Shown here in pieces: positions 1 to 64,000 of a stretch of DNA of 64,000 nucleotides. The notes below the pieces were generated by a model. That model made no database searches and was not told the origin of the DNA. It saw only the letters and a list, made by a program, of their open reading frames with translations. The DNA comes from Knoellia sp. S7-12 (GTDB lineage: Bacteria > Actinomycetota > Actinomycetes > Actinomycetales > Dermatophilaceae): positions 1,798,001 to 1,862,000 of the forward strand of contig NZ_CP155449.1 in NCBI RefSeq assembly GCF_040518285.1, written 5' to 3'. Each line of letters starts with the position of its first letter. Within the stretch, counting starts at the first letter, position 1. A program made the position numbers and the translations under genes.

Positions 1-551
1 ACGTTCTCACCAGTGACCGAGCGGACGACGTCAGGTCCGGTGACGAAGATCCGCCCGTCCGGAGCGAGGATGACGATGTCGGTCAGGGCGGGACCATAGG
101 CCGCGCCGCCGGCTGCCGCGCCGATGACGACCGAGATCTGGGGGATCTTGCCCGACGCCCGGGTCATGATCGCGAAGACCAAACCCACGGCGTGCAGGCT
201 CACGACACCCTCGGGAAGGCGTGCGCCTCCGGAGTGCCAAATGCCGACGACGGGTATGCCGTCCTCAAGCGCTCGCTCGTAGGCAGCCACGACGACCTTG
301 CAACCGGCGATGCCCATGGCGCCGCCCATGATGGTGGCGTCGGAGCAGAAGGCCACCGCACGCACGCCCTGGCAGGTGCCGACGGCGGCGAGCATGCCCG
401 AGTCGTCCTCGGGGGTGATCAGCTCGACCGAGCCGTCGTCGAAGTACGCCTCGAGCCGCAGCCGCGGGTTGCGCGGGTCGGTGGCCCGGTCGGGCTTGGG
501 CTTCGTCGCAGCGGACGCGGTTGCTGAGGACTCGTTGGGCTGGCGCGACAT
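1..551 (-). CDS. accD: Acyl-CoA carboxylase carboxyltransferase (beta) subunit, N-terminal part
   Basis: Carboxyltransferase subunit that moves CO2 from biotin to acetyl-CoA or propionyl-CoA, supplying malonyl-CoA (or methylmalonyl-CoA) to the adjacent fab genes. About 183 residues are visible and the C-terminus lies beyond position 1. The reading frame from ATG at 551 shows the crotonase-like core, including GIWHSGGARLPEG and IGAAAGGAAYGPALTD, the Gly-rich oxyanion region of the carboxyltransferase family. The start overlaps the fabF stop codon (ATGA), so it is translationally coupled as last visible gene of the fab operon, as accD6 follows kasB in mycobacteria. The exact acyl-CoA preference cannot be read from the fragment. 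Confidence 0.9.
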   Translation of the reverse strand, partial: MSRQPNESSATASAATKPKPDRATDPRNPRLRLEAYFDDGSVELITPEDDSGMLAAVGTCQGVRAVAFCSDATIMGGAMGIAGCKVVVAAYERALEDGIPVVGIWHSGGARLPEGVVSLHAVGLVFAIMTRASGKIPQISVVIGAAAGGAAYGPALTDIVILAPDGRIFVTGPDVVRSVTGEN

Positions 552-1795
552 CAGGCGCTCTTCACGGTGAGGGCCACGTTGTGACCGCCGAAGCCGAACG
601 AGTTGTTGAGCGCCGCGATGTCGCCGTCGGGAAGCGTGCGGTGCTCGCCTCGAACGACGTCGAGTGGGATCGCCGGGTCGAGGTTCTCGATGTTGATCGT
701 CGCGGGGGCGATGCGGTGGTGCACGGAGAGGATGGTGAACAGCGCCTCGAGTGCACCGGCGGCACCGAGGAGGTGCCCGGTCATCGACTTCGTGCCGCTG
801 ACGCACATGCCGTCGGTGGCGTCGCCGAAGGCCCGGCGGATGGCCTTGGCCTCGGCGATGTCACCCACCGGGGTCGACGTCGCGTGCGCGTTGATGTGGA
901 CGATGTCCTTGGCGGTCAGCCCGGCGCGCGCGACGGCTTCCTTCATGGCGCGAGAGGCCCCGGCACCCTCGGGATCGGGCGCGGTGATGTGGTGGGCGTC
1001 GGACGACATCCCGGCAGCCGAGAGCTCGGCATAGATCCGGGCGCCGCGGGCCTTGGCGTGCTCCTCGGATTCGAGGACGATGACGGCGGCACCCTCGCCC
1101 ATGACGAAGCCGTCACGGTCGGTGTCATAGGGGCGTGAGGCGTGCGTCGGGTCGTCGTTGCGGGTCGACAGTGCCTGCATCTGGGTGAAGCCAGCGAAGG
1201 GCAGCGGGTGGATCGCGGCCTCGGTGCCACCGGCGACGACGATGTCCGCGCGGCCGAGGCGGATCTGGTCCATGGCAAGGGCCATCGACTCAGCGCCGGA
1301 TGCGCAGGCTGAGACGGCCGTGTGGGCGCCGGCGCGGGCGCCGAGCGCGAGTGAGACATTGCCGCTGCTCGTGTTGGGCATGAGCATCGGGACGGCGAGC
1401 GGGAAGACGCGACGCACGCCCTTCTCCCGCAGGTTGTCCCACTGGTCGAGGAGGGTGTGGACGCCACCGATGCCGGTGCCGATCGCGACCATGAAGCGCT
1501 CGGGGTCGACCTCGGGTGAACCGGCGTCGGCCCAGGCCTCTCGCGAGGCCACCATGGCGTACTGGGCGCTCGGGTCCATCCGGCGGCACTCGACCTTGGT
1601 GAGCACCTCCTCGGGGGACGTGTGGATCGAGGCGGCAAAGGTGACGGGCAGTTCGTACTTCTCCACCCACTCCTGGGCCAGGGTGCGGGCACCCGACGTG
1701 CCGGCGAGGATCGCTTCCCACGTCTGGGTGATCGTCCCGCCAAGCGGGGTGGTTGCTCCAAGACCCGTGACGACGACGCGACGTTCGGTGCTCAT
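551..1795 (-). CDS. fabF: 3-oxoacyl-ACP synthase II (KAS II)
   Basis: Condensing enzyme of type II fatty-acid synthesis, joining malonyl-ACP to the growing acyl chain in the cytoplasm. The 414-residue product has the full Cys-His-His triad: Cys164 in VSACASGAES, His304 in NAHATSTPVGD and His341 in KSMTGHLLGAAG, at normal family length. The reading frame opens further upstream, but the ATG at 1795 is chosen because MSTERRVVVTGLG is the usual N-terminus and an AAGGAG ribosome site lies just before it. It sits between acpP and accD in a single minus-strand operon. Confidence 0.97.
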   Translation of the reverse strand: MSTERRVVVTGLGATTPLGGTITQTWEAILAGTSGARTLAQEWVEKYELPVTFAASIHTSPEEVLTKVECRRMDPSAQYAMVASREAWADAGSPEVDPERFMVAIGTGIGGVHTLLDQWDNLREKGVRRVFPLAVPMLMPNTSSGNVSLALGARAGAHTAVSACASGAESMALAMDQIRLGRADIVVAGGTEAAIHPLPFAGFTQMQALSTRNDDPTHASRPYDTDRDGFVMGEGAAVIVLESEEHAKARGARIYAELSAAGMSSDAHHITAPDPEGAGASRAMKEAVARAGLTAKDIVHINAHATSTPVGDIAEAKAIRRAFGDATDGMCVSGTKSMTGHLLGAAGALEALFTILSVHHRIAPATINIENLDPAIPLDVVRGEHRTLPDGDIAALNNSFGFGGHNVALTVKSA

Positions 1796-1874
1796 GGCGA
1801 TGACTCCTTGACGTGGGGTGGTGTCCCGGCGCCGCCCCCACATCGTGAGGACGGCGCCGACGGAACAGCTGAGA

Positions 1875-2123
1875 TCAGCTCTGGCTGGACTTGATGAACG
1901 TGACGGCGTCGCCGACGGTGCGGAGGTTCTTGACCTCGTCGTCGGGGATGCGCACGCCGAACTTCTCCTCGGCGTTGACGACGATCGTCATCATCGACAG
2001 CGAGTCAATGTCGAGGTCGTCGGTGAACGCCTTGTCACTCTGGACGGTCTCGGGGTCGAGTCCGGTCTCCTCGTTGACGATCTCTGCGAGACCCGCGAGG
2101 ATCTCCTGCTCGCTCTGAGCCAT
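1875..2123 (-). CDS. acpP: Acyl carrier protein
   Basis: Carries growing acyl chains on a phosphopantetheine arm for FabD, FabH and FabF. The 82-residue acidic protein has the attachment motif DIDSLSMMTI, whose Ser takes the prosthetic group, within the usual four-helix ACP pattern. The ATG at 2123 is preceded by AAGGAG with good spacing. It lies between fabH and fabF, the order known from Streptomyces (fabD-fabH-acpP-fabF), with an 80-base gap to fabF. Confidence 0.97.
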   Translation of the reverse strand: MAQSEQEILAGLAEIVNEETGLDPETVQSDKAFTDDLDIDSLSMMTIVVNAEEKFGVRIPDDEVKNLRTVGDAVTFIKSSQS

Positions 2124-2232
2124 GTCCTTGCTCCTTCATGGTTCGGTCCGCCGGGTGCGGACGCTCTGGGGGTGGTGCGGGGTGGTGCTGGTGGTGCGGT
2201 GGTCCGTGATGACCCGCGGACCGCGGGAGTCT

Positions 2233-3234
2233 CTATGGCAGAACGACGACCTGCGCGGCATACACGAGTCCTGCGCCGAAGCCGATCTGGAGGGCCAAAC
2301 CACCGCGAGGGGCGAGGCCCTCGCGCAGCAGACGCTCGGTCGCGAGGGGCACCGAGGCGGCAGACGTGTTGGCCGAATCGACGATGTCGCGGGCCACCGC
2401 GACGTGATCGGGGATCTTGAGCTGCTTGCACATCGCGTCGACGATGCGAACGTTGGCCTGGTGGGGGATGAACGCATCGAGCTGGTCGACCGTGACACCG
2501 GCGGCATCAAGGGCCCTTTGCGCCGCGGGCGCCATGCCCCAGATGGCCCAGCGGAAGACGCTCTGGCCCTTCATCCCGATCGTCGGCCAGTCGAGGCCCT
2601 TGTCCCGCATCTCGACCCAGCTGTCGTTCTGGGCGATGACATCCCACTTGTCGCCCTCTGAACCCCAGACCGTCGGCCCGATCGCGGGCGTCTCGGACGG
2701 CGACACGATCGCAGCGCCGGCACCGTCACCGAAGATGAAGGCCGTGCCGCGATCGGTCGAGCTCGTGAAGTCGGAGAGTCGCTCGACACCGACGACGAGG
2801 ACGTTGCGGGCGCTGCCGCCGCGGACCATGTCGTGAGCCAGGGCGATGCCGTGGCAATAGCCCGCACAGGCCGCAGAGATGTCGAAGGCGGCCGGTGAGT
2901 TCATGCCCATGAGGTGCGCGAGCGCCGGTGCGGCTGCGGGAGTTTGGTAGGGGTGGGTGATCGTGGCGAGGATGACCGCATCGATGTCGGTTGCTGCAAG
3001 ACCGGCCATCTCCAGGGCGTCCCGTGACGCGGCCTCGGACATCTCGATGACGCTCTCGCCGTCACCGGCGCGGTAGCGGCTCTTGATGCCCGAACGTTCC
3101 TGGATCCACTCGTCCGAGGAGTCGATCGCTTCGACGATCTCGGAGTTGAGGACGAGGCGACGAGGCCGGTAGGCGCCGATCCCTGAGATGCGGGTGTGTG
3201 CGGCGCCAGTGGTGGAGTTGATGAGGGCGGCCAT
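2233..3234 (-). CDS. fabH: 3-oxoacyl-ACP synthase III (KAS III)
   Basis: Starts fatty-acid synthesis by condensing an acyl-CoA primer with malonyl-ACP; in actinobacteria the primers are commonly branched-chain. The 333-residue product has the Cys-His-Asn triad: Cys123 in DISAACAGYCHG, His258 in FIPHQANVRIV and Asn289 in DSANTSAASV. It starts 6 bases after the fabD stop, so the two are co-transcribed and probably coupled. Length and motifs are ordinary; primer preference cannot be told from sequence alone. Confidence 0.97.
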   Translation of the reverse strand: MAALINSTTGAAHTRISGIGAYRPRRLVLNSEIVEAIDSSDEWIQERSGIKSRYRAGDGESVIEMSEAASRDALEMAGLAATDIDAVILATITHPYQTPAAAPALAHLMGMNSPAAFDISAACAGYCHGIALAHDMVRGGSARNVLVVGVERLSDFTSSTDRGTAFIFGDGAGAAIVSPSETPAIGPTVWGSEGDKWDVIAQNDSWVEMRDKGLDWPTIGMKGQSVFRWAIWGMAPAAQRALDAAGVTVDQLDAFIPHQANVRIVDAMCKQLKIPDHVAVARDIVDSANTSAASVPLATERLLREGLAPRGGLALQIGFGAGLVYAAQVVVLP

Positions 3235-3240
3235 GCTGGC

Positions 3241-4419
3241 TCAGCCTTCCTGGGGGTGCAGGCGGAGGATGGGCTGGCCGGGCGAGACGGGGTCGCCGTC
3301 CTCGACGAGCCACTCGACGATGCGGCCACCATGCGGCGCCACGACGTCATAGGTGTCGCGCAACGTGCCCACGGTGGCAATCACGCTGCCGGTCTCGACG
3401 GACGTGCCGAGCTCGGTCGCGGTGAACGAGACCATGCCCTTGGCCGGGCTGATGACCAGGCGCCAGGTCGGGTCCTGCGCGACGCCACTCGAGACGGCAT
3501 GCTCCTTGACCATCCGGTGGGCCTGCTCGAGATCGTCCGGGGACTTGAGCGCGAGGATCTCGACGTCCTTGAGGGTGCGCTTGGCCAGTCCGGCCAAAGT
3601 GCCCGCCGGAGGGATCTCGATGATCCCGGTGACGCCGAGCTCCTTGAACGTCTCCATCGTCAGGTCCCAGCGCACCGGGTTGCTCACCTGACTCACGAGC
3701 CGGCTGAGCACCTCACGGCCGCTGTGGACGACGGCGCCGTCGCGGTTGGAGACAAGGGGCACGCGGGCGTCGTGCGTCGACATCGCCTTGGCGTAACGCC
3801 CCAGCAGGTCGACGGCAGGCGCCATGTGCTCGGTGTGGAACGCACCAGCGACCTTGAGCGCGATGACGCGGCTCTTGGCGGGCGGGTCGGCAGCGAATGC
3901 CGCGAGCTGCTCCATGGTCCCGGCAGCGACGATCTGGCCGGAGCCGTTGATGTTGGCGGGAGTGAGGCCGTGGCGCTCGATGGCTGCCGTGACCTCCTCG
4001 GGGTCGCCGCCCATGACGGCGCTCATCCCGGTGGGCTGCACTGCGCTCGCCTCAGCCATGGCCCGACCGCGCTCGCGGACGAACACCATCGCCTGCTCGG
4101 CCGAGATCACGCCCCCGGCAGCAGCCGCCGTGATCTCACCCACCGAGTGGCCCGCGCCCGCGCCGACGAGACGGAAGCCGTCAGCCGGGTGCTGGAAGAG
4201 CGCCAGCAGCGAGACGAGGCCGGAGGCGACGATGAGGGGCTGGGCGACAGCCGTGTCCTTGATCGTCTCCTCGTCCGACTCGGTCCCGTGCTTGACGAGA
4301 TCCATGCCAGCGACGGCGGAGAGCCACCCCATCCGCTCTCGCAGACCGGGGATGTCGAGCCAAGGGGTGAGAAAGCCGGGGGACTGGGAGCCCTGTCCAG
4401 GGCAGACGACTACGAGCAC
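3241..4419 (-). CDS. fabD: Malonyl-CoA:ACP transacylase with C-terminal biotinyl-like domain
   Basis: Transfers malonyl groups from CoA to ACP. Residues 1 to about 300 are a normal FabD: PGQGSQ near the start, nucleophile Ser92 in GHSVGE, catalytic His195 in GAFHTEH. At 392 residues it is about 80 longer than usual. The extra part, about 320-389, reads like a whole biotinyl/lipoyl hammerhead domain: VISPAKG, then GTLRD, then GGRIVEWLVEDGDPVSPGQP. In biotin carriers the middle segment is EAMKM with the biotinylated Lys; here Arg354 holds that place, so it should not be biotinylated. The start is GTG, because VLVVVCPGQG is the family N-terminus; GAAGAG directly precedes it. Confidence 0.95.
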   Translation of the reverse strand: MLVVVCPGQGSQSPGFLTPWLDIPGLRERMGWLSAVAGMDLVKHGTESDEETIKDTAVAQPLIVASGLVSLLALFQHPADGFRLVGAGAGHSVGEITAAAAGGVISAEQAMVFVRERGRAMAEASAVQPTGMSAVMGGDPEEVTAAIERHGLTPANINGSGQIVAAGTMEQLAAFAADPPAKSRVIALKVAGAFHTEHMAPAVDLLGRYAKAMSTHDARVPLVSNRDGAVVHSGREVLSRLVSQVSNPVRWDLTMETFKELGVTGIIEIPPAGTLAGLAKRTLKDVEILALKSPDDLEQAHRMVKEHAVSSGVAQDPTWRLVISPAKGMVSFTATELGTSVETGSVIATVGTLRDTYDVVAPHGGRIVEWLVEDGDPVSPGQPILRLHPQEG

Positions 4420-4487
4420 CTCTTCAGAGTGGCCGTCACCGGGCCAGAGAGGTGCACCCGGCGGAGACGATTCTCGGGCCAGAGATC

Positions 4488-4502
4488 TGTAGGTTTCCTA
4501 CA
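4488..4502. promoter_or_regulatory. Perfect palindrome between fasR-like gene and fabD, candidate operator
   Basis: TGTAGG-TTT-CCTACA is a perfect 6-bp inverted repeat spanning the stop codon of the PucR-type regulator and lying about 70 bases upstream of the fabD start. Its position in front of the fab genes and beside their likely regulator suggests an operator or part of the fabD promoter. I do not know the operator sequence of this regulator, so the role is inference. Confidence 0.4.
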
Positions 4503-5712
4503 ACTCGGTCGAGGCGGCGCCGGTCGTACGGGGGATGCGACCTGACGGCTCGGGTGCTACTCGTCCGTATGCCAGCGCGAGGCGCACCGTCTGTGCGTCG
4601 TGGGGTTCGGTGAGGTCGTAGCCGATCGTGTCGGCGATCTTGCCGAGCCGGTATCGCACGGTGTTGGTGTGGACGAAGAGGACCCGCGCCGTGCCCTCGA
4701 GGCCGAGCCCGCCATCGAGGTAGGCCGCCGCGGTCTCGAGCAGGTTGCCGCCGCCACTCGCTGACAGTGGCGCATATACACGGGACACGAGGGCTGCTCG
4801 CGCCGGAAGGTCTCCAAGGAGTGCTCGCTCTGCCAGCAGGTCGTCGCTGAGGACGGGGCGTGGTGCGGTCGGCCACGCCGGCGCCGCGGTGTGGCCCGAG
4901 AGCGCGGCCCGCGCACTGCGCCCTGCGGCATACAGGTGCGGGACAACGGGACCCACGACGATCGGGCCCTCTCCGAAGTGTTCGCCCAGGTGCGACGCAG
5001 TCGTCAGGGCATCGGTGACTCGGCCAACGATGCTGACGATGCGCCGGCCGTGGATCGCGACGAGCACCTCGACGTCGTGACGCTTGGCGGCCCGGTGCAG
5101 CTGGTCCATCACCTGTGCCGTGCCTTCGCCGGGGGTGGATCCGACGATCACGCACACGTCGGTGGTCGTGCCCCATCCCAACGCCGACGCTCGTGACTGC
5201 ATGGAGTCATCGGCCTCGCCGCGGATGACGGCGTCGACGACGAGGGCCTCGAGGCGCGCATCCCAGGCGCCGCGGGCCTCGGCCGCATGGGCATAGACCT
5301 CGGCGACGGAGAAGGCGATCTCGCGGCTGTAGCGCAGCACGGCCTCGCGCACCTTGGTCTCGTCACCTCGTGCGGCCAGGCCGGCCGACTCCCGCTCGAC
5401 GACGTCGACGACGGTGCGCATGAGATCAAGGGTCTGGCCGAGGCTGATCGAGCGGGTCAGCTCACGCGGTGCCGTGCCGAAGACGTCCGCGGTGACGTGG
5501 GTGTGGTCCTGGCTGCCACTGAACCACTCGATGAACGACTTGATGCCGGCCTGGGCGATGAGCCCGACCCACGAGCGCTCCTCGGGGGGCAGCGCGCGAT
5601 ACCACTCGTGGTCGCTCTCCATCTGTTGCACCGCGGCCGCGCCAAGGTCACCGGCGGTGCGTTCGACCCGGCGTCGTGTCGCTGCCGAAGGACGCGTTCT
5701 CGAGGTGGCCAC
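4498..5712 (-). CDS. fasR: PucR-family transcriptional regulator of fatty-acid synthesis (FasR-like)
   Basis: A 404-residue regulator whose C-terminal 70 residues carry the PucR-type helix-turn-helix, seen as LETAAAYLDGGLGLEGTAR followed by VHTNTVRYRLGKI. The N-terminal and middle parts form the long sensory region of this family. Its place directly upstream of fabD-fabH-acpP-fabF matches the Streptomyces FasR arrangement, where this protein activates the fab operon; the function here rests on that context. The start is GTG at 5712, with a TAGACT -10 box only 6 bases upstream, so the mRNA is probably leaderless. Confidence 0.85.
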   Translation of the reverse strand: MATSRTRPSAATRRRVERTAGDLGAAAVQQMESDHEWYRALPPEERSWVGLIAQAGIKSFIEWFSGSQDHTHVTADVFGTAPRELTRSISLGQTLDLMRTVVDVVERESAGLAARGDETKVREAVLRYSREIAFSVAEVYAHAAEARGAWDARLEALVVDAVIRGEADDSMQSRASALGWGTTTDVCVIVGSTPGEGTAQVMDQLHRAAKRHDVEVLVAIHGRRIVSIVGRVTDALTTASHLGEHFGEGPIVVGPVVPHLYAAGRSARAALSGHTAAPAWPTAPRPVLSDDLLAERALLGDLPARAALVSRVYAPLSASGGGNLLETAAAYLDGGLGLEGTARVLFVHTNTVRYRLGKIADTIGYDLTEPHDAQTVRLALAYGRVAPEPSGRIPRTTGAASTEL

Positions 5713-5718
5713 CTCGCG

Positions 5719-5756
5719 AGTCTATTTGTATGCCGAGCACAACCACACGGCATACA
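5719..5756 (-). promoter_or_regulatory. fasR promoter with inverted GTATGCCG pair
   Basis: On the minus strand a TAGACT -10 box (5719-5724) ends 6 bases before the fasR GTG. Directly upstream, 5727-5756, TGTATGCCG and its exact reverse complement CGGCATACA face each other across 12 bases, covering where a -35 element would sit. The repeat is also downstream of the small membrane-protein gene, so it may act as terminator, operator, or both. Confidence 0.5.
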
Positions 5757-5780
5757 CCTTGGTGTCCGTGGGGCGGGCCT

Positions 5781-6050
5781 TCAGGCCTGCCAGCCGAGGA
5801 GCTGTTCGCCGATCGTGAGGGTGGCGATCCACACTCCGCCGGCGACGAGTGGAAGCAGGAGGACGACCCACGGTCGTCGGGTGAACCAGCGCACCGACAC
5901 GACGGCCAGCGCTGCCCAGAAGAGAAGAAGGAGGACGATCGCCCACAACGGCGCCGCCAACCCCGACGCCACATAGAACGGCAGAGCCGCGATCAGGCCC
6001 AGCACTCCGACCGTTGCCACGACCCGCTCGAGAACTCGCCGTCCGTCCAT
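5781..6050 (-). CDS. Small hydrophobic membrane protein, unknown function
   Basis: An 89-residue protein with three hydrophobic stretches: about residues 9-30 (VVATVGVLGLIAALPFYVAS), 34-53 (LWAIVLLLLFWAALAVVSV) and 60-83. These predict two or three membrane helices with a basic N-terminus. The ATG at 6050 is chosen because GGAGGG lies just upstream; an upstream extension of the frame reads through the argG 3' end and looks non-coding. It follows argG by 40 bases on the same strand. I do not recognise the family. Confidence 0.7.
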   Translation of the reverse strand: MDGRRVLERVVATVGVLGLIAALPFYVASGLAAPLWAIVLLLLFWAALAVVSVRWFTRRPWVVLLLPLVAGGVWIATLTIGEQLLGWQA

Positions 6051-6090
6051 CCCTCCAGCATCCACCGTGATGGGGCGCCGTGGGCCGGAA

Positions 6091-7557
<1,467 letters not shown>

Positions 7558-7639
7558 CGGGTATGCCGGCGGGGACAGGTGTCGGAGGTTGGTCACCCTG
7601 CGTCCACCTTCTCGACAGGCGGTGTGACCGGCTCCGCCC

Positions 7640-7645
7640 TACGTT
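7640..7645 (+). promoter_or_regulatory. Putative -10 box for the phosphodiesterase gene
   Basis: TACGTT lies 7 bases before the ATG at 7653 and there is no Shine-Dalgarno sequence, consistent with leaderless transcription. Confidence 0.4.
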
Positions 7646-7652
7646 GTGAGTC

Positions 7653-8780
7653 ATGAAGCGATCTCTTGTAGCACTGTCCGTGGCTGCCGGTCTGGCCCTG
7701 TCCTCAGCGGCCGCGACCTCCGTGGCCCAGGCCGACGCGCCACCCAAGTCCAACGGCAAGGCGAAGTTCGTCGCGCCGCTCGTCCACGCGCACCGAGGCG
7801 CCTCGGGCTACCGCCCCGAGCACACGCTGGCGGGCTATCGACTGGCCGTCCAGCAGGGCGCTGACTTCATCGAGCCCGACCTCACCATGACGAAGGACGG
7901 GGTCCTGGTCGTCCGTCACGAGCCGGAGATCAGTGGCACGACGGACGTCGCGTCCCACCCCGAGTTTGCTTCCCGCAAGGTCACCAAGCAGCTCGACGGC
8001 GCACCCCTCACCGGCTGGTGGGCGGAGGACTTCACCCTTGCCGAGCTCAAGACCCTGCGGGCTGTGGAGCGACTCCCGGCGCTGCGACCGGAGAGCGCGA
8101 GCTACAACGGCCAGTTCGAGGTGCCGACGTTCGAGGAGGTGCTCGACCTGCGCGAGGAGCTCAGCAAGCAGACCGGCCGCACCATCGGCGTCATCCCGGA
8201 GATCAAGCACTCGACCTTCCTCCACGACGCCGGGTTCGACCCCGAGGTCGCCGTCATGTCGGCGATCACCGCGCATGGGCTCAACCGTCCCAACGCCGCG
8301 CTCTTCGTCCAGAGCTTCGAGCTGACCCCCCTCGTCCGTCTCGATGACGAACTCGGCTTCAAGGCCGGGCTGGTCTTCCTCGTCAGTGGCAGCGGTCGGC
8401 CCTACGACCTCGTGGACCAGGGCGACCCCCGGACCTACACCGACCTCCTCACGCCGACCAGCCTCAAGGCGCTCGTCAAGGACGTCGACGGTCTGGGTGT
8501 CGACAAGAGCCGGGTCATCCCGCGCAACGCTGACGGCACGCTCGGCACCCCGACCGTCCTCGTCGCCAACGCGCACAAAGTCGGCCTTGACGTCACGCCG
8601 TACACCTTCCGCGCCGAGAACTCGTTCCTGCCTGTCGACTACCGGATCGGCACCAACCCGGCGACCCACGGCCGGATGGCTGACGAGGTGACCCGCTTCT
8701 TCGAGGCCGGTGTCGACGGCGTCTTCTGCGACCAGCCCGACATCTGCGTCGCAGCCCGTACGGAGTTCCTCGCCCGCTGA
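7653..8780 (+). CDS. Secreted glycerophosphodiester phosphodiesterase
   Basis: Hydrolyses glycerophosphodiesters released from phospholipids to glycerol-3-phosphate and an alcohol. The 375-residue product begins with a signal peptide (basic MKR, hydrophobic LSVAAGLALSSAAATSV, cleavage likely after AQA near residue 27). The mature part is a GDPD TIM barrel: catalytic His47 in HAHRGASGYRPEHT, the metal-binding pair in FIEPDLTMTKDG, and VVRHEPEI. It probably acts outside the membrane for phosphate or glycerol scavenging. It stands alone, 75 bases before the ABC transporter cluster. Substrate range is not readable from the sequence. Confidence 0.93.
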   Translation: MKRSLVALSVAAGLALSSAAATSVAQADAPPKSNGKAKFVAPLVHAHRGASGYRPEHTLAGYRLAVQQGADFIEPDLTMTKDGVLVVRHEPEISGTTDVASHPEFASRKVTKQLDGAPLTGWWAEDFTLAELKTLRAVERLPALRPESASYNGQFEVPTFEEVLDLREELSKQTGRTIGVIPEIKHSTFLHDAGFDPEVAVMSAITAHGLNRPNAALFVQSFELTPLVRLDDELGFKAGLVFLVSGSGRPYDLVDQGDPRTYTDLLTPTSLKALVKDVDGLGVDKSRVIPRNADGTLGTPTVLVANAHKVGLDVTPYTFRAENSFLPVDYRIGTNPATHGRMADEVTRFFEAGVDGVFCDQPDICVAARTEFLAR

Positions 8781-8788
8781 TCTGACAG

Positions 8789-8806
8789 ATGTCATGCCGA
8801 GGACAT
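8789..8806. promoter_or_regulatory. Weak inverted repeat upstream of the ABC transporter operon
   Basis: ATGTC-N8-GACAT lies about 50 bases before the ATPase start. It could be a binding site for the response regulator encoded in the same operon, but it is short and could be chance. Confidence 0.2.
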
Positions 8807-8854
8807 GTTTCCCGGCACTGACGCTCAACCACCACCAGCGACAACGCTGGAGGT

Positions 8855-9808
8855 ATGAAGCAGACACGCATTCCGGCGATCGAACTGACCGCCCTCACCA
8901 AGTCCTTCCCGAGCCGCAGCGGCGCGGTCCGGGCCGTGCGTGGCATCGACCTCACCATCACCCAGGGTGAGGTCGTTGCCATTCTCGGACCCAACGGTGC
9001 CGGCAAGACGACCACCCTCGACGTCGTGCTCGGACTCACCGAACCCACGAGCGGCGACGCGCGCGTCTTCGGTTCTCACCCACGCGATGCGGTGCGCGAC
9101 GGTCGGGTCAGCGCGGTCCTCCAGACCGGGGGCCTCCTGCGCGACCTGACCGTGCGCGAGACGGTTCGGATGATCGCTTCGACGTATGCCGTCCACGCAC
9201 CTGTCGATGACGTCATCGCCCGTGCTGACCTCGCCGCCGTCGAGGACCGCAAGGTGTCGAAGTGCTCGGGCGGTGAGCAGCAACGTCTGCGCTTCGCCCT
9301 GGCCCTGCTGCCCGATCCGGAGTTGCTCATCCTGGACGAGCCGACCGCGGGCATGGATGTCTCGGCTCGGCGCACCTTCTGGGCCGTCATGCACGCCGAG
9401 GCCGCTGCCGGCCGCACCATCCTCTTTGCGACGCACTACCTCGAAGAGGCCGACGCCTTTGCTGACCGGATCGTCCTCGTCGCTCGGGGGTGCGTCGTCG
9501 CGGACGGGCCGACGAGCGACATTCGCGCTCGGGCAACCGGTCGCGCCGTGACGGCCCGTGTGGACACCGACGCCGTTGCGCAGACGGTCGACGCCCTGCG
9601 CGAGCTCGACGTGGTGCGGGACGTCAGGGTCGAGGGTGACCGACTCACGATCACCTCGACCGACTCCGACGTCGTGGCACGCGCACTCCTCACGCGGCTG
9701 GGTGCCCGCGAGCTCGAGATCACCACCGGCTCACTCGAATCCGCCTTCATCGCCCTCACCGAGGACCCGGAAGCACACAACACGACCGAACGGGAGACCG
9801 CCGCATGA
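8855..9808 (+). CDS. ABC transporter ATP-binding protein
   Basis: Energises export through the membrane partner encoded next. The 317-residue product has Walker A GPNGAGKTT (about 45-53), the signature CSGGEQQR, Walker B LLILDEPTAGMD and the H-loop ATHYLEEADAFADR; the C-terminal 90 residues are the extension common in drug/antibiotic ABC-2 exporters. Its stop overlaps the permease start (ATGA). GGAGG sits almost against the ATG, too close for ideal initiation, so the message may be leaderless. The downstream kinase and regulator suggest that transport is induced by a membrane or drug signal. Confidence 0.93.
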   Translation: MKQTRIPAIELTALTKSFPSRSGAVRAVRGIDLTITQGEVVAILGPNGAGKTTTLDVVLGLTEPTSGDARVFGSHPRDAVRDGRVSAVLQTGGLLRDLTVRETVRMIASTYAVHAPVDDVIARADLAAVEDRKVSKCSGGEQQRLRFALALLPDPELLILDEPTAGMDVSARRTFWAVMHAEAAAGRTILFATHYLEEADAFADRIVLVARGCVVADGPTSDIRARATGRAVTARVDTDAVAQTVDALRELDVVRDVRVEGDRLTITSTDSDVVARALLTRLGARELEITTGSLESAFIALTEDPEAHNTTERETAA

Positions 9809-10674
9809 GCACCGTGACCACGAACGCGACGACCAGCCAGCCGACCTCGACCACCTCCACAAACCCCAGGTTGTCCGAACGATCCGGGCGCGACGGCGCA
9901 CGACGAAGCGGAGGCATCACTACGGCATACCTCGGCCTGGAAATGAAGCGCGTCACCCGCGACCTGGTGACGATGTTCTTCGTCGCCGGACTGCCAGCAT
10001 TCTTCTTCCTGCTCTTCGGTGCATCGGCCGGCTATTCCGCCGAGGAGGCGGGCAACGGCAATGTCGCGATGTACGTGATGATCTCGATGGCCGCCTACGG
10101 AGCGGTGACCGCGACCGTCGGTATCGGCGGGATGGCCGCTGTGGAGCGGATGCAGGGCTGGGGTCGCCAGCTCGGACTCACGCCCCTGCGTGATGGCAGC
10201 TATGTCGCGATGAAGGCCATCGTGGCGCTCGCCATCGCGATCATCCCCATCACTCTGGTCTACGTTCTGGGTCTCTTCACGGGCTCGCAGGGCACGCTCA
10301 TGGTGTGGCTCGCAAGCGCCGCCATCCTCATCGCCGGTGCCGTGATGTTCTCGCTCTATGGGTTGATCTTCGGGCTGGCGTTCCGCAGTGAGGCAGCGGT
10401 CAGCGCCGCGTCGGGTTCGCTCGTGGTCCTCGGCTTCCTCGGCAACATCTTCTTTCCGCTGAGCGGCTGGCTGCTCGACGTCGCGCGCTTCACTCCCCTC
10501 TATGGATACGTCCAGCTGGCGCGCTACCCGCTCACCGAGGGCATGGTCATGGACACCGAAGGCAACATGTCGCACGAAGCACTGTGGATGCCGCTCGCTA
10601 ACGTGGCCGTGTGGACAGTGATCTTGGCGATAACCGCAACCTGGCTGGTGCGACGCAGCCGCGGCCGCCAGTGA
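9805..10674 (+). CDS. ABC-2 type transporter permease
   Basis: Membrane subunit of the exporter. The 289-residue protein has a polar N-terminal 45 residues followed by about six hydrophobic segments, for example LVTMFFVAGLPAFFFLLFGA, AIVALAIAIIPITLVYVLGL and LVVLGFLGNIFFPLSGWLL. The NIFFPLSGWL element before the last loop is typical of ABC-2 (DrrB-like) permeases. Four-base overlap with the ATPase gene and GTGA overlap with the histidine kinase gene place all four proteins in one operon. The exported compound is unknown. Confidence 0.9.
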   Translation: MSTVTTNATTSQPTSTTSTNPRLSERSGRDGARRSGGITTAYLGLEMKRVTRDLVTMFFVAGLPAFFFLLFGASAGYSAEEAGNGNVAMYVMISMAAYGAVTATVGIGGMAAVERMQGWGRQLGLTPLRDGSYVAMKAIVALAIAIIPITLVYVLGLFTGSQGTLMVWLASAAILIAGAVMFSLYGLIFGLAFRSEAAVSAASGSLVVLGFLGNIFFPLSGWLLDVARFTPLYGYVQLARYPLTEGMVMDTEGNMSHEALWMPLANVAVWTVILAITATWLVRRSRGRQ

Positions 10675-11753
10675 ACACAACCCCGACGCAGGCCCACCCG
10701 TGGCAGCGCTACGGGTGGATCATGGGTGGGGTCTGGCTGGTCTTCCTGGCCTTCCCGATCGCAGGTGCCGTCGACAGCGGCGAGAGCCAATTGCGGATCA
10801 TTGGTTCGCTCGTTCTCTTTGCGACGTTCGCCGCGATCTACATCCACGGATTCATCTCGATGGCACGAGGACTCACCGAGCGCGCGGTGATGCGCAACGG
10901 CGCTGCTCACCTGCTCGCCCTGGTCGCCGTCGTCCTCGCGATCTACCTCCTGGTGGGCGCACCGTCCGCAGGCGGTGGCCCCTACCTCGTCTCCCTGGCG
11001 ATGTTCGTGCTTCCGCTGTGGGCGGCGGTGGGTGTCACGATCCTCGTCATCATGGGGACGCTGGTCATCACGATCCAGGCCGATGCACTGGCCGACACCT
11101 GGTACCTCACCGGCATCGTCCTCCTCGTCGCTGTCGCCACAGGCACAGTGCGGTTCATCGAGCGTCGCAGCATGATCCACGACGAGCTGGCAGCAGAACT
11201 CACCGTCGCCACGGAGCGCGACCGGGTGGCCCGCGACGTGCACGACGTCATCGGCCACACGTTGACGGCAATGAGCCTCAAGTCCGATGTCGCCGAGCGT
11301 CTGATCACCACGGATCCCGAGCGCGCCCGCCGCGAGATCGCCGAGGTCGGGGTCCTGAGCAGGCAGGCGCTTGCTGAGGTCCGGGCGGCGGTCGGCGGTT
11401 TGCGCACCGCGAGCCTTGGTGACGAGATCGCCTCTGCCGAGCGGGTCCTCGCTTCAGCGGGTATTGCAGCGGAGATGCCGACGGACCTCGCCGTCGTCGA
11501 TCCGCGACACCGCGCCGTCCTGGCCTGGGTGCTGCGCGAAGCCGTCACCAACGTTGTTCGGCACAGCAATGCCTCGGTATGCCGTGTGGTCCTGGGTGCG
11601 TCGACGCTCAGCGTCGAGGACGACGGCCGGGGTCCGTCAGGTCTGCGGGAGGGCAACGGGCTGCGCGGGGTGCGCGAACGCGTCGACATGGCCGGGGGAG
11701 TCGTGCAGATCAGCGACGCAGCCCCGGGGACCCGTCTGCTGGTGACGCTGTGA
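10671..11753 (+). CDS. Sensor histidine kinase, DesK/NarX-like (HisKA_3)
   Basis: Membrane sensor of a two-component system. With the GTG start at 10671, which overlaps the permease stop as GTGA, it is 360 residues. About five hydrophobic segments fill residues 15-160, then the HisKA_3 dimerisation segment TERDRVARDVHDVIGHTLT with phospho-acceptor His near residue 191, and a HATPase with VLREAVTNVVRHSNA and EDDGRGPSG. An upstream ATG in the same frame lies inside the permease gene and is less likely. The many-helix sensor without an extracellular domain resembles DesK, which senses membrane state; that role is inference. Confidence 0.92.
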   Translation: MNTTPTQAHPWQRYGWIMGGVWLVFLAFPIAGAVDSGESQLRIIGSLVLFATFAAIYIHGFISMARGLTERAVMRNGAAHLLALVAVVLAIYLLVGAPSAGGGPYLVSLAMFVLPLWAAVGVTILVIMGTLVITIQADALADTWYLTGIVLLVAVATGTVRFIERRSMIHDELAAELTVATERDRVARDVHDVIGHTLTAMSLKSDVAERLITTDPERARREIAEVGVLSRQALAEVRAAVGGLRTASLGDEIASAERVLASAGIAAEMPTDLAVVDPRHRAVLAWVLREAVTNVVRHSNASVCRVVLGASTLSVEDDGRGPSGLREGNGLRGVRERVDMAGGVVQISDAAPGTRLLVTL

Positions 11754-12373
11754 CTTCTGGTGATGCTGTGATCCGTCTGCTCGTCGCTGACGACCAGGCG
11801 TTGGTCCGCGGCGCGATCGTCACGTTGCTCGGTCTCGAGCCCGACTTCGAGGTGGTCGCCGAGGCCGGTCGCGGCGACGAGGTGCTTGACCTCGTCCACG
11901 AACATCGAGTGGACGTCGCCCTGCTCGACGTCGAGATGCCCGGTCTGGACGGCATCGAGGTGTGCCAGGCCCTGACCAAGGCGGGCAGTCCGGTGAAGGC
12001 ACTCATCGTCACGACGTTCGGCCGGCCGGGTTTCGTTCGTCGGGCCCTCGAAGCCGGGGCTGCCGGGTTCGTCGTCAAGGACACGCCTGCCTCTGAACTC
12101 GCGGAGGCCGTGCGGCGGGTCCACGCCGGGGAGCGGGTCGTCGATGGTGCGCTCGCGGCCGAGTCCCTGATCGAGGGCGCCAACCCGCTCACTGCGCGCG
12201 AGCAGGACGTGCTGCGAGCCGCACTGGGTGGAGCCACCATCTCGGTCGTGGCCCGCAGCGTGCACCTGTCCGAGGGGACCGTGCGCAACTACTTGTCGTC
12301 AGTCATGACCAAGACCGGGACGGCGACGCGGGTCGAGGCAGCCAGCCACGCACGCGATCGCGGCTGGCTCTGA
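11750..12373 (+). CDS. LuxR/NarL-family response regulator
   Basis: Partner of the preceding kinase. The 207-residue protein has a receiver domain with the acidic pair in VADDQ, phospho-acceptor Asp near residue 60 in ALLDVEMPG and Lys in FVVKDT, then a LuxR helix-turn-helix, LTAREQDVL and LSEGTVRNYLSSVM. The GTG at 11750 overlaps the kinase stop (GTGA); a second in-frame GTG at 11768 is an alternative. It probably controls the transporter operon it belongs to. Confidence 0.93.
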   Translation: MTSGDAVIRLLVADDQALVRGAIVTLLGLEPDFEVVAEAGRGDEVLDLVHEHRVDVALLDVEMPGLDGIEVCQALTKAGSPVKALIVTTFGRPGFVRRALEAGAAGFVVKDTPASELAEAVRRVHAGERVVDGALAAESLIEGANPLTAREQDVLRAALGGATISVVARSVHLSEGTVRNYLSSVMTKTGTATRVEAASHARDRGWL

Positions 12374-12387
12374 CTGAAACCTTGATT

Positions 12388-12449
12388 CCCACTTATTGCG
12401 AGTTACGCGCACTCGCTGGAGCTCGCGCGCGTAACTAGCAATAAGTGGG
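12388..12449. terminator. Long inverted repeat, bidirectional terminator candidate
   Basis: Two 23-base arms (12388-12410 and 12427-12449) are complementary except for one opposed G/A pair near the middle, with a 16-base loop. The hairpin lies between the convergent response regulator and aceE genes, which supports a two-way terminator. It has no run of T after the stem. Confidence 0.7.
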
Positions 12450-12453
12450 TCTC

Positions 12454-15219
12454 TCAGCTGTCGCCGCCCTCGTTGCCGCTCGTGCCGGCGCGGACGTCGA
12501 GGAGGTCGTACTTCTCCGCGGCCTTGCCGGGAACGTCAGCCGGGACCTCACCTCGTGCCGCGAGCACCTGCAGGGTGCGCACCACGAGCGAGGGACCATC
12601 CACGTGGAAGAAGCGCCGCGCCGCCGGTCGGGTGTCGGCGAAGCCGAAACCGTCAGTGCCGAGCGAGTGGAAGTCCCCGGGGACGTACTGGGCGATCTGG
12701 TCGGGCACAGCCCGCATGTAGTCGGAGGTCGCGAGCACCGGACCCTCGGCGTCCGCCAGCTTCTGCGTCACGTAGGGCACGCGAGCTTCGTTCTCGGGGT
12801 GAAGGAAGGCATCCTCCTCCGCAGCGAGACCGTCGCGGCGCAACTCACCCCACGAGGTCACGGACCACACGTCGGCGGCAACGCCCCAGTGGTCGGCGAG
12901 CAGCCGTTTGGCCTCGAGCGCCCACGGCACACCGACGCCGGACGCCAAGAGTTGCGCGCGGGCTGGAGTGTGGGTCCAGCCGGAGGTGTCGGCCTTGTCG
13001 AGGAGATACATGCCGCGCAGCACACCGTCGATGTCGAGGTCCTCGGGCTCCTTGGGCTGAACGTTGGGCTCGTTGTAGACGGTGAGGTAGTAGATGACGT
13101 TCTCGGGATCATCGCCGTACATCCGCTTCAGCCCGTCGCGCATGATGTGCGCGATCTCGTAGCCGTAGGCCGGGTCGTAGGTGATGACGCCCGGATTCGT
13201 CGACGCCAGCAGCGGCGAGTGCCCGTCAGCGTGCTGGGTGCCCTCACCGGTCAGCGTCGTGCGACCCGCAGTGGCTCCGATGAGGAAGCCGCGGGTGAGC
13301 TGGTCGGCGGCCGCCCAGATCGAGTCACCGGTGCGCTGGAACCCGAACATCGAGTAGAAGACGTAGATCGGGATCATCGGCTCGCCGTGGGTCGAGTAGC
13401 TCGACCCGGCCGCCGTGAACGCCGCGACGGACCCCGCCTCGTTGATGCCGGCGTGGAGGATCTGACCCGAGACCGACTCGCGATAGCTGAGCATCAGGTC
13501 GTGGTCGACGGGGGTGTAGTTCTGCCCGTGCGGGTTGTAGATCTTGAGCGTCGGGAAGAACGAGTCCATGCCGAACGTGCGTGCCTCGTCGGGGATGATC
13601 GGCACGATCCGCTTGCCGAACTCCTTGTCTCGCATGAGGTCCTTGAGCAGCCGGACGAACGCCATGGTCGTGGCGATGGTCTGCTTGCCCGAGCCCTTGC
13701 GGACCTGCGCGTAGGCCTCGTCGCCGGGCAGCGACAGCTGGGTGTACTTGCTGCGGCGCTGAGGGATCGACCCACCGAGAGCCCGACGGCGCTCGAGCAT
13801 GTACTCGAGCGTCGAGTCGTTCTCACCGGGGTGGAAGTACGGCGGCTGGTAGGGGTCCTCGTCGATCTGGGCGTCCGTGATGGGGAGCCGTAGCTGGTCG
13901 CGGAAGCCCTTGAGGTCCTCGACCGACATCTTCTTCATCTGGTGCGTGGCGTTGCGACCGGCGAAGCCCTTGCCGAGGCCGTAGCCCTTGATGGTGTGGG
14001 CAAGGACGACCGTCGGCTGACCTGTGTGATGGACCGCAGCCTGGTAGCCGGCGTACACCTTGCGGTAGTCGTGCCCACCCCGCTGCAGGTCGTGCCAGAT
14101 CTGCTCGTCGGTCAGTCCCTCGACCATCTTGCGGGTGCGGGGGTCGCGCCCGAAGAACTCCTCCCGGACGTAGGCGCCGTCGTTGGCGCGGAACGTCTGG
14201 TAGTCGCCGTCGGTCGTCGTGTTCATGATGTGCTTCAACGCGTGGTCGCGGTCCGCTGCGAGCAGCGGGTCCCACCCACGACCCCAGATCACCTTGACGA
14301 CGTTCCAGCCGGCGCCGCGGAAGCCCGCTTCGAGCTCCTGGATGATCTTGCCGTTGCCTCGCACCGGTCCGTCGAGGCGCTGCAGGTTGCAGTTGACGAC
14401 GAAGGTGAGGTTGTCGAGCTCCTCGTTGGCCGCGAGCTGGAGCAGACCACGCGATTCGGGCTCGTCCATCTCGCCGTCGCCGAGGAAGGCCCACACCCGC
14501 TGCTCGGACGTGTCCTTGATGCCTCGGTTGTGGAGGTACTTGTTGAACTGCGCCTGGTAGATCGCGTTCATCGGCCCGATGCCCATCGACACCGTGGGGA
14601 ACTGCCAGTAGTCCGGCATCATCCGCGGGTGCGGGTAGGACGAGAGGGCCCGGATCTTGCCGTCGACGATGTGGCTCTTCTCCTGGCGGAAACCGTCAAG
14701 GTCGGTCTCACCGAGGTGGCCTTCGAGGAAGCTGCGGGCATACATCCCGGGAGAGGCGTGGCCCTGGTAGAAGATCTGGTCTCCACCGCCGGGGTGGTCC
14801 AGGCCGCGGAAGAAGTGGTTCATGCCGACTTCGTAGAGCGTGGCCGCGGAGGCGTAGGTAGAGATGTGCCCGCCGACGGAGACCCCGGGCCGCTGGGCGC
14901 GGTGCACCATGACGGCGGCGTTCCAACGGATCCAGCGGCGGTACTGCCGTTCAACCTCTTCGTCACCGGGGAACCAGGGCTCTTGCTCCTGGTCGATGGT
15001 GTTGACGTAGTCGGTCGCCGTGAGCGATGGGACACCGATCTGGCTCTCGCGCGCCCGCTCGAGCAGACGCAGCATGAGATAGCGCGCCCGCTTGCGGCCG
15101 CCCTCGTCGATCACCTGGTCAAGCGATGCCAACCACTCCGAGGTTTCCTCGGGGTCGATGTCGGTGAGGCTGCTGGGAAGGCCATTGAGAATTGGTCCGG
15201 CTTCCTCGCGAAACGTCAC
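12454..15219 (-). CDS. aceE: Pyruvate dehydrogenase E1 component, homodimeric type
   Basis: Thiamine-diphosphate enzyme that decarboxylates pyruvate and passes the acetyl group to the lipoyl E2 subunit. The 921-residue length is normal for the AceE family. The thiamine-diphosphate motif is visible as [10 protein letters not shown] followed about 25 residues later by [10 protein letters not shown]; other family stretches include [20 protein letters not shown] and [15 protein letters not shown]. The frame is open upstream, but the GTG at 15219 is chosen because GAAGGGA lies 7 bases before it and the N-terminus then resembles the family. No E2 or E3 gene is in the window. Confidence 0.96.
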
Positions 15220-15347
15220 GACGATGTCCCTTCTTCTACGGATTCGACCCAATGGGGCCGACCTATCCATCCTTCCACTGAGAGTGGCGACGGTCACAGT
15301 CGGGTTCACATGGCAAGCACCCTGGGGTCGACTGGCAGGCTGGGGTC

Positions 15348-15851
15348 ATGACCACCGAGCTCGACCCGACCGCCGTGACCCTCAGGGGCGACGAGCTGCC
15401 GTGGCGTCCAGTCAGCCCGGCACTGCGCACCGTCCGACTCATCACCCTGTTTGCGTGGATGGTGCCGTTCCTCGTGGCCTTCGCTGTTCTCGGGGTGCTC
15501 GTGTCGTCCTGGTTCTGGATCGGCGCAGGCGTGACCGCGGGCCTCATCGTGTGGGGCGCATGGCTCATCGTCCGCCAGGTCTCGGCGATCTCGTGGATCG
15601 AGCTGCCCGACGAGATCGTCATCCGCAAGGGACGCCTCTTCCGGTCTCTGGTGAGCATTCCCTATGGCCGACTCCAGTACATCGACGTCGAGTCCGGTCC
15701 ACTCATGCGTTCACGCGGCATCGCCTCCTGCGAGTTCCACACCGCCTCTCCCGAGAGCGGTGGAACCCTTCCGGGCTTGCCTGTTGACGAGGCCGAGGCC
15801 CTGCGTGGTCGGCTGGCCGCACACGGCGAGGCTCAGCGAGCGGGCCTGTGA
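15348..15851 (+). CDS. Membrane PH-domain protein (YdbS-like)
   Basis: A 167-residue protein with two hydrophobic helices (about residues 30-75) followed by a bacterial PH domain of the membrane-flanked type: IELPDEIVIRKGRLFRS, then SIPYGRLQYIDVESGPLMR. It is the short partner of a YdbS/YdbT-like pair; the next gene overlaps its stop. In Bacillus such a pair is linked to resistance against certain bacteriocins; the role here is unknown. CAGGCT lies 6 bases before the ATG, a likely -10 for a leaderless message. Confidence 0.85.
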   Translation: MTTELDPTAVTLRGDELPWRPVSPALRTVRLITLFAWMVPFLVAFAVLGVLVSSWFWIGAGVTAGLIVWGAWLIVRQVSAISWIELPDEIVIRKGRLFRSLVSIPYGRLQYIDVESGPLMRSRGIASCEFHTASPESGGTLPGLPVDEAEALRGRLAAHGEAQRAGL

Positions 15852-17488
15852 CACAGCCTGATTCGGCTTCTCCGTTGCCGCTGCCGGCACCGTCCTCGGC
15901 GGGTCGTGATCTTGAGCTGAGCGAGTGGCAGCACCTTCACCCTTTGTCGCCCATCGTGCGTGGCGGTGTGGTCGGCGTTGCGATCCTCGGGTATGCCGCG
16001 ACGCAGTTCGTCGACGACCTCTTCCGTGGGATGGGTGGCGGGGACGACGGTGGAAAAGAGGAGGCGGACCAGGGCATTCGCGAGGGTGTCGGGCTGCTGT
16101 TCGACCACTCGCTCATCGCCAGCGCGGTGATCCTGACGGCACTGTTGCTGATCGGCCTCGTCGGCTACTTCTCCTGGCGCTTCGCGAAGTTCCGGGTGGC
16201 TGGCGGGCAGATCGAGTTCCGCAAGGGCTGGCTCTTCCGTGAGCACCGACAGGTCCCCCTCGAGCGGGTCCAGGCGATTGAGATCAGCAGGCCCCTGCTC
16301 GCGCAGCTCACCGGCCTCTCGCAGGTCATCGTGCAGTCCGCAGGCGGCGGAGACTCGCAGCTCAAACTCGCGTTCCTTCGCACTGGCCGTGCCGACGAAG
16401 TGAGGGGCGAGCTGCTCGCCCTTGCGGGTCGTCGCGACGAGGCCCGCCCTGCTCGGAGCGTGGGCGTCGACGACGGAGCCGATACCGAAGACGTATCCGA
16501 CGGCATGGTCGAAGCCCACCGCGCGCCACTCAGCACTGACGAGGGCCGCGAAGTCCTGCGGGTGCCGAACTCCCGCCTCTTTGTCGCCACCATCCTTCAC
16601 GGCGGAACGATCTTCCTCGGGGTCATGGCGCTGCTGACCGGAAGTATCGCGCTCGCGGCGTACGGGTCGAGGTTCGAGGCCCTGACAGGGGCGGCCATTG
16701 CGCTCCCAGCTCTTGGCCCCCTCGCTTTCGGCATCGCAGTCAACCGCATCGGCGAACTGCTCAAGCACGGCAACTTCCGCCTCGCCGAGACCGGAACGTC
16801 GGCGCGGATCCAGCACGGACTCACCGACAAGCGGACGACGACCATCCCGCTCCACCGCATCCAGGCGGTCGGGATGGTGCAGCCGCTCTGGTGGCGGCCG
16901 CTGGGTTGGTGGCGGGTCAAGGTCAACGTCGCCGGCATCGCAAGCGACCCGACCAACAACACAGACAACGAGACGACGGCGCTCCCCGTCGGCACGCTCG
17001 ACCAGGCACTGGACGTTCTCACCCTCCTCGATCCAGCGCTCTCAGAGGCAGACCTGCGCCGGGCCGCGCTCGGTGAGGGCGAGGACGGGGGCTGGACACT
17101 CGTGCCGCCACGGGCGAGACGGTTCGACTGGCTCAGCTGGAGGCGTTCGGGCTTTGCGGTGTCACCACATTCCGTCATGGTCCGAGCAGGACGGTTGTCC
17201 CGCCGCGTCTCGGTCATGCCCCACGCTCGCGTTCAGTCGCTCACCCTGGCGCAGGGGCCGCTCGACCGACGCCTCGATCTTGCGACCGTCACCCTCGTCT
17301 CGACCCCAGGACCGGTGGATGTGGCTGTTCCCCACCTCGACCTGCAGACGGCCACCCGGCTGCTCCGTGACGAGGCGGCACGAGCGCGTGTCGCGCGAGA
17401 ATTCTCACGAAGCGCTTGCACCAGCGACGATGTTCCTAGTCAACTAGTGGCTCGAGTAGTTACTCCAGAAGAATCCGACGAGAGGTAG
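15848..17488 (+). CDS. Multi-PH-domain membrane protein (YdbT-like)
   Basis: The 546-residue partner of the preceding gene, starting at GTG inside its stop codon. Three membrane-flanked PH repeats can be seen: the first near residues 110-180 (GQIEFRKGWLFREHRQVPLERVQ), the second near 310-350 (ARIQHGLTDKRTTTIPLHRI), the third near 430-490 (VMVRAGRLSRRVSVMPHARV). Each has the pattern of an ascending strand followed by a conserved Pro-x-x-Arg-(I/V)-Q turn. Hydrophobic helix pairs separate them. Function is not established in actinobacteria. Confidence 0.85.
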   Translation: MTQPDSASPLPLPAPSSAGRDLELSEWQHLHPLSPIVRGGVVGVAILGYAATQFVDDLFRGMGGGDDGGKEEADQGIREGVGLLFDHSLIASAVILTALLLIGLVGYFSWRFAKFRVAGGQIEFRKGWLFREHRQVPLERVQAIEISRPLLAQLTGLSQVIVQSAGGGDSQLKLAFLRTGRADEVRGELLALAGRRDEARPARSVGVDDGADTEDVSDGMVEAHRAPLSTDEGREVLRVPNSRLFVATILHGGTIFLGVMALLTGSIALAAYGSRFEALTGAAIALPALGPLAFGIAVNRIGELLKHGNFRLAETGTSARIQHGLTDKRTTTIPLHRIQAVGMVQPLWWRPLGWWRVKVNVAGIASDPTNNTDNETTALPVGTLDQALDVLTLLDPALSEADLRRAALGEGEDGGWTLVPPRARRFDWLSWRRSGFAVSPHSVMVRAGRLSRRVSVMPHARVQSLTLAQGPLDRRLDLATVTLVSTPGPVDVAVPHLDLQTATRLLRDEAARARVAREFSRSACTSDDVPSQLVARVVTPEESDER

Positions 17489-17495
17489 TCCCCCC

Positions 17496-17936
17496 GTGAA
17501 CACCGCTGCACCACCGCCTGCCGACCCCGGGCCCGATGGCTCAGGTGCCGTCGAGCGCCTCGGCTTCGCTGCTGAGCAGATCGTGCAGGAGTTCGGTTGG
17601 GACGATGACGTCGACAACGACTTCCGCTTCGCCGTCGAGCGCGTCATCGGTTCCGACCTCGAGGACGAGGACTACACCGGCGAGACCGACGCGGTCGTCT
17701 TCTGGTGGCGCGCTGATGACGGCGACCTCACCGATGCGCTGGTCGACCTGGTCGGGGTTCTTGGTGAGGGCGGCTTCGTCGTTGCCCTCACCCCCAAGGA
17801 CGCCAAGGACGGTGCGGTCGATGCCGCCGAGATCGACGAGGCCGCGGCCACCGCCGGTCTCCACACCGCAGGTGCCTTCCACGCCTCGGCGAACTGGCGC
17901 GCCACCAAACTGGGTGCACCCAAGGGGCGGCTCTGA
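17496..17936 (+). CDS. DUF3052-family protein
   Basis: A 146-residue acidic cytoplasmic protein that I place in the DUF3052 family, found beside aceE in several actinobacteria. It has no visible catalytic motif; the N-terminal 20 residues are Pro-rich and probably disordered, the core (residues 20-145) alternates acidic helices with short hydrophobic strands such as AVVFWWRADDGDL. The GTG at 17496 follows the PH-domain gene by 7 bases. Function unknown. Confidence 0.75.
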   Translation: MNTAAPPPADPGPDGSGAVERLGFAAEQIVQEFGWDDDVDNDFRFAVERVIGSDLEDEDYTGETDAVVFWWRADDGDLTDALVDLVGVLGEGGFVVALTPKDAKDGAVDAAEIDEAAATAGLHTAGAFHASANWRATKLGAPKGRL

Positions 17937-17960
17937 TTGCCCTGCGGCAGAATGCAGGGC

Positions 17961-18434
17961 ATGACGGACGCCATGTCGGGCCTTGAGGTAGGGCAGTACG
18001 CCCCGCACTTCAGCCTGCGCGACCAGAATGGTGCCCAGGTTTCCCTCGCCGATCATCTGGGGCGGCGCAACGTCCTTCTCGTCTTCTATCCGTGGGCGTT
18101 CTCGGGAATCTGCACCGGCGAGTTGACCGAGATCCGCGACGATCTCGGGAGATTCGTCACTGAGGACGTGCAGGTCCTCACGATTTCGTGCGATGCGATG
18201 TTCTCGCTACGTGCCTACGCCGATCGCGATGGCTACTTCTTCCCACTGCTCTCCGACTTCTGGCCCCATGGTGAGGTCGCCAAGGCCTACGGCGTCTTTG
18301 ACGAGAAGGTCGGGGTCGCGCGCCGGGGCACGTTCCTCATCGATCGGGAGGGCATCATCCGTTGGTCCCTCGTGTCCGGCATCGGTGAGCGACGTGACTT
18401 CAGCGGCTATCACGCCGCCATGTCCCACGCCTGA
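17961..18434 (+). CDS. AhpE-like peroxiredoxin
   Basis: Reduces hydrogen peroxide and organic peroxides. The 157-residue product has the AhpE-type active site YPWAFSGICTGEL with peroxidatic Cys51, and Arg in the ARRGTFLIDREG segment; a second Cys (TISCDAMF) lies further on, but there is no standard resolving-Cys motif, as in mycobacterial AhpE. The ATG at 17961 is chosen because MTDAMSGLEVGQYAP is a family-like start and CAGAAT sits 7 bases upstream as a -10 box; an earlier in-frame start would read through that promoter. Confidence 0.9.
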   Translation: MTDAMSGLEVGQYAPHFSLRDQNGAQVSLADHLGRRNVLLVFYPWAFSGICTGELTEIRDDLGRFVTEDVQVLTISCDAMFSLRAYADRDGYFFPLLSDFWPHGEVAKAYGVFDEKVGVARRGTFLIDREGIIRWSLVSGIGERRDFSGYHAAMSHA

Positions 18435-18493
18435 CCCGCTGCGGGGTCACGGCCTGACAGAATGGGCGACCGATCGCGGCCCACGCCGTGATG

Positions 18494-18566
18494 GGGCCTG
18501 TAGCTCAGTTGGTAGAGCACCGCGTTTACACCGCGGGTGTCGTCGGTTCGAGGCCGGCCGGGCCCA
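18494..18566 (+). tRNA. tRNA-Val (anticodon TAC)
   Basis: A full cloverleaf is readable: acceptor arm GGGCCTG/CGGGCCC, D arm GCTC...GAGC, anticodon stem CCGCG/CGCGG with loop TTTACAC (anticodon TAC at 18527-18529), T arm GTCGG/CCGGC with loop TTCGAGG, discriminator A. CCA is not encoded. CAGAAT at 18458-18463 is a possible -10. The nif3 ATG begins at 18568, one base after the discriminator. Confidence 0.97.
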
Positions 18567-18567
18567 C

Positions 18568-19395
18568 ATGACCCTTCTCCTGCGCGATGTCGTCGACGTC
18601 CTCGAACGTCTCTATCCGCCACACACTGCGCAGTCGTGGGACCAGGTGGGTCTCGTCACGGGTGATCCCGACCAGCCGATCGAGCGCATCCTGCTCGCCG
18701 TCGACCCGACCCTCGCGGTCATCGAGGAGGCTCGTGCGGGCCAGGCGGACCTCCTCATCACCCATCACCCCCTGCTCATGCGGGGCATCCACTCAGTGGC
18801 CACGACGAGCGCCAAGGGAGCGAGCGTCACTGGTCTCGTCGTCGGCGACATCGCCCTCTATGTCGCGCACACCAACGCAGACGTCGCGGCCGCCGGAGTG
18901 TGCGAAGCCCTGGCGGTCGCGGCCGGCCTGACCGAGACCGAGCCGCTCACCCTTGTCGAGGACCAACCGCTCGGCCGCGTTGGCCGCCTCGCGTCACCGA
19001 TGACGTTGAGCGACTTCGCGGTCGCCCTGTATGCCGCCCTGCCGGCTGCCGCAGCCGGCCTGCGTGTCGCCGGCCCGGCCGACGCCATGGTCGAGCGGGT
19101 GGCCGTGCTCGGGGGAGCGGGGGACGACCAGTTCGACGCGGTGCGTGCCTGCGGCGCCGATGTCTATGTCACCGCCGACCTGCGTCACCACCCAGCACTG
19201 GAGGCCCGTGAGGAGGCGCGTGGCGGCACGCCCTATCTCATCGACGCGGGCCACTGGTCGAGCGAGTCCGTGTGGCTGCCAACCGTGCGAGACGCGCTCG
19301 GTGCTGCCCTTAGGGTGGACATCGACATCAGCACAGTGCGCACCGATCCGTGGACGTTCACGGTCGGAGCAACGACAGCCGGAGGTATGCCGTGA
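18568..19395 (+). CDS. Nif3/YbgI-like dinuclear metal-centre protein
   Basis: A 275-residue member of the Nif3 family, toroidal hexamers with a two-metal site of uncertain enzymatic role. The metal ligands are visible in LLITHHPLLMRG, YVAHTNAD and the C-terminal DAGHWSSESVW. The start is the ATG at 18568: MTLLLRDVVDVLERLYPP matches family N-termini, and the longer open frame upstream simply reads through the tRNA. The message has therefore no room for a ribosome site other than tRNA sequence; it is probably released by tRNA 3'-end cleavage. Its stop overlaps the next gene (GTGA). Confidence 0.9.
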   Translation: MTLLLRDVVDVLERLYPPHTAQSWDQVGLVTGDPDQPIERILLAVDPTLAVIEEARAGQADLLITHHPLLMRGIHSVATTSAKGASVTGLVVGDIALYVAHTNADVAAAGVCEALAVAAGLTETEPLTLVEDQPLGRVGRLASPMTLSDFAVALYAALPAAAAGLRVAGPADAMVERVAVLGGAGDDQFDAVRACGADVYVTADLRHHPALEAREEARGGTPYLIDAGHWSSESVWLPTVRDALGAALRVDIDISTVRTDPWTFTVGATTAGGMP

Positions 19396-20129
19396 AAGCC
19401 GACCCAGGACAACAGTCCAAGCTCCTCGACCTCCAGGCCCTCGACACCCGCCTGTCGCAGATCGCCCACGCACGCAAGACCCTCCCGCAGCTCGCCGAGA
19501 TCGCCGACCTCGAGGGCAAGGCCGGGCTTCTCGACGACCAGCTCGTGCGCTCGCGCACCGAACTCAGCGACATCCAGCGCGAGGTCATCAAGGCCGACGG
19601 CGACGTGCAGCAGGTGCGCGACCGTGCCACGCGCAACCAGCAGCGTCTCGACTCCGGCGTCGGCACGGCCAAGGACCTCACCGCGATCCAGCACGAGCTC
19701 GAGTCCCTGGGCCGCCGCCAAGGTGAGCTCGAAGAGGTCGAACTCGAGGTCATGGAGCGGGCCGAAGCCGTCCAGTCCGACGTGTCCGAGCTCGAGCGGG
19801 GCCGTGCCGAACTCTCCGACCGACTCACGGAGCTGGAGTCGGCCCGCGACAAGCGTCTGGCCGAACTCGACGCCGACGCCATCGAGGTCGGGGCTCCGCG
19901 CGACGATCTGGTCCACTCGGCGGGAGTCGAACTCGTGGCCCTCTACGACAAGATCCGGGCGACGAGTGGAACGGGTGCCGCTGCGTTGCGTCAGCGCCGC
20001 TGCGGCGGCTGTCAACTTGAGCTCAACCCGGTCGCACTACGGGTGATCAAGTCCGCCGCGCAGGACGAGGTCCACCGGTGCGAGGAGTGCCGCCGGATCC
20101 TCGTGCGCACGGCGGAGTCCGGTCTCTGA
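19392..20129 (+). CDS. Coiled-coil protein with C4 zinc ribbon
   Basis: A 245-residue protein: residues 1-185 form a long antiparallel coiled coil (heptads such as LEEVELEVMERAEAVQSDV), and the C-terminus is a zinc ribbon with two CxxC pairs, RRCGGCQLEL and HRCEECRRIL. This pairing with nif3 is common in actinobacteria; a nucleic-acid role is often assumed but not shown. The GTG at 19392 overlaps the nif3 stop, and GGAGG lies 6 bases upstream of it with a GTATGCCG octamer in the spacer. Confidence 0.88.
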   Translation: MKADPGQQSKLLDLQALDTRLSQIAHARKTLPQLAEIADLEGKAGLLDDQLVRSRTELSDIQREVIKADGDVQQVRDRATRNQQRLDSGVGTAKDLTAIQHELESLGRRQGELEEVELEVMERAEAVQSDVSELERGRAELSDRLTELESARDKRLAELDADAIEVGAPRDDLVHSAGVELVALYDKIRATSGTGAAALRQRRCGGCQLELNPVALRVIKSAAQDEVHRCEECRRILVRTAESGL

Positions 20130-20159
20130 GCCACCTCTCCCCACTGGGACGGACACACC

Positions 20160-20165
20160 TAGGCT
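20160..20165 (+). promoter_or_regulatory. Putative -10 box of the rhodanese-metZ operon
   Basis: TAGGCT lies 6 bases before the ATG at 20172, with no Shine-Dalgarno sequence, so the message is probably leaderless. Confidence 0.5.
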
Positions 20166-20171
20166 GGCGGC

Positions 20172-20582
20172 ATGACCTATGCCGGTGATGTCACTCCGTC
20201 CGAGGCTTTTGCCGCGGTGACCGAGAGCGAGGATGCTGTCCTCGTCGATGTGCGCACGCGCGCAGAGTGGGCCTATGTCGGTGTCCCGCAGGTCGATTCG
20301 CATCGTGCGCCGGTGCTGGTCGAATGGCAGCACTATCCCGACGGTGCTCTCAACGACTCTTTCGTCGACGAGCTCAAGGCTGCCGGCATTGTCGAAGGAA
20401 CCCCCATCTACTTCCTCTGTCGATCGGGTGCGCGGTCGATCTCGGCGGCCGAGGCAGCCACGGCTGCGGGCCTGGGACCGGCATACAACGTTGTTGAAGG
20501 CTTTGAAGGTCCGCACGACGCTGACGGCCACCGCACGGTGGCCGGTTGGAAAGTGGCCGGTCTCCCGTGGAAGCAGGGCTGA
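20172..20582 (+). CDS. Rhodanese-domain protein beside metZ
   Basis: A 136-residue single rhodanese domain with active-site loop YFLCRSGARSI, whose Cys would carry a persulfide, and the N-terminal VLVDVRTRAEW strand. It is followed two bases later by metZ, the same pairing as Rv0390-Rv0391 in Mycobacterium tuberculosis, which suggests sulfur delivery for homocysteine synthesis; that link is inference from context. Confidence 0.9.
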   Translation: MTYAGDVTPSEAFAAVTESEDAVLVDVRTRAEWAYVGVPQVDSHRAPVLVEWQHYPDGALNDSFVDELKAAGIVEGTPIYFLCRSGARSISAAEAATAAGLGPAYNVVEGFEGPHDADGHRTVAGWKVAGLPWKQG

Positions 20583-20583
20583 C

Positions 20584-21789
20584 ATGAGTGAAGCAGCCGA
20601 CGTGGGCAGGGCATTCCGCCCCGAGACCCTCGCGGTGCGAGGAGGGTTGACCCGCAGCGGTTTCGACGAGACCAGCGAAGCCATGTTCCTCACCTCGGGC
20701 TTCGTCTATGAGTCGGCTGAGCAGGCAGAAGCCGCCTTCAAGGACGAGATCGACAAGTTCATCTACAGCCGCTACGGCAACCCGACGGTGAGCATGTTCG
20801 AGGAGCGGCTCCGCCTCCTCGAGGGTGCGGAAGCCTGTTTCGCGGCGGCATCGGGGATGGCCGCTGTGTGGGTCGCTCTCGCGGCCCTCTGCGGCAAGGG
20901 CGATCGCATCGTGTCGTCCCGGGCGCTCTTCGGCTCGTGTTTTGTCGTCATCGACGAGATCCTGCCAAGGTTCGGTGTCGAGGCGGTCTTCGTCGACGGC
21001 CCCGACCTCGCGCAGTGGGAGGAGGCCCTGTCGGTGCCGACGGCTGCGGTCTTCTTCGAGACCCCGAGCAATCCCATGCAGGAGCTCGTCGACATCGCCG
21101 AGGTGTCCCGGCTGGCCCACGCTGCCGGTGCCAAGGTCGTGGTCGACAACGTCTTCGGCACCCCAGTGTTCTCGCGCCCGCTCGAGCACGGCGCCGACAT
21201 CGTCGTCTATTCGGCGACCAAGCACATCGATGGTCAGGGCCGCGTCCTCGGCGGCGCCGTCCTCGGATCGGCGGAGTTCATCGACGGTCCCGTCAAGAAC
21301 CTCATGCGGCACACCGGTCCCGCCATGTCGCCCTTCAACGCCTGGGTGCTGGTCAAGGGTCTCGAGACGTTGTCGTTGCGCGTCGGCCAGATGTCTGCCA
21401 ACGCGCTCGCCCTCGGCCAACATCTTGAGGGTCGTGACGGCATCGTCAAGGTCATCTATCCGATGCTCGAGAGCCACCCGCAGCACGAGCTGGCTCAGCG
21501 GCAGATGAGCGGCGGCGGCACCGTGATCACCTTCGAGGTGGAGGGCGGCAAGGACGTCGCCTTCAAGGTGATGAACGCTCTCGAACTCGTCGACATCTCC
21601 AACAACCTCGGCGATGCCAAGTCGTTGGTCACCCATCCGGCGACGACGACCCACCGTCGGCTCTCCGAGGAGGCCCGCGCCGCCGTCGGCATCACCGACG
21701 GCACGATCCGGATCTCGGTCGGGCTCGAGTCGGTCGAGGACCTCATCGAGGACGTCGAGGCGGCTCTGGCTGGAGCACTCCAGGGCTGA
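20584..21789 (+). CDS. metZ: O-succinylhomoserine sulfhydrylase
   Basis: PLP enzyme that makes homocysteine from an activated homoserine ester and sulfide. The 401-residue product is a Cys/Met-metabolism PLP enzyme with Lys213 in YSATKHIDGQGRV and SRYGNPTV near the N-terminus; the HIDGQGR sequence after the Lys is typical of MetZ rather than cystathionine lyases. The start ATG at 20584 directly follows the rhodanese stop. Its own stop overlaps the next start (TGATG). The ester form used (succinyl or acetyl) cannot be read with certainty. Confidence 0.92.
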   Translation: MSEAADVGRAFRPETLAVRGGLTRSGFDETSEAMFLTSGFVYESAEQAEAAFKDEIDKFIYSRYGNPTVSMFEERLRLLEGAEACFAAASGMAAVWVALAALCGKGDRIVSSRALFGSCFVVIDEILPRFGVEAVFVDGPDLAQWEEALSVPTAAVFFETPSNPMQELVDIAEVSRLAHAAGAKVVVDNVFGTPVFSRPLEHGADIVVYSATKHIDGQGRVLGGAVLGSAEFIDGPVKNLMRHTGPAMSPFNAWVLVKGLETLSLRVGQMSANALALGQHLEGRDGIVKVIYPMLESHPQHELAQRQMSGGGTVITFEVEGGKDVAFKVMNALELVDISNNLGDAKSLVTHPATTTHRRLSEEARAAVGITDGTIRISVGLESVEDLIEDVEAALAGALQG

Positions 21790-22136
21790 TGCCGTCCTAC
21801 CGCGTCACGATTGACATCGTCGGCGTGCGCCCCGATGTCCGGCCAGAGGACGTGCTCCCGGTGGCGGAGCGCATCCTCGCCAAGACACATCTTGTCGAGG
21901 ATCGACTGCTCGACATCGCGCAGGCGGCGTCGCCGCGACCGCAGCCGCAGCTTCATCTGCGCTTTCTCGTCCCTGCCACCGAGAGGCAGTCCGAGGATAC
22001 CGAGGCCGAAGCCGTGGTGCGGGTGCTGGTGGAGGAGCTCGACGAGGTCGCGCGGTGCGGTCGCTGGGAGCTTCGCCGTGGTCCGGGCCGCCTGTGGCGG
22101 CTCATGGCCGTCGGTGGCCCCGTCAGCGAGCAGTGA
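21789..22136 (+). CDS. Hypothetical protein downstream of metZ
   Basis: A 115-residue protein I do not recognise. It begins SYRVTIDIVGVRPDVRPEDVL, then a helix-rich middle with many acidic residues, and ends in a basic stretch (RRGPGRLWRLM). The start codon overlaps the metZ stop, so it is coupled to the methionine gene. Its 3' end overlaps the convergent yaaA gene by 14 bases. The coupling and sensible codon use suggest that it is real. Confidence 0.6.
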   Translation: MPSYRVTIDIVGVRPDVRPEDVLPVAERILAKTHLVEDRLLDIAQAASPRPQPQLHLRFLVPATERQSEDTEAEAVVRVLVEELDEVARCGRWELRRGPGRLWRLMAVGGPVSEQ

Positions 22137-22869
22137 CGTCGAGGATCGACGCCTTGCCCCGTCGGCTCGGGGGAGTGAGCTCCACATCGAACGCCTCACC
22201 GACGATGGAGGCGAGCTTCTCGGGCGTGCGGGCCCGCTGTCCGCTCACGCAGAGGTGGCGGGCCACGAGGCCGCGCGTGTGCTTGGCCATGTGGCTGGCG
22301 CCCGGCACACGGATCTGCACCCAGCGATCGGCGACGTCGCCCGTGGGAGTCCACGCTGCGGCATACGTCGAGCTCCGGCAGTCCACGACCACCTCGCGCC
22401 CGGCGGCCGGGGCGAGGACGCCGTCGAGAACCGTTCGCCACGCCGCCGCAACCGGACCCAGACCGGCGAGGTTGACGTCCATGGAGAGCCGGTATGCCGT
22501 GATCCGGTCCTTGAGCCGCACCGCACCGTGGAGCGCGGAGACGATGACGACCCACTGGTTGGCCCGGCGACGCGCCGAGGCATCCATCGAGTCAAGGCCC
22601 AGGGCGTCATAGAGCACGCCGGTGTAGACCTCGGCGGCCGGCGTGCCCGGTGCCGTCTCGAGAGAGAGGTTGCGGGCGACCTCGCCGGCGAGGCCGGGGG
22701 AGACGCCGAGATCAGCTGTGGCAGTGGGAGATTCGCTCGCCAGTCGCAGGTGTGTGGCCACGGCCATGCGGGTGGGGGTCAGCTCGGGGAACGACCAGGT
22801 GCTCGGGTCCACCGGTTTGCCTCTGCGGCGGTTCGACTTGGACTCCGACGGGGGCAGGACGATGAGCAC
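22123..22869 (-). CDS. yaaA: Peroxide stress protein YaaA (DUF328 family)
   Basis: The E. coli homologue lowers free iron and limits DNA damage under hydrogen peroxide. The 248-residue product shows the family opening LIVLPPSESKSNRRRGKPV and LYDALGLDSMDASARRRAN, with SALHGAVRLKDRITAYRLSM in the middle. The start is GTG at 22869; TAGGGT on the minus strand ends 6 bases upstream, a likely -10 for a leaderless mRNA. It is divergent from the RNB gene. Confidence 0.9.
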   Translation of the reverse strand: MLIVLPPSESKSNRRRGKPVDPSTWSFPELTPTRMAVATHLRLASESPTATADLGVSPGLAGEVARNLSLETAPGTPAAEVYTGVLYDALGLDSMDASARRRANQWVVIVSALHGAVRLKDRITAYRLSMDVNLAGLGPVAAAWRTVLDGVLAPAAGREVVVDCRSSTYAAAWTPTGDVADRWVQIRVPGASHMAKHTRGLVARHLCVSGQRARTPEKLASIVGEAFDVELTPPSRRGKASILDVTAR

Positions 22870-22875
22870 GCGGTC

Positions 22876-22905
22876 ACCCTATGCGTGCCGTGCCCCTTGT
22901 AGGTT
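22876..22905. promoter_or_regulatory. Divergent leaderless promoters of yaaA and the RNB gene
   Basis: Minus strand: TAGGGT (22876-22881), 6 bases before the yaaA GTG. Plus strand: TAGGTT (22900-22905), 7 bases before the RNB-gene ATG. Neither gene has a Shine-Dalgarno sequence. Confidence 0.5.
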
Positions 22906-22912
22906 GGCTGGC

Positions 22913-24358
22913 ATGCCTCAGCGCCAGATCAGCCTCGCCCCGGCCGACGCCACGACGTCCGAGACCCTTCGAGAGACACTGCTCGCCCGGTTCGCCGCGA
23001 TCCGTGCGGAGCTCAAGGTCAGTGAGGTGTTCCCGCCGGAAGTGGAGGCCGAGGCCCAAGCCGTGGCGGGCCAACCGCTGGAGCGGCCGGAACGCGACGA
23101 GACCGCGCTGCCGTTCTTCACGATCGACCCCGCAACCTCCATGGACCTCGACCAGGCGATGCACCTCGAACGCGACGGTGATGGCTACCGGATCCGCTAT
23201 GCCATCGCCGACGTGCCGGCGTTCGTCGCAGCGGGGGGCGCCATCGACTCAGAGGCGCGTCGCCGTGGTCAGACGATCTATTGCCCCGACAAGCGAGTTC
23301 CGTTGCACCCCACCGTCGTCAGCGAGGGTGCCGCCAGCCTGCTCCCGGGAGAGGTGCGCCCGGCCTTCGTCTGGGACATGCGCCTCGATGCCGAGGGCGA
23401 GGGGACGAGCGCCGAGGTCTATCGCGCCATGGTGAAATCGGTCGAACGGTTCGACTATGTCGCCGTGCAGGAGCAGGTCGACGCGGGCACCACCGACGAG
23501 CGTTGGGTGATTCTCAAGGAGGTCGGTGAGAAGCGGATTCGTCAGGAACAGCTGCGTGGCGGAGCCAGCCTCCCGATGCCGGAGCAGGAGGTGCACCTGG
23601 GCGACGACGGCAACTTCACGCTGGAGTTCCGTCCACCGCGCACCGTCGAGGAGTGGAACGCCCAGATCTCCCTGCTCACGGGCATGGCGGCGGCAGACAT
23701 GATGCTGCACGCCGGAGTCGGCATCCTGCGCACGATGCCCGAGGCCGAACACCACGCCGTGGCACGCTTCCGGCGACAGGCCAATGCCCTGGGCGCACCC
23801 TGGCCGGCCGAGCAGGGTTATGGCGACTTCCTTCGCAGTTTGGACCGTGCCAACCCCAAGCACCTCGCCCTGATCTATGAGGCGACGGCCCTCTTCCGGG
23901 GCGCGGCCTACACACCCTTCGAAGGTGACGTTCCTGAGCAGGTCGAGCAGGCGGCGGTCGCCGACGCCTACGCCCACGTCACTGCGCCGCTGCGCCGACT
24001 TGTCGACCGCTTCGGGCTCGTCATCTGCGAAGCGATCAGCAGCGGCTCCGAGATCCCGGCCTGGGTTCGAGAGGCCCTGCCCTTGATCCCCGGGATCATG
24101 AAGGAGTCGGACCGGAGGGCGGGTGCGGCTGAGCGCATGTGCGCCGACGCGGTCGAAGCGGCAGTCCTCAGCCCGCGGGCCGGCGAGACCTTCTCGGCGG
24201 TTGTCGTCGATCGTGACGAGAAGGGCGTCGAGGTCCAGCTCCTCGACCTGCCGGTCGTCGCGAAGGCCAAGGGCAGCGGGGAGCTGGGAGCAACGATCGA
24301 CGTCCGCCTCGAGTCGGTCGACGTCTCGACAGGTCAGGTGCGATTCGTCGTCGCCTGA
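22913..24358 (+). CDS. RNase II/RNB-family exoribonuclease
   Basis: A 481-residue protein with an RNB catalytic domain over residues 45-400. The magnesium-binding acidic cluster is seen in TIDPATSMDLDQAMHLE, followed by YRIRYAIADVPAFV. Compared with RNase R it lacks recognisable cold-shock and long S1 domains, leaving only a short C-terminal beta region, so it is a compact actinobacterial type. The ATG at 22913 is chosen over longer open-frame starts because it follows a -10 box and avoids overlap with yaaA. It probably degrades RNA 3' to 5'. Confidence 0.88.
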   Translation: MPQRQISLAPADATTSETLRETLLARFAAIRAELKVSEVFPPEVEAEAQAVAGQPLERPERDETALPFFTIDPATSMDLDQAMHLERDGDGYRIRYAIADVPAFVAAGGAIDSEARRRGQTIYCPDKRVPLHPTVVSEGAASLLPGEVRPAFVWDMRLDAEGEGTSAEVYRAMVKSVERFDYVAVQEQVDAGTTDERWVILKEVGEKRIRQEQLRGGASLPMPEQEVHLGDDGNFTLEFRPPRTVEEWNAQISLLTGMAAADMMLHAGVGILRTMPEAEHHAVARFRRQANALGAPWPAEQGYGDFLRSLDRANPKHLALIYEATALFRGAAYTPFEGDVPEQVEQAAVADAYAHVTAPLRRLVDRFGLVICEAISSGSEIPAWVREALPLIPGIMKESDRRAGAAERMCADAVEAAVLSPRAGETFSAVVVDRDEKGVEVQLLDLPVVAKAKGSGELGATIDVRLESVDVSTGQVRFVVA

Positions 24359-24384
24359 CCTACCGACCAGACCCCCTCTTGTTG

Positions 24385-24426
24385 CGTCTGCGGATTCGGC
24401 GGTTCTAGCCGCCATATCCGCAGACG
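24385..24426. terminator. Hairpin terminator after the RNB gene
   Basis: Arms CGTCTGCGGAT and ATCCGCAGACG (11 bp), a small internal mismatch, then GGCGG/CCGCC and a short loop. It lies 26 bases after the stop codon and just before the rnpB promoter. No T run follows. Confidence 0.65.
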
Positions 24427-24453
24427 TTGCGCGGGAGGCAGGCGTCTCCCACG

Positions 24454-24459
24454 TATGCT
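24454..24459 (+). promoter_or_regulatory. Putative -10 box of rnpB
   Basis: TATGCT ends 7 bases before the first base of the P1 helix of RNase P RNA. Confidence 0.5.
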
Positions 24460-24466
24460 GTCCGAG

Positions 24467-24845
24467 CGGACGAGTCAGTCCGACGGTCGCGGCGTGGGCA
24501 ACCACGTCGAGGAAAGTCCGGGCTCCACAGGGCACGGTGGTGGCCAACAGCCACCCGGGGTGACCCGCGGGACAGTGCCACAGAAAACAGACCGCCCGCC
24601 GACTTCGGTCGGCAGGTAAGGGTGAAACGGTGGTGTAAGAGACCACCAGCGGCTCCGGTGACGGAGTCGGCTAGGTAAACCCCACCGGGAGCAAGCTCAG
24701 ACAGTGTGCGTTCGAGGGCGGCCCGCTCGAGCACACGGGTAGGGCGCTGGAGGCCACTGGCAACAGTGGTCGGAGATGGATGACCGTCAGCGTGACCCGG
24801 GCAACCGGCCACGTGACAGAACCCGGCTTATGACTGACTCGTCCG
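24467..24845 (+). ncRNA. rnpB: RNase P RNA, bacterial type A
   Basis: Catalytic RNA that trims tRNA 5' ends. The P1 helix is closed by CGGACGAGTCAGTC at 24467 and its complement GACTGACTCGTCCG ending at 24845. Conserved segments are visible in order: GAGGAAAGTCCGGGCTCC, CAGGGTA-like GCTAGGTAAACCCCACC, and the 3' ACAGAACCCGGCTTA. About 379 bases long, in the normal range for actinobacteria. Confidence 0.96.
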
Positions 24846-24879
24846 CCCACAAGCCGGCCACACGGCATACCGTGAAGAG

Positions 24880-25533
24880 ATGCGACTGACGCACCTCGGA
24901 CATGCCTGTCTTCTCGTCGAGATCGGTGGCGAACGCATTCTCATTGATCCCGGAACCTTCGCCCAGGGTTTCGAGGACCTGCGTGACCTGTCAGCCGTCG
25001 TCATCACCCACCAGCATCCGGACCACCTCGACCCGAAGCGGCTGCCCGCCCTGGCCGCCGCCAACCCCACGGCCCGGCTGCTCTGCGACCCGGGCAGCAT
25101 CGACGTGCTGTCCGGCCTCGGGATCGAGGGCCAGCGGCACCAGGGCGAGACGACCATCGGCTCGGTGACTCTCACCCCAGTCGGTGAGGTCCATGCCCTG
25201 ATCCACGACGACATCCCACGCATCCCCAACGTTGGCGTCGTGCTGCGTGCGAAGGGCGAGCCCAGCGTCCTCCATCCCGGTGACAGCTTGGACGGTGAGC
25301 CCGGCAACATTGACGTCGTCGCGTTCCCGCTCAACGCTCCCTGGCAGCGCAGCCGCGAGATGACAGGCTTCCTGCGCCGACTGAACCCACCTGTTGCGGT
25401 GCCCATCCACGACGGTCTGCTGGGCGATCGGGGCCGGGCTCTCTATCTCGGGCAGGCTGACTCGCTCGGGGGTGCAAACACCGAGATCCGCGACCTTGCC
25501 GCCCGCGGTGCGGTGGAGTTCTCCGGCCACTAG
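24880..25533 (+). CDS. MBL-fold (UlaG-like) metal-dependent hydrolase
   Basis: A 217-residue metallo-beta-lactamase-fold protein with RLTHLGHACLLVEIGGERIL at the start, the metal motif VVITHQHPDHLDP near residue 44, later metal ligands in LHPGDSLD and the terminal PIHDG. This is the UlaG/YtnP-like branch, with diverse substrates; the reaction cannot be named. It stands between rnpB and the iron-box gene. TACCGT lies 6 bases before the ATG, inside an octamer, and GAAGAG abuts it. Confidence 0.85.
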   Translation: MRLTHLGHACLLVEIGGERILIDPGTFAQGFEDLRDLSAVVITHQHPDHLDPKRLPALAAANPTARLLCDPGSIDVLSGLGIEGQRHQGETTIGSVTLTPVGEVHALIHDDIPRIPNVGVVLRAKGEPSVLHPGDSLDGEPGNIDVVAFPLNAPWQRSREMTGFLRRLNPPVAVPIHDGLLGDRGRALYLGQADSLGGANTEIRDLAARGAVEFSGH

Positions 25534-25589
25534 CGTCCTGCTCACGTCGGGTGCCTCGACCCGCCGGGGGTGGACGCGGTTTGGAGATG

Positions 25590-25606
25590 TAGGTAAGCCT
25601 CACCTA
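25590..25606. promoter_or_regulatory. IdeR/DtxR-type iron box
   Basis: TAGGTAAGCCTCACCTA is a near-perfect palindrome matching the IdeR/DmdR consensus TWAGGTWAGSCTWACCTWA. It overlaps TACTCT (25605-25610), the -10 box that ends 6 bases before the GTG of the 61-residue gene. Binding of iron-loaded repressor would shut that promoter. Confidence 0.8.
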
Positions 25607-25616
25607 CTCTCGTCGC

Positions 25617-25802
25617 GTGCCCAAGGTCTCCGCCAAGAAGAAGTGCTGCAAGGACAAGCCACGCTGCAAGGCGTGCCCGGTTGTCCTCATGCGGCTCTCC
25701 AAGATGGGCTATGCCGAGCAGCTGAGCACCGGCAAGAAGGCGAAGTACGACGTCGAGAAGAACATCCCCAACAAGGCGATGGTCATCGCGCGCCAGCGCT
25801 GA
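25617..25802 (+). CDS. Small Cys-rich basic protein, probably iron-regulated
   Basis: A 61-residue, Lys-rich protein with four Cys close to the N-terminus in a CC-x5-C-x2-C arrangement (positions 10, 11, 17 and 20), suggestive of metal binding, then a predicted helix (VVLMRLSKMGYAEQL). The GTG start, the -10 box and the iron box fit each other closely, which argues that it is a real gene. I do not know a named family. Under low iron it should be induced; a role in iron handling is inference. Confidence 0.75.
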   Translation: MPKVSAKKKCCKDKPRCKACPVVLMRLSKMGYAEQLSTGKKAKYDVEKNIPNKAMVIARQR

Positions 25803-25850
25803 GCCCCAACCGCTGGGCCCTCGAGCGCTCAGCGCCCGTTTGCATGGAGC

Positions 25851-26621
25851 TCAGAGCGAGTCGTGGTATTCCTGCGCGAGGTGGGCTGCGCCGATGATGC
25901 CGGCCTTGTTCTCGAGCTCCGCAGGGACGATCGGCGTGCGCAGCTTGAGCAGCGACAGGAACTCCTTGTGGTCCTTCGACACGCCGCCACCGACGACGAA
26001 GAGGTCCGGCCACAGGAGGTTCTCGAGGTGGCTGTAGTAGCGCTGGAGCCGCTGCGCCCACTCCGGGTAGGTCAGCCCTTCGTTGTCCTTGATCGAGGAG
26101 GCCGCGCGCTTCTCGGCATCGAAGCCGTCGATCTCGAGGTGGCCCAGCTCGGAGTTGGGGATGAGCTTGCCGTCGTGGATGAGCGCGGTCCCGATCCCGG
26201 TGCCGAGGGTGGTGAGGATGACCAGACCCTTCTGGCCCTTGGCCGCCCCGTAGTGCAGCTCGGCGACCCCCGCGGCGTCCGCGTCGTTGACGAGGACGAC
26301 GTCGTGGCCGAGCTTCTTCTCGAGCATCTTCTCGGCCTCGAAGTCGAGCCAGGACTTGTCGATGTTGGCTGCGGAGCGCACGACGCCCTTGGTGACGACA
26401 CCCGGGATCGTGATGCCGATGGGGGAGTCGCCGCGCACGTCGTCGAAGTGGTCGACGATCTCGCCGATGATGTCCCCGACCGCCTCGGGCGTGGACTTCG
26501 CCGGAGTGTCGATCCGCTTGCGTTTGCTCGCGAACGCGCCCTTCCCGAGGTCGACCGGTGCACCCTTGATGCCACTCCCGCCCACGTCGATACCAAGGGG
26601 CAGGCCGTTCTTCTTGCTCAT
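25851..26621 (-). CDS. ppgK: Polyphosphate glucokinase
   Basis: Phosphorylates glucose using inorganic polyphosphate (and ATP), a typical actinobacterial ROK enzyme. The 256-residue product opens with GIDVGGSGIKGAPVD, the phosphate-binding loop, followed by LVNDADAAGVAEL with the catalytic Asp, LTTLGTGIGTALI and SELGHLEIDG. The ATG at 26621 is chosen for its AAGGAG site; the upstream open frame is low-complexity Ser/Pro and non-coding in look. It follows map by 37 bases on the same strand. Confidence 0.95.
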   Translation of the reverse strand: MSKKNGLPLGIDVGGSGIKGAPVDLGKGAFASKRKRIDTPAKSTPEAVGDIIGEIVDHFDDVRGDSPIGITIPGVVTKGVVRSAANIDKSWLDFEAEKMLEKKLGHDVVLVNDADAAGVAELHYGAAKGQKGLVILTTLGTGIGTALIHDGKLIPNSELGHLEIDGFDAEKRAASSIKDNEGLTYPEWAQRLQRYYSHLENLLWPDLFVVGGGVSKDHKEFLSLLKLRTPIVPAELENKAGIIGAAHLAQEYHDSL

Positions 26622-26658
26622 GGGGACTCCTTCGTCCGTCGGTTCAGGGGAGGGTGCT

Positions 26659-27522
26659 TCAGGGGAGGGTGAGGATCTCGTTGCCGCTGTCGGTGATGAG
26701 GATGGTGTGCTCGAACTGGGCGGAACGCTTGCGGTCGGCGGTGACGACGGTCCAGTCGTCATCCCACATGTCCCACGACTCGGTGCCGAGGTTGAGCATG
26801 GGTTCGATGGTGAAGGTCATGCCCGGCTCGATGACCGTGTCATAGGACGGTGCCGCGTCGTAGTGCGGCACGACGAGCCCGGAGTGGAACGAGCGTCCGA
26901 TGCCGTGGCCGGTGAAGTCGCGCACGACGCCGTAGCCGAAGCGCTTCGCATACATCTCGATGACGCGGCCGATGATGTTGATCTGACGGCCGGGGACGGC
27001 TGCCTTGATTCCGCGCATCATCGCCTCGCGGGTGCGTTCGACGAGCAGACGGGACTCTTCGTCGACGTCACCGCAGAGGTAGGTCGCATCGGTGTCTCCG
27101 TGGACCCCACCGATGTAGGCCGTGATGTCGATGTTGACGATGTCGCCGTCCTCGAGTGGACGCGAGTCCGGTATGCCGTGGCACACGACTTCGTTGACCG
27201 ACGTGCAGAGCGACTTCGGGAAGGCGCGGTAGCCCAGCGTCGAGGGGTAGGCGCCGTGGTCGAGGAGGAACTCGTGGCCGACGCGGTCGATCTCGTCGGT
27301 GGTCACTCCAGGGGCGATGATCGTGGCAGCGGCCTCCATCGCCTGTGCCGCAACGCGACCGGCGACGCGCATCAGCTCGATCGTCTCGGCGTCCTTGACC
27401 TCGGGGGAGAGGTTCTTGTCCGGCGTCGGCTTGTCGACGTACTCAGGGCGTTCGATGGTTGCTGGGACGGCGCGCCTGCGGGAGACCTCACCGGGGGCGA
27501 CACTTCCGTACGTCATCGGCAT
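26659..27522 (-). CDS. map: Methionine aminopeptidase, type I
   Basis: Removes the initiator Met from new proteins. The 287-residue product has the type I metal ligands in [37 protein letters not shown] and AQFEHTIL, and an N-terminal extension of about 35 residues as in mycobacterial MapB. The ATG at 27522 is preceded by TAGACT 7 bases upstream on the minus strand, so the mRNA is probably leaderless. It uses a rare Ile ATA codon inside a GTATGCCG octamer (HGIPDS). Confidence 0.95.
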
Positions 27523-27529
27523 ACGGTGG

Positions 27530-27535
27530 AGTCTA
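27530..27535 (-). promoter_or_regulatory. Putative -10 box of map
   Basis: TAGACT on the minus strand, 7 bases before the map ATG; the spacer carries a GTATGCCG octamer. Confidence 0.5.
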
Positions 27536-27570
27536 GGCAGAGCGCCTGCTCAGACACTCAGGAGGACACC

Positions 27571-27762
27571 GTGGCGTACTGGTACAACATCGCGAGCAAG
27601 CAGGTCGAGACCGACGAGAACCGCAGTCGCAACGACGACGTCATGGGCCCGTACGACACCGAGGACGAGGCCCGCAACGCGATCTCCAGCGCTGCCGAGA
27701 ACACCGAGAAGTGGGACGCCGAGGACAAGAAGTGGGACGGCGAAGAGGACCTCGAAGACTAG
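27571..27762 (+). CDS. Small acidic protein, SPOR-like
   Basis: A 63-residue, strongly acidic protein beginning VAYWYNIASKQVE and containing MGPYDTEDEARNAI, a pattern like the GPY motif of short SPOR-like actinobacterial proteins. It has no signal peptide. AGGAGG lies 5 bases before the GTG. It is divergent from map and ends before two tandem hairpins. Function unknown; the C-terminal third is almost only Asp, Glu, Lys and Trp. Confidence 0.75.
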   Translation: MAYWYNIASKQVETDENRSRNDDVMGPYDTEDEARNAISSAAENTEKWDAEDKKWDGEEDLED

Positions 27763-27774
27763 TCCTACTCGCAA

Positions 27775-27833
27775 CTGATTGCCCGTTCGGCGGGCGGCTC
27801 GCTGCCCTCGCACGGCGCCGAACAGGCAATCAG
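27775..27833. terminator. Hairpin with 18-base arms and one mismatch
   Basis: Arms 27775-27792 and 27816-27833 pair in 17 of 18 positions, the single C/A mismatch lying mid-stem. It follows the small acidic gene by 12 bases and faces the convergent panB gene. No T run. Confidence 0.65.
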
Positions 27834-27840
27834 ATGCGTC

Positions 27841-27870
27841 GGGTATGCCGGGTGCGCACCCGGCATACCC
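27841..27870. terminator. Perfect 30-base palindrome built on the GTATGCCG octamer
   Basis: GGGTATGCCGGGTGC is followed directly by its exact reverse complement, giving a 15-bp stem whose arms each contain the octamer. It lies 23 bases after the panB stop (minus strand) and after the preceding hairpin, so it probably terminates panB transcription. Confidence 0.65.
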
Positions 27871-27893
27871 GCCTCTCGTGTCGTTCCTGACGA

Positions 27894-28763
27894 CTAGTTC
27901 TCGAAGCTGTGCTCCGCGGCGGGGAACGCGCCCGAGGCGACCTCGGCGGCATACTCCCTCGCGGCGTTCCCGAGATCGGTCCGCATGTCCATGTATTTCT
28001 TGACGAAGCGAGGGGCTCGGCCACCGCGCAACCCGGCCATGTCCGACCAGACGAGCACCTGGGCGTCGCAGTCGGGGCCAGCTCCGATGCCGATCGTCGG
28101 GATGCGCAACGCCTCGGTGACCTTCTTGGCGACGGGCGCTGGCACCATCTCCATGACGATCGCGAAACAGCCGGCGGCCTCGAGGGCCAGGGCATCCTCG
28201 AGCAGGCGATCAGCTCCGTCGCCGCGACCTTGCACGCGGTAGCCGCCGAGGACGTGCTCACTCTGGGGGGTGAATCCGATGTGTCCCATCACCGGGATCC
28301 CGGCGCGCACGAGCAGCTCGACCTCGGGCACCATCGGCTTGCCGCCCTCGAGCTTGACCGCGTGAGCGAGGCCCTCCTTCATGAAGCGGGTCGCGGTGGC
28401 GAGTGCCTGCTGCGGGCTGGCCTGGTAGGAACCGAAGGGCAGGTCCGCGACAACCATCGCGTGCTTGGCCGCCGAGGTAACCGCCCGACACAAGGGCACG
28501 AGGTGGTCGACCGTGACCGGGACCGTGGTCTCGAAGCCGTAGACATTGTTGCCGGCTGAGTCACCGACAAGCAGACACGGGATGCCGGCCTCGTCGAAGA
28601 TCTCGGCGGCATACATGTCGTAGGCCGTGAGCATGGCCCACTTCTCGCCGGTCTCCTTCATCTTCTGAAGATGAGGGACGCGGATCCGCTTCTGGGGCGC
28701 CGCCTGCGCGCCCGTGCCGTAGGGGTTCATCGTCTCGGCCTGGGGGGTGGGCTGTTCGCTCAT
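27894..28763 (-). CDS. panB: 3-methyl-2-oxobutanoate hydroxymethyltransferase
   Basis: First committed step of pantothenate synthesis, transferring a hydroxymethyl group from methylene-tetrahydrofolate to ketoisovalerate. The 289-residue product has the conserved [35 protein letters not shown] and [11 protein letters not shown] segments and the [16 protein letters not shown] end. The ATG at 28763 follows a CAGGAT -10 box by 7 bases on the minus strand. The panB-protease-glnA2-glnE order resembles the Rv2225-Rv2221c region of M. tuberculosis. Confidence 0.95.
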
Positions 28764-28918
28764 GGACGCGATCCTGTCAGAGCGGTGCTGTCTCGGCCTG
28801 TGAGCACAGAAGGTAAAGGGCAGGCAAAGAAACCCCACAAATCATTGTGCTATCCGATTGCACATGTTTCTCTGCATGGGCACGCCTACCCTGGCGGGCG
28901 AACACACTCGGAGGAACC

Positions 28919-31228
28919 GTGACAAGAGCACACAGTCGCGCCCTGGCCGGACTGGCTGGAGCAGCATTGGTGGTGAGCCTCGCGCCGTTGGGTGCGCAGG
29001 CGAAGGACACCGCCCCACCCTCGGACCCCCAGGCGGCCTCGGAGTCGCACCGCGATCACGACCTGCCCAACCCGCTCGGCGACGCCGCGCGCGAGCTGCG
29101 CAAGGACGCCGTCAACAAGCTCATCAAGGGCGAGGCGACCACCGAGACCCGCGGTGGCCAGCGCGTCATCAAGGTCAAGGGCAACGCCAAGGCCGCCAAG
29201 GGCTCCAAGGCCGCCAAGGACCGTTTCGTGTCCTATCCGGTGGATCGTGAAGAGGACATCTTCACGATCCTGGCTGAGTTCGGCGACGAGGTGAACCCGA
29301 AGACCGGTGGCACCGCTGGGCCGATCCACAACGAGATCCCCGAGCCCGACCGCAACTGGGACGGCAGCGCAACCGACAACAACTCCACCGAGTGGAGGGC
29401 CGACTTCAACCGCAAGCACTACCTCGAGATGATGTTCGGCGAGGGCGAGTCCTTCAAGGACTTCTATCTCAAGCAGTCCAACGGCCGCTTCCTCGCCAAG
29501 GGTGACGTCTCCGACTGGGTGAGTGTGCCCGGAAACGCGGCGACCTACGGCAGCAACAAGATCAGCGACGCCGAAGGTGCCTGGCCCTTTGTGCAGGATT
29601 CGGCCACGGCGTGGTTCGACAGCCAGAAGGCCGCTGGCAAGACCGACGCCGAGATCAAGACCTACCTCCTGCAGTTCGACAAGGTCGACCGCTACGACTT
29701 CGATGGCGACGGCAACTTCGCCGAGGCCGACGGCTACATCGACCACTTCCAGGCCATTCACGCCGGGGAGGGCGAAGAGGCCGGTGGCGGCGCCCAGGGC
29801 GAGGACGCCATCTGGTCGCACCGTTGGTACGCCTACTCCAACCAGATCGGCAAGACCGGTCCCGCCACCAACAAGGCGGGTGGTGTCCAGCTCGGCACCT
29901 CCGGCATCTGGATCGGCGACTACACCACCGAGCCCGAGAACGGTGGCCTTGGTGTCTTCACCCACGAGTTCGGTCACGACCTCGGCCTCCCGGACTACTA
30001 CGACACCGCAGGTGGCGACAACGGCACCGGCTTCTGGACGCTCATGTCCGGTGGTTCGTGGCTCAACAACGGCACCGTCGACATCGGCTCCAAGCCCGGC
30101 TACATGGGCCCGCTCGAGAAGCTCCAGCTTGGCTGGCTCGACTACACGGTCGCCGACAAGAGCGGCAACTACACGCTTGGCCAGGCGGACCTCGACGGCG
30201 CCAAGACGCCCCAGGCCGTCGCCGTCCCCCTGCCCGACAAGAGGGTCGTCACGAAGTACAACACCCCGCACAGTGGCGCAGCCGAGTGGTGGAGTGGATC
30301 GGGCGACGATCTCAAGAACTCGCTCACGCGTGACGTCAACCTGACCGGCAAGACGTCGGCCTCGATGTCGGCATGGCTCGACTACGACATCGAAGCGGGT
30401 TACGACTACCTCTATGTCCAGGCCTCCACCGACGGTGGCGCCAACTGGACCGACGTGGATGCCATCGGCGGCAAGAGCAGCGGCTGGGTCCAGAAGTCCT
30501 GGAACCTCTCCCCGTTCGCGGGCAAGCAGACCAAGGTCCGCTTCAACTACGTCACCGACGGTGGACTCGCGCCCAAGGGTGCGTTCATCGACGACATCGC
30601 CATCACCGTGGACGGTGCCTCTGTCCTCAACGACAACGTCGAGGCGGGCGCCAACGGCTGGACGGCCGCGGGCTTCACGATCATCAACGGCACGATCGAC
30701 AAGATGTACCCGCGCTACTACCTCGTGGAGAACCGCGTCTACTCCGGCTACGACGAGACGCTCAAGACCGGCCCGTACAACTTCGGCTGGGCCAACACCA
30801 AGCCCGACTGGGTGGAGCGCTTCCCCTACCAGAACGGCATGCTCGTCTGGTACGTCGACGCCTCGTTCGCGGACAACAACACGTCGGTTCACCCAGGTGG
30901 CGGACAGGCCCTGCCCGTCGACGCCCGCCCGGCACCGGTGAAGTGGCCAACCGGAGAGCTGCTCGGCAACCGTCGTCAGCCGTGGGACGCCACCTTCGGT
31001 CAGGAGAAGACCGACCAGGTCACCTTCCACCGCAACGGTGTTCCGGTGACGATCAAGAAGCAGGCGGCGATTCCGACCTTTGACGACACCGACGTCAACA
31101 AGTACTGGACCGCGGACAACCCGTGGAACTCGGTCAAGGTCGCTGGCACGGGCACCAAGGTGACTGTGGCCAAGACGGCCAAGAAGGGCACGGAGATGCA
31201 GCTGAAGATCACGGTTCCCACCCCGTGA
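28919..31228 (+). CDS. Secreted M6-family (immune inhibitor A-like) metalloprotease
   Basis: A 769-residue exported zinc protease. The GTG start, with GGAGG 4 bases upstream, gives a signal peptide: Arg-containing start, then ALAGLAGAALVVSLAPLGAQA with cleavage near residue 27. A propeptide region rich in Lys and Ala follows (about 60-110). The catalytic motif is FTHEFGHDLGLPDYYD, with the M6-type third ligand downstream. The C-terminal half has jelly-roll-like carbohydrate-binding or MAM-like modules (SGWVQKSWNLSPFAGKQ). It carries no sortase signal, so it is released. Substrates are unknown. Confidence 0.92.
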   Translation: MTRAHSRALAGLAGAALVVSLAPLGAQAKDTAPPSDPQAASESHRDHDLPNPLGDAARELRKDAVNKLIKGEATTETRGGQRVIKVKGNAKAAKGSKAAKDRFVSYPVDREEDIFTILAEFGDEVNPKTGGTAGPIHNEIPEPDRNWDGSATDNNSTEWRADFNRKHYLEMMFGEGESFKDFYLKQSNGRFLAKGDVSDWVSVPGNAATYGSNKISDAEGAWPFVQDSATAWFDSQKAAGKTDAEIKTYLLQFDKVDRYDFDGDGNFAEADGYIDHFQAIHAGEGEEAGGGAQGEDAIWSHRWYAYSNQIGKTGPATNKAGGVQLGTSGIWIGDYTTEPENGGLGVFTHEFGHDLGLPDYYDTAGGDNGTGFWTLMSGGSWLNNGTVDIGSKPGYMGPLEKLQLGWLDYTVADKSGNYTLGQADLDGAKTPQAVAVPLPDKRVVTKYNTPHSGAAEWWSGSGDDLKNSLTRDVNLTGKTSASMSAWLDYDIEAGYDYLYVQASTDGGANWTDVDAIGGKSSGWVQKSWNLSPFAGKQTKVRFNYVTDGGLAPKGAFIDDIAITVDGASVLNDNVEAGANGWTAAGFTIINGTIDKMYPRYYLVENRVYSGYDETLKTGPYNFGWANTKPDWVERFPYQNGMLVWYVDASFADNNTSVHPGGGQALPVDARPAPVKWPTGELLGNRRQPWDATFGQEKTDQVTFHRNGVPVTIKKQAAIPTFDDTDVNKYWTADNPWNSVKVAGTGTKVTVAKTAKKGTEMQLKITVPTP

Positions 31229-31259
31229 GCCTGATCTGACGCATCACCTGCACAACGAC

Positions 31260-31294
31260 AAAGGGCCCCGGAGCGAGATGCTCCGGGGCCCTTT
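31260..31294. terminator. Strong terminator after the M6 protease
   Basis: A perfect 15-bp stem, AAAGGGCCCCGGAGC and its complement, around the loop GAGAT, ending in TTT. It lies 31 bases after the stop codon and before the glnA2 promoter. Confidence 0.9.
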
Positions 31295-31307
31295 GCGTGC
31301 CTCCCCC

Positions 31308-31313
31308 TAGGAT
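31308..31313 (+). promoter_or_regulatory. Putative -10 box of glnA2
   Basis: TAGGAT ends 7 bases before the ATG at 31321; no Shine-Dalgarno sequence is present. Confidence 0.55.
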
Positions 31314-31320
31314 GCGGAAC

Positions 31321-32658
31321 ATGGATCGTCAGCAGGAGTTCGTTCTCCGCACCATCGAGGAGCGGGACATCCGCTTCGTCCGCCTCTGGTTCACCGACGT
31401 GCTTGGCGGACTCAAGTCCGTGGCCGTCGCACCGGCCGAGCTCGAGGGTGCCTTCTCCGAGGGCATCGGCTTCGACGGATCAGTGATCGAGGGCTTCGCC
31501 AGGGTCTACGAGGCCGACATGCTCGCCAAGCCGGACCCGTCGACGTTCCAGGTCCTCCCGTGGCGCGGCGACAACCCGGGGACCGCCCGCATGTTCTGCG
31601 ACATCACGCTTCCTGATGGCGCACCGAGCATGGCCGACCCGCGCCATGTGCTGCAGCGCACGCTCGCCAAGGCAGCCGACCAGGGTTTCACCTTCTACAC
31701 CCACCCCGAGATCGAGTTCTTCCTCTTCGAGAAGGACTTCACACCGGGGGCGCCGCCGACCCCGATCGACCAGGCGGGCTACTTCGACCACGTGCCTCAC
31801 GGCTCGGCCCAGGACTTCCGCCGGGCGGCCATCACCATGCTCGAGTCGATGGGCATCAGCGTCGAGTTCAGCCACCACGAGGGCGCGCCCGGCCAGAACG
31901 AGATCGATCTGCGCTACGCCGACGCCCTCTCGACGGCCGACAACATCATGACCTTCCGGACGGTCATCAAGGAGGTGGCACTGGAGCAGGGCATCTTCGC
32001 CTCCTTCATGCCCAAGCCCCTCGCCGAGCACCCGGGCTCCGGCATGCACACGCACATGTCGCTCTTCGACGGTGACAGCAACGCGTTCTATGAAGCCGGT
32101 GCTCCCTACTCGCTGTCCAAGACCGGCCGACAGTTCATCGCCGGACTGCTGCACCACGGCGCCGAGATCACCGCCGTCACCAACCAGTGGGTCAACAGCT
32201 ACAAGCGGTTGTGGGGCGGCGGCGAGGCGCCGGCGCACCTCACCTGGGGTCACAACAACCGGTCCGCGCTCGTGCGCGTGCCCATGTACAAGCCCAACAA
32301 GGGGCAGAGCAGTCGGGTCGAGGTCCGATCCATCGACAGCGCCTGCAACCCCTACCTCGCCTTCTCGGTGCTCCTGGCGGCAGGCCTCAAGGGCATCGAG
32401 GAGGGCTACGAACTCGCCCCCGAGACCGAGGATGACGTCTGGGGTCTCACCGACTCCGAACGCAAGGCGATGGGCATCCGACCCCTGCCGGCCAGCCTGA
32501 GTGACGCGATCGAGGTCATGGAGGAGAGCGAACTCGTCGCCGAGACGCTCGGCGAGCACACCTTTGACTTCTTCTTGCGCAACAAGCGCGCCGAGTGGGC
32601 GGACTACCGCGGTCAGGTCACCGCGTTCGAGCTCGAGCGGTACCTCCCGCGACTGTGA
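31321..32658 (+). CDS. glnA2: Glutamine synthetase, GlnA2-type
   Basis: ATP-dependent synthetase making glutamine or a gamma-glutamyl compound. The 445-residue product has the GS-I signatures GFDGSVIEGFARV, the Glu-rich metal site HPEIEFFLF, NEIDLRYADAL, GSGMHTHMSLFDG and NPYLAFSVLLAAG. The C-terminal region lacks the NLYDLPPEE-like adenylylation loop, so it should not be controlled by the neighbouring GlnE. The ATG at 31321 is chosen for its -10 box; the GTG 24 bases upstream overlaps the promoter. In mycobacteria and streptomycetes this paralogue is not the main GS. Confidence 0.93.
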   Translation: MDRQQEFVLRTIEERDIRFVRLWFTDVLGGLKSVAVAPAELEGAFSEGIGFDGSVIEGFARVYEADMLAKPDPSTFQVLPWRGDNPGTARMFCDITLPDGAPSMADPRHVLQRTLAKAADQGFTFYTHPEIEFFLFEKDFTPGAPPTPIDQAGYFDHVPHGSAQDFRRAAITMLESMGISVEFSHHEGAPGQNEIDLRYADALSTADNIMTFRTVIKEVALEQGIFASFMPKPLAEHPGSGMHTHMSLFDGDSNAFYEAGAPYSLSKTGRQFIAGLLHHGAEITAVTNQWVNSYKRLWGGGEAPAHLTWGHNNRSALVRVPMYKPNKGQSSRVEVRSIDSACNPYLAFSVLLAAGLKGIEEGYELAPETEDDVWGLTDSERKAMGIRPLPASLSDAIEVMEESELVAETLGEHTFDFFLRNKRAEWADYRGQVTAFELERYLPRL

Positions 32659-32668
32659 GCGGCGCACC

Positions 32669-35600
32669 ATGATCGCCCGTATGCCGTCCGTTCCGGGCGA
32701 TCTGACGCGCCTCGGCTTTGCCGACCCGCGCCGGGCCGACAGTCTCCTCGCGGATTCCGCCCTGGCGCCCCTTGTCAAGGATCGGTCTCGCGTCGAGACC
32801 GATGGTCTCGCCGTGACTCTCGCCAGGGTCGCCGACCCTGACCAGGCACTCCTGACGCTCGTGCGGCTCATGGAGGCAGTCTCGGATCCGGCTCATCAGA
32901 AGCTGCGCGACGCCCTCGTTCCGGCATTGCGCGAACCAGGCCGGGCCCGCGACCGACTGTTCTCCGTCATCGGTACCTCCACCGCGTTGGGCGACCACCT
33001 GGTGGCCCGGCCCGGGCACTGGACCGCTGTCGTCGACGCGTGCCACCTCGAGGTCGAGGAACGCATCGAGCTCCTGACCGACGCGGTGACCACGCCCGAC
33101 GACGGCACGACGCCAGAGGACGCCCTGCGCATCGAGTACCGCCGCCAGCTGCTCGGTATCGCAGCCCTCGACGTCTCACGACCAGACCCTCAGGCCCGCC
33201 TCCCCGAGACGGCCGCTGCGCTCGCTGACCTTGCCGAGGCAGCCCTCGAAGCCGCACTGGCCATCGCCCGGGCCGCCATGGGCGTCGACGCCGGCACCTG
33301 TCGGTTCGCGATCATCGCCATGGGCAAGACCGGGGGCCGCGAGCTCAACTACATCAGCGACGTCGACGTCATCTTCGTCGCCGAACCGGCCGAAGGCTGT
33401 GACGAGGACGCCGCCCTGGCCACCGGCACCGAACTCGCCACCCGGATCATCAAGATCTGTTCGAGCCAGACGGCCGCGGGCGCCTTGTGGCAGGTCGACC
33501 CCGCACTGCGCCCCGAGGGCAAGAACGGGCCACTCGTGCGCACGCTCGAGTCCCACGTCTCGTACTACGAGCGCTGGGCCAAGACCTGGGAGTTCCAGGC
33601 ACTCCTCAAGGCGCGTCCCATCGCCGGTGACCGGGCCCTCGGACGGGCCTACGTCGATGCCGTCGCGCCCTTCGTCTGGTCGGCTGCGTCACGCGAGAAC
33701 TTCGTCCAAGACGTCCAGGCCATGCGGCGTCGCGTCGAGGACAACGTCCCCTCGGGTGAGGCGGACCGTCAGCTCAAGCTTGGGCCGGGTGGCCTGCGTG
33801 ACGTCGAATTCAGCGTGCAGCTGCTGCAACTCGTCCACGGTCGGGCCGACAAGTCGCTTCGGTCAGGGACCACTCTCACGGCGCTGTCGGCGCTGTCCCA
33901 GGGTGGCTACGTCGGGCGAGAGGACGCGCAGACTCTGGAGGCGGCATACCGGCTCCTCCGCACTCTGGAGCACCGGATTCAGCTCTACCGAATGCGCCGC
34001 ACCCACCTCATGCCCACGGCCTCGAGCGACCTCCGTCGACTTGGCCGAGCCCTCGGGCACCAGCGTGACCCCGAGGACTCGGTCACCGCGCAGTGGCGAT
34101 CCGCAGCCCGCGAGGTGCGACGTCTTCACCAGCGCATCTTCTATCGCCCGTTGCTCTCCGCAGTGGCTCGTTTGGGCCCCGACGAGGTCCGACTCGCGCC
34201 TGAGGCCGCACGCGAGCGTCTGGCCGCGCTCGGCTTCCGCGACCCGCGTGGGGCACTTCGCCACCTCGAGGCGTTGTCCGGGGGTGTGAGCCGTCGTGCC
34301 GCCATCCAGCGCCAGTTGCTCCCCGTGATGCTCGGCTGGTTCGCCGACGAGGCTGCCCCTGACGCGGGCCTGCTTGCCTTCCGCCGGATCAGCGACGAAC
34401 TCGGCACGACGCCATGGTTCCTCCGGCTGCTGCGCGACGAGGGGAGTGCCGCCGAACGTCTCGCACACACACTTGGTCGAAGCCGGTATGCCGCGGATCT
34501 CCTGGAGCAGGGACCCGAGTCCGTGCAGTTCCTCGGCGAGTCCAGCGGCCTGCGGCCCCGCTCTCGCGACGAGGTCCAGGTGCGCATGCGCGCTGCTGCC
34601 CGACGCAAGGACGGATCCGAGCCGGCCGTCCTCGCGGCACGCGCGGTGCGGCGTTCGGAACTCTTCCGGCTGGCAGTGTCCTCCCTTCTCGGGCACGTCA
34701 CTCTCGAGGACCTCGGCAAGGCGCTGGCCGACCTCAGCGGCGCCCTCATCGACGTCACCCTCGAGGTCGTTCTGGCGGCCGTCGAGAAGCAGACCGGTGC
34801 GCCGCGGCTGAGTCGCCACCTCATCGTGGGTATGGGTCGACTCGGCGGTGGTGAGGCATCCTTCGGCAGCGACGCCGACGTGCTCTTCGTCCACGACCCC
34901 GTGGCCGGTGTCGAGGCGCACGCCGCCCAGGAGCAGGCGCTCGACGTCGTCAAGGAGGTCATCCGCCTCCTTGGTCTCGCAGCTCCCGACCCTCGGCTCG
35001 AGGTCGACGCCGGATTGCGGCCCGAGGGCAAGAACGGTCCGCTGACGCGCTCGCTCGACTCCTACCGCTCCTACTACGACCGCTGGTCACTCGTCTGGGA
35101 GTCGCAGGCCCTCCTGCGCGCTGCACCGGTCGCGGGCGATGCGGAGCTCGGAGCCGCCTTCGTCGACCTCATCGACCCGCTGCGTTGGCCCGAGGGAGGG
35201 ATCGACGCCGGGCAGATCCGCGAGATTCGCACTCTCAAGGCGCGCATGGAGTCCGAGCGCCTTCCTCGAGGTGCCGACCGCAAGGCGCACTTCAAGCTCG
35301 GGCACGGTGGGCTGAGCGACGTCGAGTGGTGTGTCCAGCTCATCCAGCTGCAGCACGCTCACGACCACCCGAGCCTGCGGACGACGTCGACCCTCGAGGC
35401 ACTCGCGGCCGCCCAGGCCGAGGGGCTCATTGATGCCGAGGACGCAGTCGCCCTGGCGGAGTCGTGGCGTCTCGCGTCGCAGATGCGCAACGCAGGGCTC
35501 CTGGCCCGCGGCCGGCCCGTCGACTCGGTCCCGTCCGATCTGCGCGATGCCGATGGCATGGCCCGGATCATGGGCCTGCCGGCGCGATCGGGCCAGGAGC

Positions 35601-35677
35601 TGGCCAATCGCTACCGCCGGGTGGCCCGTCGTGCCCGGCATGCGGCCGAGCACGTCTTCTACGGGGACGCTACCTAG
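32669..35677 (+). CDS. glnE: Glutamine synthetase adenylyltransferase
   Basis: Bifunctional enzyme adding or removing AMP on the Tyr of the main glutamine synthetase. The 1002-residue product carries two nucleotidyltransferase domains with the paired acidic motifs [15 protein letters not shown] (about residues 225-240) and [16 protein letters not shown] (about 728-745), each followed by [12 protein letters not shown] at 32669 lies 10 bases after glnA2; a second ATG at 32681 is possible. The stop codon TAG is also the first part of the hisD -10 box. Confidence 0.94.
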
Positions 35678-35680
35678 ACT
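35675..35680 (+). promoter_or_regulatory. Putative -10 box of the his operon inside the glnE stop
   Basis: TAGACT begins with the glnE stop codon and ends 7 bases before the hisD ATG, suggesting an independent leaderless his promoter. Confidence 0.55.
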
Positions 35681-35687
35681 GGATTGC

Positions 35688-37007
35688 ATGATCCCTGTTC
35701 TCGACCTGCGCGGACGCACGCCCTCTGTCCGCGAACTCAGGGGCACCCTGCCGCGTGCCGAGTTCGACGTCGAGGCGGCCGTCGCGGCCGTCCGACCGGT
35801 GTGTGCGGACGTGGCCGCCCGTGGTGGCGAGGCCGTGCTCGATGCTTCCGAACGTTTCGACGGTGTGCGCCCCAGCTCACTACGGGTCCCCGCGGAGGTC
35901 ATCGCTGAGGCGCTCGTCGACCTCGACCCGCAGGTGCGCACGGCTCTTGAGGAGTCGATCCGACGAGCCCGACTGGTCCACGCCGACCAACTCCGCACCG
36001 CGTCGACAACGACGGTGACTGTGGGTGGCACGGTGACCGAGCGCTGGGTCCCGGTCGATCGGGTCGGTCTCTATGTCCCGGGCGGCCGCGCGGTCTATCC
36101 GAGCAGTGTTGTCATGAACGTCGTTCCAGCTCTCCTCGCACAGGTCGGATCGATCGCCGTGGCGAGCCCGCCCCAGAAGGACTTCGGTGGCTGGCCACAC
36201 CCGACGATCCTCGCCGCCTGCGCGCTCCTCGATGTGGACGAGGTGTGGTCGATGGGCGGCGCCCAGGCCGTCGCAGCGTTCGCGCACGGCCTCGACGGTG
36301 CCGAGCCCCTTGAGCCGGTCAACCTCGTCACCGGTCCGGGCAACATCTATGTGGCGGCCGCCAAACGGCTGCTCAAGGGCCTCATCGGCATCGACTCTGA
36401 GGCCGGTCCGACCGAGATCGCGGTGCTGGCCGACGCGACGGCCGACCCCGATCACATCGCCGCCGACCTCATCAGCCAGGCCGAGCACGACCCGCTGGCA
36501 GCAGCCGTCCTCGTCACCGACAGCCCGGATCTCGCCGAGGCCGTCCAGATTGCCGTTGCCCGTCGGGTCGCCGACACCAAGCACGCCGAGCGCGTCACTG
36601 TGTCGCTCACGGGCCGACAGTCGGCGGTCGTCCTCGTCGACTCCATCGACGTGGGTCTCGACGTCGTCAACGCCTATGCCGCCGAGCACCTGGAGATCCA
36701 CACGGCCGACGCCGCGACCGTCGCTGGGCGGGTCCGCAACGCTGGCGCCGTCTTCGTCGGCACCTGGTCTCCGGTGAGCCTGGGCGACTACTGCGCGGGC
36801 TCCAACCACGTCCTTCCGACCGGTGGCTGTGCTGCCCACTCGAGCGGGTTGTCGGTGCAGTCCTTCCTGCGTGGCATCCACGTGGTCGAATACACCGAGG
36901 AGGCCCTGCGCGAGGTGGGAGCGCACGTCGTCACGCTCGCCCGGGCCGAGGACCTCCCGGCCCACGGCGAGGCCGTCATCGCGCGTCTGCCCGAGCTCGA
37001 ATCATGA
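35688..37007 (+). CDS. hisD: Histidinol dehydrogenase
   Basis: Last step of histidine synthesis, NAD-dependent double oxidation of histidinol. The 439-residue product has [29 protein letters not shown], the zinc and catalytic residues in SQAEHDPLA, and the terminal AEHLEI with [15 protein letters not shown]. The ATG at 35688 fits the family N-terminus and the -10 box; the longer open frame is glnE in another frame. Its stop overlaps hisC (ATGA). Confidence 0.96.
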
Positions 37008-38173
37008 GTCGGGTCCCACGCTCTGCGTGGGCGATCAAGCAGCTGCTGCGCGAGGACCTCAGGGGCCGCACCGCCTACGGCGCACCACAGCTCGACGTGC
37101 CCGTCGCTCTCAACACCAACGAGAACTCGTATGCCGTGCCCGCTGCGGTCGTCGACGAGATCGTCGCCGCCATCGCGACGGTTGCCCCAGGTCTGAATCG
37201 CTACCCCGATCGCGAGTTCACGGACCTGCGAGGTGACCTCGCGGCATACCTCTCGCGAAGCGGGACATCGGTGAGCCCGGAGCAGGTCTGGGCCGGCAAC
37301 GGCTCCAACGAGGTTCTCCTGCACCTGTTGCAGGCGTTCGGGGGGCAGGGACGCACCGCTCTCGGTTTCACCCCCGCATACTCGATGCACCCCATCATCG
37401 CTGCGACGACGGGCACGTCCTGGGCCGACGGTCTGCGGGGCGTCGGCGTCCACTCAACATCTGGAGGGGGAGCGTTCGACCTCTCGGTCGAGTCCGCCGT
37501 GGCGCAGGCCGAGCAGCTGGACCCGCACCTTGTCTTCCTGTGCTCTCCCAACAATCCCACCGGCACGGCGCTCACGCTCGACGTCGTCACGGCGGTGCAC
37601 GACGCTGCCCCGCACGCTGTGATCGTGGTCGACGAGGCCTACGCCGAGTTCGCCCGACCGGGAACGCCCAGCGCGCTCACCCTGCTCGAGGGGCGGCCCC
37701 GACTTGTCGTCACCCGCACCATGAGCAAGGCGTTCGCCTTCGCCGGCGGCCGTCTGGGCTATCTCGCAGCTGATCCCGAGCTCGTCGACGCACTCCGGCT
37801 CGTGCGCATGCCCTATCACCTGTCCTCACCCGCGCAGGCGATCGCCCGGGCGACCCTCCGGCATGCCGACACGATGTTGGGCACGGTCGACGTCATCAAG
37901 GAGCAGCGCGACCGACTCGTCGCGGAGTTGGCCACGCTCGGGTTGGATCCCGTGCCGAGCGATGCCAACTTCGTCCTCTTCGGGGGCCTGCGCGACAGCC
38001 ATGTGACATGGCAGGCACTGCTCGACCGGGGGGTTCTCGTTCGAGATGTGGGGATCGCCCACTATCTTCGAGTGACCGCCGGGACACCAGAGGAGACGAC
38101 GGCGTTCCTCGACGCCATGGCCGCACTGCCACAGGACCACCTGAGTCCCGAACACCTGGAAGGACAGTCGTGA
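37004..38173 (+). CDS. hisC: Histidinol-phosphate aminotransferase
   Basis: PLP enzyme converting imidazole-acetol phosphate to histidinol phosphate. The 389-residue product has [11 protein letters not shown] near the start, [10 protein letters not shown], and the PLP-binding Lys in [18 protein letters not shown]. It overlaps hisD and hisB by 4 bases each, so all are translationally coupled. Confidence 0.95.
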
Positions 38174-38775
38174 CCAGCAACCGCACCGCGACGGTGACGC
38201 GTTCCACCTCCGAGAGCAGTGTCGAGCTCAGCCTCAACCTCGACGGCACCGGTGTCGGTGATGTCAGCACCGGAGTCCGGTTCTATGACCACATGCTCCT
38301 GTCGCTCGCCAAGCACTCGCTCATCGACCTGCGGATCCGGGCCACCGGCGACGTCGACGTCGATGCGCACCACACGGTCGAGGACGTCGCGATCGTCCTC
38401 GGCGACGCCTTGCGCGAGGCACTCGGCGACAAGAGTGGCATCTCCCGCTTCGGCGACGCCACCGTCCCCCTTGACGAGGCGCTCGTCCACGCGGTCGTCG
38501 ACGTCGCTGGTCGCCCCTATGTCGTGCACACCGGAGAGCCTGCCGGGCAGGAGTACGTCGTCATCGGCGGCAACTACGTCGGCTCGCTGACGCGTCACGT
38601 CCTCGAGTCGTTCGCCTACCACGCGGGCATCGCCCTGCACGTGCGCGTGCTCGCGGGCCGCGACCCGCACCACATTGTCGAAGCCCAGTTCAAGGCCGTC
38701 GCGAGGGCACTGCGCGCAGCCATCGAACGCGACCCTCGCGTGGTCGGCATCCCGAGCGCCAAGGGTGCGCTCTGA
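38170..38775 (+). CDS. hisB: Imidazoleglycerol-phosphate dehydratase
   Basis: Dehydrates imidazole-glycerol phosphate. The 201-residue, single-function product has the two metal-binding repeats [13 protein letters not shown] with [11 protein letters not shown], and [11 protein letters not shown] with [12 protein letters not shown]. The GTG at 38170 overlaps the hisC stop. It is the stand-alone actinobacterial form without the phosphatase domain. Confidence 0.96.
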
Positions 38776-38777
38776 GC

Positions 38778-39404
38778 GTGGCCACCCCTGAACAGACATC
38801 TGCGCTCGGACACGGAATCGTCCTCGTCCGAGGTGGTGCCGCCGCGTCGGCTCGCTGGGTTCGACGCGGCCTCGTGGCTGTGCGCGTCGTGCCGCTCGAG
38901 GGTTGGACCGGCGTCTACCTCGCAGAGGACCGCGCCCTGTCGGCCGCGCCCTACGACGTCGGTCTCGAGATCCTCGCCGCCCGTCGGGTGCCCACACGGC
39001 ACCGCCCCGCGATCGGACTGTTCGTCATCGACGGCTGCGCGGTGGTGACGGTTCAAGCGCGCGGATGGCGGCTCGAACAGCGGTGGATCGTGTGGGAGCC
39101 GGGCTCCGGCGTCCGACGCACGCCGGACCTCCCGGCGCTTCCAGCAGGTCTCATCATCGATGTTGCGCGCGCTCGTTCACGCACTTCGACGGCCGCGATC
39201 ACCGAACACTTCGCCGACACCCAGGGACAGCCGCTCGACGTCCTCGTGGGCCTCGTGCGCCTGCTCGGCCTGCCCGGTGAAGAGCTTCTGCTCGGAGGGG
39301 CTGACGAGTCCCACGAGCGCATCGACCCCAACCCTCGGTCGATCGCAGCCTTCGACGCGCTCGTTGCCGAGGAGGCAGCGCACCGCTCGGAGACGGAGCG
39401 ATGA
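38778..39404 (+). CDS. Unknown protein embedded in the his operon
   Basis: A 208-residue protein I do not recognise, with GTG start 2 bases after hisB and 4-base overlap with hisH, so it is firmly within the operon. Residues 20-55 read like a beta-rich strand pair ([20 protein letters not shown]), the middle has [14 protein letters not shown] and [11 protein letters not shown], and the C-terminal third is helical and acidic with [19 protein letters not shown]. No signal peptide or catalytic motif is evident. Position suggests a role tied to histidine synthesis or its regulation. Confidence 0.7.
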
Positions 39405-40045
39405 CCGCTCGCCGGGTTGTCGTCCTCGACCACGGCAGCGGCAACGTCCACAGCGCGGTCCGAGCGCTGGAGCGGGTCGGCGCGCAGGTCGAACTGACCG
39501 CCGATCGACAGCGAGCCCTCGACAGTGACGGGCTGTTCCTGCCCGGCGTGGGCAACTTCCACGCCTGCGTCCGCGGGATGCGCGCGGCCGAAGCTCCGCG
39601 GATCGTCGACGTCCGCCTCTCGGGGGGTCGTCCCGTCCTCGGAGTCTGCGTCGGGATGCAGGCCCTCTTCGAGTCCTCGACCGAGCCCAGTGGCACGACC
39701 GAGGAGGGGCTGGCCGAGTGGCCCGGAACGGTCGAACGGCTGAAGGCACCGATCGTCCCGCACATGGGGTGGACCGAGGTCGATGTGCCTGACGGTTCGG
39801 CGCTCTTCGAGGGCGTCGAGTCCGAACGCTTCTATTTCGTGCACTCGTATGCCGTGCGCACCTGGACGCTTCCCGAACCCACCGGGGCGTTCGCGGTCGT
39901 CGCACCACGTGTCACCCACGCGACCCACGGCGAGCGCTTCGTCGCGGCCGTCGAGAACGGCCCCCTGTCAGCCACCCAGTTCCACCCCGAGAAGTCGGGC
40001 GACGCGGGACTGCACCTGCTCGAGAACTGGGTCAGCTCGCTCTGA
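39401..40045 (+). CDS. hisH: Imidazole glycerol phosphate synthase, glutamine amidotransferase subunit
   Basis: Supplies ammonia from glutamine to the cyclase HisF. The 214-residue class I amidotransferase has the nucleophile Cys83 in [10 protein letters not shown], the LPGVGNF oxyanion segment and the His-Glu pair in [10 protein letters not shown]. It overlaps the preceding unknown gene by 4 bases. HisF, its partner, is not found after priA in this window and must lie elsewhere. Confidence 0.95.
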
Positions 40046-40111
40046 GCCGCACCACGTGAGATCGATGACTCCAGACCTGACCCAACCGATGACCTCAACA
40101 GTGAAGGTGCC

Positions 40112-40846
40112 ATGACCACCCCTCGCCTCCAGCTCCTGCCCGCCGTCGACGTCGCCGGGGGGCGGGCGGTCCAGCTCGTCCAGGGGGTCGCTGGCACCGG
40201 GGGTGAGTTCGGCGAGCCCGTCGAGGCCGCCATGCGCTGGCAGGAACAGGGCGCAGAGTGGTTGCACCTCGTCGACCTCGATGCCGCCTTCGGGCGCGGC
40301 AACAACGCTGACCTGCTCGCACAGATCGTCGGACGCCTCGACATCGACGTGGAAATGAGCGGCGGCATCCGGGACGCCGAGACCCTGGAGCGGGCTCTCG
40401 CGACCGGCTGTCGACGGGTCAACCTCGGCACCGCGGCGCTCGAGAACCCGGAATGGACGGCTGCGGCCATCGCCGAGCACGGTGACCGCATTGCCGTCGG
40501 GCTCGACGTGCGCGGCACGACCCTGGCAGCGCGCGGTTGGACCCAGGAGGGTGGCGACCTCTGGGAGACGCTCACGCGTCTCGACGCCGAAGGCTGCGCA
40601 CGCTACGTCGTCACCGACGTCAACAAGGACGGCATGCTCAAGGGCCCGAACCTCGACCTCCTGCGCGATGTCTGCGCGCGCACGGACCGGCCGGTCATCG
40701 CTTCCGGCGGGGTGTCGACCCTCGCGGACATCGAGGCCCTGCGAACCATGGTGGGAGACGGAGTCGAGGGAGCGATCGTCGGATCCGCGCTCTACCGCGA
40801 CGCCTTCACCCTCCCGGATGCGCTCGACGTCGCCGGCCGCCCATGA
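40112..40846 (+). CDS. priA: Bifunctional isomerase PriA (HisA/TrpF)
   Basis: TIM-barrel isomerase acting on ProFAR in histidine synthesis and, in actinobacteria, also on PRA in tryptophan synthesis. The 244-residue product has the catalytic Asp in [14 protein letters not shown], the second Asp in [12 protein letters not shown], and [10 protein letters not shown] and [11 protein letters not shown] phosphate loops. The dual role is known for this family and not visible as such; it would explain a missing trpF. GAAGGTG precedes the ATG. Its stop overlaps the next gene. Confidence 0.92.
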
Positions 40847-41529
40847 CCCGGGATCTCGTCGTCACCGGCTTCGAGGGTGACGAGGGTGCTGCCGACCCAG
40901 CTGTCGTCGCGGCCCTGGACGCGGACGACCCGTCCGAGCTCATGCTCGCCCTGGCGTCCGCCCGGCTTCTCGTCCCGATCGTCACCGAACCGGTGGAGAC
41001 CGAGGTCAAGGATGGGCTGACGGTCGACAAGCAGACGGACATGGCGGCCGTGACTCTCGTGGCCCCAGACGGTGAACGCGCGCTCCCTGTCTTCACGAGC
41101 CTCGCGAGCATTGCCGCCTGGGATCCCGCCGCCCGCCCAGTGCCGGTGACGTCCGCGCGAGCTGCCCAGGCAGCGGTCAGCGAAAGATGCGACGTCATCG
41201 TCATCGACGTCGCTGGCCCCCAGACGTCGGTGCTGCGCCCCTCTATGGTGTGGGCCCTGGCTCAGGAACGTGAGTGGCTCATCCCGCACCTGGACCCCTT
41301 CGTCGCGAAGTCCGTAGCGGCCGCGCTCACCGAGGAGAGTGCCGTGCGGGGTCACCGGATTGAGGAGGGCGCGCCCGCCGGCCAAGGAATCCTCGGCCTC
41401 GTGCTCGAACTGACCGAGGGCCTCGAACCCGCCGAGATCCAGCACATCGCCACCCGGGTGGGGGAGCGGCTCGCCACCGACGGCGAACTCCGCGCCAGAA
41501 TCGACGGGCTCGCCTTCCGCATCACCTGA
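40843..41529 (+). CDS. SseB-family protein
   Basis: A 228-residue protein with two SseB-type halves: the first around [15 protein letters not shown] and [19 protein letters not shown], the second after residue 130 ([18 protein letters not shown]). The family is found next to priA in many actinobacteria, and its role is unknown. The ATG at 40843 overlaps the priA stop, so it is the last gene of the his operon. Confidence 0.85.
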
Positions 41530-41537
41530 CTTGAGAA

Positions 41538-41670
41538 GCCCCGTAGCGTCGTTCGGGACGTGCGTTCGACCGGAGGACTGCGCGCCCTGAGCACGGAGGC
41601 GACCCAATTCCGCAAGGGTGGGCGCGCAGTCCGGAGGGCGACTGAGTGCGTCTTGGACGACGCACGGGGC
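41538..41670. repeat. Nested inverted-repeat element between sseB and infC
   Basis: Outer arms 41538-41560 and 41649-41670 share GCCCCGT and GCGTCGT blocks with their complements; inner arms GGACTGCGCGCCC (41575-41587) and its exact complement (41620-41632) form a 13-bp stem around a 32-base loop. The result is a large cruciform-like structure just after the sseB stop, possibly terminator plus structured RNA. Confidence 0.6.
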
Positions 41671-41708
41671 GGGCAGACCACTCTGGTGAGCGGGCGGCAT
41701 ACGCCGAA

Positions 41709-42005
41709 TTGGTCTTGGGCCTGCCCGCTGCTAACCTTGTCCACGGACCGACTGGGTCCGCCATCTGCCAGATGATGAACCCAGTGCGCAAGAGAAGTTC
41801 GCTTCCACCCGCTGTGACCTCAGGTCGCCGGGTTCTCCATGTGACATCACGGCAGGAGTTTCTTGCTGTCGGTGTTCTCGTGGACGGATGTGAGGCTTCT
41901 CGTGCGCTGCGCGAGGAGCCCTTTCTCATTTCTGAGATGTGGCGGACTTGTCCCGGTGGCAGCACAGCATGAACTTGACCGTTCCCCGCTCAGAAGGAGA
42001 TCGAC
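41709..42005 (+). promoter_or_regulatory. infC promoter and long leader
   Basis: TTGGTC (41709-41714), 17 bases, then TAACCT (41732-41737) form the best sigma-70-type promoter in the gap. The resulting leader would be about 260 bases, with a GGACC/GGGTCC hairpin near its start and the ribosome site AGAAGGAG at 41992-41999. I find no convincing gene in this 297-base stretch. A long leader fits autoregulation of infC-rpmI-rplT, which is inference. Confidence 0.55.
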
Positions 42006-42953
42006 ATCAGCGAGCCTCGTATCAACGACCGCATCCGGGTTCCGGAAGTGCGGTTGGTTGGCCCCAACGGCGAGCAGGTCGGCATTGTCCGCGTCGAAGA
42101 TGCACTGCGTCTCGCGGCAGAGGCTGACCTCGACCTGGTCGAGGTGGCCCCGATGGCCAAGCCGCCGGTCGCCAAGCTCATGGACTTCGGCAAGTACAAG
42201 TACGAAGCCGCCATGAAGGCCCGAGAAGCGCGCAAGAACCAGGTCAACACGGTCATCAAGGAGATCAAGCTCCGACCCAAGATCGACCCGCACGACTACG
42301 CCACCAAGAAGGGTCACGTCGTCCGATTCCTGGGCGGCGGCGACAAGGTCAAGGTGACGATCATGTTCCGCGGCCGTGAGCAGTCTCGGCCCGAACTCGG
42401 CTACCGCCTCCTCCAGAAGCTTGCCGAGGACGTCATCGAGTTGGGCACCGTGGAGTCTGCGCCGAAGCAGGATGGTCGCAACATGATCATGGTGTTGGGC
42501 CCGACCAAGAAGAAGTCCGAGGCTCGCGCCGAGCAGCGTCGCAAGAAGGCCGATGATTCTGCGGACGCCACCCGGGCGGCCGCCCCTGAGCAGGATCAGC
42601 AGGTCGAGCTCGATGACGAGATCGCCGCGGCGATCGAGGCAGAGCAGCCCGTTGAGGTCGTCGAGGCCGAGCCCGTCGCCGAGGTCGAAAAGGTCGCGGA
42701 GTCCGAGCCGGTCGTCGAGTCCGAGCCGGTCGTCGAGTCCGAGCCGGTCGCCGAGGTCGAAAAGGTCGCGGAGTCCGAGCCGGTTGTCGAGTCCGAGCCG
42801 GTCGCCGAGGTCGAAAAGGTCGCCGAGTCCGAGCCGGTTGTCGAGGCCAAGCCGGTCGAGGCCAAGCCGGTTGACACGAAGCCCAAGGCCCCCTCGAAGC
42901 CCAAGGCCCCGACGAAGCCCAAGGCTCCGAAGAAGGCCGTTGCCGCCGAATAG
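42006..42953 (+). CDS. infC: Translation initiation factor IF-3 with repeat-rich C-terminal tail
   Basis: Prevents 30S-50S joining and checks the start codon. Translation very probably begins at the rare codon ATC at 42006: AAGGAG lies 6 bases upstream and the sequence ([17 protein letters not shown]) matches IF-3 N-termini, whereas the first ATG/GTG-type codon would cut off 14 conserved residues. Rare start codons allow IF-3 to repress itself. The usual IF-3 body (about 175 residues) ends near [10 protein letters not shown]; a further 125 residues follow, made of acidic [12 protein letters not shown] repeats and a basic Lys-Pro-Ala end. Confidence 0.93.
42669..42848 (+). repeat. 54-base tandem repeat inside infC
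   Basis: Three near-identical 54-base units (42669-42722, 42741-42794, 42795-42848) with an 18-base partial unit between the first two encode [18 protein letters not shown]. The repeats keep both DNA and protein identity, suggesting recent expansion by slippage or recombination. Confidence 0.9.
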
Positions 42954-43016
42954 GCGTCAGCCACAGATTTCACAGCAGCACCACTGCATCACCGACAGCG
43001 AAGGAGATCGGCAGCC

Positions 43017-43211
43017 ATGCCGAAGAACAAGACCCACAGCGGCACCAAGAAGCGCTTCCGCGTCACCGGTTCCGGCAAGGTCATGCGCGAGCAGGCCGGT
43101 CACGTCCACAAGTTCCACGAGAAGACCCCCCAGAAGGCCCGCGCCCTCAGCAAGGACGTTCTCGTGTCCAAGGCTGATGTCAAGAAGGTCAAGAAGCTTC
43201 TCGGCATCTGA
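43017..43211 (+). CDS. rpmI: Ribosomal protein bL35
   Basis: A 64-residue basic large-subunit protein with the family opening MPKNKTHSGTKKRFRVTG and the closing KKVKKLLGI. AAGGAG lies upstream of the ATG. It lies between infC and rplT, the universal order. Confidence 0.97.
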   Translation: MPKNKTHSGTKKRFRVTGSGKVMREQAGHVHKFHEKTPQKARALSKDVLVSKADVKKVKKLLGI

Positions 43212-43253
43212 GCCGGCACCCCCCAACGTCCAAGAACAGCAAGGAGTACTCAC

Positions 43254-43640
43254 GTGGCACGCGTGAAGCGGGCAGTAAATGCCCATAAGAAGCGCCGGGT
43301 CGTCCTCGAGCGCGCGAGCGGTTACCGCGGTCAGCGGTCCCGTCTCTACCGGAAGGCCAAGGAGCAGGTCACTCACTCCCTCGGCTACGCCTACCGCGAC
43401 CGTCGCGCCCGCAAGGGTGACTTCCGTCGTCTGTGGATCCAGCGCATCAACGCTGCGGCCCGCGCCAACGGCATGACCTACAACCGCCTCATCCAGGGTC
43501 TCAAGATCGCTGAGATCGAGGTTGACCGTCGCATGCTCGCCGAGCTCGCCGTCAACGACGAGGCGGCCTTCACGGCCCTCGTCGAGATTGCCAAGGCGAA
43601 CGTTCCGGCCCAGCCGGTCGTCGACAAGGCTGCCGTCTGA
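43254..43640 (+). CDS. rplT: Ribosomal protein bL20
   Basis: A 128-residue large-subunit protein essential for early 50S assembly. It starts at GTG ([15 protein letters not shown]) with AAGGAG upstream and contains [19 protein letters not shown] and the [20 protein letters not shown] block. A T-run terminator follows. Confidence 0.97.
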
Positions 43641-43650
43641 GCCATCCCAA

Positions 43651-43672
43651 GGCGCACCCCTGCGTCTTTTTT
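43651..43672 (+). terminator. Intrinsic terminator after rplT
   Basis: GGCGCA-CCCC-TGCGTC stem-loop followed directly by TTTTTT, starting 10 bases after the rplT stop; the only classic T-run terminator in the window. Confidence 0.85.
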
Positions 43673-43689
43673 CAAGCGTCGGGAGAGCC

Positions 43690-44484
43690 GTGCTGACCAA
43701 CATCCGATCCGATCGGGTCAAGTCAGTGCGATCGCTCTCCCGGCGTTCGGCACGTGAGCGCACCGGTCGCTTCGTTGTCGACGGTCCGCAGGGTGTGCGC
43801 GAGGCGATCCGGTATGCCGCAGAGCGCGTCGATGACATCTATGTCACCTCCTCCGCGATCGAGCGTCACCAAGACCTCATCGCAGCTGCTCAGGACGCTG
43901 ACATCCACCTGCACGAGACCGACGACGCCGTCCTCGTCGCCATGTCGGACACCGAGTCCCCGCAAGGTCTGCTCGCCGTGGTGGCGGCGCAGAGCCACTC
44001 CCTCGAGGACGTGCTCGCGAGCCAGCCCCGACTGGTCGTCCTGCTGAGCAACGTGCGTGATCCAGGCAACGCCGGCACGGTCATCCGTGGCGCCGACGCT
44101 TTCGGTGCCGACGCCGTGCTCGTCACCGACGGCTCGGTCGACGTCCTGTCACCGAAGGTCGTCCGCTCGACCGCCGGCTCCTTGTTTCACCTCCCGGTCG
44201 TCACCGGCCTCGACGTCAACGAGACGTTGGTCGCGATGGCTGCACACGGCATACGCACCCTTGCTGCCGACGGAGTCGGCGAGACCCTGTTGCCCGACGT
44301 CGACCTCAGCCAGCCACACGCCTGGGTCATGGGCAACGAGGCCTGGGGCCTGCCCGCAGAGATCCGCGACCGGTGCACCGACGTGGTGCGCGTGCCGATC
44401 CACGAACGAGTCGAGTCGCTCAACCTCGCCATGGCTGCCACGATCTGCCTCGCAACGTCGGCGGGAGCGACGCGTCGGTTCTGA
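43690..44484 (+). CDS. TrmH/SpoU-family RNA 2'-O-methyltransferase
   Basis: Methylates a ribose in rRNA or tRNA with S-adenosylmethionine. The 264-residue product has an N-terminal substrate-binding domain (residues 1-100) and the SPOUT knot motifs NVRDPGNAGTVIRGADAFG, WVMGNEAWGLP and PIHERVESLNLAMAATI. The start is GTG at 43690, because VLTNIRSDRVKSVRSL is the family opening. It lies between rplT and the orphan kinase, as in Streptomyces. Confidence 0.93.
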   Translation: MLTNIRSDRVKSVRSLSRRSARERTGRFVVDGPQGVREAIRYAAERVDDIYVTSSAIERHQDLIAAAQDADIHLHETDDAVLVAMSDTESPQGLLAVVAAQSHSLEDVLASQPRLVVLLSNVRDPGNAGTVIRGADAFGADAVLVTDGSVDVLSPKVVRSTAGSLFHLPVVTGLDVNETLVAMAAHGIRTLAADGVGETLLPDVDLSQPHAWVMGNEAWGLPAEIRDRCTDVVRVPIHERVESLNLAMAATICLATSAGATRRF

Positions 44485-44515
44485 CGACTGCGCCCAGACG
44501 TGGTGGGATGGCGAC

Positions 44516-45601
44516 ATGGCTGCATCGCCCACGTCCGAATCCTTCTTGACCGTTCCGGTGTCATCCGCCTCGTCGGCGGCGCAGATGCTTCCCGACGGGC
44601 TCATCACTGCCGATGCGACGGGTGTGGTGGCTTCGGTGAACCATCGTGCTGAGCAGATCCTCGGTCGTCCAGCCGCGGAGCTGGTCGGGCACGACATCCG
44701 TGTCGTGCTCCCGCTCGAGACGCGCAATGGCGAATCGTGGTGGACCATCACCGATCCGTGGGGCGGGCTGAGCATTCGCACCGGCCACCGCGAGAAGCTC
44801 CTGCTGCTGCCGGACGGCACCGAACTGCTCATCACGGCGAAGTACCTCCGAGCGGGCAACGCCGGGCCTCTGGGCGCCATCCTGCTGGCCGTGCGTGATG
44901 CCGAGGCGCGTCGGCGCGCCGAGCACGACCATGCCGCGCTCATCTCGACCATCGCCCACGAGCTGCGATCGCCGTTGACCGGTGTCAAGGGATTCACGTC
45001 GACGCTGCTGCGACGGTGGGACCAGTTCACCGAGGAGCAACGCATCACGATGCTCGAGGCGATCGATGCCGACGCCGACCGGCTCACCAGACTCATCACG
45101 GATCTGCTCGACGTCTCGCGCATCGACACCGGGAAGCTACGCATCCACGAGATTCCCGTGCTGACCAACGCGATGCTGACTCGCCATGTCGAACGCGCTG
45201 TGGCGGCGGGGCACGACAGGGACGAATTCACCATCAGCGTCGAGGAGGGCGCCGAGGAGATCTATGCCGACAGCGACCGATTCGACCAGGTGATCTCGAA
45301 CCTCGTCGAGAACGCCATCCGGCACCGCGAGAGCAAGGTCGTCCTCTCTGCGAAGCCCTACACGGTCAACGGTCAGAGCGGAGTCGTCGTCAGCGTCGCT
45401 GACGACGGTCCCGGGATCCCGGCCGCACAGCGCCGCGCAGTCTTCGGCCGGTTCTGGCACGGTCCGAGTGGGACCGGCACTGGCTTGGGGCTCTACATCG
45501 TCAAGGGCATCGTCGAGGCCCACGGCGGTTGGGCCGAGATCGTGGACGCCGGTGAGGGTGGCGCGGTCGTCCGCGTCTTCCTGCCGGGCGAGCCGAGCTA
45601 G
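44516..45601 (+). CDS. Soluble PAS-domain histidine kinase (orphan)
   Basis: A 361-residue kinase without membrane segments or signal peptide. Residues 20-130 form a PAS domain (LPDGLITADATGVVASVN), followed by a HisKA segment with phospho-acceptor His in STIAHELRSPLTGVKGF and a HATPase with NLVENAIRH, VADDGPGIP and GTGLGLYIVKGIVEAHGG. No response regulator is encoded nearby. The same kinase position upstream of pheST is known in Streptomyces, so the linkage is conserved. TGGGAT lies 6 bases before the ATG as a possible -10. Confidence 0.9.
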   Translation: MAASPTSESFLTVPVSSASSAAQMLPDGLITADATGVVASVNHRAEQILGRPAAELVGHDIRVVLPLETRNGESWWTITDPWGGLSIRTGHREKLLLLPDGTELLITAKYLRAGNAGPLGAILLAVRDAEARRRAEHDHAALISTIAHELRSPLTGVKGFTSTLLRRWDQFTEEQRITMLEAIDADADRLTRLITDLLDVSRIDTGKLRIHEIPVLTNAMLTRHVERAVAAGHDRDEFTISVEEGAEEIYADSDRFDQVISNLVENAIRHRESKVVLSAKPYTVNGQSGVVVSVADDGPGIPAAQRRAVFGRFWHGPSGTGTGLGLYIVKGIVEAHGGWAEIVDAGEGGAVVRVFLPGEPS

Positions 45602-45630
45602 GCGGGCGAGCCGGGTGAGCCGGGTGAGCC
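45586..45630 (+). repeat. 9-base tandem repeats at the end of the kinase gene
   Basis: GGGYGAGCC is repeated in tandem (five units, the second degenerate and containing the kinase stop codon), running into the presumed promoter of the pheS leader. Confidence 0.75.
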
Positions 45631-45649
45631 GGGCGCTAGGCTGACTTCC

Positions 45650-45733
45650 ATGTCTCCCTCCTCGGCGTCGCGCACTCCCCGTGCCGTGCGCCGATTTACC
45701 GTGCCCTCGGGCCCGGTGACGCAGGCTGCCTGA
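45650..45733 (+). CDS. Short upstream ORF in the pheST leader, possible attenuator peptide
   Basis: A 27-residue ORF starts at ATG 7 bases after TAGGCT (45637-45642), the same -10 spacing as leaderless genes here. It holds one Phe codon, the rare TTT, within RRFTVPSG, and ends before pheS. Its 3' part lies in the left arm of an 11-bp hairpin. This looks like a leader peptide for ribosome-mediated control of phenylalanyl-tRNA synthetase, but with only one Phe codon the case is weak. Confidence 0.4.
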   Translation: MSPSSASRTPRAVRRFTVPSGPVTQAA

Positions 45734-45774
45734 TCGTTGGATCGGGGCGCAGCGTCCACGTCTGGCCCGGGGGC
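45703..45774 (+). promoter_or_regulatory. Possible pheST attenuator hairpin
   Basis: GCCCTCGGGCC (45703-45713) pairs with GGCCCGGGGGC (45764-45774) over 11 positions with one T-G pair. The left arm is within the 27-codon ORF, so ribosome position could control folding. No T run follows the right arm. Confidence 0.4.
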
Positions 45775-45862
45775 GCATGACCTCCCATGTATGTGAAGAC
45801 CCAGCCCGCAGGGCGTCGGCCCAAGGGGGCCAAAACCGTTGCCCGCGATGAGAGTGGAAGCC

Positions 45863-46969
45863 ATGTCTGGACCCAACACAAATTTCGACCCCGTGGAGGT
45901 GGCCGTGCTCGATCCGGAGGCCATTGCCGCCGCGGTGTCGGCCGCAGTGGATGCGATTGCCGAGGCGACCTCGCTGGACGACCTCAGGGCCCTGCGGCCC
46001 ACCCACACAGGCGACAAGTCGCCTCTCGCCCTGGCGAACCGCGAGATCGGCGCGCTGCCTCCGAGCGCCAAGGCCGAAGCCGGGAAGCGTGTCGGCCAGG
46101 CGCGCGGTCGCGTCAACCAGGCGTTCGCCGCTCGACAGGGTGAGCTCGAGGCCGAGCGCGATGAGCGTGTCCTCGTCGAGGAGACGCAGGACCTCAGCGT
46201 CCGCGTCTCCCGCCGTCCGGAGGGTGCCCGTCACCCGGTGAACCTGGTGTCCGAGCGAGTCGAGGACATCTTCGTGTCCATGGGTTGGGAGATTGCAGAA
46301 GGCCCCGAGATCGAGTCCGAGTGGCTGAACTTCGACGCTCTCAACATCGGTCCCGACCACCCTGCGCGACAGGAAGCGGACACCTTCTATGTTGCGCCGA
46401 CTGGTTCGGGGCTCGTCCTGCGGACGCACACGTCGCCCGTTCAGGTGCGCACAATGCTCGACCGTGAGCCGCCCATCTATGTCCTTTGCCCGGGCAAGAC
46501 ATTCCGGACGGACGACCTCGACGCGACCCACACACCCGTGTTCCACCAGTTCGAGGGTCTGGTCGTCGACGAGGGCATCACGATGGCGCACCTGCGCGGA
46601 ACGCTTGACGCCTTCGTGCAGCGGCTCTTCGGTGGACGCATCGTCACCCGACTGCGTCCCAACTACTTCCCCTTCACCGAGCCCAGCGCAGAGATCGACT
46701 GCCAGTGCTGGGTGTGTCTCGGAGGCTCGGAGGCTGACGTCAAGGCCTGCCGCTCCTGCGGTGGCACCGGCTGGATCGAACTCGGTGGCTCCGGGATGGT
46801 CAACCGACGTGTCCTGCGCAGCGCCGGCATCGACCCGGACCGCTACACCGGCTTCGCGTTCGGCCTCGGCATCGAGCGCTCGCTCATGCTTCGCCACGGA
46901 ATCGGTGACATGCACGACATCGTCGAGGGAGACGTTCGCTTCTCCCGCCAGTTCGGAATGGAGATCTGA
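45863..46969 (+). CDS. pheS: Phenylalanine-tRNA ligase alpha subunit
   Basis: Catalytic subunit of the heterotetrameric class II synthetase. The 368-residue product has an N-terminal coiled coil with a tRNA-contacting helix (KRVGQARGRVNQAF), then motif 2 in FRTDDLDATHTPVFHQFEGL and motif 3 in GFAFGLGIERSLML. A four-Cys segment (CWVCLGG, CRSCGG) is normal for many bacterial PheS. The ATG at 45863 is chosen from the family start and GGAAG upstream. Its stop overlaps pheT. Confidence 0.96.
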   Translation: MSGPNTNFDPVEVAVLDPEAIAAAVSAAVDAIAEATSLDDLRALRPTHTGDKSPLALANREIGALPPSAKAEAGKRVGQARGRVNQAFAARQGELEAERDERVLVEETQDLSVRVSRRPEGARHPVNLVSERVEDIFVSMGWEIAEGPEIESEWLNFDALNIGPDHPARQEADTFYVAPTGSGLVLRTHTSPVQVRTMLDREPPIYVLCPGKTFRTDDLDATHTPVFHQFEGLVVDEGITMAHLRGTLDAFVQRLFGGRIVTRLRPNYFPFTEPSAEIDCQCWVCLGGSEADVKACRSCGGTGWIELGGSGMVNRRVLRSAGIDPDRYTGFAFGLGIERSLMLRHGIGDMHDIVEGDVRFSRQFGMEI

Positions 46970-49506
46970 TGCACGCCCCCGTCTCGTGGTTGCGTGAGCT
47001 CACCGACGTCCCGGTCGACGCCAAGGGTGTCGACATTGCTGCCGCTCTCGTCCGCGTCGGTCTCGAGGAGGAGGGCCTGCACGGTGGAGACATCGCCGGT
47101 CCGCTCGTCGTCGGCCGCGTCCTCACCGTGGAGTCAGAGCCGCAGAAGAATGGCAAGACGATCAACTGGTGCACCGTCGACGTGGGCAACCACGGTCAGA
47201 TGGTCTCGGACAACAAGGCCCAGGAGATCGTCTGCGGCGCCCACAACTTCGGTCCCGGTGACCTCGTCGTCGTCGTGCTGCCGGGAGGGGTGCTGCCCGG
47301 CGGTTTCGAGATCTCGGCGCGCAAGACCTACGGGCACGTCTCCAACGGCATGATCTGCTCGGCCGCAGAGCTGGGACTTGGTGAGGATCACGACGGCATC
47401 ATCGTGCTGACCGAGCTGCTCGGCGCCGATGCTGTTGCGGGCCTGGAGCCCGGCGACGACGCCATCGCGCTGCTCGGACTGGGTGATGAGGTCGTCGAGG
47501 TCAACGTCACTCCAGACCGCGGCTACTGCTTCTCGTTGCGGGGAATCGCGCGCGAGTACGCCCTGTCGACGGGGCGTGAGTTCCGTGACCCGGCTCGCCT
47601 CGATGTCGCCGCGGCGAACGACGGTGGGTATGCCGTGAAACTCGCCGACGCGTCCCCGCTCGAGGGCCGCGCCGGTTGCGACCGCTACGTGGCGCGTGTC
47701 GTCCGTGGGGTCGACACCACGGCCACGAGCCCGCAGTGGATGCAGAAGAGGCTGACCCAGGTCGGGATGCGACCCATCTCGCTCGCGGTCGATGTGACGA
47801 ACTACGTGATGATGCTGCTCGGGCAACCGCTGCACGCCTTCGACCTCGACACCCTGTCCGGGTCCATCGGCACGCGTCGTGCGCGGGCGGGGGAGAAGCT
47901 CACGACTCTCGATGACGTCGAGCGCGCCCTCGATCCCGAGGACCTGCTCATCGTCGATGGATCGGACACGCCACTGGCGATTGCGGGGGTCATGGGTGGG
48001 GAGTCCTCCGAGGTGAGCGCCTCGACCACCGACGTGCTCATCGAGGCTGCGCACTTCGACCAGGTGACGGTGGCGCGCTCGTCGCGCCGGCACAAGCTCA
48101 CGACCGAGGCATCCAAGCGCTTCGAACGTGGTGTGGATCCGGCGGTCACGGCGGCAGCGGCCCAGCTCGCAGTCGACCTGCTCGTCGAGCACGGGGGTGG
48201 CACGGCCGACAGCGGTGTCACCGACGTCGACAACCGCATCGAGCCCAGGGCCTTCACCTTCGACGTCACGCTCCCGAGCCGCTACATCGGTCTCGACTAC
48301 TCGCGCGACGAGGTCCTCTCGACATTGCGCGCGATCGGCTGCGAGGTCGAGGAGCGCGACGGCGACATCGTCACGGTCGTCGCAGCCACGTGGCGGCCTG
48401 ACCTCACCGATGGCCCCGACTTCGTCGAGGAGGTGGCTCGCGTTCGTGGTTACGACCAGATCCCGTCGGTGCTGCCGCAGCCCAAGAGCGCTGGCCGTGG
48501 TCTCACCCATGGTCAGCGGATCCGGCGGACGATCGCCGACACGTTGGCACACCAGGGCCTCGTGGAGGTGCTCACCTACCCGTTCATCGGCGAGGGCAGA
48601 TTCGACCAGCTCGGCTACACCGCCGACGACGCCCGTCGTTCGACGGTCAGGATCGCCAACCCGCTGTCCGACGAGTCACCTCTGATGCGCACGTCAATCC
48701 TTGACACATTGCTTGATGCGCTGCGCCGCAACGTTTCTCGCGGTTCGCGCGATGTCGCCGTCTATGAGGTCGGACTGGTGACCGTGGGATCGGCGTCTGC
48801 GACGACAGCTCCTGTCCCGCCGGCCGACACGCGGCCGGACGACGTGACCCTGTCGCACATTCTCGGCGCAGTGCCTGCACAGCCTCGGCACGTTGCGTTC
48901 GCTGCAGCCGGTGACATCGAGCGGGGTGGCCCGTGGGGCCCATCACGTCGAGTCGAGGCCTCGGACGCAGTCTCGTGGGCTCTGGCGGTGGGTCGAGCCA
49001 TCGGCCTCGAGCTGTCCGTCGTGGTGGCTCGTGACCTCCCTCCCTTCCACCCGGGTCGGTGCGCGGCGGTCACGCTGCCGGACGGCACGGTGGTGGGGCA
49101 CGTCGGAGAGCTGCACCCCAAGGTGGTTGCGGCACTGGACCTGCCGGTGGCCACGGTGGGTGGGGAGCTCGACGTCGACGTCCTCGTTGCGGCGTCGGGG
49201 ACACCTGTTCAGGCACACCAGCTGTCGACCTTCCCGGCGGCACACACGGATGTTGCGCTCGTCGTCGACGAGCCGGTCGCTGCCGCCGACATTGAGTCGG
49301 CGCTGCGCGATGGCGCGGGGGAGTCGTTGGAGTCGATCTCGCTCTTCGACATCTATCGCGGAGACCAGCTCCGGGACGGCAAGAAGTCCTTGGCCTATCG
49401 ACTGACGTTCCGCGCCGACCGCACCCTCAAGACCAATGAGGTGTCGGCGCTTCGTGACTCCGCTGTGGCGTCGGCGGCATCGGCCACGGGTGCTGTGCAG
49501 CGATGA
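46969..49506 (+). CDS. pheT: Phenylalanine-tRNA ligase beta subunit
   Basis: Binds and edits tRNA-Phe. The 845-residue product shows the N-terminal tRNA-binding (EMAP-like) domain (VVGRVLTVESEPQKNGKT), the B3/B4 editing region (RPISLAVDVTNYVMMLLGQP), the B5 domain and the C-terminal ferredoxin-fold anticodon-binding domain (FPAAHTDVALVVDE). Length is normal. ATG overlaps the pheS stop. Confidence 0.96.
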   Translation: MHAPVSWLRELTDVPVDAKGVDIAAALVRVGLEEEGLHGGDIAGPLVVGRVLTVESEPQKNGKTINWCTVDVGNHGQMVSDNKAQEIVCGAHNFGPGDLVVVVLPGGVLPGGFEISARKTYGHVSNGMICSAAELGLGEDHDGIIVLTELLGADAVAGLEPGDDAIALLGLGDEVVEVNVTPDRGYCFSLRGIAREYALSTGREFRDPARLDVAAANDGGYAVKLADASPLEGRAGCDRYVARVVRGVDTTATSPQWMQKRLTQVGMRPISLAVDVTNYVMMLLGQPLHAFDLDTLSGSIGTRRARAGEKLTTLDDVERALDPEDLLIVDGSDTPLAIAGVMGGESSEVSASTTDVLIEAAHFDQVTVARSSRRHKLTTEASKRFERGVDPAVTAAAAQLAVDLLVEHGGGTADSGVTDVDNRIEPRAFTFDVTLPSRYIGLDYSRDEVLSTLRAIGCEVEERDGDIVTVVAATWRPDLTDGPDFVEEVARVRGYDQIPSVLPQPKSAGRGLTHGQRIRRTIADTLAHQGLVEVLTYPFIGEGRFDQLGYTADDARRSTVRIANPLSDESPLMRTSILDTLLDALRRNVSRGSRDVAVYEVGLVTVGSASATTAPVPPADTRPDDVTLSHILGAVPAQPRHVAFAAAGDIERGGPWGPSRRVEASDAVSWALAVGRAIGLELSVVVARDLPPFHPGRCAAVTLPDGTVVGHVGELHPKVVAALDLPVATVGGELDVDVLVAASGTPVQAHQLSTFPAAHTDVALVVDEPVAAADIESALRDGAGESLESISLFDIYRGDQLRDGKKSLAYRLTFRADRTLKTNEVSALRDSAVASAASATGAVQR

Positions 49507-50234
49507 ACCAGCCGGTCGCGATCGTCACCGGAGCCTCGCGTGGCATCGGTGCGCACCTCGCCGATGCTTTGCAGGACAACGGGTATGCCGTGGAGCGCGG
49601 TTCGCGCTCCACGGCCCCGGTCACGGACCGGGCTGCTGTCGAGGCGTGGGTCGCTGATGTCGTGGCACGCCGAGGACGGATCGACCTGCTCGTCAACAAC
49701 GCCGGGGTCATCGACGCCGAGGTGACGCTGGTCGACAGTGACCCTGATGAGTGGTGGGAGACGGTCGAGACCAACGTGCGTGGTCCCTACCTCATGACTC
49801 GCGCGGTGCTCCCCCACCTTGAGCGCGGTGTGGGCAGGATCGTCAATATCAATTCTGGCGCGGCTTACAAGAACGCTGACAACGCCACGGCCTACAACCT
49901 CAGCAAGGGTGCGCTGGCGCGGCTGACTTCCCAACTCGGTCTCGGCGAGGGCCGCACCGCACTCGTCTTCGACCTGGCGCCCGGTGTCGTGAGGACGGAC
50001 ATGACGGAGTCGATGGTGATGCACCGAGGCCGCACAGAATGGACGTCCCCCAACGAGGTCACCGAGCTGCTGCTCGCGATCGCGGGCGGCGAGCTCGATG
50101 CCTGGAGCGGCCGGATGGTGCGAGCCGGAACCGACACCGTCGAGTCCTTGCAGGCCCAAGCAGCAGCCGGTCTGGGAGAGGGCGATCGGACTCTGGGCCT
50201 CATTGCTTGGGGAGACGACGACCCGCTGGGCTGA
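49503..50234 (+). CDS. Short-chain dehydrogenase/reductase
   Basis: A 243-residue NAD(P)-dependent oxidoreductase with cofactor loop [12 protein letters not shown], catalytic Ser in NINSGAAY and the YNLSK catalytic pair. Its start overlaps the pheT stop, an unusual partner for a synthetase operon. Substrate unknown. Downstream lies the arginine operon promoter. Confidence 0.9.
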
Positions 50235-50245
50235 GCAAACCTTTT

Positions 50246-50279
50246 TGCATAGAGATGCCTTCGCGTGCAAGACTATGCA
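50246..50279 (+). promoter_or_regulatory. Tandem ArgR operator and promoter of the arg operon
   Basis: TGCATAGAGATGC (50246-50258) and TGCAAGACTATGCA (50266-50279) are imperfect palindromes about 20 bases apart centre to centre, the layout of paired ARG boxes. AAGACT within the second box could be the -10, ending 6 bases before the argC ATG. The second box is almost the same as that of argG. Confidence 0.7.
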
Positions 50280-50280
50280 C

Positions 50281-51324
50281 ATGGTGAGCGTCGCAGTTGC
50301 GGGAGCAAGCGGCTATGCCGGAGGCGAAGCACTCCGCTGGCTGTTGCAGCACCCTGAAGTCACGATCGGTTCTCTCACCGCTGGTGGCAACGCAGGCTCA
50401 CGTCTGGGCGGGATCCACCCGCACCTCTTTGGCCTCGCGGACCGTGTGTTCGACGAGACGACCGCGGACGTCCTGGCCGGACACGATGTCGTGCTACTCG
50501 CCCTTCCGCATGGTCACTCAGCTGCGGTGGCCGAGGCTCTCGGCGACGACACAGTGGTCATCGACTGCGGTGCCGACTTCCGCCTGCGCAGCGAGTCTGC
50601 CTGGACCAGCTTCTATGACACCCCGTATGCCGGGTCGTGGGCCTACGGTCTGCCTGAACTTGCGCTGGCGGGTGGCGGTTCGGGCCGCGACGCTCTGTCC
50701 GGTGCCCGTCGCGTTGCTGTTCCGGGGTGCTATCCGACTGCGGTCTCCTTGGCCCTCGCCCCCGGTCTCGCCGCCGGAGTGGTGCAGACCGATGACGTCG
50801 TGATCGTCGCGGCCTCTGGCACCTCCGGTGCAGGCAAGGCGGTCAAGCCGCACCTGCTGGGATCCGAGGTCATGGGTTCCATGTCGCTCTACGGCGTCGG
50901 GGGAGTGCATCGCCACACACCCGAGATCGAGCAGAACCTCGCCGCCGCCGCTGGCTCGCCCGTCACCGTGTCCTTCACCCCGACATTGGCGCCCATGCCT
51001 CGCGGCATCCTGGCCACCTGCACTGCCAAGGTGTCAGCAGGAGTCTCCGCAACGGAGGTTCGCGAGGCCTGGCACGCGGCCTACTCGGGCGAGACGTTCG
51101 TGCACCTCCTCGAGCCCGGCACCTGGCCTGCCACGGCGCAGGTGGTCGGCAGCAACCATGTCACCGTCCAGGTCACGTTCGACGAGCGGGCCGGTCGCGT
51201 GGTCGTGGTCGCGGCGATCGACAACCTCGCCAAGGGAACCGCTGGCGCGGCTGTGCAGTGCCTCAACCTTGCCGTCGGCCTTCCTGAGTCGACCGGCCTT
51301 CTCGGATCGGGGGTGGCGCCGTGA
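50281..51324 (+). CDS. argC: N-acetyl-gamma-glutamyl-phosphate reductase
   Basis: Reduces N-acetylglutamyl phosphate with NADPH. The 347-residue product has the nucleotide loop [16 protein letters not shown], catalytic Cys in [15 protein letters not shown] and the His of [12 protein letters not shown] region. The ATG at 50281 directly follows the operator; another ATG 6 bases upstream is possible. No ribosome site is seen, so translation is probably leaderless. Confidence 0.96.
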
Positions 51325-51737
51325 GCGCCATGCAAATGCACCTCATGACTCATCCTGAGTCGCTTGCCATCGCCCGGCTCGACCCGGGTGTCGAGCCGAC
51401 GTGGGACTGGACCGCGGGCCCGTTCGCGTCCCTCAGTCGCTCGTTGCAGGAGACGTCGATCGTGGGTCTCGCCAGCGCGGTCCCTGACGGCGTGCTGACC
51501 GAGGGACCCTTCCGCGTTGTCGAGGTCGCCGGACCGTTGGCCTTCGACGCGGTGGGCGTCATGGCTGAGATCCTCACGCCTTTGGTCCCCGCAGGCATCA
51601 GCGTTCTGGCGCTCTCGACCTACGACACCAACTGGATCCTCGTGCCCGAGGGCGAGATCACCAGGACCTGCGAGATCTGGCGCAAGGCCCGGCTCATCGT
51701 GACACCGACCGTGCTCACGGGGCGGAGCGGATCATGA
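51321..51737 (+). CDS. ACT-domain protein (ACT_7/CASTOR-like) in the arginine operon
   Basis: A 138-residue protein coupled to argC and argJ by 4-base overlaps. It follows the ACT_7 pattern: a lead strand [29 protein letters not shown], an [15 protein letters not shown] segment and [20 protein letters not shown]_7 domains occur in the CASTOR arginine sensors of animals, so an amino-acid-sensing role in this operon is plausible but inferred. The C-terminus ([17 protein letters not shown]) departs from the usual ALRAAGH ending. GTG at 51321 or ATG at 51330 may start it. Confidence 0.8.
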
Positions 51738-52885
51738 GCGTCACTGCGGCACAGGGCTTCCGTGCCTCTGGGGGCACAGCCGGCCTCAAGGCATCCGGAG
51801 GGCGTGACGTGGCACTTGTCGTCAATGACGGTCCCGACCACCACGTGGCCGCGGTCTTCACGTCGAACCGGGTGGAAGCCGCACCAGTGACGTGGTCCCG
51901 GCAGGTCGTGAGCGATGGGCGCGCCGACGCAGTGTTCCTCAACTCGGGGGGTGCCAATGCATGCACCGGACCCCAGGGGTTCCAGGACACCCATCGCACG
52001 GCCGAGCTGGTCGCCGAGGCGATGTCGTGCAGCGCCATGGACGTCGTCGTCTGCTCCACCGGGCTCATCGGTGAATTCCTGCCGATGGACAAGATCGAGA
52101 ACGGTGTCGGCCTGACGTCGGCCTCGCTTGGGCCTGACGGCGGAGCCGATGCCGCGCGCGCCATCATGACCACCGACTCCGTCCACAAGGAGGCCACCGC
52201 GACCGGTGACGGGTGGACTGTGGGTGGCATGGCCAAAGGTGCAGGAATGCTCGCACCCGGACTCGCGACGATGCTCTGCGTCATCGCGACAGACGCCGCG
52301 GCGGACGCCGCCAGCCTCGACGAGGCGTTGCGGGCTGCGACCGCGGTGACCTTCGACCGAGTCGACTCCGACGGGTGCATGTCCACCAACGACACCGTCG
52401 TGCTCATGGCCTCCGGCGCATCCGGTCTCACCGTCGAGGTGGCAGAACTCACGGCGGCTGTGACGGACGTGTGTGCGGCCTTGGCGAAGCAGCTCATTGA
52501 CGACGCCGAGGGAGCCAGCCACGTCATTGCTGTCGAGGTGCGCTCTGCAGCAACGGAGTCCGACGCCGTTGACGTCGCGCGGTCGGTCACTCGCAGCAAC
52601 CTCTTCAAGGCCGCGATCTTCGGGAAGGACCCCAACTGGGGTCGTGTCCTCGCGGCCGTGGGAACCACGCAGGCGCAGTTCGATGCGACGACACTCGACG
52701 TCGCCATCAACGGCGTCCAGGTGTGCCGAGCAGCGACGGTCGGGGACGATCGCGATCTTGTCGACCTCGAGCCGCGCGAAGTGCACGTCGTGATTGATCT
52801 GCACGCAGGCGACGCCACCGCGACGGTCTGGACCAACGACCTCACCCACGACTATGTCCACGAGAACTCGGCCTACAGCTCATGA
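51734..52885 (+). CDS. argJ: Bifunctional ornithine acetyltransferase/N-acetylglutamate synthase
   Basis: Recycles the acetyl group from acetylornithine to glutamate. The 383-residue precursor self-cleaves before the Thr of [11 protein letters not shown], in the AKGAG context of the Ntn-hydrolase-like family; the C-terminal part has [12 protein letters not shown]. Presence of ArgJ means no separate ArgE is needed. Overlaps both neighbours. Confidence 0.95.
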
Positions 52886-52895
52886 GGACCCCCCG

Positions 52896-53780
52896 GTGAC
52901 CGGCGCTCTGACCAAGCTCAAGGCGAGCACACTCGTCGAGGCGCTGCCGTGGCTCGAGCGCTTCCGTGGGGCCCTCGTCGTCATCAAGTATGGCGGCAAC
53001 GCCATGATCGACAGTGAGCTCAAGCTCGCCTTCGCCCAGGACATCGCGTTCCTCCGCTATGCCGGATTGCGCCCTGTCGTCGTCCACGGTGGCGGTCCGC
53101 AGATCAAGGCCATGCTCGACCGCCTCGGGCTCGAGAGCGAGTTCAAGGGCGGACTCCGTGTCACCACGCCCGAGGTCATGGACGTCGTGCGCATGGTGCT
53201 CACTGGCCAGGTCGGTCGAGAGCTCGTGGGCCTGCTCAACCAGCACGGCCCTCTCGCCGTCGGCCTGTCCGGCGAGGACGGTGCCCTGTTCGGTGCTCGA
53301 CGCCGAGGCGTCTTCGTTGACGGTGTCGAGGAGGACCTCGGGATGGTCGGCGACGTCGTCTCGGTCAACACCCAAGCGGTCGATGATCTGCTCGACGCCG
53401 GGCGGATCCCGGTCGTCTCGACCATCGCACCCGACCTCGACCACGAGGGTCAGGTGCTCAACGTCAACGCAGACACGGCGGCGGCGGCTCTGGCCGTGGC
53501 GCTCGGGGCACGCAAATTCGTCGTGCTCACTGACGTCGAAGGCGTGTATGCCGCGTGGCCGGACCGGTCCTCACTTCTCTCGACCCTGCCCCTCAGCCAG
53601 GCGCGAGAACTCGTCAAGACCGTCGATGCGGGCATGATCCCCAAGCTTGAGGCCTGCATCCGCGCCGTCGCGGAAGGAGTGCCCCAGGCCCACGTCATCG
53701 ACGGTCGTGAACCGCACTCCCTGCTGCTCGAGGTCTTCACCTCGGACGGCATCGGCACTCTCATCGAGGAGGACGCATGA
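52896..53780 (+). CDS. argB: Acetylglutamate kinase
   Basis: Phosphorylates N-acetylglutamate. The 294-residue amino-acid-kinase-fold protein has [36 protein letters not shown] and [13 protein letters not shown]. It begins at GTG 52896, 10 bases after argJ, with only a distant GAGG as ribosome site. Arg-feedback-sensitive forms have an N-terminal helix, partly present here ([19 protein letters not shown]). Confidence 0.95.
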
Positions 53781-54991
53781 GCACCCACGACAGCAGCGAG
53801 CCGCAGCAGGCGGTCCTTGACCGCTATGCCCACTCGCTCATCACCGTGTTCGGCACTCCGCAGCTCGTCCTCGAGCGCGGTGACGGCGCCTGGGTGTGGG
53901 ACGTCGACGGCAAGCGCTACCTGGACCTCGTCGGAGGGATCGCGGTCAACGCGTTGGGGCACAACCACCCCGCGCTCGTCGCGGCCGTCTCCAAGCAGGT
54001 CGGCGAGATGGCCCACATCTCGAACTTCTACACGTCCCGCGTTCAGGTCGAGCTAGCCGAGCGGATCCTCGAGATCGCCGAGGCGCCTGAAGGCTCGGGT
54101 GTCTTCTTCGCGAACTCCGGGGCCGAGGCCATCGAGGCAGCGATCAAGTTGTCCCGCCGCACCGGGCGCACGGGCATCGTCGCTGCGGAGGGGGCTTTCC
54201 ACGGACGCACGACTGGTGCTCTCGCGCTCACCCACAAGGCGGCCTACAGAGAGCCGTTCGCCCCGCTCATTCCCGACGTGTCACACGTCCCCTTCAACGA
54301 CATCGAGGCATTGCGTGCCGCGGTCACGGCCGACACCGCGGCCGTCGTCCTCGAACCCATCCAGGGTGAGGCGGGAGCGATCGTCGCGGACCCGGCATAC
54401 CTGCAGGCTGCGCGCGAGATCACCACAGCGTCAGGCGCCCTCCTGATCATCGACGAGGTGCAGACCGGCATCGGACGCACCGGTGACTGGTTCGGCTTCC
54501 AGGAGAGCGGGATCGTCCCGGACGCCATCACGCTCGCCAAGGGTCTCGGCGGCGGTTTGCCCATCGGTGCCCTCGTGACGTTCGGGCCCGAGGTCACCGG
54601 GCTGCTCACTGCAGGGCAGCACGGCTCGACCTTCGGTGGCAACCCGCTCGTCGCTGCCGCCGGTCTCAGCGTCCTTGCCACGATCGAGAGCGACGGTTTG
54701 TTGGCCCACGTCACGGCCATGGGGGAGCACCTCGCCGAGGCCGTCGCGAGCCTGATGCACCCCGACATCGAGGGCGTGCGCGGCCGCGGCCTCCTGCGAG
54801 CGATCATGCTGCGCTCGGACCTGTCTGCGGGCATTGTGGCCGCTGCGCGCGAGGCCGGTTTCCTCGTCAACCCCGTGGCGCCCAATGCAATTCGCCTTGT
54901 GCCACCACTGGTCGTCACCCGCGACGAGATGGACCTCTTCGTCGCTGCGCTGCCCGCGCTCATCACCACAGCCAAGGAGTCGACTCCATGA
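53777..54991 (+). CDS. argD: Acetylornithine aminotransferase
   Basis: PLP enzyme making N-acetylornithine. The 404-residue product has the class III motifs [33 protein letters not shown] and the PLP Lys in [14 protein letters not shown]. Overlaps argB and argF by 4 bases. Confidence 0.95.
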
Positions 54992-55940
54992 CCGCAACCG
55001 TCCGGCACTTTCTCCGTGACGACGACGTCACCCCCGAGGAGCAGGCCGAGATCCTTGAGCGAGCGGCCGCGATCAAGGCTCGGCCGTTCAGCGACAGGTG
55101 CCTCGAAGGTCCCGAGGTCGTGGCCGTCCTCTTTGACAAGCAGACCCTGCGGACCCAGGTGTCCTTCGCTGGCGCCATCGCCCACCTCGGTGGGTTCCCG
55201 CTCGTCATCGACGGCAAGCTCGCCCAGGTGGGCGTGCGCGAATCGATCGCAGATGTTGCCCGGGTGCTGACCCGTGAAGCGCGGGCGATCGTGTGGCGGA
55301 CCTACGGCCAGGAACGCATCGAGGAGATGGCCGCCCACTCCAGCGTGCCCGTCATCAATGCGCTCACCGACGAGTTCCATCCGTGCCAGATCCTTGCCGA
55401 CCTCCTGACGATCAAGGAGCACAAGGGCACCCTGGCCGGCCTCACCTTTGCCTACGTGGGTGACGGTGCCAACAACATGAGCCACAGCTACCTCCTCGGC
55501 ATGGCGATGTCCGGGCTCCATGTGCGCATCGGCACACCTCACAACTACCAGCCGCACCCGACCGTGCTCGCCCGGGCGACCGAGATCGCAACGGAGAGAG
55601 GCGGATCGGTGACGATCGTCGAGGATCCTGCGGAGGCGGTCACGGGCGCGGACGCCGTCGCAACCGACACGTGGGTGTCCATGGGTTTCGAGAAGGAGAA
55701 GGAGTCCCGCCAGGGATCAGCGAGTCCGTTCGCGTCATACGCCGTCAGCGCCGAGCTCCTGGCCATGGCGAAGCCAGACGCGATCTTCCTCCATTGCCTG
55801 CCCGCCTACCGCGGCTTCGAGGTGGATGCCTCGGTGATCGACGGCCCGCAGTCGGTCGTGTGGGACGAGTCCGAGAACCGGCTGCACGCCCAGAAGGCCG
55901 TGTTGTCGTGGCTCGTCGAGAAGTCGGGAGGGGGTCGTCG

Positions 55941-55944
<4 letters not shown>
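54988..55944 (+). CDS. argF: Ornithine carbamoyltransferase with altered carbamoyl-phosphate loop
   Basis: Makes citrulline from ornithine and carbamoyl phosphate. The 318-residue product has the ornithine-side motifs DTWVSMG and [10 protein letters not shown] and [10 protein letters not shown]. The usual STRTR loop that binds carbamoyl phosphate reads TLRTQ here (in [12 protein letters not shown]), replacing the last Arg by Gln. The operon context makes the function secure; the loop change may be lineage-specific. Overlaps both neighbours. Confidence 0.93.
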
Positions 55945-58516
<2,572 letters not shown>

Positions 58517-58539
<23 letters not shown>

Positions 58540-59533
58540 CCTCGGCGCGGATCCGACGCTGCACGTCGTCGGGCGCGTAGCTTGCCTCGACCGCGGTCAC
58601 GGCGAGCTCGCCCAGGCCGTGCTCGTCGAGGCCGAGCAGGTCTGCGGCGATCTCGTACTCACGGTTCAGGGTTGTCCCGAACATCGGCGGGTCGTCGCTG
58701 TTGATCGTGACGACGACACCGGCATCGCGCAGCGCCCGGATCGGGTGATGCTCGAGCCGCTCGACGCAACGTGTCGCGATGTTGGACGTCGGGCAGACCT
58801 CGAGCGGGATGCGCTCTGCGACCAGCCGCTCGATGAGGCGCGGGTCGTCGATGGACCGGATGCCGTGGCCGATGCGCTCGGCTCCGAGAGCGTCGAGCGC
58901 GTCCCACACCGACTGCGCGTCGGTCGACTCTCCGGCGTGGGGGAGCGAGCGCAGCCCCGCAGCTCTGGCGCGGTCGAAATGCGGCTTGAACTGGGGTCGC
59001 GGAACCTCGGGACCACCCAGGCCGAAGCCGATGAGCGACTGCGGACCGTGGTCGAGCGCGTAGCCGAGCGTCGCGTCGGCAGCGGCGATCCCGGCCTCAC
59101 CGGGGATGTCATAGATCCACTGAAGAACGATGCCGTGATCGCGCTCGGCGCAGCGGCGAGCGTCTTCGATGGCCTCTGTGTAGGCCTCGATCGAGATCCC
59201 CATCCGCACGCTCGTGAACGGCGTCATCGTCAGCTCGGCATAGCGAACCTGCTGTGCCGCAAGACCTTCGGCCACCTCGTAGGTGAGCAAGTGGATGTCC
59301 TCGGGTGTGCGCAGGAGCGCGACGACGGCGAGGTAGACGTCGATGAAGTGCGCGAAGTCCGAGAACGTATAGAAGTCGCGCAGCGCCTCGATGCCCTGTG
59401 GCACACCGGCATCAGGGTGTCGCTCAGCCAACCGAGCCACCGTCTCGGGCCGCGCGGACCCGACGTGGTGGACGTGCAACTCTGCCTTCGGCAGTCCCGC
59501 AATGAATTCGGCGTATGCCGTGTGCTCACCCAT
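58517..59533 (-). CDS. add: Adenosine deaminase
   Basis: Converts adenosine to inosine. The 338-residue zinc enzyme has the HxH metal motif in ELHVHHVGSARPE, the His-Ala-Gly-Glu motif LRSLPHAGES, GAERIGHGIRSIDD, and TINSDDPPMFGTTL. The HVHHVGS variant is common in actinobacterial members. The ATG at 59533 follows CAGACT by 7 bases on the minus strand (leaderless); the longer frame is not family-like. Confidence 0.92.
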
Positions 59534-59540
59534 GCGCTGA

Positions 59541-59546
59541 AGTCTG
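59541..59546 (-). promoter_or_regulatory. Putative -10 box of add
   Basis: CAGACT on the minus strand ends 7 bases before the add ATG; it lies between the add start and the stop of the upstream phosphotransferase gene. Confidence 0.45.
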
Positions 59547-60446
59547 TCAGTCGGCGAGTGCCTGGGCGACGGCGCGGGCGCCAAGGGGTGCGAGGTCGTG
59601 GCCGCGGGGAGCATAGAACCAGTCCGCCATGAGTCCTTGGATGGCGGCGAACGCCCGGCCCCAGGACCACGACACGTCGTCGACGTCGAGGACCTGCCGG
59701 AAGCGTTCGCGTCCGGCCCGGTCGAGAACCCACCAAGCAGGGGTGAGGTCCCACGCGGCATACCCCGTCGTCAGGGTGCCGAAGTCCAAGAGTCCGACGA
59801 GCTGGCCATCGCGTACGACCAGGTTGCCCGGGATGAGGTCGGCGTGGAGGAGGACCGGGCCCGGGTCCGGCGTTCCCGCGGCAATCGCGTCGTCGATGAG
59901 GCCGGAGATCGATGTCGGATCGAGAGGGCCCGAGACGGGGTCGGTCCGTTCAGCGAGGCGGTCGGCTCGTTCTGCCAACTGGCCTCCGCGTTGCCCGCGG
60001 GGTAGGTGCTCGGGCGTGACTGTGCTGAGGTCGACGTCGCGGAACGAGGCCACGATCTCAGCCAAGGTGTCAGCCCACGAACTCGGAACAGCTCCCGAGA
60101 GCACACGTGCCGAGGCGTCCTCACCCGTGACCCAGTGGTTGACCGTCCAGATGTGCGGGTACGTATCGGTGGGCTGGCCCACGTGCTCGATGACGGGCAT
60201 CTCGAGAGTGACGCGCTGCCGCAACCGAGGCAACCAGTCGATCTCCTTGCGCAGACCCGCTTCGGCTTCGGCATCGCGGGGGACGCGCACGAGGAGGTCG
60301 TCGCCGAGCCGATAGGTCGTGTGCTCGGTTCCGGACGTGGTCATGGGCCGCAACGGCAGACCCCGCCACTGCTGACACTGGGAGTCCACCAGAGCACGGA
60401 CGTTGTCGAGATCGATGGGGGTCTCGCCCTCGAAGAGTGTCGGCAT
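59547..60446 (-). CDS. Aminoglycoside phosphotransferase-family kinase
   Basis: A 299-residue small-molecule kinase of the APH fold: GTEHTTYRLGDDLLVRVPR near the N-terminus, catalytic loop LLHADLIPGNLVV and metal loop LLDFGTLTTG. Trp-rich C-terminal (DLTPAWWVLDR). Substrate unknown; many such proteins are unrelated to resistance. ATG at 60446 is preferred because TGGGAT lies 6 bases upstream; ATG at 60476 is the alternative. Divergent from tyrS. Confidence 0.85.
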   Translation of the reverse strand: MPTLFEGETPIDLDNVRALVDSQCQQWRGLPLRPMTTSGTEHTTYRLGDDLLVRVPRDAEAEAGLRKEIDWLPRLRQRVTLEMPVIEHVGQPTDTYPHIWTVNHWVTGEDASARVLSGAVPSSWADTLAEIVASFRDVDLSTVTPEHLPRGQRGGQLAERADRLAERTDPVSGPLDPTSISGLIDDAIAAGTPDPGPVLLHADLIPGNLVVRDGQLVGLLDFGTLTTGYAAWDLTPAWWVLDRAGRERFRQVLDVDDVSWSWGRAFAAIQGLMADWFYAPRGHDLAPLGARAVAQALAD

Positions 60447-60497
60447 ACGGCCATCCCACACGTCGACGCGCTGCATCGTCCACCGGGTTCCCCGTGG

Positions 60498-60503
60498 CAG
60501 GCT
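60498..60503 (+). promoter_or_regulatory. Putative -10 box of tyrS
   Basis: CAGGCT ends 7 bases before the GTG at 60511; no Shine-Dalgarno sequence is seen. Confidence 0.5.
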
Positions 60504-60510
60504 GACGCCC

Positions 60511-61770
60511 GTGAACGACATCCTTGCTGAACTGCAGTGGCGCGGCCTTGTCGCCCAGACGACCGACGAGGACGCCCTGCGTGGCGCATTGACGGGCGGA
60601 CCGATCACCGCCTACTGCGGCTTCGACCCGACTGCACCGTCCCTGCACTTCGGCAACCTCGTACAGCTCATCGTCCTGCGCCACCTCCAGCGAGCGGGCC
60701 ACAAGGTCATCTGTCTCGTGGGTGGTTCGACGGGCCTCATCGGGGATCCACGACCCAGTGCCGAGCGGGTGCTCAAGACCAAGGAGCAGACCGCCGAGTG
60801 GGTGGCCGGGATCCAGACGCAGGTCCAGCCCTTCCTCGAATTCGAGGGTGACAACGCCGCCATCATGGTCAACAACCTCGACTGGACGGCGCCATTGTCG
60901 GCGCTGGACTTCCTGCGCGACATCGGGAAGCACTTCCGCGTCAACCAGATGGTCAAGAAGGATGCCGTGGCGGCGCGCCTCAACTCGGACGAGGGCATCT
61001 CCTACACGGAGTTCAGCTATCAGATCCTCCAAGGGCTGGACTTCCTCGAGCTCTACCGGGCGCACGGATGCACGTTGCAGACCGGTGGACAGGACCAGTG
61101 GGGCAACCTCACCGCTGGTTCGGACCTCATCCACAAGGTGGAGGGCGAGTCGGTCCACCTGCTCACGACGCCGCTCGTCACCGACTCCGCCGGCAACAAG
61201 TTCGGCAAGAGCGAGGGCAATGCCGTCTGGTTGTCCGCCGAGATGACGAGCCCCTACGCCTTCTACCAGTACTGGCTCAACGTCGAGGATGCCTCCGTCA
61301 TCAAGCTGGTGCGGATCTTCACCGACCGCACCCAGGACGAGGTTGTCGAGCTCGAACGTCAGGTGACGGAGGAACCGTTCCGTCGGGCGGCCCAGCGCAC
61401 GCTCGCAGCCGACGTCACGACTCTGGTGCACGGGGCTGATGCCACGGCGTCGGTCCAGGCTGCATCCGAAGCACTGTTCGGCAAGGGCGACCTCGCGGCC
61501 CTCGACCTCAGAACTCTCGAGGACGCAACGGCAGAGCTACCCGGCGGTGAGGTCTCTTCGGGGATGACCATGACCGACGCCCTCGTGGCTGTCGGTCTCG
61601 TCGATTCACGCAACGCCGCACGCCGTGCGATCGGGGACGGGGGAGCGTCCGTCAACGGCGAAAAGGTCAGCGATCCCGAGTTCACGCTCGCCGATGAGCA
61701 CTTCCTCCACGGGTCGGTGGCCATCCTTCGCCGAGGGCGCAAGTCCATGGCTGCTGCCCGCAAGGTCTAG
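60511..61770 (+). CDS. tyrS: Tyrosine-tRNA ligase
   Basis: Class I synthetase charging tRNA-Tyr. The 419-residue product has the HIGH-type motif PSLHFGNLVQ, the tyrosine pocket FSYQILQGLDFL, GGQDQWGNLTAG and the KMSKS-type KFGKSEGNAVW; the C-terminal S4-like domain ends in AILRRGRKSMAAARKV. Starts at GTG 60511. Followed by a hairpin terminator and the rRNA operon. Confidence 0.96.
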   Translation: MNDILAELQWRGLVAQTTDEDALRGALTGGPITAYCGFDPTAPSLHFGNLVQLIVLRHLQRAGHKVICLVGGSTGLIGDPRPSAERVLKTKEQTAEWVAGIQTQVQPFLEFEGDNAAIMVNNLDWTAPLSALDFLRDIGKHFRVNQMVKKDAVAARLNSDEGISYTEFSYQILQGLDFLELYRAHGCTLQTGGQDQWGNLTAGSDLIHKVEGESVHLLTTPLVTDSAGNKFGKSEGNAVWLSAEMTSPYAFYQYWLNVEDASVIKLVRIFTDRTQDEVVELERQVTEEPFRRAAQRTLAADVTTLVHGADATASVQAASEALFGKGDLAALDLRTLEDATAELPGGEVSSGMTMTDALVAVGLVDSRNAARRAIGDGGASVNGEKVSDPEFTLADEHFLHGSVAILRRGRKSMAAARKV

Positions 61771-61779
61771 AACCGTTGT

Positions 61780-61809
61780 GGCACAAGGCATTTGGGTATG
61801 CCGTGTGCC
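61780..61809 (+). terminator. Hairpin after tyrS containing a GTATGCCG octamer
   Basis: GGCACA-A-GGCAT, loop TTGGGT, ATGCC-G-TGTGCC: 11 paired bases with a single A/G mismatch mid-stem, 10 bases after the tyrS stop. The right arm carries the octamer. Confidence 0.7.
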
Positions 61810-61978
61810 CGCGTGGGTCGGTCAGAGGAGCCGATTTGTGTCTGCCCGGGAGTTCATCTAATGTTCTCGACGTCAGCCCGAAAGGGAGGAACGGACACCA
61901 CCGCGTGAGGCTCGCCTCGCACGAAGTAGGCCGGTCCCAGGGTTGATCCCCACAGCACGAAGCGGCGGAAACGCCGGT

Positions 61979-62099
61979 TTGGAAGAGCGGCCGCGAGGTT
62001 GCTAGTGTGGGTGCACCGCGAAGATCCAAGTCGCGTCGGATTCGGTCACTCTGAGAGTGGGTCACGAATTTGACGCCCAAGTGTGGCCGCGGGTAAGTT
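61979..62099 (+). promoter_or_regulatory. Tandem rRNA promoters
   Basis: First: TTGGAA (61979-61984), 18 bases, TAGTGT (62003-62008). Second: TTGACG (62070-62075), 18 bases, TAAGTT (62094-62099). Tandem promoters 280-380 bases before 16S rRNA are usual for rrn operons. Confidence 0.65.
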
Positions 62100-62380
62100 T
62101 GGAGAGTTGCCCCTGAGTCTGGCCCTGATGGGCTGGGTGGTGGTGTGCGTCCGATCCTTGAGAACTCAACAGCGTGTCAAAAATCGATGCCAATTAACCT
62201 CGTCTGAGGGTGGCTGCGATTCGCCTTTGTGGGTGATGAGTGGTTGTTCTTTTTCGATTATCCTTTGGTTGACAATGATCAAACAGTGTTTTTTGCTGGT
62301 TGTTCTTGCTCAGCTGGGTAGACAACCCTTTATTGGGTTCAGTTTTATCCAACCTCTTTTGGGGGTTGGGTTTGTGAACA
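62100..62380 (+). other. rRNA leader, AT-richer than the surrounding DNA
   Basis: This 281-base leader contains no gene. It includes CTTGAGAACTCAACAGCGTG (near 62156), a motif typical of actinobacterial rRNA leaders and spacers, and T-rich hairpins (AACCC-N6-GGGTT; CCAACC-N9-GGTTGG) just before the 16S 5' end, probably processing or antitermination structures. Confidence 0.6.

Positions 62381-64000
<1,620 letters not shown>

Follow-up and report, generated by a model that had tools for sequence, protein, structure and literature searches.

The Neisseriaceae and the Pasteurellaceae are the only families known to have enriched uptake motifs that are specifically bound, according to the sections of a 2025 paper drawn on here (PMC12616744). 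In the Neisseriaceae, as described in parts of PMC3630211 and PMC12616744, the DNA-uptake sequence (DUS) occurs in thousands of copies, forms inverted pairs that are tied to terminators and exists as dialects distributed along the phylogeny, with one genome having two dialects and some relatives having no DUS. The USS of H. influenzae has about 1300 copies, and its inverted pairs serve as terminators (PMC5217627, in part); for the Pasteurellaceae USS, two dialects and an extended motif with A/T-rich flanks are described in the portions of PMC12616744 consulted. Transformation of Micrococcus luteus requires both tad clusters and comEA/comEC (PMC4322843, in part), and in the available portions of the M. 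luteus papers the term "uptake sequence" did not occur in PMC4322843, nor did "uptake signal" or "sequence-specific" in PMC8467076.

The words that we describe here from the Dermatophilaceae resemble the Neisseriaceae DUS in that they number in the thousands, form inverted pairs, follow the phylogeny as dialects, can occur as two words in one genome and are missing from some relatives. They differ from DUS in the word itself, in the phylum and in that their hosts have no outer membrane and carry genes for a Tad/Flp pilus rather than the type IVa pilus of the DUS hosts. In addition, DUS dialects all share a CTG core, whereas the word of Janibacter is wholly unrelated to the other Dermatophilaceae words; and DUS is read by the minor pilin ComP, whereas for the Dermatophilaceae we infer both a receptor and uptake. 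Unlike the Pasteurellaceae USS, to which it is unrelated in sequence, the Knoellia word has a weak A-rich flank 5' of its core. The Dermatophilaceae are similar to M. luteus in carrying two tad clusters plus comEA/comEC, although in the genome studied here the flp gene of that set is cut off.

The window, that is, the whole 64-kb stretch of DNA that was analyzed, belongs to a genome of the Knoellia clade (Dermatophilaceae/Intrasporangiaceae). An exact count gave 43 copies of the octamer GTATGCCG between positions 254 and 61803, 24 on the + strand and 19 on the - strand, compared with a mean of 0.73 and a maximum of 3 in 100 dinucleotide shuffles of the window. This confirmed the roughly 43 copies in near-even orientation that a sequence-only reading had reported, and the excess proved even larger across the 4.16-Mb genome, which has 2805 copies (1406 + and 1399 -) versus 79 (33 + and 46 -) for a control consisting of GTATGCCG read backwards. 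The ranking of 8-mers against a Markov model that was proposed with that reading placed GTATGCCG first in a 344-kb sample, with 210 copies observed versus 7.1 expected under a second-order model. The word is non-palindromic, its complement being CGGCATAC, and its best extended form is GTATGCCG-T; the A-rich flank, which covers most positions from -14 to -5 in this genome, is strongest in Knoellia.

Most copies in the window lie inside genes. Those in the sense orientation were found on the + strand at 9184..9191, 11577..11584, 15991..15998, 19029..19036, 32679..32686, 34486..34493, 37129..37136, 39847..39854, 43812..43819, 47628..47635, 49583..49590, 50625..50632, 53546..53553, 56132..56139 and 58023..58030, and on the - strand at 2256..2263, 4926..4933, 22359..22366, 27947..27954, 28607..28614, 59756..59763 and 60441..60448. 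Antisense copies inside genes were located at 254..261, 22492..22499, 27171..27178 and 59513..59520 (+) and at 20479..20486, 33942..33949, 37242..37249, 44247..44254, 54393..54400 and 58454..58461 (-). One copy is at the 3' end of a gene (19385..19392, +), one at the edge of a gene start (27517..27524, -) and one beyond the last called gene (61796..61803, +). Single intergenic copies are present at 7561..7568 (+) and 24863..24870 (-), as well as at 9923..9930 (-) and 41695..41702 (-), which are intergenic per the gene calls used.

The remaining intergenic copies constitute the two close inverted pairs of the window, 5728..5735 (+, left arm) with 5748..5755 (-, right arm), and 27843..27850 (+, left arm) with 27861..27868 (-, right arm). 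Only the latter folds better than its own shuffles (hairpin of -29.2 kcal/mol, z -4.16; z -5.93 on the other strand), the fold of the former being no better than shuffles. The claim of several inverted pairs at gene ends thus stood in part: inverted pairs are real, as all 12 close intergenic pairs in a 394-kb sample were inverted and none direct, but the window itself holds just two, one of which folds beyond shuffles. In the named word-rich loci, likewise, 13 close pairs were inverted and none direct. Strand balance in the 394-kb sample was 119/118, the spacing of copies was close to exponential (mean 1407, sd 1414), and the density in non-coding DNA was 2.7-fold that in coding DNA (1.35/kb versus 0.50/kb). 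A stretch with conjugation genes at 680,934-724,000 had 2 copies in the 41 kb counted, where the density elsewhere in the sample would predict ~27. Between relatives with 82% identity, 18 of 21 aligned GTATGCCG sites were intact, compared with 29.5% of 8-mers matched for the number of A+T.

The comparison of related genomes that had been suggested alongside the initial count revealed GTATGCCG in all nine genus members (1971-3277 copies each) and other words in other lineages of the family, namely GGATGCCG, GTATGCGG and CGAAGGGGG. By our own classification, GTATGCCG or another word is abundant in ~136 of the 186 genomes of the family. The word of Janibacter, CGAAGGGGG, is unrelated to GTATGCCG, and the anatomy of its copies is the same: the Janibacter 8-mer CGAAGGGG had 175 copies in 310 kb (strands 85/90) and its close pairs were 11 inverted and none direct. 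Two genomes (G044 and G045) have two words each; a Phycicoccus genome (G160) has no clear word and is counted, together with G083, G089 and Austwickia, among the borderline cases. The words were congruent with a ComEC tree, requiring 16 changes versus a shuffled mean of 43.4 (FastTree, 107 rows, once named loci <9 kb and fragmentary or duplicate ComEC sequences had been removed). Outside the family, a sample of 362 genomes from 19 other families revealed no enrichment of GTATGCCG of comparable size. A screen for any word, which covered 12-55 kb of coding sequence from each of 16 genomes in 15 families (the contigs of four families being too short), identified one clear word (in G205), the remaining genomes being composition-like. 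The word GGATGCCTC marks family f19 as a possible second actinobacterial family with such a system.

Genes for competence are widespread in the Dermatophilaceae: ComEC was found in 180, the Flp pilin family DUF4244 in 172 and TadE of the first tad locus (tad-1) in 168 of the 186 genomes. Given that they are near-universal, these three cannot separate word-rich from word-poor genomes, and they were rejected as switches for the word; the Phycicoccus genome G160, for instance, has both tad loci and ComEC despite its lack of a clear word. TadE was present in 115 of the 118 genomes that bear a word and in 36 of the 45 that are word-poor (p 0.0005 by Fisher's test, ignoring phylogeny), with the labels assigned by genus from word counts and with G002 and G003 scored as positive despite weak matches (5e-8 and 7e-4, respectively, both genomes being word-bearing and >=90% complete). 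Three word-bearing genomes that are >=90% complete had no match to tad-1 TadE (G035, G092 and G178), as did three that are incomplete (G043, G174 and G181). An apparent loss of pilin genes at both loci in G083 was dropped upon the finding of a relocated TadE and of an Flp gene.

The genome of the window has ComEA, ComEC and the tad-1 genes. Its tad-2 flp is cut off, the match to the flp of a sister genome ending at base 680,961, and neither the remainder of flp nor the tad-2 TadE and TadG were found in the stretches of this genome that were examined; the sister genome (G006) carries flp and the tad-2 genes that follow it. Since the flp pilin gene is cut off, the strain may itself have recently lost uptake.

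A search of candidate receptors for residues that track the switch from GTATGCCG to GGATGCCG identified none in TadE, TadF or TadG across 23 genomes (4 with GGATGCCG), and none that track GGATGCCG in the 106 rows of ComEA (3 with GGATGCCG). The search was confined to these proteins, the tad-2 pilin alignment, in which some rows were mis-framed, being set aside. Changes specific to Janibacter were seen at TadF columns 164, 169 and 171 and at TadE column 60; these come from one clade and prove nothing.

The strand balance, the intergenic enrichment, the inverted pairs and the near-empty conjugative element, together with the conservation of sites, the lineage words and the ComEA/ComEC and Tad/Flp genes of the family, are best explained by a DNA-uptake sequence, which was the first of three options put forward in the sequence-only reading. 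We therefore consider it likely that GTATGCCG acts as the self-recognition sequence of the Knoellia-clade lineage, one dialect of several in the Dermatophilaceae, although the binding, the uptake and the receptor are deduced from genomes. The Tad/Flp competence pilus is the probable reader of this putative uptake word. Gram-positive cells have no outer membrane, and for this reason the recognition step must differ from that of Neisseria. A surface protein of the pilus, or else ComEA at the entry step, would bind the word in free DNA, so that DNA of the same lineage would be preferentially taken up, passed through ComEC and recombined. Alleles bearing the word would then enter more often, and recombination would spread and maintain it in both orientations. 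Accumulation would be freest between genes, where inverted pairs could be reused as hairpins. A change of receptor would let the genome drift to a new word, and after a loss of uptake the words would decay slowly.

We also weighed whether GTATGCCG could be the site of a binder that acts chromosome-wide inside the cell, such as a Chi-like signal, an FtsK/segregation signal or the target of a nucleoid protein, with word and protein co-evolving. GTATGCCG resembles HIP1 and Chi/KOPS in being an abundant, scattered octamer, and thousands of well-spaced copies, conserved sites and lineage-tied words would be expected of such a binder too; the cut-off flp, moreover, weakens the uptake reading in this one strain. 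However, Chi and KOPS run oriented with replication, and GTATGCCG showed no such bias in the 394-kb sample (lead:lag 127:110, p = 0.30, with the origin placed at the start of the contig on the basis of dnaN and recF and the terminus assumed to lie opposite), so the absence of strand preference held up against the replichores as well and oriented signals of the KOPS/Chi type were rejected. The denser non-coding copies, the inverted pairs and the nearly empty stretch of conjugation genes also count against an intracellular binder, and the wholesale change of one clade to CGAAGGGGG would seem easier for a non-essential surface receptor. Such a binder is, in our judgment, unlikely. A target of methylation or restriction-modification, common because it is protective or regulatory (HIP1-like or epigenetic), is highly improbable. 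HIP1 of cyanobacteria, an abundant octamer scattered over the genome, offers a precedent, and lineage-specific methyltransferases could account for lineage words; but HIP1 is palindromic, unlike GTATGCCG, and restriction sites are usually avoided, the opposite of the enrichment seen here. A protected site does not by itself account for thousands of copies, and neither the inverted pairs nor the near-empty mobile stretch would be expected from methylation alone.

It is also very improbable that codon-pair preference, terminator hairpins or mutation bias gave rise to the words as a by-product. It is the case that 130 of 171 genic GTATGCCG sites fall in the two Tyr/Ala frames and that there are hairpin arms among the intergenic copies. 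Nevertheless, 200 synonymous shuffles of the 362 genes called in the 394-kb sample gave 13.3 copies on average and never more than 25, whereas the genes themselves carry 171, and Tyr-Ala dipeptides numbered 302 versus 261 expected. Codon bias and Tyr-Ala frequency, which the sequence-only reading had named as explanations that would undo its claim, were thereby ruled out as the source of the excess. With density also higher in non-coding DNA, and other words occurring in an identical pattern in related species, the by-product explanation is already largely contradicted.

Returning to the DNA-uptake sequence, a broader proposal, which we regard as reasonably probable, is that the Dermatophilaceae, and perhaps also f19, have a third, independently evolved system of self-DNA recognition. 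It would be the first in Gram-positives, be read by Tad/Flp or ComEA, and employ at least four words that act as mating barriers between genera, with CGAAGGGGG of Janibacter completely replacing or standing in for the usual word of the family. If true, this third case, in monoderm Actinobacteria, would represent convergent evolution of bacterial self-recognition and would predict transformable genera among the little-studied soil Dermatophilaceae, and geneticists would gain a DNA tag with the potential to improve transformation. An old question, whether it is biased uptake or mate-choice selection that spreads uptake words, is now directly testable because so many of the family genomes carry a word and because the tree shows both switches and losses. 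Each lineage would, in effect, watermark its own DNA so that cells recognize and take up the DNA of their kin.

The window contains 43 copies of GTATGCCG (+ strand 24, - strand 19), in agreement with the estimate of about 43 in both orientations made in the sequence-only reading, whereas in 100 dinucleotide shuffles of the window the word averaged 0.73 copies and never exceeded 3. The window covers positions 1,798,001-1,862,000 of a genome of 4,163,720 bases in a single contig, across which the word occurs 1406 times forward and 1399 times in reverse, as compared with 33 and 46 copies by strand for a control, the word read backwards. In a 344-kb sample made up of the window and 14 stretches of 20 kb each, it was the top over-represented 8-mer (210 copies, where a second-order Markov model predicts 7.1). 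Codon bias and Tyr-Ala dipeptide frequency, which had been named as a possible full explanation, were ruled out as the source of the excess in a 394-kb sample (the window and 17 stretches, with 362 genes from a simple gene caller): 171 copies lie inside called genes, whereas 200 synonymous shuffles that preserved all proteins and the pooled codon usage averaged 13.3 and peaked at 25. Tyr-Ala dipeptides are only slightly in excess (302 seen versus 261 expected). Codon choice is skewed at the word, as TAT-GCC is about as frequent as TAC-GCC in these genes (112 versus 109) although overall TAC outnumbers TAT almost threefold (1492 versus 520), and the word contains 78 of the 520 TAT codons.

The copies in the 394 kb are balanced by strand (119/118), and the distances between them are near exponential (mean 1407, sd 1414). 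Their density is 0.50 per kb within genes and 1.35 per kb outside, where 62 intergenic and 4 gene-edge copies were found. Close intergenic pairs were all inverted (12, with no direct pair), as were those in named word-rich loci (13 and 0), and pairs in coding or mixed places were inverted in four cases and direct in two. The terminator-like pairs suggested for the window were confirmed in part: two close inverted pairs exist, at 5728/5755 and 27843/27868, but only the latter, on either strand, has a fold much more stable than those of its shuffles; the former folds no better than its shuffles. The origin was placed at the contig start because dnaN and recF are located there and, with the terminus assumed to be opposite, no replichore bias was apparent (leading:lagging 127:110, p = 0.30). 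A T follows the core at position +8 in 45% of copies versus a background of 18%, and in the window's genome A is over-represented at most positions between -14 and -5; at sites that are partly orthologous, the T preference was seen again in other genera and the A-rich flank was strongest in Knoellia. A second repeated element, ACTTATTGC / GCAATAAGT, has ten copies in the 394 kb (window 12391-12446; also in loci L017, L022, L025, L028 and L069) and forms the arms of inverted pairs in three places.

Comparison with related genomes, as the sequence-only reading had advised, revealed that the word is conserved. In 26 kb aligned at 82% identity between Knoellia sp. S7-12 and Janibacter sp. HTCC2649, HTCC2649 preserves 18 of 21 sites (18 of 24 in the reverse direction), versus 29.5% of comparison 8-mers of equal A/T number. 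All nine genomes of the genus carry 1971-3277 copies. The best 80 of 506 loci in a named scan by ComEC include Knoellia, Janibacter, Pedococcus, Phycicoccus, Terrabacter, Intrasporangium, Ornithinimicrobium, Serinicoccus and others, lineages of the family Dermatophilaceae/Intrasporangiaceae. Counts across 186 family genomes range from 7 to 4724. In an order-level sample of 396 genomes, the 362 from 19 other families never exceeded 180 copies and, among those with at least 10, none stood above about four times its own control.

Other words, screened in sampled stretches and then counted across all 186 family genomes, mark other lineages. GGATGCCG has 2099-4480 copies in seven genomes of three genera and at most 1336 in all others; GTATGCGG has 511-1204 in all four genomes of genus g13 (controls 87-107) and at most 476 elsewhere; and CGAAGGGGG belongs to Janibacter and its neighbours, genera g27 and g35, with 797-1939 in every one of their 19 genomes and no more than 80 in any of the remaining 167. 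Two genomes (G044 and G045) have both GTATGCCG and GGATGCCG. GAAGGGGG is present in 9 of 9 named Janibacter/Marihabitans loci, HTCC2649 excepted, and the 8-mer CGAAGGGG, found 175 times over 310 kb with a strand split of 85/90 and 11 close pairs, all inverted, has an anatomy like that of GTATGCCG. On a ComEC tree (FastTree, 107 rows) word states change 16 times versus a shuffled mean of 43.4, with none of 200 shuffles as low. The Janibacter word forms a single clade (support 96), GGATGCCG occupies two separate positions, and no word was found for Phycicoccus in the narrow sense among these rows. This pattern is like the uptake-sequence dialects of Neisseriaceae, as described in PMC3630211.

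The tree places HTCC2649 (L127) inside the Knoellia clade, to which its word also assigns it, and Knoellia koreensis (L144) groups with Pedococcus by both; the record names of the two look out of date. Borderline GTAC words were seen in G083 (GTACGGCG; L031-L033, L083, L084, L101), G089 (GTACGCCG/CGTACGCC) and Austwickia L195 (GTACGCCG and GTACGTCG), possibly further dialects or codon-pair effects. GTATGACG is unusually frequent alongside GTATGCCG in Arsenicicoccus (L173, L175) and G037, possibly as a mixed or degenerate word. In genus g41 (Ornithinimicrobium/Serinicoccus), GTATGCGG is higher in several genomes where GTATGCCG is lower (G105, G112, G118, G119, G122, G123 and G134), as if a dialect were in shift. 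In a second actinobacterial family, f19, GGATGCCTC (loci L224, L237 and L242) reaches 1452 copies in G205, where the control has 5, and 466 in G236, while 118 more genomes range from 2 to 552; as f19 comprises many genera and includes some very small genomes, our guess is that it is Microbacteriaceae.

ComEC was identified in 180 of the 186 family genomes, and ComEA adjoins it in the sampled loci where ComEA was detected. The window's genome has three tad loci: tad-1, tad-2 and one in a word-poor stretch. The tad-1 cluster encodes TadA-B-C, TadE, a weaker TadE match, a Tad/TadG-like protein and a protein of 70 residues that matches no Pfam family. In Micrococcus luteus transformation requires both tad clusters, according to PMC4322843 and PMC6370729. 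The tad-1 TadE profile matches in 168 of 186 family genomes and, among the 163 at least 90% complete, in 115 of the 118 that bear a word and 36 of the 45 word-poor ones (uncorrected for phylogeny, two of the 115 weak). The machinery is compatible with uptake, yet no predictor of the word.

In the window's genome the pilin gene flp of tad-2 is cut off, and tadC is separated from flp by ~1.4 kb of other genes. Similarity to sister genome G006 ends within flp at 680,961, and in the sampled stretches neither the remainder of flp nor the genes that follow it in G006 could be found. There begins the word-poor stretch (G000:C1 680,961 to beyond 724,000; L067 end, L068, L019, L276), with conjugation and its own tad-like genes. 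Between ~684 and 720 kb these include a TraG/TraD-type coupling protein, an M23/transglycosylase protein, weak matches to TrbL and phage integrase, and the genome's third tad ATPase. The 41 kb examined of 680,934-724,000 (a 2-kb gap between stretches excluded) hold 2 copies of GTATGCCG, with ~27 expected at the 0.66 per kb of the remaining sample. On the simplest reading, the stretch is foreign DNA inserted into flp. A search for DUF4244, the Flp pilin family, gave two weak matches in this genome, which could be the pieces of a split flp. G001, of the same genus, likewise has two weak matches and no single strong one, and its flp may be interrupted as well.

GTATGCCG is a conserved, lineage-specific, strand-neutral word that is positioned like uptake sequences and almost missing from the stretch with conjugation genes. 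Among the matches listed in a search of open-access titles and abstract starts, subscription journals and preprints lying outside it, there was no such word in Actinobacteria, and in the open-access PMC literature no paper combined Janibacter and 'uptake sequence'. The main rival to an uptake sequence is that an intracellular binding system reads the word. In a comparison aimed at the receptor, no residues following GTATGCCG versus GGATGCCG were found in TadE, TadF and TadG of 23 genomes or in 106 rows of ComEA; Janibacter deviates at one position of TadE and at three otherwise conserved ones of TadF, but a pattern confined to a single clade is no proof. The cut-off flp counts against present competence of this strain, which may have lost uptake lately, its words persisting. 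For the lineage, we consider it quite probable that the cell surface recognises the word in free DNA, and that biased uptake and recombination would have spread it.
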